Virus record (IMG/VR): IMGVR_UViG_3300042289_000054
Coordinates: 1-27,037 of that record
Reading direction: 5' to 3' (one strand)
DNA from: a virus
DNA: 27,037 bases
The notes below the pieces were generated by a model. It did no database searches and had not been told where the DNA came from. It saw only the letters and a list, made by a program, of their open reading frames with translations. Position numbers and translations under genes: made by a program. Position 1 is the first letter of the stretch. Each line of letters starts with the position of its first letter. Of the stretch, positions 1 through 27,037 are shown piece after piece.

Positions 1-411
1 GGCAGGAAGGTTCGGTAAAAAAAACGGGTTTGCGTTTTTGTCTTGCATAGTTATGCAATCGTTTGCATATATGCGTTTTGGGTTTGCGTTTACTGTTGGT
101 GCTGGTTCGTAAATGCTTTTGCGCTTTAAGTTTCCGTATCGTGCGCCGCGTGAACTGTTACAAGGTTTGCAGGCAGCCACTAAATTATCAAGACCGTTTA
201 CGCCTGGCGTCCCGTGTGGCCAGCGGTCTACTTCTATTAAGTGGTCTGCTGTTGTTGCTTGTCTACTGTTGCACCAATGGCATAGGGGTTTGTCCTTAAG
301 TAAGCGTTGCCGGTTTGTTTTAAATTCTGTTTTGCTTCTGGCTTCTGCGTTTAAGCTGCGTTTGTTTTGCTGGGCTGGGTTATGTGTTCTACGTTTCTTG
401 CCTTGTGTCAT
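1..411 (-). CDS. HNH-terminase large subunit fusion, N-terminal part (cut by window edge)
   Basis: The ATG at 411-409 opens a frame that runs off the left window edge after 137 codons. It encodes the same N terminus as the complete gene at 13608-15542: a basic start (MTQGKKRR), CHWC at residues 44-47, DH at 56-57, a DNL motif near 75 and CKPCNSSRG at 81-89, which together form an HNH endonuclease fold with a Cys4 zinc site. Differences from the complete gene are few (for example Q instead of L at residue 51, V instead of I at 107, D instead of N at 118). The fragment ends in the linker before the ATPase domain. The rest of this copy lies outside the window, so only the HNH part is visible here. 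Confidence 0.9.
   Translation of the reverse strand, partial: MTQGKKRRTHNPAQQNKRSLNAEARSKTEFKTNRQRLLKDKPLCHWCNSRQATTADHLIEVDRWPHGTPGVNGLDNLVAACKPCNSSRGARYGNLKRKSIYEPAPTVNANPKRIYANDCITMQDKNANPFFLPNLPA
25..91. other. Palindrome pair flanked by direct repeats inside the terminase linker (copy A)
   Basis: Two dyad-symmetric sites lie 6 bp apart: TTGCATAGTTATGCAA at 43-58 (7-bp arms, 2-bp spacer) and the perfect 10-bp palindrome GCATATATGC at 65-74. A 12-bp direct repeat GGGTTTGCGTTT flanks the pair at 25-36 and 80-91. All four elements recur unchanged in copy B. The element lies within the codons joining the HNH and ATPase domains. A cos, terminase-binding or operator function is possible but unproven. 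Confidence 0.5.
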
Positions 412-442
412 ATTCTCACGCGCCTACGGCTTGTGCTAGCGC

Positions 443-454
443 GCGCTTTCGCGC
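443..454 (-). other. Short GC hairpin with GAAA (GNRA) loop
   Basis: The minus strand reads GCGC-GAAA-GCGC, a 4-bp all-GC stem closed by a GNRA tetraloop, about 35 nt upstream of the terminase ATG. It is identical in copy B at 15574-15585. The structure is predicted from sequence only. Confidence 0.45.
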
Positions 455-490
455 TTGCTTTCGGTTTGTTATCGCTGGTCATTATGTCGG

Positions 491-534
491 GTTTATGTTT
501 GTGGTTTGTTTTGTTTATGTTATTGGTTTGTTTG
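491..534. repeat. Two tandem 22-bp direct repeats
   Basis: Units 491-512 and 513-534 match at 19 of 22 positions; each contains GTTTATGTT followed by TGGTTTGTTT. The 22-bp period is about two helical turns, which would put both units on one face of the DNA. The same repeats lie at 15622-15643 and 15644-15665 in copy B. Direct repeats of this kind commonly bind an initiator, regulator or terminase; which of these applies here is unknown. Confidence 0.6.
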
Positions 535-639
535 TCTGTGATTAAACCTAGTGCGCTAGCCCCCCGCTGCTTAGCCTCACGCAGCACCCTATTTCTTTAA
601 CCGTTAGCCAGGCCCTATATCACTACAGCGCCTTCTACC

Positions 640-651
640 CGCGTTACCGCG
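640..651 (-). other. Short GC hairpin with GTAA (GNRA) loop
   Basis: The minus strand reads CGCG-GTAA-CGCG, next to a second small dyad GCGTAATACGC. It is unchanged in copy B at 15771-15782. No T-run follows, so it is not a typical intrinsic terminator. Confidence 0.4.
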
Positions 652-700
652 TATTACGCCAACCGCGCCGCTACGCGCTTAGGCCTATTGTGAAACTTAT

Positions 701-1309
701 TTAATTGTCTTTAATTTCGGATAACTTTAGCGCGTCTATAACCTTCGATATATCGCTTTTAGTCAAATCGCCAGTTGTATTTATTTCGCGTTTTAAAACG
801 TTGCTGCAATACTCTTTAAGTTTGTCGCCTGTAATGCCTTGACCATTAGCTAAAGCCCGCATAAGCCCTAATTGCTTAGTGCTGGGCGCTGGCTGGTGCT
901 GAACTTCTGGAAACGGTACTTCTATATCGTGTAACGGTTTAACTGGCGCTAAATGTGTTTGCTGACGGCTTTGGGCTGCTTCGACTTCATCACGACTAGC
1001 AATAGCTTTATTAGCCGCAAAACCCGCATAAGCCAAAGCACGGCCCAGCGCCGACGAAAACCCAACTTCGTTTTCACTGAATTTTGTATAGGGGGTTCGG
1101 CCTGGGTACAGTTCGCAAGCTGAAGCTACAACTGGTATCGGGTCGTTAGCGTCCCGCCAAACTGTAACCGTACAGCGAATAAAACAGCTTTTATCTGGCA
1201 TTTCGATAACTTCACGCGCTGTTTCTTGTATGCGTAAATCTGGGTATTTTTCAAACGCTAAACGTAAACGGGTAGCAACGTCGACGTAATTATCTAAACT
1301 AAAGCCCAT
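701..1309 (-). CDS. Putative ssDNA-annealing/recombination protein
   Basis: A 202-aa protein. The central stretch with YPGRTPYTKFSENEV followed by SALGRALAYAGFAANK resembles the 'TSAIGRALA-AG' signature of many phage annealing-type (ERF/Rad52-like) proteins. After a proline-rich linker (about 120-142), the C-terminal part (TKQLGLMRALANGQG to ISKVIDALK) resembles a small domain often attached to phage DNA-metabolism proteins. Its ATG shares one base with the stop of the PD-(D/E)XK-like gene (TAATG), so the two are probably translationally coupled and may act as an exonuclease-annealase pair. The last codons (IKDN) are odd: they are read out of frame from the remnant of a 53-aa gene that is intact in copy B. 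Family assignment is from remembered motifs and is uncertain. Confidence 0.5.
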   Translation of the reverse strand: MGFSLDNYVDVATRLRLAFEKYPDLRIQETAREVIEMPDKSCFIRCTVTVWRDANDPIPVVASACELYPGRTPYTKFSENEVGFSSALGRALAYAGFAANKAIASRDEVEAAQSRQQTHLAPVKPLHDIEVPFPEVQHQPAPSTKQLGLMRALANGQGITGDKLKEYCSNVLKREINTTGDLTKSDISKVIDALKLSEIKDN

Positions 1310-1860
1310 TACGCCGCCTTTGCTGTTTGGTGCTTAATAAGTTCGTCAGTAGCTGGCAACATATCTATAGGCCATAACTGGTTTTGTGGCATAGCAAAAC
1401 ACGGATAACGCCAAGACGTTTGGTAATTGTCTTTTCTTTCGTTACAGCGTTTAAGTGTCGAAAAACCGCGTAGCGTCGCTTCTTGTGTCAGTTGGTCAAT
1501 AGTTACCAAAATGTATCGGCCTGGTTTGTCGCCATAATGTTTATCGTCTAGCGCGTGAGTAAGTAAACAGCCGTTTTCGTGGTATGTGGCCCGCACTTCG
1601 TAACCTAAAACGTCGTTAGACCTAAAACTATACGGTCGATAAACATTTACGTAATCAAAATAGTTAGCTACAGCCTGTTCACCTAAAAGCCCGCAAAATT
1701 TTATGGCTTCAGACAATAACGGGTTTGCGTCGTAAGTAGTTTTGGCTTTACGGTTCTCAACTTCTAACTGTATAAGGCCAGAAATTATTAAACAGTTTTT
1801 ATAATTGTCTTGCGTTAATTGAATAACTGGCTGGCCTAAATCGTTTAGTTTAGTTATCAC
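1309..1860 (-). CDS. PD-(D/E)XK nuclease-like protein
   Basis: A 183-aa protein. The core GLLGEQAVANYF (about 57-68), then ND (82-83), YEVR (87-90) and, after a DD pair, a hydrophobic YILVTID strand, follows the layout of small phage proteins of PD-(D/E)XK-like fold. Candidate catalytic residues are E61, D83, E88 and R90 in the Lys position. The start overlaps the preceding coiled-coil gene by 11 bp, and the stop overlaps the annealing-type gene by 1 bp. A role as exonuclease in recombination or concatemer formation is an inference; an inactive structural relative cannot be excluded. Only four residues differ from copy B (including N19D and A180E). Confidence 0.45.
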   Translation of the reverse strand: MITKLNDLGQPVIQLTQDNYKNCLIISGLIQLEVENRKAKTTYDANPLLSEAIKFCGLLGEQAVANYFDYVNVYRPYSFRSNDVLGYEVRATYHENGCLLTHALDDKHYGDKPGRYILVTIDQLTQEATLRGFSTLKRCNERKDNYQTSWRYPCFAMPQNQLWPIDMLPATDELIKHQTAKAA

Positions 1861-2239
1861 GAAATACCAAATTTTCTAAACGCTGTACTTCTGTTGCCTG
1901 GTGATTTAAACGGTCTTGTAATTCCCGTTCGCGTAATTCGCCCTCTTTTACTTTGGCGCGTAAATCTTTTATTACCGCTAACAAATATTGCAATTCGATT
2001 ATGACGCTTTTTAAATCTTGTACTAAGTCGCCGTCGTCAAAAACGTATTCGCTGCACCAGTTTTGCAAATTACGAATATTTTTATTTGTAACAAAATCGG
2101 TAGTTTTTGGCATAAACATTTCGCTAGGCCGCGCAGGGTCGACTAACGGGACTTTGTTATCTGTTATCTGGTTTATGACGTGCGCTAAAGCTTTTAGCTG
2201 TTCACGGTCTGCGTCAAATGGTTCGTTTGGGTTTGGCAT
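1850..2239 (-). CDS. Hypothetical protein with C-terminal coiled coil
   Basis: A 129-aa protein not recognised as a known family. The N-terminal half is polar with a proline-containing middle (VPLVDPARPSEMFMP). Residues about 75-125 are charged heptad-like helix (LKSVIIELQYLLAVIKDLRAK, then repeated R/E/L), a likely coiled coil. The ATG is preceded by an A/G-rich site (GAGAAAGG and ACGAGAAA). Only two substitutions separate it from copy B. It sits at the switch from the lysis genes to the DNA-metabolism genes; its role is unknown. Confidence 0.75.
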   Translation of the reverse strand: MPNPNEPFDADREQLKALAHVINQITDNKVPLVDPARPSEMFMPKTTDFVTNKNIRNLQNWCSEYVFDDGDLVQDLKSVIIELQYLLAVIKDLRAKVKEGELRERELQDRLNHQATEVQRLENLVFRDN

Positions 2240-2336
2240 TTTCTCGTAGCCTTTCTCGTTTGGTTATAAAGTACCATAGCGCAACCGTGTACGCAGTTAG
2301 AAGCAACGCGATAATAAAATGTTTTATAAAGACCAC
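2214..2336 (-). CDS. Small single-TM protein (40 aa, GTG start)
   Basis: This short frame bridges the gap between the lysozyme-like gene and the coiled-coil gene and overlaps both. It starts at GTG 2336, 13 bp inside the lysozyme-like gene, with GAAGG about 9 nt upstream. It encodes a hydrophobic segment (residues 3-24, HFIIALLLTAYTVALWYF) followed by a basic tail (TKRERLRENAKPKR). Copy B keeps the frame; of three changes two are silent in this frame and one gives L to S. One of the silent changes alters an amino acid in the overlapping coiled-coil gene. The position suggests an accessory lysis protein (second holin or antiholin-like), but this is unproven. Confidence 0.5.
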   Translation of the reverse strand: MVFIKHFIIALLLTAYTVALWYFITKRERLRENAKPKRTI

Positions 2337-2821
2337 GCCCGCCAGCCTTCGCTATAACGGTAAATGGCTAACGCTGCACGTAGGTTAGTTTCTAAGTCGA
2401 ATAGTTCGGCGCAGTCGTTTAAAATGCCGTGTGCTTGTAAATAGCCGCGTGGCCAATATTGGCTGGGTTTGCACCAAAAATAGTTTATTTGCATTACGCC
2501 CGCGCTACCCCCGTTAGGGTCTTTAGGGTTATATGCGTCTGTTTGGCAGCGGCTTTCACGGTAGGCGACAGCAACAACGGTTGAAAGTTCGTTAACAGGC
2601 CAGCCAATATGTTTAGCCATATTGAAAACCTGCCCGCAAAGGGTCTGCGCTGGGGCTGTAGTTGACGTAGAAGGCACGGTAACGGGCTGGCCGTATCCTT
2701 CGTAAACCGTGTCGTAGCGTGGCTGTAAATCGTCTGGCGTAGGTGCTGGGGGTTTGGTCAGCATAAACGCAGAAACAAACGCGATAAGCGCCGATATAGC
2801 GCCTTTAGTTAATAGGGTCAT
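2324..2821 (-). CDS. Membrane-anchored lysozyme-like/transglycosylase
   Basis: A 165-aa protein with a hydrophobic N-terminal segment (about 8-22) that could be a signal or signal-anchor, then a Pro/Thr-rich stalk (23-60) and a lysozyme-like domain. The putative catalytic Glu is E89 in YRESRC, followed by NGGSAGVMQIN (93-103 region) and a closing EGWRAWSL, as in small SLT/lysozyme-fold muralytic enzymes. Cysteines 62, 92, 107 and 127 could form two disulfides, which fits action outside the membrane. It may be a second endolysin or a wall-degrading accessory enzyme; placement right after the M15 peptidase supports lysis. Copy B differs at about nine residues. Confidence 0.75.
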   Translation of the reverse strand: MTLLTKGAISALIAFVSAFMLTKPPAPTPDDLQPRYDTVYEGYGQPVTVPSTSTTAPAQTLCGQVFNMAKHIGWPVNELSTVVAVAYRESRCQTDAYNPKDPNGGSAGVMQINYFWCKPSQYWPRGYLQAHGILNDCAELFDLETNLRAALAIYRYSEGWRAWSL

Positions 2822-2868
2822 TAGTTGCCTACTTTCTCGTTAGGGTTAAAACCAGCCTAACAAAACCC

Positions 2869-3342
2869 CTATACAGTTTTGGGCATATCCTTAAAAACGT
2901 CGTTAAACGCTTGTTTTACAAGGTTTTCATTAACAGACATAGCAGGCGAAATTTCTATGTGAAACCAATCGCCGCCCGACCATTTACCCTTTAGCCACGT
3001 ACCCCTATCGCATTTCCAGCTACGGTTTTCGGCATAGTCGATAACTAACTCTATTTGCAGCGTGTCGGCGTTTTCTAAAAGTTTGTAAATAAACGGTAAA
3101 GCTATTTTGCGTTTTTCAGCTATGCCTTTGTCGGTCATTTTTCTATAACTTAAATCAACTGCTAAACCGCGCGCGTGGTTAGATAGCTGGCCTGGTTTAG
3201 TTCGAATATCGCGCACTACCCAGCTACCGTTATTCCAAAGCGAATTGCCAGACCGTTTAACTACCTGGCGTATAAATTCGTCCATACCCTGCAACGGGCC
3301 TTTAGCTACTGGCGCTTTAAAAGCTGTATAGGGCCTAGTCAT
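2869..3342 (-). CDS. Endolysin, M15-family D-Ala-D-Ala or L-Ala-D-Glu type peptidase
   Basis: A 157-aa single-domain protein. SNHARGLAVD (54-63) gives Zn ligands H56 and D63, and DWFHIEI (125-131) gives the third ligand H128 in the HxE motif of peptidase M15 (VanY-like) enzymes, which cut peptide stems of peptidoglycan. There is no signal peptide, so export would depend on the holin-like protein whose gene overlaps by 8 bp. No cell-wall-binding domain is visible. The 47-bp gap downstream contains an A/G-rich ribosome site for the lysozyme-like gene. The exact bond cleaved cannot be told from sequence. Confidence 0.85.
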   Translation of the reverse strand: MTRPYTAFKAPVAKGPLQGMDEFIRQVVKRSGNSLWNNGSWVVRDIRTKPGQLSNHARGLAVDLSYRKMTDKGIAEKRKIALPFIYKLLENADTLQIELVIDYAENRSWKCDRGTWLKGKWSGGDWFHIEISPAMSVNENLVKQAFNDVFKDMPKTV

Positions 3343-3607
3343 TTTCGTCTAAATATTCGTTACGTTTACTTTTAATACCGTTTGAAGCAACCAGGCCCGA
3401 TAATGTGCCAGTTAAAAAAACTACAATAGTCGACATTAAATCTATAAACGCTGCGTCGTTTGGGCTTTGTTCTATTGGTTGGCTTACAAAAAGTAGGCCG
3501 TAGACCATACCTACGACAATGACGCTAAAAACTAAACCTAACAATATGCCTACGGTAACAATTAGGCGCGCGTGTAATTCGTCCGGGCTGTATCGGTAGC
3601 GTTTCAC
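3335..3607 (-). CDS. Holin-like two-TM protein (GTG start)
   Basis: A 90-aa protein with a short basic N terminus, TM1 about residues 15-41, a polar loop (QPIEQSPNDAAF), TM2 about 55-76 and a charged tail ending EYLDEND. This size and topology, directly upstream of an endolysin, fits a class II holin. I chose GTG at 3607 because it overlaps the lipoprotein stop as GTGA. The longer TTG start at 3640 would add 11 residues that carry two substitutions between copies, whereas the 90 residues after GTG are identical in both. Function is assigned from topology and context only. Confidence 0.7.
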   Translation of the reverse strand: MKRYRYSPDELHARLIVTVGILLGLVFSVIVVGMVYGLLFVSQPIEQSPNDAAFIDLMSTIVVFLTGTLSGLVASNGIKSKRNEYLDEND

Positions 3608-3759
3608 GGCGTTATCCCGCAACGGTCTGGTACGTTGCAATTATCTAAAACCATATTTTTGACTTTTGACTTAACCGTTAGTGTATTGTCGCGTGTGGTT
3701 TCGCAAGCGCTCAGCACAATTAACAATGCCAAACTAGCCAAATAGCGCGGCGGCTTCAT
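3604..3759 (-). CDS. Small lipoprotein (51 aa)
   Basis: The sequence starts MKPPRY, followed by a hydrophobic core and the lipobox LSAC (16-19), so C19 would be lipidated. The mature part would be 33 aa, polar, with C41 and C47. The gene overlaps the end of the 66-aa gene by 26 bp and the holin-like gene by 4 bp (GTGA). Copy B (18884-19039) has four substitutions, all silent in this frame, while some change residues in an extended holin frame; this strongly supports coding. Phage lipoproteins of this size can act in superinfection exclusion or lysis; neither can be shown here. Confidence 0.75.
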   Translation of the reverse strand: MKPPRYLASLALLIVLSACETTRDNTLTVKSKVKNMVLDNCNVPDRCGITP

Positions 3760-3934
3760 CTGCGGTTAATCCAAGTTTGTCAATAGCGTTTTGGCGCGCC
3801 GCAAGTTTTGCAGCTTGTGCTTCGGCTTCAATTTTGTTATCCGCTTCTAATTTTTTTGTAAACGCTAAATACGCTGTTTCTTCTTCTTCGGTCATTTCGC
3901 GATTTATACCGTCAACATTTATTTTTAATGTCAT
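3734..3934 (-). CDS. Hypothetical 66-aa protein downstream of tail genes
   Basis: Short, Ala/Glu/Lys-rich and mostly helical. It begins MTLKINVDG with a T-E-E-E motif and ends KLGLTADEAAALFG. Comparable short proteins often follow tail-fibre genes in phages, but I cannot name a family. It starts 3 bp after the stop of the distal tail protein gene, so it is very likely co-translated. Copy B differs at about nine residues, clustered in the middle and absent from both ends. Confidence 0.75.
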   Translation of the reverse strand: MTLKINVDGINREMTEEEETAYLAFTKKLEADNKIEAEAQAAKLAARQNAIDKLGLTADEAAALFG

Positions 3935-3937
3935 AAC

Positions 3938-4801
3938 TTATACCGTCTTTGAATATCCGTAAACCGAATATGTACCCGTTATTGTGCCTGTGCTGGTTAA
4001 CAAACTAAAACCGTCGTAAGAAACGGTTTGGTCGTGATAAGCCCAAGAAATAAAAATAGTTGTCGTATTGCTCGACCTTTGGTTATTTGACATAATCGGC
4101 GTTTTGGCTGCACTAAATGGTTGAAACAAATATGCTTGAATTGCGCTTGGTGCTGACGCGTTGCCTGCACCTAACAAATAATTATCGCGTTGGGTTTGAG
4201 TAACGGTTGATGAACCGCCTGACGCTTCAATAGTTTGTCTTTTATATGAATTGGCTGTCGAATTGTCTACGCCGCCAACACGCAAACGCAACTGAACATC
4301 TAACTCGGTTGACGCGTCAAAAATAATGTTTAACAGATAATTTGTGTAAGTTGAACTAAAAACATTATTCACATTTATAGTTGAAGCGGTTGTAAACGCT
4401 GTTTCGGCTTTGACACATACAAGACCGCTGGCGCTTGCTGTAACTGCTGACGGATAATAAATAGATACGCCCGCACTAGTAAAATAAAGTAAACCACCAC
4501 CATTTTGCGGAATAGCCAACGGCCCAGCGCTAGAAACCGTAGCCGTACCAGCCGTAACCGTACTCACGCCAGCACCAATGTTTTGCAAATAAACCGTATC
4601 GCCTGCATTAAATAAACTTGTATTGACCGTGATAGTTGTAGCGCTTGCGCTATTCATAACAACGCGTGTGCCTTTATCGGCTGCAACAAGTGTGTAACTA
4701 GCAGTCTTTGTGCTAACTGTTTGGTTGTAATCGTTCGCCTGCAAACTGTCCATTTGCGCAGCCGTCAAAACTTGGCCTGCTGTAAAATCTTGTATCGCCA
4801 T
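3938..4801 (-). CDS. Distal tail/fibre-type protein, module variant A
   Basis: A 287-aa Ser/Thr/Ala-rich, beta-type protein. It begins with FTAGQVLTAAQ, a motif common at the start of phage tail-tip or fibre proteins. Residues 1-125 are specific to this copy (repetitive T/V/A-rich strands); from GLVCVKAET (residue 126) to the end, 162 residues are nearly identical to copy B. It follows the hub protein gene by 14 bp carrying an AAGG-type ribosome site. Role in host attachment or tail-tip decoration is inferred from position and composition. No chaperone or lytic domain is visible. Confidence 0.6.
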   Translation of the reverse strand: MAIQDFTAGQVLTAAQMDSLQANDYNQTVSTKTASYTLVAADKGTRVVMNSASATTITVNTSLFNAGDTVYLQNIGAGVSTVTAGTATVSSAGPLAIPQNGGGLLYFTSAGVSIYYPSAVTASASGLVCVKAETAFTTASTINVNNVFSSTYTNYLLNIIFDASTELDVQLRLRVGGVDNSTANSYKRQTIEASGGSSTVTQTQRDNYLLGAGNASAPSAIQAYLFQPFSAAKTPIMSNNQRSSNTTTIFISWAYHDQTVSYDGFSLLTSTGTITGTYSVYGYSKTV

Positions 4802-4815
4802 AAGTACCTTTCAGA

Positions 4816-6105
4816 CTATCCCAAAACGTTTAGCGCGTCTAGTATCCCGTAAATAGCGTCGTCTAAAATCAGTTCGTAAACAATAGTTGTAGGCGCAGTA
4901 AAATATAAAACCTTATGGCCTGAACTTAGGTCTAAAACGTGTTCAATACCTTCTACGCTTAATTCTTGCGCTAGCTGCGTTGTGCCTGCGCCACTAACGA
5001 AAGTTTTTTCTATTACTATTGTGTCGCCTATATCGACTGCAGCCAGCGTGTCTTTTTGGGCTGTAGTCAGCATATTAAACGCCGTACCAACAGACGTATA
5101 GCGGGCTTCTGGTTCGCCGTCTAACAAATAATCGGCTAAAGCGGCGGCGGCTGTTGTGTTGTGTAAAAGGCTGTTAGTAATGCTTGTAGTTTGTATAAAA
5201 TATTTTGCTTGGCTGGCCAAGTCCTCTGCTGTTTGCGGGTTGTTACTACCTAAAATTTGTACTACAGCACGGTTAATAACCTGGTCAGCTTCAAAAGTTA
5301 TGCCTAAAGCGTTGTATTTAATGTTTGTGCCGTCGTCGTTAAAGTTTGCTACTGCGCTGCTAAGCGTTGCACCTATGCGCGGCTGAAACGTTAAAACGCC
5401 GTCCCGCGACATAAATAAGCGGCCCTGTTCGGCGTCGTTAATTTGGCTGCAATACGACAAAGCGTTAGTACCCTGCGCTACGGTAAATGCGGACGCGCCG
5501 CCTAAAGTTTGTGTACCTGTCGAAATATTGCGGGCCGCTGCTGGAAAATTGACTTCTGGTAAATCTAAAACGGTTTCTAAACGCACGTTTGTTAATTCTT
5601 CGCTAACGTTGTATTCGTTTAAAAACGTTTGGCTTAATAAATAAAAATCGTCTGCACAAAAAACGCTTACGGTATCTATACCGCCTAAAGCAAAATTATA
5701 ATTGTAATTAACGACGTAACCTTTAAAAAGGCATTCGGCTATGTTGCTATCGTCGTAGCGCACTAACTCAACTTGGCGCATAGGCGCTAAACCTGGCTGG
5801 GCTAATGCCGTATCAAAATAAGGCGAATTTTGGTCGAACGGGTTGAATATGCCGCTGGTATCGCTAAGCGTAAAAGACATAGTGCCAGCGCCGAACTGGT
5901 CGCCAATATCCTCACGGCCACGCTTAACCCGCACATTTACGCAACCGTCTAAAACTGGTGCAAAGTTAGTAGTACCGTCTAAAACGTACTGCGTATTATC
6001 TAAAACGCCTGCTGTAGCGTCGTCGAGTGTGAAACCGTCTTGAATAAAGCCCGTGTCTATAAACAGTTCGTAATTACCCGAACCGACTACCGCTACGCCA
6101 GCCAT
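4816..6105 (-). CDS. Minor tail protein (baseplate hub-like)
   Basis: A 429-aa protein directly after the tape measure gene, with the stop of one gene and start of the other sharing a base. The first 130 residues (FIDTGFIQDGFTLDD, then VKRGRE, SFTLSDTSGIFNPF, PMRQVELVRYD and FKGYV) resemble the N-terminal hub domain of minor tail proteins in actinophage-type siphoviruses. The remainder is beta-rich. A near-repeat of the N-terminal pattern (LFIDTGFIQDG) appears at the C terminus (ELILDDAIYGILDAL). It probably forms the tail-tip hub. Copy B differs at roughly 30 scattered residues. Confidence 0.75.
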   Translation of the reverse strand: MAGVAVVGSGNYELFIDTGFIQDGFTLDDATAGVLDNTQYVLDGTTNFAPVLDGCVNVRVKRGREDIGDQFGAGTMSFTLSDTSGIFNPFDQNSPYFDTALAQPGLAPMRQVELVRYDDSNIAECLFKGYVVNYNYNFALGGIDTVSVFCADDFYLLSQTFLNEYNVSEELTNVRLETVLDLPEVNFPAAARNISTGTQTLGGASAFTVAQGTNALSYCSQINDAEQGRLFMSRDGVLTFQPRIGATLSSAVANFNDDGTNIKYNALGITFEADQVINRAVVQILGSNNPQTAEDLASQAKYFIQTTSITNSLLHNTTAAAALADYLLDGEPEARYTSVGTAFNMLTTAQKDTLAAVDIGDTIVIEKTFVSGAGTTQLAQELSVEGIEHVLDLSSGHKVLYFTAPTTIVYELILDDAIYGILDALNVLG

Positions 6106-8132
6106 TACGCGATTTGCAACTGCAACGGGCCACTAAGACGGTTATAGGCCCGCAAAGCGTCGTTAATAGCTTCGCCTACTTCGCCTTTAGTAGCCAGCTG
6201 ACTATTTACGTTTATGGTTACGTTGCCTGAAGGCTGGCCTTTGTCTGTTGGTGCGCCTACCGGTATAACGCTAGGCATAGTCGGCGCTGTCATTGTCGGC
6301 GTTGTGCTAATCGCGTTATTAAACCCGCTGCTAATGCCTTTAACGTCAGCAAGGTTTATACCTTTTTTACCAAGCTTGGCTTGCGCTATTGCCATAGCCG
6401 CTTCAACGCCTGCTAAGTATTGTTGGGCGTTAGATACGCCAGCAGCATAAAATTTACTTGCTGACAAGTTGCCGATAGCTTCGGCTATTGCGTTTGTTTC
6501 TTCTACAAGTTTGTTAGCGCGTAAAACGTTTTCACCAGACTTTAAAAGTTCTTTGGCGATAGCTGCGCCGCTATCTATGCCCGCGTCGATTACCTGCTGT
6601 AGCGCTTCTTGCGATAGGCCCGTAGCTAATAGCTGTTCTACAAGGTTTGCAAACTCTTTAGCTTTATCGGCTTGTTTTTGTAGCGCACTAAAAAACGTGC
6701 TACCTGCGTCCTCGCCGCCTTCCTCAAAAGCTGCGCCAAAATCTAAAGCACCTTTAATTACGTCGCTAACTGATTGCGCAAAATTGTTGAATGCGTCTTG
6801 GGCTTTTTTAAGTCTGTCTTTAGCGGCGTCTAGCGCGTCGCCCATTTCTTTTTCTAAAGCTTTAGCGGCGTCTTTTACTGCCTGGCTTACTTTCTTTGCT
6901 GCGCCGCTTAAAGTTTTTTCGTCGTCGTCGTCGCCTGCCAGTTCGCTAGCAGTTTTTTTAGCTTTGTTACCAAAACTGTCTAACCGTTTTTCGGCGTCTA
7001 AAATTGTTTGGTTTTGGTTAAGTACTGCGCCTTGCAAAACGCTTACTTTGTAGGCGAAACTGTCGAAGCTTTTTTCTAGTGCGCCTATGTCTATGAAATC
7101 GTCAAAGACTTTAGACATAGTTTTTATAGCGTCTAACGGGTTGCCAGTTAAAAACTGGAATTGCGCTATAAGTACCTGAACTGATTTATAAACGACGTTT
7201 GCCATTTTTGCGGCGTTAACAGCAATAAATTTGAAAGCCTTTACTAAACCTTCACCAGCGCTACCAGTTTCGGCTACAGCCTGTTGAAGGCCTTTGCCTA
7301 AACCCTGTTCGCCAAACGCTGTTATAACCCTGTCGACTGCTGGCAGTACTTCGTCGTTTAAAAACTTTACTAACGTAGAAAAAACCGGTAACAGCAATTC
7401 GCCTATTTTGGTTTTCACGTTTTCAAATTGTGCGCTTAAAATACGTTGCTGGTTAGCTAGGCCGTCTGAAGTTCGCTCGAAGTCGCCTTGCGCGTCGCCT
7501 GTTTGTTCGTAGATTACTTTTTGTGCCGCTAAGATTTTTTGCTGCGCTGTTAATGCACCGCTACCGCTATATATGCCTAGTTCTAATGCAGCGGCTTTAA
7601 GTGTTGCGTCGTTAAGCAAAACGCCAAAACGCCTTAACGGTTCAGCTTCGCCGCGTAACGCAGCGCCAATAGCGTTAATGGCTTCGTCTGGCGTTGTGTT
7701 ATTGAAACTGGCCAGGTCAGCAGACAACGTAATAAAATCTGTTGTAAACGTCGCTAACTGGTCGCCCGCTAAACCAGCAGCTTTACCAAACGTGCCAAAC
7801 GTACCAGCAGCCGCTAAAACCTGGTTTTGACTTTGCCCGATTTCACGCGCAGCAGTTTTAGCAAAATCGGTTACAGCTTTGCCAGCGTCGCCAAAAATTA
7901 CTTTTATTTTGCTTGTGTTTTCTTGTAAATCGCTGGCCGCTTGAATAGCTGGCATTAGGCCCTTAGTGAATACAAGCACCGAACCAGCAGCCGCTATAAG
8001 GCCTGGCACTACCGAAGCTTTAAGTATGTCGCCTAATTTGCCAGCTGGCCCGGCAATACCTTTTAACGCCTGCTGGGCTTTGTTTAGCCCCGTGTCGTCA
8101 AATGTCGAAGTAATCGGTATGTTAATTGCCAT
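6105..8132 (-). CDS. Tape measure protein
   Basis: A 675-aa, Ala-rich helical protein that sets tail length and fills the tail tube. Visible features are a hydrophobic stretch about 41-58, a Gly/Ala-rich conserved region (IGAALRGEAEPLRRFG about 154-170), the tape-measure motif LANQQRILSAQFENVKTKIG (225-244) and coiled-coil helix at about 410-460. At about 1.5 angstrom per residue the tail would be near 100 nm. The start (ATG with GAAGG upstream) lies 11 bp inside the gp10-like gene. Between copies the first 380 residues are almost invariant, whereas about 381-430 differ strongly and by three residues in length. Confidence 0.95.
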   Translation of the reverse strand: MAINIPITSTFDDTGLNKAQQALKGIAGPAGKLGDILKASVVPGLIAAAGSVLVFTKGLMPAIQAASDLQENTSKIKVIFGDAGKAVTDFAKTAAREIGQSQNQVLAAAGTFGTFGKAAGLAGDQLATFTTDFITLSADLASFNNTTPDEAINAIGAALRGEAEPLRRFGVLLNDATLKAAALELGIYSGSGALTAQQKILAAQKVIYEQTGDAQGDFERTSDGLANQQRILSAQFENVKTKIGELLLPVFSTLVKFLNDEVLPAVDRVITAFGEQGLGKGLQQAVAETGSAGEGLVKAFKFIAVNAAKMANVVYKSVQVLIAQFQFLTGNPLDAIKTMSKVFDDFIDIGALEKSFDSFAYKVSVLQGAVLNQNQTILDAEKRLDSFGNKAKKTASELAGDDDDEKTLSGAAKKVSQAVKDAAKALEKEMGDALDAAKDRLKKAQDAFNNFAQSVSDVIKGALDFGAAFEEGGEDAGSTFFSALQKQADKAKEFANLVEQLLATGLSQEALQQVIDAGIDSGAAIAKELLKSGENVLRANKLVEETNAIAEAIGNLSASKFYAAGVSNAQQYLAGVEAAMAIAQAKLGKKGINLADVKGISSGFNNAISTTPTMTAPTMPSVIPVGAPTDKGQPSGNVTINVNSQLATKGEVGEAINDALRAYNRLSGPLQLQIA

Positions 8133-8718
8133 AGCGAACCTTCAACTTTTTATTTAAAGTTTTGGCTACTTCGTCGACAATTTGTTTAACCGCATATTGC
8201 ACGGTTTCCCTATGTTGCTGTACTGCTGGGTCTATGGCGCGTGGCTGGCTTCCAACTTCAACATTTAAATTATTAACGAAATTAGTGTTTTTGGTTTTAA
8301 TGCCTGCGTGGTCATATATTGCGCCTGCCGCGTCCGTTTGTTGGGCCACCATAAGTTGATAGGGCCTAGCTTTAAAAGTTACGCTATGGCTTTCACGCGG
8401 GTTATTTTCTGCGTCAAATTTGTCTTTAAATTGAACCGTGCCGCCTTTGCTGGCCCGTCTACCTACCTTAATTTTTAGGCCAGCTTTAGCCGTTTTGTTA
8501 GTCCAATAAACCTCGCGGCCTTTAATAAGTTTGCCGCGAACCATACCCGATAAAGGCGGGACGTCGCCTATTAGTTGGCGGGCTGTAGCGATAATTGGCG
8601 CACCAGCGCCTTTAATATCTTTAGTTACTTGCCGTCTGTAAACCTTGTCGTATTTGTTTAGTTCAGCCAAAGTTTCTTTTATGCCTTCGATTTGTAAAAC
8701 TAATTTTGGGTTAGACAT
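8122..8718 (-). CDS. HK97-gp10-like tail completion protein
   Basis: A 198-aa basic protein. The start MSNPKLVLQIEGIKETLAEL, a following KIVRRAGAPI-like stretch (here KDIKGAGAPIIATARQLI), and the segment ARPYQLMVAQQTDAAGAIYDHAG match the pattern of HK97 gp10-type neck/tail-completion proteins. In most siphoviruses this gene precedes the major tail protein; here it sits between the tail assembly chaperones and the tape measure. Its ATG overlaps the end of the chaperone T frame by 8 bp. Only three residues differ from copy B. Confidence 0.65.
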   Translation of the reverse strand: MSNPKLVLQIEGIKETLAELNKYDKVYRRQVTKDIKGAGAPIIATARQLIGDVPPLSGMVRGKLIKGREVYWTNKTAKAGLKIKVGRRASKGGTVQFKDKFDAENNPRESHSVTFKARPYQLMVAQQTDAAGAIYDHAGIKTKNTNFVNNLNVEVGSQPRAIDPAVQQHRETVQYAVKQIVDEVAKTLNKKLKVRYGN

Positions 8719-9108
8719 AAGTTTTATTCTGTTTGTTTAAAATTTCTACGACGGTATACAAATCGTTTATACCAAACTCGATATGGCTAGGCCAGTAATG
8801 GCAAGTTACTAACACTTCAGCCATAAGATAACTTACTGTGCCTGGTCTGCTTTTAAATCGGCGGCCTGGTCTACTACTTCAATATTTACAAGGCTATTAA
8901 TAAACGCGTCTAACGAACTAGGGACAGTTATTCCGTTTAGGCGGCTGGCTTCGTAGCACATATACGCTAAGTCCTCTACGCCTATGCCGTTAGCTATGTC
9001 TGAAGCTTTGCGCCTATATTTTCTTTCCCATAGAACTATCGTCATTAAATTAGTTTGCACTTCGTAATTGTTGCCGTCTTTAAATACGGCTTTAAGTGTT
9101 AATTGCAT
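8711..9108 (-). CDS. Tail assembly chaperone G-T fusion via -1 frameshift
   Basis: Reading the chaperone frame to codon 86 (AAA ending at 8851), then slipping back one base at TTTAAAA, enters a frame open to TAA at 8713-8711. The product is 132 aa: 86 residues of G plus 46 new residues containing CHYWPSHIEFG. Paired G and GT products made by frameshifting just upstream of the tape measure are a hallmark of siphoviruses; they guide tail tube assembly around the tape measure. The T part also has an in-frame ATG at 8824 (37 aa) that could allow separate translation. Copy B has the same arrangement. Confidence 0.8.
8833..9108 (-). CDS. Tail assembly chaperone (G product)
   Basis: A 91-aa protein made when no frameshift occurs; it starts at ATG 9108 behind GAAAGG. 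It begins with beta-type sequence (MQLTLKAVFKDGNNYEV), then TIVLWERKYRRKASD and YMCYEASRLNG, a pattern typical of small siphoviral tail chaperones. The last five residues (ADQAQ) follow the slippery site and are replaced in the fusion product. It lies between the major tail protein and the tape measure, the standard location. Two residues differ from copy B (VD to IE near residue 78). Confidence 0.85.
   Translation of the reverse strand: MQLTLKAVFKDGNNYEVQTNLMTIVLWERKYRRKASDIANGIGVEDLAYMCYEASRLNGITVPSSLDAFINSLVNIEVVDQAADLKADQAQ
8851..8857 (-). other. Programmed -1 frameshift slippery site T TTA AAA
   Basis: On the coding strand the zero frame reads GAT TTA AAA, giving the canonical X XXY YYZ heptamer TTTAAAA. 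The -1 frame after it is open and in frame with a downstream T-type frame. The heptamer is identical in copy B at 24002-24008. No clear downstream pseudoknot was identified by eye. Confidence 0.8.
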
Positions 9109-9163
9109 ATTTGCCTTTCGTAGGGCAGCGCCTTATTAGCGTTGCTTGTTTTTTTAGTTCTCA

Positions 9164-9177
9164 GCGGCCAAAGCCGC
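9164..9177 (-). other. Hairpin after the major tail protein gene
   Basis: GCGGC and GCCGC form a 5-bp stem with a 4-nt loop, 4 bp beyond the major tail protein stop. On the transcribed strand it is followed by TGAGAACT and an A-run, not a T-run, so it is not a standard intrinsic terminator; mRNA 3'-end protection is possible. It is conserved in copy B at 24315-24328. Confidence 0.4.
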
Positions 9178-9181
9178 GCCA

Positions 9182-9616
9182 TTATGAAACGGCTTTAGTA
9201 AGTGTGCCGCCAGTAAACGTCAACGTAATGGTTGACAGTTCGCCAAGACTTGCGTTAATTGGCGTGTGGCTTTCAAGGTAAGTACCTGTAAGCGTGTATT
9301 TAGGCGAAGTAGCCGTAGGCGTTACAAGTCCTGCAGCTGTTGGCGAGACTGTAATAGTGCAGTTGTTAATTCCGACAAGACCATAAATAGTTGCTTCGGT
9401 TTCTGTTGCTTCGTAACTTTGATAAAGCGTTACTTCAAAAGTGTTGTTTTGTAATGAAGTTATCGAACCTGCGCCGTACTTGCGGGCAATATCCCCGAAA
9501 CTTGTAGTCTCTAGCTGTTCTAATGAATACGTAAGCACGGCACTAGTAGCCTGGTCCGTAAGATTTACAGCGTTGATAGTTAGCGCTGGTGAGCTTAAAT
9601 AAACTGAAGTAGCCAT
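9182..9616 (-). CDS. Major tail protein
   Basis: A 144-aa, Thr/Ser/Val-rich beta protein without Cys-rich or enzymatic motifs. Features fitting a siphoviral tail tube subunit are the early SSPALTINAVNLTDQ strand, a central FEVTLYQSYEATETEATIYG segment and a final STITLTFTGGTLTKA hairpin. Position between the terminator-type gene and the chaperones is the usual one. The ATG follows AAGGA. It is one of the more variable genes between copies (143 aa in copy B), although the ends are conserved. Confidence 0.8.
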   Translation of the reverse strand: MATSVYLSSPALTINAVNLTDQATSAVLTYSLEQLETTSFGDIARKYGAGSITSLQNNTFEVTLYQSYEATETEATIYGLVGINNCTITVSPTAAGLVTPTATSPKYTLTGTYLESHTPINASLGELSTITLTFTGGTLTKAVS

Positions 9617-9622
9617 ATTAAG

Positions 9623-9799
9623 TTAGTCCTTGTCTGTTTCTGTATCTTTAGTTTTACCAGATTTTTTAGTGCTTTGTGTGGATAGGTGGCCGCCGTCTAC
9701 TAGCGCTTCGACGTTAACGCCTTCTAAATCTTTATCGGTTACAGTATCGCCAATTTTAAAACCTGCGAACCTGTCCGAAGTAACCATATAACTAGTCAT
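9623..9799 (-). CDS. Small 58-aa protein between tail terminator and tail tube genes
   Basis: It starts MTSYMVTSDRFAGFKIGDTV, continues through LEGVNVEALVDGGHLS and ends in a Lys/Thr/Asp-rich, probably disordered tail. The ATG at 9799 has AAGGA at good spacing. The frame fills the otherwise empty 193-bp space between its neighbours. Copy B encodes a homologue of the same length with about six replacements (for example I16R, N29D, D35E) plus silent changes, supporting a real gene. Similar short proteins occur near head-tail junction genes in other phages; exact role unknown. Confidence 0.8.
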   Translation of the reverse strand: MTSYMVTSDRFAGFKIGDTVTDKDLEGVNVEALVDGGHLSTQSTKKSGKTKDTETDKD

Positions 9800-9809
9800 T
9801 TGTTTATCC

Positions 9810-10172
9810 TTACGCTGTCTGGGCTTGCATTGTTATAGTCAAATCATACGCAGGGTAAGCCACGCCGCCTACTAAAGCTTCTGTAGGCCTACCGTCCGTA
9901 ACGCCTACATTAGCACCCAGCACCAGCGAAGCAAGGTTAAGTAAGCTGCGCTGCGCGTCCAAGTTGCCTGGCCCTAAAGTTATTACCCGTACTGGAAACG
10001 ACATTTTTACAATGTTGGCGTTAAACGCTTCGAAACTTGGCGCGTCAATAAAAGCGCAAGGCGGGACAAGGTTTCGCGGGTCGTTCACTACCTGTAAGCC
10101 TGTAACGGCTGAAAGTGTCGTAGTTAAATTTGTTAGCGACGTATTAAACAGGTCGGTAAAGTTTTGGGGCAT
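9810..10172 (-). CDS. Tail terminator-like protein
   Basis: A 120-aa protein with alpha-beta pattern: an N-terminal helix (FTDLFNTSLTNLTTTL), VVNDPRNLVPPCAFIDAP, a strand pair around FPVRVITLGPGN, a helix (AQRSLLNLASLVL) and a final YPAYDLTITMQAQTA strand, consistent with tail terminators that cap the tail tube. It overlaps the connector gene by one base (TAATG). The protein is identical in copy B despite several silent base changes, implying strong constraint. Confidence 0.65.
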   Translation of the reverse strand: MPQNFTDLFNTSLTNLTTTLSAVTGLQVVNDPRNLVPPCAFIDAPSFEAFNANIVKMSFPVRVITLGPGNLDAQRSLLNLASLVLGANVGVTDGRPTEALVGGVAYPAYDLTITMQAQTA

Positions 10173-10804
10173 TACGCAACCGCTGGCCTATCGACGCCTA
10201 ACAGCTGTTTAATCATTGGCGACAAACCAAAACTATTAGCTGTACCTAAACCGTCAAACGACGCAAAATCTTGTACGCCGCCGCGTTGACGATATAGCGC
10301 GCCGCCATACATAATCGTTCCTAAACTAACTGCCCCATTTGGCACGGTAGTTAAACTTTCGTTTTTATATCCAGCTTCGCGCCTTCTGGCGTAACAAAAA
10401 TTGTTAGCCGCTAAAGCGCAAGTAGTTAAAAATGCTGTATCAGCTGCCGTTGCTGTACCGATACCTAACCAGTCCTCTATCTGTGTTGCAGTTATCCAAG
10501 TACAAACAGGCGTCGTAGTTAGTGTGCCGGTTGCTGCAACTATGTTTACGTTGTCAGCTGTTTTAGCAAATAAAACCTGGTTGGCTATCGGTCTTTCAAT
10601 GTCGTAAAGAAAAAAGCCTTCTATATCTACGCCATTAAAATAATATTGTGGCAACGCAGCGACGGTATAAGTACCGTTAAACGTGGCGTCAACGCTTGCG
10701 ATAGTTACGCTTTGTCCTACTTCTAACGGGTCAGCGTTAGTAACAAGTACGACTACTGCGTAATTGTCGGTTAAATATTTTTGTTTGACCGAATAGACGG
10801 CCAT
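10172..10804 (-). CDS. Head-tail connector with extra N-terminal beta domain
   Basis: A 210-aa protein. Residues about 1-100 are beta-rich (ADPLEVGQSVTI, ATFNGTYTVAALP), resembling an Ig-like or small beta-sandwich module. From WITATQIEDWLG (about 103) the sequence is helical with an ANNFCYARRREAGY stretch, typical of gp6/gp15-type connectors that sit under the portal. Excellent ribosome site AGAAAGAAGG before ATG. Nearly all differences from copy B fall in the first 130 residues; the last 80 are identical. Confidence 0.7.
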   Translation of the reverse strand: MAVYSVKQKYLTDNYAVVVLVTNADPLEVGQSVTIASVDATFNGTYTVAALPQYYFNGVDIEGFFLYDIERPIANQVLFAKTADNVNIVAATGTLTTTPVCTWITATQIEDWLGIGTATAADTAFLTTCALAANNFCYARRREAGYKNESLTTVPNGAVSLGTIMYGGALYRQRGGVQDFASFDGLGTANSFGLSPMIKQLLGVDRPAVA

Positions 10805-10825
10805 AGCTGGCCTTCTTTCTAGTCG

Positions 10826-11869
10826 TTAAACGAACTTGACGAACTTGGTAGCGTCTGCCATAAACGCGGCTGCGTAGCCTCTGAAGGCAATAGTGCGGCC
10901 AAGTGTGGCTGGTACGTCTACTGAAATTGCGCCTTTTTGCTGTTCGTAGAACTCGAAGCCTGCGGCTGGTCCTGCAGCGTGGCCCATAAACGAACCTGGC
11001 GCGTTTTTGTCAACGACAAGCACAAGGCCAAGCGGGTTACCGTTCCAAGTGTTAGCGGCTGCGTTACCTGCAGCGTTTTGACCCATAAGGTTCGGTGCGC
11101 CCGTGTACGGAAATACTGGTCGGTTTGCGTCGTCCACTGATGACGAAAGCGCCGCCCAGCTGGCTGGCGTTACCACCATATGACTAGGCAGATAGTTTGA
11201 ACTTTCGCTAATTTGTCGTGCGCCGTCATAGATTGCAGCTACCCAGTCAGCACCTACGGCTGTGTCTGCGACGCTTGCAGTTTGTGTAATTGCAGCGTGG
11301 CAAGTATCTACAGCGTAGTTATCTGTTGCCTGACCGTAAGCAATAGCTAACTGGTTCAAAATGATGTCAATGCTTGAAGGGTCTGACCAGTCCAAATCTT
11401 GTTCGGACACGGTAACAAATGTTCCAAAACTAAGTTTAGAAATATCTGAATTTGACACTTGAACAGTTGAAGCGTTTAACTGGTCAAACTGTGCAGACTG
11501 TTGCGCTACTACTGGCCGTGTCGTAATTTTTGGGCGGCGAAAAGTTGCACCAGCTGTAGGCATAGCACGAGTACCAATAGCCGTAACAAATGGTCTAATC
11601 GGGTTAAGCGAATCATAGACAGAACCCACAATAATTTCTGGCAAAATGCCTGGCGTCGATTCAGTATTTACAAATGGTGCGACGCCTGGCGCAGCTTCAA
11701 TTCGTGCCGCGTTAATGTTTGCGTTAAGTTGTGCGAAATCTGAACCGCCGCGTACATACGCTGCGATATATTCTGAAGTCGAAGGCAAACGAAGTTTTTT
11801 TGGTTGCGCGTAAACAGTGTGTACGGCTGCAGCTTCAATTACTTGCGGGGTTTCTACTGGTTCGTTCAT
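10826..11869 (-). CDS. Major capsid protein from internal start (nested)
   Basis: In-frame ATG within the protease-capsid fusion, with a Shine-Dalgarno-like AGAGGT 7 nt upstream; the 21 bases around it are the same in copy B. Translation here would produce the 347-aa HK97-fold capsid subunit without protease, allowing many more capsid subunits than proteases. Whether this start is used is an inference from the ribosome site and its conservation. Confidence 0.65.
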   Translation of the reverse strand: MNEPVETPQVIEAAAVHTVYAQPKKLRLPSTSEYIAAYVRGGSDFAQLNANINAARIEAAPGVAPFVNTESTPGILPEIIVGSVYDSLNPIRPFVTAIGTRAMPTAGATFRRPKITTRPVVAQQSAQFDQLNASTVQVSNSDISKLSFGTFVTVSEQDLDWSDPSSIDIILNQLAIAYGQATDNYAVDTCHAAITQTASVADTAVGADWVAAIYDGARQISESSNYLPSHMVVTPASWAALSSSVDDANRPVFPYTGAPNLMGQNAAGNAAANTWNGNPLGLVLVVDKNAPGSFMGHAAGPAAGFEFYEQQKGAISVDVPATLGRTIAFRGYAAAFMADATKFVKFV

Positions 11870-12403
11870 TTTTGTTACCTCTTGTTCTGGGTCTTGTTTA
11901 CTATTTAACTCTACTTCTGGTTCTGTTTGGTGGATACTCGCAGCCACCCGTTCAACTTTAGCGGCTTCAAAAGCGCCGTAAGGTAAAAGGCTTAACTCTT
12001 GCCAGTCGGCCTTAGTAATAATCATTGTGCCGGCTTCGTCAAAGCTAAATTCGACTGGCAAAATGCCTACCGAAACGCTATCTAAAACGCCGTCTTTGGC
12101 TAGTTGTAACGCTTCGTCGCCTGCGCGGGTTTCGCTAATGCGGGCTTCAAATAGCACGGTATCGCCTACCTGTTCGCGGCTTTCCACAATGCCTATAGGC
12201 ATAGAACTATCGTGATAAAGATACATTTTTGGTTTCTTGCCTTCTAACGGCAAAGCACCATTAGCAAACTTAACTTTTTGACCGTCCGAAACTACCGCTT
12301 CGACGTCGTACTGAACCGCTACGCCCGCCAACGTTCTTCGGGGCATTTTTGCGCCGGCGGGCGCAGCGTCTAAATTTAAATCTTGCGGCACTAATCTAAT
12401 CAT
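10826..12403 (-). CDS. Prohead protease-major capsid protein fusion
   Basis: A 525-aa protein. Residues 1-150 match HK97-type (U35) prohead proteases: YHDSS with H64, DSVSVG with S111 as likely nucleophile, and WQELSLLPYGAFEA with E136. A charged linker (about 150-178) leads into an HK97-fold capsid protein (GILPEIIVGSVYDSLNPIRPF, FVTVSEQDLDWSDPSSIDII, MVVTPASWAAL and GRTIAFRGYAAAF). The portal gene overlaps its start by 8 bp. An internal ATG at 11869 (M179) is preceded by AAGAGGT at good distance and would give a free 347-aa capsid protein. Confidence 0.9.
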   Translation of the reverse strand: MIRLVPQDLNLDAAPAGAKMPRRTLAGVAVQYDVEAVVSDGQKVKFANGALPLEGKKPKMYLYHDSSMPIGIVESREQVGDTVLFEARISETRAGDEALQLAKDGVLDSVSVGILPVEFSFDEAGTMIITKADWQELSLLPYGAFEAAKVERVAASIHQTEPEVELNSKQDPEQEVTKMNEPVETPQVIEAAAVHTVYAQPKKLRLPSTSEYIAAYVRGGSDFAQLNANINAARIEAAPGVAPFVNTESTPGILPEIIVGSVYDSLNPIRPFVTAIGTRAMPTAGATFRRPKITTRPVVAQQSAQFDQLNASTVQVSNSDISKLSFGTFVTVSEQDLDWSDPSSIDIILNQLAIAYGQATDNYAVDTCHAAITQTASVADTAVGADWVAAIYDGARQISESSNYLPSHMVVTPASWAALSSSVDDANRPVFPYTGAPNLMGQNAAGNAAANTWNGNPLGLVLVVDKNAPGSFMGHAAGPAAGFEFYEQQKGAISVDVPATLGRTIAFRGYAAAFMADATKFVKFV

Positions 12404-13490
12404 CTATTTCTACCGTTTCTACTTCTTTGGCTTCGTCTGGTTTCATTTTTTCTTGCTGTTCTAAATAGCTTTCAATGTCGAAGCGTACTACCGTTCCGCG
12501 TGGCAATACGTTATTTGCGCTTAACGTTTCTTGTATGCAATCAATATAAGGTTTGACGCCAAACGTATATAAATCGCGTGAAGCTTCAGCGCTTGAAACA
12601 TAACTGTAATTTCCTATGCTGACGGAAACAAGATAAGCGGGGACGTTTGCGATACGTGCGATTTCTTTTGCTTGATATTCTGCCGCGTCAATTAAAAGCA
12701 TTTTGTCGGGCGTTGCCATATTCGGTATTACTTCTACAAATTCGTTTACTGCGCTTGTAGCTGAAGCAAAACGCGCTTCGTCGTATGCTTGCGCTAAATC
12801 ACGTAATTCTTGTGCGGACATCGGTTCGCCCGAAGTTTGACGAAGTGTTACGGCTGGTTGCAAACTTGAAGCGTTACGGTTACGGGCCTGTTCAAGTTTT
12901 AGCGCCGTATCGACTGAAGTAGCGCCAGTATAAATTAGGCCTTGTATCGGGCTTAAAAATTGTATTAAATCTTCGTAGCGAATTGGTAGGCCTTGAAATA
13001 AAACTTGTTTAGATGGGCCGAACCAAACGCCGTTAGTTGCTGCCTGGTCTTGTGTTGTAACTATTGCCGCAGGTAGTCGAGTAAACGAACTTGGATAGCC
13101 TGAACTATCTCTTTCGGTAACATACCAAAAAGCCCGCCCATAAAACAGTAGGTCGTCCAGTGTAAAACTAAGAATAAAATTATTTGTTACGCCTTTATCT
13201 ATTCTTGCTAACCAACTGCGCGGCGCTTCGGGTACTAATTCCATTTCTTCGCCGTTCCACATTTCTTTAAACATTTTTAACGGCAAGCAACCTATAACAG
13301 AAGCCATAAGGTCTCTACTGCGACTTATTGTCGGGACTTGCATAAATTTTTGTCTAATGCTTCCGTCTGAATAGGCGTAGAAGTTGCCAATTTGAGAAGC
13401 GCCGGCATTACTACCAGTTCGATTAGACGCACTACCGGCAGCGGCCTTAACTATTTTTGCTGGTTCAGCTTTGCGGGTAAATAATGCCAT
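12396..13490 (-). CDS. Portal protein
   Basis: A 364-aa HK97-type portal protein that forms the dodecameric ring at the capsid vertex. Typical features are SIRQKFMQVPTISRSRDLMAS near 50-65, FTLDDLLFYGRAFWYVTERD, a central LIQFLSPIQGLIYTGATSVD and ARIANVPAYLVSVS with following helices. It is short compared with HK97 portal (about 420 aa) but the core is complete. I chose ATG 13490 (MALFTRK); GTG at 13508 would add six residues and neither has a clear Shine-Dalgarno. The acidic tail (EAKEVETVEIDD) overlaps the protease-capsid start. Confidence 0.9.
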   Translation of the reverse strand: MALFTRKAEPAKIVKAAAGSASNRTGSNAGASQIGNFYAYSDGSIRQKFMQVPTISRSRDLMASVIGCLPLKMFKEMWNGEEMELVPEAPRSWLARIDKGVTNNFILSFTLDDLLFYGRAFWYVTERDSSGYPSSFTRLPAAIVTTQDQAATNGVWFGPSKQVLFQGLPIRYEDLIQFLSPIQGLIYTGATSVDTALKLEQARNRNASSLQPAVTLRQTSGEPMSAQELRDLAQAYDEARFASATSAVNEFVEVIPNMATPDKMLLIDAAEYQAKEIARIANVPAYLVSVSIGNYSYVSSAEASRDLYTFGVKPYIDCIQETLSANNVLPRGTVVRFDIESYLEQQEKMKPDEAKEVETVEIDD

Positions 13491-13529
13491 TGATTTAGTA
13501 TGCCACACTTTATAAAAGTTTTGGTGGTA

Positions 13530-13580
13530 GGTAGCCGCCGCAGTTACCCTACGAGAAAGTTAAGAAACTCGACGGCTACC
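13530..13580. other. Nested inverted repeats between terminase and portal genes
   Basis: Arms GGTAGCCG (13530-13537) and CGGCTACC (13573-13580) are perfect inverted repeats; inside them CGAG (13552-13555) and CTCG (13568-13571) can form a smaller hairpin. They lie in the 117-bp gap 13491-13607. No T-run follows on the minus strand. A transcript-processing, attenuator or DNA-binding element is possible. Copy B does not reach this region, so conservation cannot be tested. Confidence 0.45.
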
Positions 13581-13607
13581 CGCGTTACACATTAGCCGAA
13601 ACCCAAA

Positions 13608-15542
13608 CTAAATAGCGTTACGGGTACTTACAATTAACGGCTTACCTATTGTGGCTGGTTTGCTTACCATAGCAACCGCAAACACTAAACAGCGGGCTAA
13701 TTCAATAGGGCCTGGACTACGCAAACTAGACAAAGTTACAGCGCCTTGATTTTTGACTGCTACGGCCCGTTCTACGTGCTGGGCTAAAAGTGTGCTGCCG
13801 TCGTGCCGTATTTTGCCTTCTAAAATTGCTGCCCTAGCGCCTACCGTCCAGCGTTGTAATTCTCGATTACCGACAATAGAAGCGCGTCGTTCAAATTTTG
13901 TAGGTAAAGACATTTCAAACGCTGGGGTAATAAGTAGCCGTGTCGTTTGGTCTTGGCAAGCGTTTTCTACAGCCTGCCAACAGTCCGCCAAAGTATCTTT
14001 AATAAATTCGACTGCTAACTGTATTTGGCCTTTGCTGTTTAGCGCGGCCCTAACGCCTACATAGCGGGCTTCGTCTTGGCTTTGTTCTATAGCCAGTACG
14101 CCGCCTTTGGGCATTGGGTCAGCTGTTACTAGTTTGTCAAAAACGCCAGGCTGTAACCAGCCGTTAGCGCTGGCTGTCCACAAATTTACGCTACTGCGTA
14201 GAAACGCGTTACGGTTCGGCTGTTCGGCTTCTGACGCGATTACATCTAGCGTTAACGTGCTGCCTATAGCGGGGTTTGCTTTTATCCACGCTTCGGGCGT
14301 CATAGGGTCAATATCGCTACTAGGTGAATACTCAGCAAAATATAGCGACGTAACTTTTTTTTCGTCTATTGCCCGTAAACCCTGTTCACGCCATTTCTGC
14401 ATTTCTTTACTGCTTTCGTCGCCAGCTGTTGAAGTCATAAACAGCAACGGGCTTTTACGGGTACGCATAGTAGGCAACAGTCCTACGCTTACGCTGTCTG
14501 GCGAAACCGCCCAAAGTTCATCTATGCAAACTAAATCAGCTGTAAGACCGTGAAACGAAGTCGGGGTAGCAGCGCGAACTAGCCAGCGTGTACCGTCTGG
14601 CAAATTGGCTTCGTTACGGCCTACCGCCCAAGTCAAAATAGCCCCAAATTCTTTTTCCAATATTGGCGCTACCTGGTTAAATAACTCGATAGCTAAATCT
14701 AATCTATGGGCCGTAGTAATAATCGTTTGCGGCCTACCGCGCAGCTTCGGCATAACCGTAGCCCAATAGCCAACTACCCCAGCCAGCAAAATACTTTTAC
14801 CGTTCTGTCTAGCAACACTAACCAGGCCTTGCCTATGCAATAAATCGCCGTTAGCGTCGTGCGCCAATAAACCGCTAGCAACGTGATATTGCCAGTTCAT
14901 TAATTCAACATTTAAAAAATCTTTAGCCCAAACTTTTACGCCGTCCGCAAAATAACGGCCTTCACGATTACAAACAGTTTCTAAACGCGGCCTGTATATG
15001 TCTGAATAATTATGCACTACGTCGACTGGTTGCCTTCTGTCGTCATCTGGCCAGTTCGCGCCAGTTACGGCCAGTTCAGAAACCAAACCGCTATTTTCAG
15101 CCATTTTAGATAAGAAAATAGAAGCGTCGGGGGCAGGAAGGTTCGGTAAAAAAAACGGGTTTGCGTTTTTGTCTTGCATAGTTATGCAATTGTTTGCATA
15201 TATGCGTTTTGGGTTTGCGTTTATTGTTGGTGCTGGTTCGTAAATGCTTTTGCGTTTAAGGTTTCCGTATCGTGCGCCGCGTGAACTGTTACAGGGTTTG
15301 CAGGCGGCTACTAAGTTATCGAGACCGTTAACGCCTGGCGTCCCGTGTGGCCAGCGGTCTACTTCGATTAGGTGGTCTGCTGTTGTTGCTAGTCGACTGT
15401 TGCACCAATGGCATAACGGTTTGTCTTTTAGTAAACGTTGTCTGTTTGTTTTAAATTCTGTTTTGCTTCTGGCTTCAGCGTTTAAGCTGCGTTTGTTTTG
15501 CTGGGCTGGGTTATGGGTTCTACGTTTCTTGCCTTGTGTCAT
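13608..15542 (-). CDS. HNH endonuclease-large terminase fusion
   Basis: A 644-aa DNA-packaging motor. Residues 40-95 form an HNH nuclease (C44, C47, D56-H57, N76, C81, C84, N85); about 96-180 is a linker; then a TerL ATPase: WQ at 217-218, Walker A-like ARQNGKS (244-250), Walker B LVCIDE (337-342), and MTSTAG coupling motif (369-374). The C-terminal RNase H-like nuclease ends with DGSTLLAQHV and PIELARCLVFA. HNH proteins encoded beside TerL assist cos cleavage in many phages; here both are one chain. At positions where related terminases have Asp I see E (AIEQSQD; PIELA). The gene crosses the boundary between the two genome units, so its first 137 codons belong to the copy B side. Confidence 0.9.
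   Translation of the reverse strand: MTQGKKRRTHNPAQQNKRSLNAEARSKTEFKTNRQRLLKDKPLCHWCNSRLATTADHLIEVDRWPHGTPGVNGLDNLVAACKPCNSSRGARYGNLKRKSIYEPAPTINANPKRIYANNCITMQDKNANPFFLPNLPAPDASIFLSKMAENSGLVSELAVTGANWPDDDRRQPVDVVHNYSDIYRPRLETVCNREGRYFADGVKVWAKDFLNVELMNWQYHVASGLLAHDANGDLLHRQGLVSVARQNGKSILLAGVVGYWATVMPKLRGRPQTIITTAHRLDLAIELFNQVAPILEKEFGAILTWAVGRNEANLPDGTRWLVRAATPTSFHGLTADLVCIDELWAVSPDSVSVGLLPTMRTRKSPLLFMTSTAGDESSKEMQKWREQGLRAIDEKKVTSLYFAEYSPSSDIDPMTPEAWIKANPAIGSTLTLDVIASEAEQPNRNAFLRSSVNLWTASANGWLQPGVFDKLVTADPMPKGGVLAIEQSQDEARYVGVRAALNSKGQIQLAVEFIKDTLADCWQAVENACQDQTTRLLITPAFEMSLPTKFERRASIVGNRELQRWTVGARAAILEGKIRHDGSTLLAQHVERAVAVKNQGAVTLSSLRSPGPIELARCLVFAVAMVSKPATIGKPLIVSTRNAI
15156..15222. other. 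Palindrome pair flanked by direct repeats inside the terminase linker (copy B)
   Basis: Same arrangement as at 25-91: GGGTTTGCGTTT at 15156-15167 and 15211-15222 enclose the dyads at 15174-15189 and 15196-15205. One base between the two dyads and one downstream base differ from copy A; the symmetric elements do not. Confidence 0.5.
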
Positions 15543-15828
15543 AATCTCACGCGCCTACGGCTTGTGCTAGCGCGCGCTTTCGCGCTTGCTTTCGGTTTGT
15601 TATCGCTGGTCATTGTGTCGGGTTTATGTTTGTGGTTTGTTTTGTTTATGTTATTGGTTTGTTTGTCTGTGATTAAACCTAGTGCGCTAGTCCCCCGTGC
15701 GCTGCCTTCAATCGCACTCCCATATCTTTAACCGTTAGCCAGGCCCTGTATCACTACAGCGCCTTCTACCCGCGTTACCGCGTATTACGCCAACCGCGCC
15801 GCTACGCGCTTAGGCCTATTGTGTAAAG
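15543..15828 (-). promoter_or_regulatory. Conserved non-coding leader upstream of the HNH-terminase gene (copy B)
   Basis: Counterpart of 412-700. The hairpins (15574-15585, 15771-15782), the 22-bp repeats and the G-poor A/C tract are kept. Divergence is concentrated in a patch of about 40 bases around 15687-15727, between the repeats and the 15771 hairpin. The start codon that could open a longer minus-strand frame in copy A is missing here, which argues against a conserved protein. Confidence 0.5.
15622..15665. repeat. Two tandem 22-bp direct repeats (copy B)
   Basis: Units 15622-15643 and 15644-15665 are the same as the repeats at 491-534, including the three positions at which the two units differ from each other. 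Confidence 0.6.
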
Positions 15829-15990
15829 TTATTTAGTTGTCTTTAATTTTGCTAACTCTTTTTTAACGTCCTTTAACGCTTCGACTGCCATTAAATATAA
15901 CTCTGGGTAGAACGTTTTGACGCGTTGCAAATCTTTAACCGCCATTGACAACGCATAATGCTGTTTCATTAAATGTTCTTTTAATTTCAT
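15829..15990 (-). CDS. Small 53-aa helical protein present only in copy B
   Basis: It starts MKLKEHLMKQHYALSMAVKD and ends in a Lys-rich helix (KKELAKLKTTK). No known family. Its ATG overlaps the TGA of the annealing-type gene by 4 bp (ATGA), a translational coupling signal. In copy A a 149-bp deletion removes nearly all of it and leaves its last bases fused to the end of the upstream gene. It is dispensable in at least one of the two genomes, if both are viable. Confidence 0.65.
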   Translation of the reverse strand: MKLKEHLMKQHYALSMAVKDLQRVKTFYPELYLMAVEALKDVKKELAKLKTTK

Positions 15991-16589
15991 TTTGGTTCAC
16001 TTAATTTTAACGCGTCAATAACTTTAGAAATATCCTGTTTAGTTAAATCGCCTGTTGTGTGTATCTCTCGACCCAAAGTAGCGCTACAAAACGTTTTTAA
16101 ATCGTCGCCTTTTAAGCCTTGCCCATTAGCTAAGGCGCGCATAAGCCCTAATTGCTTTGTGCTAGGCGCGGCCTGGTGCTGTACTTCGGGGAAAGGTACT
16201 TCTATATCGTGTAACGGTTTAACTGGCGCTAAATGTGTTTGCTGACGGCTTTGGGCTGCTTCAACTTCATCACGACTAGCAATAGCTTTATTAGCCGCAA
16301 AACCCGCATAAGCCAAAGCACGGCCCAGCGCCGACGAAAACCCAACTTCGTTTTCGCTAAATTTTGTATATGGCGTACGGCCTGGATAAAGTTCGCAAGC
16401 TGAAGCTACAACTGGTATCGGGTCGTTAGCGTCCCGCCAAACTGTAACCGTACAGCGAATAAAACAGCTTTTATCTGGCATTTCAATAACTTCTCGCGCT
16501 GTTTCTTGTATGCGTAAATCTGGGTATTTTTCAAACGCTAAACGTAAACGGGTAGCCACGTCGACATAATTATCCAAGCTAAAGCCCAT
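15987..16589 (-). CDS. Putative ssDNA-annealing/recombination protein (copy B)
   Basis: A 200-aa homologue of the protein at 701-1309. The first 150 residues are almost unchanged; the C-terminal domain after LANGQG diverges (LKGDDLKTFCSATLGREIH) while TTGDLTK and ISKVIDALKLSE are kept. It ends SEPK and overlaps the 53-aa gene, which is probably the ancestral arrangement. Confidence 0.5.
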   Translation of the reverse strand: MGFSLDNYVDVATRLRLAFEKYPDLRIQETAREVIEMPDKSCFIRCTVTVWRDANDPIPVVASACELYPGRTPYTKFSENEVGFSSALGRALAYAGFAANKAIASRDEVEAAQSRQQTHLAPVKPLHDIEVPFPEVQHQAAPSTKQLGLMRALANGQGLKGDDLKTFCSATLGREIHTTGDLTKQDISKVIDALKLSEPK

Positions 16590-17140
16590 TACGCCGCCTT
16601 TTCTGTTTGGTGCTTAATAAGTTCGTCAGTCGCTGGCAACATATCTATAGGCCATAACTGGTTTTGTGGCATAGCAAAACACGGATAACGCCAGCTTGTT
16701 TGGTAATTGTCTTTTCTTTCGTTACAACGTTTAAGCGTCGAAAAACCGCGTAGCGTCGCTTCTTGTGTTAATTGGTCAATAGTTACCAAAATGTATCGGC
16801 CTGGTTTGTCGCCATAATGTTTATCGTCTGGCGCGTGAGTAAGTAAACAGCCGTTTTCGTGATATGTGGCCCGCACTTCGTAACCTAAAACGTCGTTACC
16901 CCTAAAACTATATGGTCGATAAACATTTACGTAATCAAAATAGTTAGCTACGGCCTGTTCACCTAAAAGCCCGCAAAATTTTATGGCTTCAGATAATAAC
17001 GGGTTTGCGTCGTAAGTTGTTTTGGCTTTACGGTTCTCGACTTCTAACTGAATAAGGCCCGAAATTATTAAACAGTTTTTATAATCGTCTTGCGTTAATT
17101 GAATAACTGGCTGGCCTAAATCGTTTAGTTTAGTTATCAC
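16589..17140 (-). CDS. PD-(D/E)XK nuclease-like protein (copy B)
   Basis: A 183-aa protein with E61, D83, E88 and R90 all preserved. Four replacements relative to copy A, including a Ser-to-Gly next to the putative active-site ND and a Leu-to-Pro before the DD pair. Overlaps on both sides are unchanged. Confidence 0.45.
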   Translation of the reverse strand: MITKLNDLGQPVIQLTQDDYKNCLIISGLIQLEVENRKAKTTYDANPLLSEAIKFCGLLGEQAVANYFDYVNVYRPYSFRGNDVLGYEVRATYHENGCLLTHAPDDKHYGDKPGRYILVTIDQLTQEATLRGFSTLKRCNERKDNYQTSWRYPCFAMPQNQLWPIDMLPATDELIKHQTEKAA

Positions 17141-17519
17141 GAAATACCAAATTTTCTAGGCGCTGTACTTCTGTTGCCTGGTGATTTAAACGGTCTTGTA
17201 ATTCGCGTTCGCGTAATTCGCCCTCTTTTACTTTGGCGCGTAAATCTTTTATAACAGCTAACAAATATTGCAATTCGACTATGACGCTTTTTAAATCTTG
17301 TACTAAATCGCCGTCATCGAAAACGTATTCGCTGCACCAGTTTTGCAAATTACGAATATTTTTATTTGTAACAAAATCGGTAGTTTTCGGCATAAACATA
17401 TCGCTAGGCCGCGCAGGGTCAACTAACGGGACTTTGTTATCTGTTATTTGGTTTATGACGTGCGCTAACGCTTTCAGCTGTTCGCGGTCTGCGTCAAATG
17501 GTTCGTTTTGGTTTGGCAT
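17130..17519 (-). CDS. Hypothetical coiled-coil protein (copy B)
   Basis: A 129-aa homologue of 1850-2239 with two conservative replacements (P4Q, E40D). The coiled-coil half is invariant. P4Q results from a base change that is silent in the overlapping 40-aa TM frame. Confidence 0.75.
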   Translation of the reverse strand: MPNQNEPFDADREQLKALAHVINQITDNKVPLVDPARPSDMFMPKTTDFVTNKNIRNLQNWCSEYVFDDGDLVQDLKSVIVELQYLLAVIKDLRAKVKEGELRERELQDRLNHQATEVQRLENLVFRDN

Positions 17520-17616
17520 TTTCTCGTAGCCTTTCTCGTTTGGTTATAAAGTACCATAGCGCAACCGTGTACGCAGTTAGAAGCGACGCAATAATAAAAT
17601 GTTTTATAAAGACCAC
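17494..17616 (-). CDS. Small single-TM protein (copy B)
   Basis: The same 40-codon GTG frame as 2214-2336, with one replacement inside the TM segment (L to S) and two silent changes. Overlaps with the lysozyme-like and coiled-coil genes are kept. Confidence 0.5.
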   Translation of the reverse strand: MVFIKHFIIASLLTAYTVALWYFITKRERLRENAKPKRTI

Positions 17617-18101
17617 GCCCGCCAGCCTTCGCTATAACGGTAAATGGCTAACGCTGCACGTAAATTAGTTTCTAGGTCAAATAGTTCGGCGCAGTCGTTT
17701 AAAATGCCGTGCGCTTGCAGGTAGCCGCGTGGCCAATATTGGCTAGGTTTGCACCAAAAATAGTTAATTTGCATAACGCCCGCGCTACCCCCGTTTGGGT
17801 CTTTAGGGTTAAATGCGTCTACCTGGCAGCGGCTTTCACGTATCGAAACAGCTACAACGGTAGACAATTCATTAACAGGCCAACCAACATATTTAGCCAT
17901 ATTAAAAACCTGCCCGCAAAGCGTCTGCGCTGGGGCTGTAATCGACGTAGAAGGCACGGTAACAGGCTGGCTATACCCTTCGTAAACCGTGTCGTAACGT
18001 GGCTGTAAATCGTCTGGCGTAGGTGCTGCGGGTTTAGTCAGCATAAACGCAGATACAAACGCGATAAGCGCCGATATAGCGCCTTTAGTTAATAAGGTCA
18101 T
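17604..18101 (-). CDS. Membrane-anchored lysozyme-like/transglycosylase (copy B)
   Basis: A 165-aa protein with catalytic E89, all four cysteines and the QIN motif kept. Differences cluster just before and after the catalytic Glu (VSIRESRCQVDAF against VAYRESRCQTDAY), possibly tuning substrate contact; the last 70 residues are identical. Confidence 0.75.
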   Translation of the reverse strand: MTLLTKGAISALIAFVSAFMLTKPAAPTPDDLQPRYDTVYEGYSQPVTVPSTSITAPAQTLCGQVFNMAKYVGWPVNELSTVVAVSIRESRCQVDAFNPKDPNGGSAGVMQINYFWCKPSQYWPRGYLQAHGILNDCAELFDLETNLRAALAIYRYSEGWRAWSL

Positions 18102-18148
18102 TAGTTGCCTACTTTCTCGTTAGGGTTAAAACCAGCCTAACAAAACCC

Positions 18149-18622
18149 CTATACAGTTTTGGGCATATCCTTAAAAACGTCGTTAAACGCTTGTTTTACA
18201 AGGTTTTCATTAACAGACATAGCAGGCGAAATTTCTATATGAAACCAATCGCCGCCCGACCATTTACCCTTTAGCCACGTCCCTCTATCACATTTCCAGC
18301 TACGGTTTTCGGCGTAGTCAATAACTAATTCTATTTGCAGCGTGTCGGCGTTTTCTAAAAGTTTGTAGATAAACGGTAAAGCTATTTTGCGTCCGTCAGC
18401 TATGCCTTTGTCGGTCATTTTTCTATAACTTAAATCAGCTGCCAGGCCGCGCGCGTGGTTAGATAGCTGGCCTGGTTTAGTTCGAATATCGCGCACTACC
18501 CAGCTACCGTTATTCCAAAGCGAACCGCCAGACCGTTTAACTATTTGGCGTATAAATTCGTCCATACCCTGCAACGGGCCTTTAGCTACTGGCGCTTTAA
18601 AAGCTGTGTAGGGCCTAGTCAT
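18149..18622 (-). CDS. Endolysin, M15-type peptidase (copy B)
   Basis: A 157-aa protein; H56, D63, H128 and E130 are kept. Five or so replacements, among them V62A beside the metal ligand D63 and EK to DG near residue 77. Confidence 0.85.
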   Translation of the reverse strand: MTRPYTAFKAPVAKGPLQGMDEFIRQIVKRSGGSLWNNGSWVVRDIRTKPGQLSNHARGLAADLSYRKMTDKGIADGRKIALPFIYKLLENADTLQIELVIDYAENRSWKCDRGTWLKGKWSGGDWFHIEISPAMSVNENLVKQAFNDVFKDMPKTV

Positions 18623-18887
18623 TTTCGTCTAAATATTCGTTACGTTTACTTTTAATACCGTTTGAAGCAACTAGGCCCGATAATGTGCCAGTTAAAAAAA
18701 CTACAATAGTCGACATTAAATCTATAAATGCTGCGTCGTTTGGGCTTTGTTCTATTGGTTGGCTTACGAAAAGTAGGCCGTAGACCATACCTACGACAAT
18801 GACGCTAAAAACTAAACCTAACAATATTCCTACGGTAACGATTAGGCGCGCGTGTAGTTCGTCTGGGCTGTATCGGTAGCGTTTCAC
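18615..18887 (-). CDS. Holin-like two-TM protein (copy B)
   Basis: From the GTG at 18887 the 90-aa product is identical to that of copy A. A TTG start at 18920 is possible but the extra 11 residues vary (two replacements), which favours GTG. Confidence 0.7.
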   Translation of the reverse strand: MKRYRYSPDELHARLIVTVGILLGLVFSVIVVGMVYGLLFVSQPIEQSPNDAAFIDLMSTIVVFLTGTLSGLVASNGIKSKRNEYLDEND

Positions 18888-19039
18888 GGCGTTATTCCGC
18901 AACGGTCTGGCACGTTGCAATTATCTAAAACCATATTTTTAACTTTTGACTTAACCGTTAGTGTATTGTCGCGTGTGGTTTCGCAAGCGCTAAGCACAAT
19001 TAACAATGCCAAACTAGCCAAATAGCGCGGCGGCTTCAT
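18884..19039 (-). CDS. Small lipoprotein (copy B)
   Basis: A 51-aa protein identical to the copy A lipoprotein although four bases differ; all four changes are at silent third positions. Lipobox LSAC at 16-19. Confidence 0.75.
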   Translation of the reverse strand: MKPPRYLASLALLIVLSACETTRDNTLTVKSKVKNMVLDNCNVPDRCGITP

Positions 19040-19214
19040 CTGCGGTTAATCCAAGTTTGTCAAGTACGGCTTGACGCGCCGCAAGTTTTGCGGCTTGTGC
19101 TTCGGCTTCAATTTTGTTATCGGCTTTTAATTTTTTTGTAAACGCCAAATACGCTGCTTCCTCATCATCGGTCATATCACGGTTTACGCCGTCAACATTT
19201 ATTTTTAATGTCAT
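19014..19214 (-). CDS. Hypothetical 66-aa protein (copy B)
   Basis: A homologue of 3734-3934 with differences in the acidic patch (MTDDEEAA) and the RQAVLDKL segment; both termini are kept. It starts 3 bp after the distal tail gene. Confidence 0.75.
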   Translation of the reverse strand: MTLKINVDGVNRDMTDDEEAAYLAFTKKLKADNKIEAEAQAAKLAARQAVLDKLGLTADEAAALFG

Positions 19215-19217
19215 AAC

Positions 19218-19943
19218 TTATACCGTCTTTGAATATCCGTAAACTGAATACGTACCCGTAATTGTGCCGGTGCTGGTCAACAAACTAAAACCGTCGTAAG
19301 AAACGGTTTGGTCGTGATAAGCCCACGAAATAAAAATAGTTGTCGTATTGCTCGACCTTTGGTTATTTGACATAATCGGCGTTTTGGCTGCGACAAACGG
19401 TTGAAATAAATAGGCCTGTATGGCGCTTGGCGCTGTTGCGTTGCCTGCACCTAACAAATAATTATCGCGTTGGGTTTGAGTAACGGTTGATGAACCGCCT
19501 GACGCTTCAATAGTTTGTCTTTTATATGAATTTGCAGTTGAGTTATCTACGCCGCCAACACGCAAACGCAACTGAACATCTAATTCGACTGACGCGTCAA
19601 AAATAATATTTAAAAGATAATTGGTATAACTGGAACTAAAGACGTTATTGACGTTGATTGTTGAAGCGGTCGTAAACGCTGTTTCGGCTTTAACACAAAC
19701 AAGACCAGGCGTAGTACCTACTGTTTGCCACGCTGCGCCATCGTAATATTGCGTCGTGTTTGTATCCTCAAGATATGCAAACTGACCTTCGGCCAAAATT
19801 TTTTCACCTGTACCACCAAACGCCGCATTACGTGTTGTAGCGCTGGCAAAAACTGGAATACCAGTGTTAATTTCCGTCTGTTGTTGCGCGGTTAAAATTT
19901 GTCCTGCTGTAAATGCTGGAACTGATGTTTGCGTGTTTGGCAT
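19218..19943 (-). CDS. Distal tail/fibre-type protein, module variant B
   Basis: A 241-aa protein. Residues 1-79 are unrelated to copy A beyond the FTAGQILTA motif; they include a QFAYLEDTNTTQYYDGAAW stretch of the type found in short beta-hairpin modules of phage tail proteins. From residue 80 (GLVCVKAET) the 162-residue C terminus matches copy A with only two or three changes. A clean recombination joint lies at the module boundary. Confidence 0.6.
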   Translation of the reverse strand: MPNTQTSVPAFTAGQILTAQQQTEINTGIPVFASATTRNAAFGGTGEKILAEGQFAYLEDTNTTQYYDGAAWQTVGTTPGLVCVKAETAFTTASTINVNNVFSSSYTNYLLNIIFDASVELDVQLRLRVGGVDNSTANSYKRQTIEASGGSSTVTQTQRDNYLLGAGNATAPSAIQAYLFQPFVAAKTPIMSNNQRSSNTTTIFISWAYHDQTVSYDGFSLLTSTGTITGTYSVYGYSKTV

Positions 19944-19957
19944 AAGTACCTTTTAGA

Positions 19958-21247
19958 CTATCCTAAGACGTTTAACGCGTCTAGTATCCCGTAAATAGCG
20001 TCATCTAAAATCAGTTCGTAAACAATGGTTGTAGGCGCAGTAAAATATAAAACTTTATGGCCTGAACTTAGGTCTAAAACGTGTTCGATACCTTCTACGC
20101 TTAATTCTTGCGCCAGTTCGGTAGTGCCTACGCCGCTGGTAAAAGTCTTTTCTATGGTTATTGTTTGGCCTATGTCGACTGTCGCTAGCGTGTCTTTTTG
20201 GGCTGTAGTCAGCATATTAAACGACGTGCCAACAGACGTATAGCGGGCTTCTGGTTCGCCTTCTAACAGATAATCGGCTAGGTCAGCGGCTGCCGTGTCA
20301 TTGTGCAAAAGGCTGTTAGTAATGCTTGTAGTTTGTATAAAATATTTGGCTTGGCTTGCTAAGTCCTCTGCTGTTTGCGGGCTGTTGCTACCTAAAATTT
20401 GTACTACAGCCCTATTTATTACCTGGTCAGCTTCAAACGTTATACCTAAAGCATTGTATTTAATGTTTGTGCCGTCGTCGTGAAAGTCAGCAACCGAAGC
20501 GCTAAGCGTGTTACCTATGCGCGGCTGAAACGTTAAAACGCCGTCGCGCGACATAAATAGTCTGCCTTGTTCAGCGTCGTTAATTTGGCTGCAATACGAA
20601 AGCGCGTTAGTCCCCTGCGCTACGGTAAACGCGGACGCACCGCCTAAAGTCGCTACCCCTGTTGAAATGTCCCTAGCTGCTGCTGGAAAATTGACTTCTG
20701 GTAAATCTAAAACGTTTTCTAAACGTACGTTAGATAGTTCCTCGTCTACGTTGTATTCGTTTAAAAATGTTTGGCTTAATAAATAAAAATCGTCAGCGCA
20801 AAAAACGGTAACGGTATCTATACCGCCTAACGCAAAATTATAATTGTAATTTATAACGTAACCTTTGAAAAGATATTCGGCTGCGTTGGTGCTGTCGTAG
20901 CGCACTAATTCGACTTTACGCATAGGCGCTAAACCTGGTTGCTGTGTAGCTTCCGACCAATAGGGCGAAAGTTCATCGAACGGGTTGAATATGCCGCTGG
21001 TATCGGAAAGAGTAAAAGACATAGTGCCAGCGCCAAACTGGTCGCCTACGTCCTCACGGCCACGCTTTACCCGCACGTTTATGCAACCGTCTAAAACGGC
21101 TGCAAAGTTAGTAGTACCGTCTAAAACGTATTGCGTATTATCTAAAACGCCTGCTGTAGTGTCGTCGAGTGTAAAGCCGTCTTGAATAAAACCCGTGTCT
21201 ATAAACAGTTCGTAATTACCCGAACCAACTACCGCTACGCCAGCCAT
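19958..21247 (-). CDS. Minor tail protein, hub-like (copy B)
   Basis: A 429-aa protein of equal length to copy A. Replacements are scattered, with a dense patch around residues 92-102 (LSPYWSEATQQPG against NSPYFDTALAQPG) and near 365. C-terminal 50 residues unchanged. Confidence 0.75.
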   Translation of the reverse strand: MAGVAVVGSGNYELFIDTGFIQDGFTLDDTTAGVLDNTQYVLDGTTNFAAVLDGCINVRVKRGREDVGDQFGAGTMSFTLSDTSGIFNPFDELSPYWSEATQQPGLAPMRKVELVRYDSTNAAEYLFKGYVINYNYNFALGGIDTVTVFCADDFYLLSQTFLNEYNVDEELSNVRLENVLDLPEVNFPAAARDISTGVATLGGASAFTVAQGTNALSYCSQINDAEQGRLFMSRDGVLTFQPRIGNTLSASVADFHDDGTNIKYNALGITFEADQVINRAVVQILGSNSPQTAEDLASQAKYFIQTTSITNSLLHNDTAAADLADYLLEGEPEARYTSVGTSFNMLTTAQKDTLATVDIGQTITIEKTFTSGVGTTELAQELSVEGIEHVLDLSSGHKVLYFTAPTTIVYELILDDAIYGILDALNVLG

Positions 21248-23283
21248 TACGCTATTTGCAATTGCAGCGGGCCGCTTAGACGGTTATAGGCCCGCAAAGC
21301 GTCGTTAATAGCTTCGCCTACTTCGCCTTTAGTGGCCAGCTGGCTATTTACGTTTATGGTTACGTTGCCTAACGGTTGGCCTTTGTCTGTTGGTGCGCCA
21401 ACGGGTATAACGCTAGGCATAGTCGGCGCTGTCATTGTCGGCGTCGTGCTAATTGCGTTAGTAAATTCGCTGCTAATACCTTTTACGTCAGCAAGGTTTA
21501 TACCTTTTTTACCTAGCTTGGCTTGCGCTACAGCCATAGCAGCTTCGACGCCCGCTAAGTATTGTTGGGCGTTAGATACGCCAGCGGCGTAAAATTTGTT
21601 AGCCGACAAAATGCCTATTTGTTCAGCTATTTTGTTTGTTTCCTCTACAAGTTTGTTAGCGCGTAAAACATTTTCACCAGACTTTAAAAGTTCTTTGGCG
21701 ATAGCTGCGCCGCTATCTATGCCCGCGTTGATTACCTGCTGTAGCGCTTCTTGCGATAGGCCCGTAGCTAACAACTGTTCTACTAAATCGGCAAACTCTT
21801 TAGCTTTATCGGCTTGTTTTTGTAGCGCACTAAAAAACGTGCTGCCTGCGTCCTCGCCGCCTTCCTCGAAGGCTGCGCCGAAATCTAAAGCGCCTTTAAT
21901 TACGTCGGTAACTGAAGTAGCAAAATCATTAAAAGCGTCTTGGGCTTTTTTAAGTCTGTCTTTGGCTGCGTCTAACGCTTCGCCCATTTCTTTATTGAGT
22001 GCAGTTGCAGCGTTTTTAACGGCTTCAGTTACTTTGTTTACTGCGCCTTTGCCGCTACCTTTTTTGTTTTCGTCGCTTGCTAAACCGTCTAAGTCAGTTG
22101 TAACTTTTTTAATTACGTTGCCAAAACTATCTAAACGATTTTCGGCGTCTAAAATTGTTTGGTTCTGGCTTAAAACTGCGCCTTGTAAAACGCTTACTTT
22201 ATAGGCGAAACTGTCGAAGCTTTTTTCTATTGCGCCAATATCTATAAACGTGTCAAAGGCTTTAGCCATTGTTTTTATGGCGTCTAGCGGGTTACCTGTA
22301 ACGAACTGAAATTGGGCTATAAGTACCTGGACGGCTTTATATACAACGTTTGCCATACGTGCCGCGTTGACAGCAATAAATTTAAACGCTTTTACTAAAC
22401 CTTCGCCAGCGCTACCAGTTTCAGCTACAGCCTGTTGAAGGCCTTTGCCTAAACCCTGTTCGCCAAACGCTGTTATAACCCTGTCAACTGCTGGCAATAC
22501 TTCGTCGTTTAAAAATTTTACTAACGTAGAAAAAACAGGTAACAACAATTCGCCAATTTTTGTTTTTACGTTTTCGAATTGTGCGCTTAAAATACGTTGC
22601 TGGTTTGCTAGACCGTCTGAAGTTCGCGCGAAATCGCCTTGCGCGTCGCCTGTCTGTTCATAGATTACTTTTTGTGCCGCTAAAATTTTTTGCTGCGCTG
22701 TCAATGCACCGCTGCCGCTATATATGCCCAATTCCATAGCAGCGGCTTTTAACGTTGCGTCGTTTAACAAAACTCCAAAACGCCTTAACGGTTCAGCTTC
22801 ACCGCGTAACGCAGCGCCAATAGCGTTAATGGCTTCGTCTGGCGTAGTGTTATTAAAACTGGCTAGGTCAGCAGACAAAGAAATAAAATCGGTTGTAAAC
22901 GTCGCTAACTGGTCGCCTGCTAAACCTGCAGCTTTACCAAACGTGCCGAACGTGCCAGCAGCCGCTAAAACTTGGTTTTGACTTTGCCCGATTTCACGCG
23001 CAGCAGTTTTAGCAAAATCGGTTACAGCTTTGCCCGCGTCCCCAAAAATTACGCTTATTTTGCTTGTGTTTTCTTGTAAATCGCTGGCCGCTTGAATAGC
23101 TGGCATTAGGCCTTTAGTGAATACAAGCACCGAACCAGCAGCCGCTATAAGGCCTGGCACTACAGAAGCTTTAAGAATATTGCCTAATTTGCCAGCTGGC
23201 CCGCCAATACCTTTTAATGCTTGCTGCGCTTTGTTTAACCCTGTGTCGTCAAACGTTGAAGTAATCGGTATGTTAATTGCCAT
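21247..23283 (-). CDS. Tape measure protein (copy B)
   Basis: A 678-aa protein, three residues longer than copy A. The extra length is in the diverged linker about 390-415 (GLASDENKKGSGKG), just before the coiled-coil segment; the sequences before and after are nearly the same, so both phages should have tails of equal length. Confidence 0.95.
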   Translation of the reverse strand: MAINIPITSTFDDTGLNKAQQALKGIGGPAGKLGNILKASVVPGLIAAAGSVLVFTKGLMPAIQAASDLQENTSKISVIFGDAGKAVTDFAKTAAREIGQSQNQVLAAAGTFGTFGKAAGLAGDQLATFTTDFISLSADLASFNNTTPDEAINAIGAALRGEAEPLRRFGVLLNDATLKAAAMELGIYSGSGALTAQQKILAAQKVIYEQTGDAQGDFARTSDGLANQQRILSAQFENVKTKIGELLLPVFSTLVKFLNDEVLPAVDRVITAFGEQGLGKGLQQAVAETGSAGEGLVKAFKFIAVNAARMANVVYKAVQVLIAQFQFVTGNPLDAIKTMAKAFDTFIDIGAIEKSFDSFAYKVSVLQGAVLSQNQTILDAENRLDSFGNVIKKVTTDLDGLASDENKKGSGKGAVNKVTEAVKNAATALNKEMGEALDAAKDRLKKAQDAFNDFATSVTDVIKGALDFGAAFEEGGEDAGSTFFSALQKQADKAKEFADLVEQLLATGLSQEALQQVINAGIDSGAAIAKELLKSGENVLRANKLVEETNKIAEQIGILSANKFYAAGVSNAQQYLAGVEAAMAVAQAKLGKKGINLADVKGISSEFTNAISTTPTMTAPTMPSVIPVGAPTDKGQPLGNVTINVNSQLATKGEVGEAINDALRAYNRLSGPLQLQIA

Positions 23284-23869
23284 AGCGAACCTTCAACTTT
23301 TTATTTAGGGTTTTGGCTACTTCGTCGACAATTTGTTTAACCGCATATTGCACCGTGTCCCTATGCTGTTCTACTGCTGGGTCTATAGCGCGTGGCTGGT
23401 AACCGACTTCGACATTTAGATTATTAACAAAATTAGTATTTTTTGTTTTAATGCCTGCGTGGTCATATATTGCGCCTGCCGCGTCCGTTTGCTGCGCCAC
23501 CATAAGTTGATAAGGCCTAGCCTTAAAAGTTACGCTATGGCTTTCACGCGGGTTATTTTCAGCGTCAAATTTGTCTTTAAATTGAACCGTACCGCCTTTG
23601 CTGGCCCGTCTACCTACCTTAATTTTTAGGCCAGCTTTAGCCGTTTTGTTAGTCCAATAAACCTCGCGGCCTTTAATAAGTTTGCCGCGAACCATACCCG
23701 ATAAAGGCGGGACGTCGCCTATCAGTTGGCGGGCTGTAGCGATAATTGGCGCACCAGCGCCTTTAATATCTTTAGTTACTTGCCGTCTGTAAACCTTGTC
23801 GTATTTGTTTAGTTCAGCCAAAGTTTCTTTTATGCCTTCGATTTGTAAAACTAATTTTGGGTTAGACAT
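23273..23869 (-). CDS. HK97-gp10-like tail completion protein (copy B)
   Basis: A 198-aa protein with three replacements near residues 156-170 (S to Y, Q to E, E to D). The first 140 residues are identical and the 5' part lies in a block with no base differences at all. Confidence 0.65.
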   Translation of the reverse strand: MSNPKLVLQIEGIKETLAELNKYDKVYRRQVTKDIKGAGAPIIATARQLIGDVPPLSGMVRGKLIKGREVYWTNKTAKAGLKIKVGRRASKGGTVQFKDKFDAENNPRESHSVTFKARPYQLMVAQQTDAAGAIYDHAGIKTKNTNFVNNLNVEVGYQPRAIDPAVEQHRDTVQYAVKQIVDEVAKTLNKKLKVRYGN

Positions 23870-24259
23870 AAGTTTTATTCTGTTTGTTTAAAATTTCTAC
23901 GACGGTATACAAATCGTTTATACCAAACTCGATATGGCTAGGCCAGTAATGGCAAGTTACTAACACTTCAGCCATAAGATAACTTACTGTGCCTGGTCTG
24001 CTTTTAAATCGGCGGCCTGTTCAATTACTTCAATATTTACGAGGCTGTTGATAAATGCGTCTAGCGAACTGGGTACGGTTATTCCGTTTAGTCGGCTGGC
24101 TTCGTAGCACATATAGGCTAAATCCTCTACGCCTATGCCGTTAGCTATGTCTGAAGCTTTGCGCCTATATTTTCTTTCCCATAGAACTATGGTCATTAAG
24201 TTAGTTTGCACTTCGTAATTGTTGCCGTCTTTAAATACGGCTTTTAGTGTTAATTGCAT
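23862..24259 (-). CDS. Tail assembly chaperone G-T fusion via -1 frameshift (copy B)
   Basis: The same TTTAAAA heptamer at 24002-24008 and the same T frame ending at 23862. The T part is identical to copy A in both bases and residues. Confidence 0.8.
23984..24259 (-). CDS. Tail assembly chaperone, G product (copy B)
   Basis: A 91-aa zero-frame product, two replacements relative to copy A, both just upstream of the slippery site in the IEVIEQAADLK stretch. Confidence 0.85.
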   Translation of the reverse strand: MQLTLKAVFKDGNNYEVQTNLMTIVLWERKYRRKASDIANGIGVEDLAYMCYEASRLNGITVPSSLDAFINSLVNIEVIEQAADLKADQAQ

Positions 24260-24314
24260 ATTTGCCTTTCGTAGGGCAGCGCCTTATTAGCGTTGCTTGT
24301 TTTTTTAATTCTCA

Positions 24315-24328
24315 GCGGCCAAAGCCGC
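24315..24328 (-). other. Hairpin after the major tail protein gene (copy B)
   Basis: The same 5-bp GCGGC/GCCGC stem as at 9164-9177, in a gap that otherwise shows only one base change. Confidence 0.4.
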
Positions 24329-24332
24329 GCCA

Positions 24333-24764
24333 TTATGAAACGGCTTTAGTTAGTGTGCCGCCAGTAAACGTAAGCGTAATGGTCGACAGTTCACCAAGAC
24401 TTGCGTTAATTGGCGTGTGGCTTTCCAAATAGCACCCGACTAGGCTGAATTTCGGCGAAGTGGCACTAGGTGTTACAAGACCTGCAGCCGTTGGCGAAAC
24501 CGTAATAGTTGTTTGAATACCGACCAAACCATAAATAGTTGCTTCGGTTTCTGTCGCTGCGTAACTCTGATAAAGCGTTACTTCGAAGCTGTTGTTTTGC
24601 AACGAAGTTACAGCAGCACCGCCAAACTTGCGGGCCGTATCGCCAAACGACGTAGTTTCAAGCTGTTCGTAATTGTATGTCAATACTGCGCTAGTCGCTT
24701 GGTCTGTTAAGTCAACGCTGTTTATGGTTAGTGCGGGTGAACTTAAATAAACTGAAGTTGCCAT
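24333..24764 (-). CDS. Major tail protein (copy B)
   Basis: A 143-aa protein, one residue shorter than copy A at the NCT/QT position of the central loop. It is clearly more diverged than its neighbours in the middle (FGGAAVTSL, LVGCYLESH), whereas the first 15 and the last 30 residues are almost the same. Confidence 0.8.
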   Translation of the reverse strand: MATSVYLSSPALTINSVDLTDQATSAVLTYNYEQLETTSFGDTARKFGGAAVTSLQNNSFEVTLYQSYAATETEATIYGLVGIQTTITVSPTAAGLVTPSATSPKFSLVGCYLESHTPINASLGELSTITLTFTGGTLTKAVS

Positions 24765-24770
24765 ATTTGG

Positions 24771-24947
24771 TTAGTCCTTGTCTGTATCTGTATCTTTAGT
24801 TTTACCAGATTTTTTAGCGCTTTGCGTGGATAGGTGGCCGCCTTCTACAAGCGCTTCGACGTCTACGCCTTCTAAATCTTTGTCAGTAACAGTATCGCCG
24901 CGTTTAAAACCTGCGAACCTGTCCGAAGTAACCATATAGCTAGTCAT
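24771..24947 (-). CDS. Small 58-aa protein between tail terminator and tail tube genes (copy B)
   Basis: Same length as the copy A protein with replacements I16R, N29D, D35E and a few in the tail; the ribosome site AAGGA is kept. The equal length with mixed silent and conservative changes supports coding. Confidence 0.8.
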   Translation of the reverse strand: MTSYMVTSDRFAGFKRGDTVTDKDLEGVDVEALVEGGHLSTQSAKKSGKTKDTDTDKD

Positions 24948-24957
24948 TTGTTTATCC

Positions 24958-25320
24958 TTACGCTGTCTGGGCTTGCATTGTTATAGTCAAATCATACGCA
25001 GGGTAAGCCACGCCGCCTACTAAAGCTTCTGTAGGCCTACCGTCCGTAACGCCTACATTAGCACCCAGCACCAGCGAAGCAAGGTTAAGTAAACTGCGCT
25101 GCGCGTCTAGGTTGCCTGGCCCTAAAGTTATGACCCGCACGGGAAACGACATTTTTACTATGTTGGCGTTAAACGCTTCGAAGCTTGGCGCGTCAATAAA
25201 AGCGCAAGGCGGGACAAGGTTACGCGGGTCGTTCACTACCTGTAACCCTGTAACGGCTGAAAGTGTCGTAGTTAAATTTGTTAGCGACGTATTAAACAAG
25301 TCGGTAAAGTTTTGGGGCAT
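24958..25320 (-). CDS. Tail terminator-like protein (copy B)
   Basis: 120 aa, identical in protein sequence to copy A; the base differences are all silent. Confidence 0.65.
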   Translation of the reverse strand: MPQNFTDLFNTSLTNLTTTLSAVTGLQVVNDPRNLVPPCAFIDAPSFEAFNANIVKMSFPVRVITLGPGNLDAQRSLLNLASLVLGANVGVTDGRPTEALVGGVAYPAYDLTITMQAQTA

Positions 25321-25952
25321 TACGCAACCGCTGGCCTATCGACGCCTAACAGCTGTTTAATCATTGGCGACAAACCAAAACTATTAGCTGTACCTAAACC
25401 GTCAAATGACGCAAAATCTTGTACGCCGCCGCGTTGACGATATAGCGCGCCGCCATACATAATCGTTCCTAAACTAACTGCCCCATTTGGCACGGTAGTT
25501 AAGCTTTCGTTTTTGTAGCCTGCTTCGCGCCTTCTGGCGTAACAAAAATTGTTTGCAGCTGCCGCGCATTGTGTTAAAAATGCTGTATCGGCTGCCGTCG
25601 CTGTACCGATACCTAACCAGTCCTCTATTTGGCCTGCAGTTATCCACGTGCATACAGGCGTTGTAGTTAGTGTGCCTGTTGCTGCAACTATGGTTACGTT
25701 GTCTGCTGTTTTTGCGTATAGAACCTGGTTAAGTATTGGCGTTTCTATGTCGTAGATAAAAAAGCCTTGTTCGTCTACGCCAGTAAAATAATATTCGGGT
25801 AACGCAGCGACGGTATAAGTACCGTTAAAGGTTGCGTCGACGCCAGCGATAGTTACGCTTTGCCCTACTTCTAACGGGTCGGCGTTAGTAACAAGTATGA
25901 CTACTGCGTAGTTATCGGTTAAATATTTTTGTTTGACCGAATAGACGGCCAT
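25320..25952 (-). CDS. Head-tail connector with N-terminal beta domain (copy B)
   Basis: 210 aa. About 14 replacements, all within the first 130 residues (for example the FTGVDEQGFFIYDIETPIL stretch); the portal-facing helical C-terminal part is unchanged. Confidence 0.7.
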   Translation of the reverse strand: MAVYSVKQKYLTDNYAVVILVTNADPLEVGQSVTIAGVDATFNGTYTVAALPEYYFTGVDEQGFFIYDIETPILNQVLYAKTADNVTIVAATGTLTTTPVCTWITAGQIEDWLGIGTATAADTAFLTQCAAAANNFCYARRREAGYKNESLTTVPNGAVSLGTIMYGGALYRQRGGVQDFASFDGLGTANSFGLSPMIKQLLGVDRPAVA

Positions 25953-25973
25953 AGCTGGCCTTCTTTCTAGTCG

Positions 25974-27037
25974 TTAAACGAACTTAACGAACTTGGTAGC
26001 GTCTGCCATAAACGAAGCTGCATAACCTCTGAAGGCAATAGTGCGGCCAAGTGTGGCTGGTACGTCTACTGAAATTGCGCCTTTTTGCTGTTCGTAGAAC
26101 TCGAAGCCTGCGGCTGGGCCTGCTGCGTGGCCCATAAATGAACCTGGCGCGTTTTTGTCTACGACAAGTACAAGGCCTAGCGGGTTACCGTTCCAGCTTG
26201 TAGCTGACGAATTACCGGCAGCGTTTTGACCCATAAGATTAGGCGCACCTACAAACGGAAATGTAGGTCTATTTTGGTCGTCCGTGCTGGACGCAAGTGC
26301 CGCCCAACTCGCGGGCGTTACAACCATATGAGTAGGTAGGTAATTTGAACTTGCGCTAATTTGTCGTGCGCCATCATAAATTGCGGCTACCCAATCAGCG
26401 CCTACGGCTGTATCTGCAACTGTTGCGGTTTGTGAAATTGCAGCGTGGCAAGTATCAACAGCGTAATTATCAGTTGCTTGTCCATAAGCGATAGCTAACT
26501 GGTTAAGGATTATGTCAATCGAATTTGGGTCTGACCAGTCCAAGTCCTGTTCGCTGACTGTCACGTATGTACCGAAACTTAGTTTGGAAATATCCGTGTT
26601 GGACACTTGAACAGTTGACGCGGTAAGCGTGTCAAATTGGTCGGCTTGTTGTGCAACTGTTGGCCGTGTTGTAATTTTTGGTCGGCGAAATGTTGCGCCC
26701 GCTGTCGGCATAGCACGAGTACCGATAGCGCTAACAAATGGTCTAATTGGGTTAAGCGAATCGTAGACGCTGCCAACGATAATTTCGGGCAAAATGCCTG
26801 GCGTCGAATCAGTATTAATGAAAGGCGCTGCACCTGGCGCAGCTTCAATACGTGCCGCGTTAATGTTTGCGTTAAGTTGTGCGAAATCTGAACCGCCGCG
26901 TACATACGCTGCGATATATTCCGAAGTCGAAGGCAAACGAAGTTTTTTAGGTTGCGCGTAAACAGTGTGTACGGCTGCAGCTTCGATTACTTGCGGGGTT
27001 TCTACTGGTTCGTTCATTTTTGTTACCTCTTGTTCTG
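25974..27037 (-). CDS. Prohead protease-major capsid protein fusion, C-terminal part (cut by window edge)
   Basis: The frame stays open through the internal ATG at 27017 to the window edge and the codons beyond it (EQEVTK) match the fusion in copy A, so this is the capsid part of the same fusion. The 347 capsid residues differ at scattered sites, densest around 210-245 of the capsid part (loops with SSTDDQNRPTFPFVG). The internal Shine-Dalgarno AGAGGT is kept. Confidence 0.9.
   Translation of the reverse strand, partial: EQEVTKMNEPVETPQVIEAAAVHTVYAQPKKLRLPSTSEYIAAYVRGGSDFAQLNANINAARIEAAPGAAPFINTDSTPGILPEIIVGSVYDSLNPIRPFVSAIGTRAMPTAGATFRRPKITTRPTVAQQADQFDTLTASTVQVSNTDISKLSFGTYVTVSEQDLDWSDPNSIDIILNQLAIAYGQATDNYAVDTCHAAISQTATVADTAVGADWVAAIYDGARQISASSNYLPTHMVVTPASWAALASSTDDQNRPTFPFVGAPNLMGQNAAGNSSATSWNGNPLGLVLVVDKNAPGSFMGHAAGPAAGFEFYEQQKGAISVDVPATLGRTIAFRGYAASFMADATKFVKFV

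Follow-up and report, generated by a model that had tools for sequence, protein, structure and literature searches.

The closest described counterparts of the phage analysed here are found in two groups. Decurrovirus genomes (Arthrobacter cluster AN, e.g. Elkhorn, MF140409, 15,556 bp) are ordered into terminase, portal, fused capsid-protease, tail, tape measure, and lysis genes, with an HNH gene at the right end. This HNH gene has its own stop codon before the genome end, and the terminase, a gene of its own, comes after three small genes. Paopuvirus of the Orlajensenviridae (Microbacterium phages, e.g. Quaker, NC_052939, 17,450 bp) shows the same gene order and the fused capsid-protease; its HNH gene, also with its own stop codon, is located ~100 nt from the right end, and the separate terminase gene is set apart from the left end by gp1 and gp2. 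Phage HK97 encodes HNH and TerL as separate proteins, and the packaging site cos lies outside any joint reading frame. The HK97 HNH protein, gp74, promotes cleavage of cos by TerL (PMC9410871). Phages of freshwater actinobacteria have been reported from 13 kb upwards (PMC6802176).

The viral contig IMGVR_UViG_3300042289_000054 (27,037 bp, record class 'linear'), analysed over its whole length and called the window below, is composed of units that share their size with Decurrovirus genomes and their gene order, fused capsid-protease, and right-end HNH with both groups. A close sequence relationship was not found: the Decurrovirus terminase is only ~25% identical to that of the window, the endolysin types differ, the Quaker-type HNH is ~38% identical over 76 aa, and megablast of the window against phage records yielded no match. 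Gene order and cell-wall enzymes resemble those of phages of Actinobacteria, which may point to an actinobacterial host.

Two diverged copies of one siphophage genome

Self-BLAST resolves the window into two collinear units, A and B (Table 1), which are ~90% identical copies of one 15.1-kb siphophage genome with intact reading frames. A preliminary description of this DNA had recognized two different strains of a ~15-kb phage in one contig, and these collinear units bear this out. Unit B is incomplete, comprising 11.9 of about 15.1 kb, and positions 11890-15131 of A have no counterpart in it. The genes of both units are all encoded on the minus strand. Read in this direction, terminase, portal, fused capsid-protease, head-tail and tail genes, tape measure, and tail proteins are followed by a holin-like membrane protein, two cell-wall enzymes (M15-like and SLT), small proteins, and an HNH domain; one small protein is RecT-like, with the names RecT and holin being tentative. 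In the window, no tRNA was found, no TerS was identified, and neither a host flank nor an attachment site was seen. An integrase, likewise not seen in the preliminary description, did not turn up among the window proteins searched.

Table 1. Features of the window, with positions counted from its first base.
Feature	Position	Strand	Evidence or remark
Unit A, strain A, complete from cos to cos	1-15131	-	double-stranded 1-15126 plus CCCGA
Unit B, partial genome of strain B, from cos to a break inside the capsid gene	15132-27037	-	exact contigs of sample 3300035666
HNH half (137 aa) of the strain A HNH-TerL gene	1-411	-	runs off at base 1; L083 starts there too
Tail protein with strain-specific N-terminus	A 3938-4801; B 19218-19943	-	alignment break 4426-4799 / 19706-19941
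Tape measure protein	A 6105-8132; B 21247-23283	-	phrog_1535, E 4.8e-22 (strain A)
Capsid protein with N-terminal protease, strain A	10826-12403	-	phrog_2263, E 1.6e-77; Peptidase_S78
Portal protein	12396-13508	-	PF04860, E 1.9e-22; unit A only
HNH-TerL ORF over cos, 644 aa	13608-15542	-	HNH, TerL_ATPase, and TerL_nuclease matches
Stretch of 112 bp identical in strain A and the B-type junction, containing cos	15079-15190		comparison with L003; A/B alignment
cos core CCCGA	15127-15131	-	missing from contigs that stop there, present in crossing contigs
53-aa ORF present in B, none in A	15829-15990	-	near-identical in L197
Capsid gene of strain B, truncated at the contig end	25974-27037	-	continued by L114

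In the self-BLAST alignment, identity amounts to 94.2% between 1-717 and 15132-15849, 93.7% between 722-4426 and 16002-19706, and 89.6% between 4799-11889 and 19941-27037. A circular wrap-around of a single genome is ruled out by the ~10% difference between the copies. Compared gene by gene, A and B differ mainly by silent changes, with dN/dS below 0.3 in every gene and a median dS of ~0.3 (range 0.10-0.83). Both units are hence functional, diverged strains and not error copies, and the intact frames and many silent changes described earlier for the second unit were confirmed. The same applies to its swapped tail module, where the tail proteins of A (287 aa) and B (241 aa) have unlike N-termini, and to its one additional gene, the 53-aa ORF. 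The spread of dS resembles that of mosaic, recombining strains. A segment of 296 bp (8573-8868 and 23724-24019) is the same in A and B, next to genes with dS up to 0.8, and may be a sign of recent inter-strain recombination.

Physical genome ends at cos

The ORF over the join, used as query, retrieved 80 loci, many of which begin at one and the same query residue. Contigs of the window's clade either start at 15126 (terminase side) or end at 15132, the counterpart of base 1 (HNH side), and the same cos-flanking bases are shared by 17 contig starts and 15 contig ends. Among the 135 distinct terminase-bearing contigs included in a count of start positions, the starts cluster per clade, 30 of them 235 nt and 14 of them 310 nt upstream of Walker A. 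Independent contigs stop at identical nucleotides per clade, i.e. the genomes have the fixed, unique ends that define cos phages. An adapter remnant and an extra base are direct marks of such physical DNA ends: L022 begins with TCCGATCT (1-8), the 3' end of an Illumina adapter, with the phage end following directly, and L084 and L087 carry one extra A as last base, as A-tailing would leave.

The bases CCCGA are missing between 15126 and 15132 in the cos-to-cos contigs L173, L184, and L188 and present in L003-L008; in the spanning contigs read from the window's clade, CCCGAC is invariant. End repair trims 3' overhangs, after which assemblies stop at cos, and circular forms yield reads over cos (PMC5557969). 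Given the fixed ends, the absence of CCCGA from both blunt ends, and this trimming, phages of the window type are best read as 3'-cos phages, with CCCGA as the putative 5-nt 3' overhang. Base 1 of the window is one such physical end. In the L151 clade (e.g. L144 and L238, start AGCT; L234, start GGCTTCG), the missing stretch appears to comprise six bases, CCCGCA, a gap defined by one HNH-side end only. L024 represents a contig closed on itself, with an exact 127-bp end repeat.

The genome ends also bear on two causes listed by the preliminary description, packaging of more than one genome length and tandem prophages. That either applies is very improbable, the sole point in favor being the presence of two units in one contig. 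Near-complete relatives mostly measure 14.7-15.9 kb, and packaging beyond one genome length fits poorly because many of them end exactly at cos. Tandem prophages were rejected, as the window has no host flank and the terminase has no relative in genome_contigs, a one-per-species collection of prokaryote genomes.

The HNH-TerL reading frame across cos

In the ORF over cos, an HNH domain (aa 44-90) is joined to the ATPase and nuclease domains of TerL. HNH and terminase share a single open frame through cos in 40 distinct ORFs, with no true exception; the apparently out-of-frame arrangement in L063 was rejected, its HNH match being false. The frame is always kept over 11 different HNH-TerL spacings, which indicates many frame-preserving indels. 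When the ends of five cos-to-cos units (A, L173, L184, L188, and L223) are joined, the frame is restored only by gaps of 2 modulo 3, a rule with which the five missing bases of CCCGA comply. At cos itself, the codons CCC GAC (Pro138-Asp139) show no variation among 16 crossing ORFs, while the linker around them differs in length.

The L151 clade bears on the site of translation initiation. In 27 distinct sequences of this clade, the first 44 codons after cos contain no ATG, GTG, or TTG, yet purifying selection acts on these codons (pN/pS 0.17), among which is a conserved PRLET motif. Judged from these sequences, the start of translation must lie past cos, within the HNH part, barring the use of a rare start codon. 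An internal start of the terminase at M146, yielding the sole product, is not general, as the ATG is absent in L027, L029, and L030. Ribosome-binding sites are uninformative in the window genome, and an AlphaFold2 model of the HNH-TerL fusion reached a pLDDT of 37, too low for use.

On balance, we favor the view that in this large family of uncultivated ~15-kb phages cos is situated inside the HNH-TerL gene, with its halves at opposite ends of the virion DNA, so that the enzyme would depend on circularisation and hybrid terminases could arise in mixed infections from the joined ends of two strains. If true, the whole terminase gene exists only in joined DNA, and synthesis of the packaging enzyme would wait for circularisation, a simple possible means of tying packaging to it. 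The ORF over the join in the window, with a terminase half from strain A and an HNH half from strain B, is a strain hybrid of the gene that is split by cos in this phage family. No relevant description of a gene spanning cos was found in the open-licence papers searched, which is weak evidence of novelty.

Origin of the 27-kb contig

Both strains are encountered separately in other samples. L106 (sample 3300037508) equals 3164-15126 of the window at 100% and stops at 15126, L083 (sample 3300042364) begins at base 1 and equals 1-8525 apart from one mismatch, and the two jointly span A from end to end. Exact matches to B come from sample 3300035666, namely L003 (15079-19262), L172 (19136-23718), and L114 (24921-27037); the overlap of L003 and L172 by 127 bp points to a final k of 127 in the assembly of this sample. 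L003 crosses cos and is exact on the HNH side, and its terminase left of 15079 differs from that of A at 68 sites. L114 runs 2,667 bp beyond the right end of the window, with 151 differences from A there, and leads from the capsid gene of strain B on into a portal-terminase region of its own. The terminases of L003 and L114 differ at 45 of 1,033 sites, which indicates several strains in sample 3300035666 and leaves the true terminase of B ambiguous. That the HNH end of B is elsewhere joined to a terminase other than that of A is settled by these alignments.

A and B meet at 15131/15132, exactly at cos. L003 follows the window to the right of 15078 and departs from it at that base and further left, and the first difference between A and B is at base 60/15191. 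Provided that the bounds of A are those seen in L083 and L106, these comparisons settle that the change of strain falls within the shared 112-bp stretch; sites 15078 and 15191, which tell the strains apart, span 114 bp when both are counted. With A and B identical over this stretch, an assembler or the ligation of cohesive ends can easily swap partners. Among the causes that the preliminary description had proposed, an assembly join in a region common to both strains, with the terminase gene as its example, has the best support, since the join lies inside the HNH-terminase ORF.

We consider it likely that two co-occurring strains of a small cos-type siphophage were fused at cos into a chimeric contig. 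The virion DNA would be linear with short 3' cohesive ends, which would be ligated in infected cells and give rise to some reads over cos. As cos and its flanks are near-identical among strains, the assembler may then have paired the right end of B with the left end of A, and no replicating or packaged molecule of 27 kb would be needed. The pile-ups of contig ends, the separate occurrence of A and B, the second copies in other long contigs, and a foreign tail in L202 speak for such a chimera. Other findings count against it. The right end of the window shows no 127-mer in common with A; the exact run there measures 52 nt, which rules out a simple graph branch at k = 127 at this position. In addition, a final k of 127, as in sample 3300035666, would exceed the 112-bp bridge, unless sequences were carried over from smaller k or hybrid reads existed.

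Hybrid reads, from DNA never joined inside a cell, would be formed if, as a less likely variant, cohesive ends of different virions annealed after extraction or during library making and were sealed at adapter ligation. The CCCGAC core is common to all strains of the clade, so any left and right ends could pair; however, five bases make a weak overhang, and end repair takes off 3' overhangs first (PMC5557969), which renders this artefact improbable.

All five family contigs met that exceed one unit carry a diverged second copy, i.e. the window, G030 (L301+L302; 22.8 kb, 90.7% identity), L233 (18.5 kb, 89.4%), L234 (18.0 kb, 89.3%), and G031 (L303; 16.4 kb, 94.8%). L234 is laid out like the window: a full unit from cos to cos is followed by a 2.2-kb second copy at 89%, from another strain. 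In G030, 1,759 bp are repeated identically, each time preceded by a different version of the adjacent region; an assembler tracing both branches of a bubble in a circular graph would leave such a pattern. The terminase end of L202 (1-49) carries an HNH tail unlike the contig's own HNH end (last 45 bases), and this contig appears to be another hybrid at cos. In the terminase contig L063 (1-700), the upstream sequence is unrelated to HNH, possibly owing to another chimeric join.

Among the long contigs, those with a located cos (the window, G030, L233, and L234) have one interior cos each, a finding that would also be expected of real dimers and thus counts against the chimera. It leads to the main rival, a possible mixed concatemer, formed when two strains meet in one cell and their cohesive ends are ligated or a single replicating concatemer is shared. 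Such a molecule would look the same: ligation of two linear genomes would place the join at cos, where CCCGA is indeed present and the flanks are identical between the strains. However, a single circle would yield identical copies, which should predominate, the A-specific 121-mer over the junction (15070-15190) occurs in no other IMG/VR contig, and a minority molecule would have to win the assembly. As identical tandem units collapse in assembly, only diverged tandems are visible, an ascertainment effect. The mixed concatemer is less economical than a chimeric join and is regarded as unlikely, if less so than the library artefact.

The 27-kb contig is thus probably not a real entity and ought not to enter counts as a single genome; it identifies cos as a point at which assemblies of this phage family switch from one strain genome to another. 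The underlying anatomy, a conserved frame running through the packaging cut, matters more than the contig itself. In assembly graphs of strain-rich phages, bubbles and segments held in common cause strain genomes to be fused or broken (PMC10563150). Compared with the chimeric contigs known from such graphs, the fusion point here is the packaging site, placed within 112 bp. Unlike Decurrovirus and Paopuvirus, where HNH and terminase are separate genes, the present family holds both in one frame over cos. In HK97-type packaging, an HNH protein acts with TerL at cos; here, the ORF predicts that HNH and TerL form one polypeptide, which, if true, would be a fusion of two proteins that stand separate in HK97.
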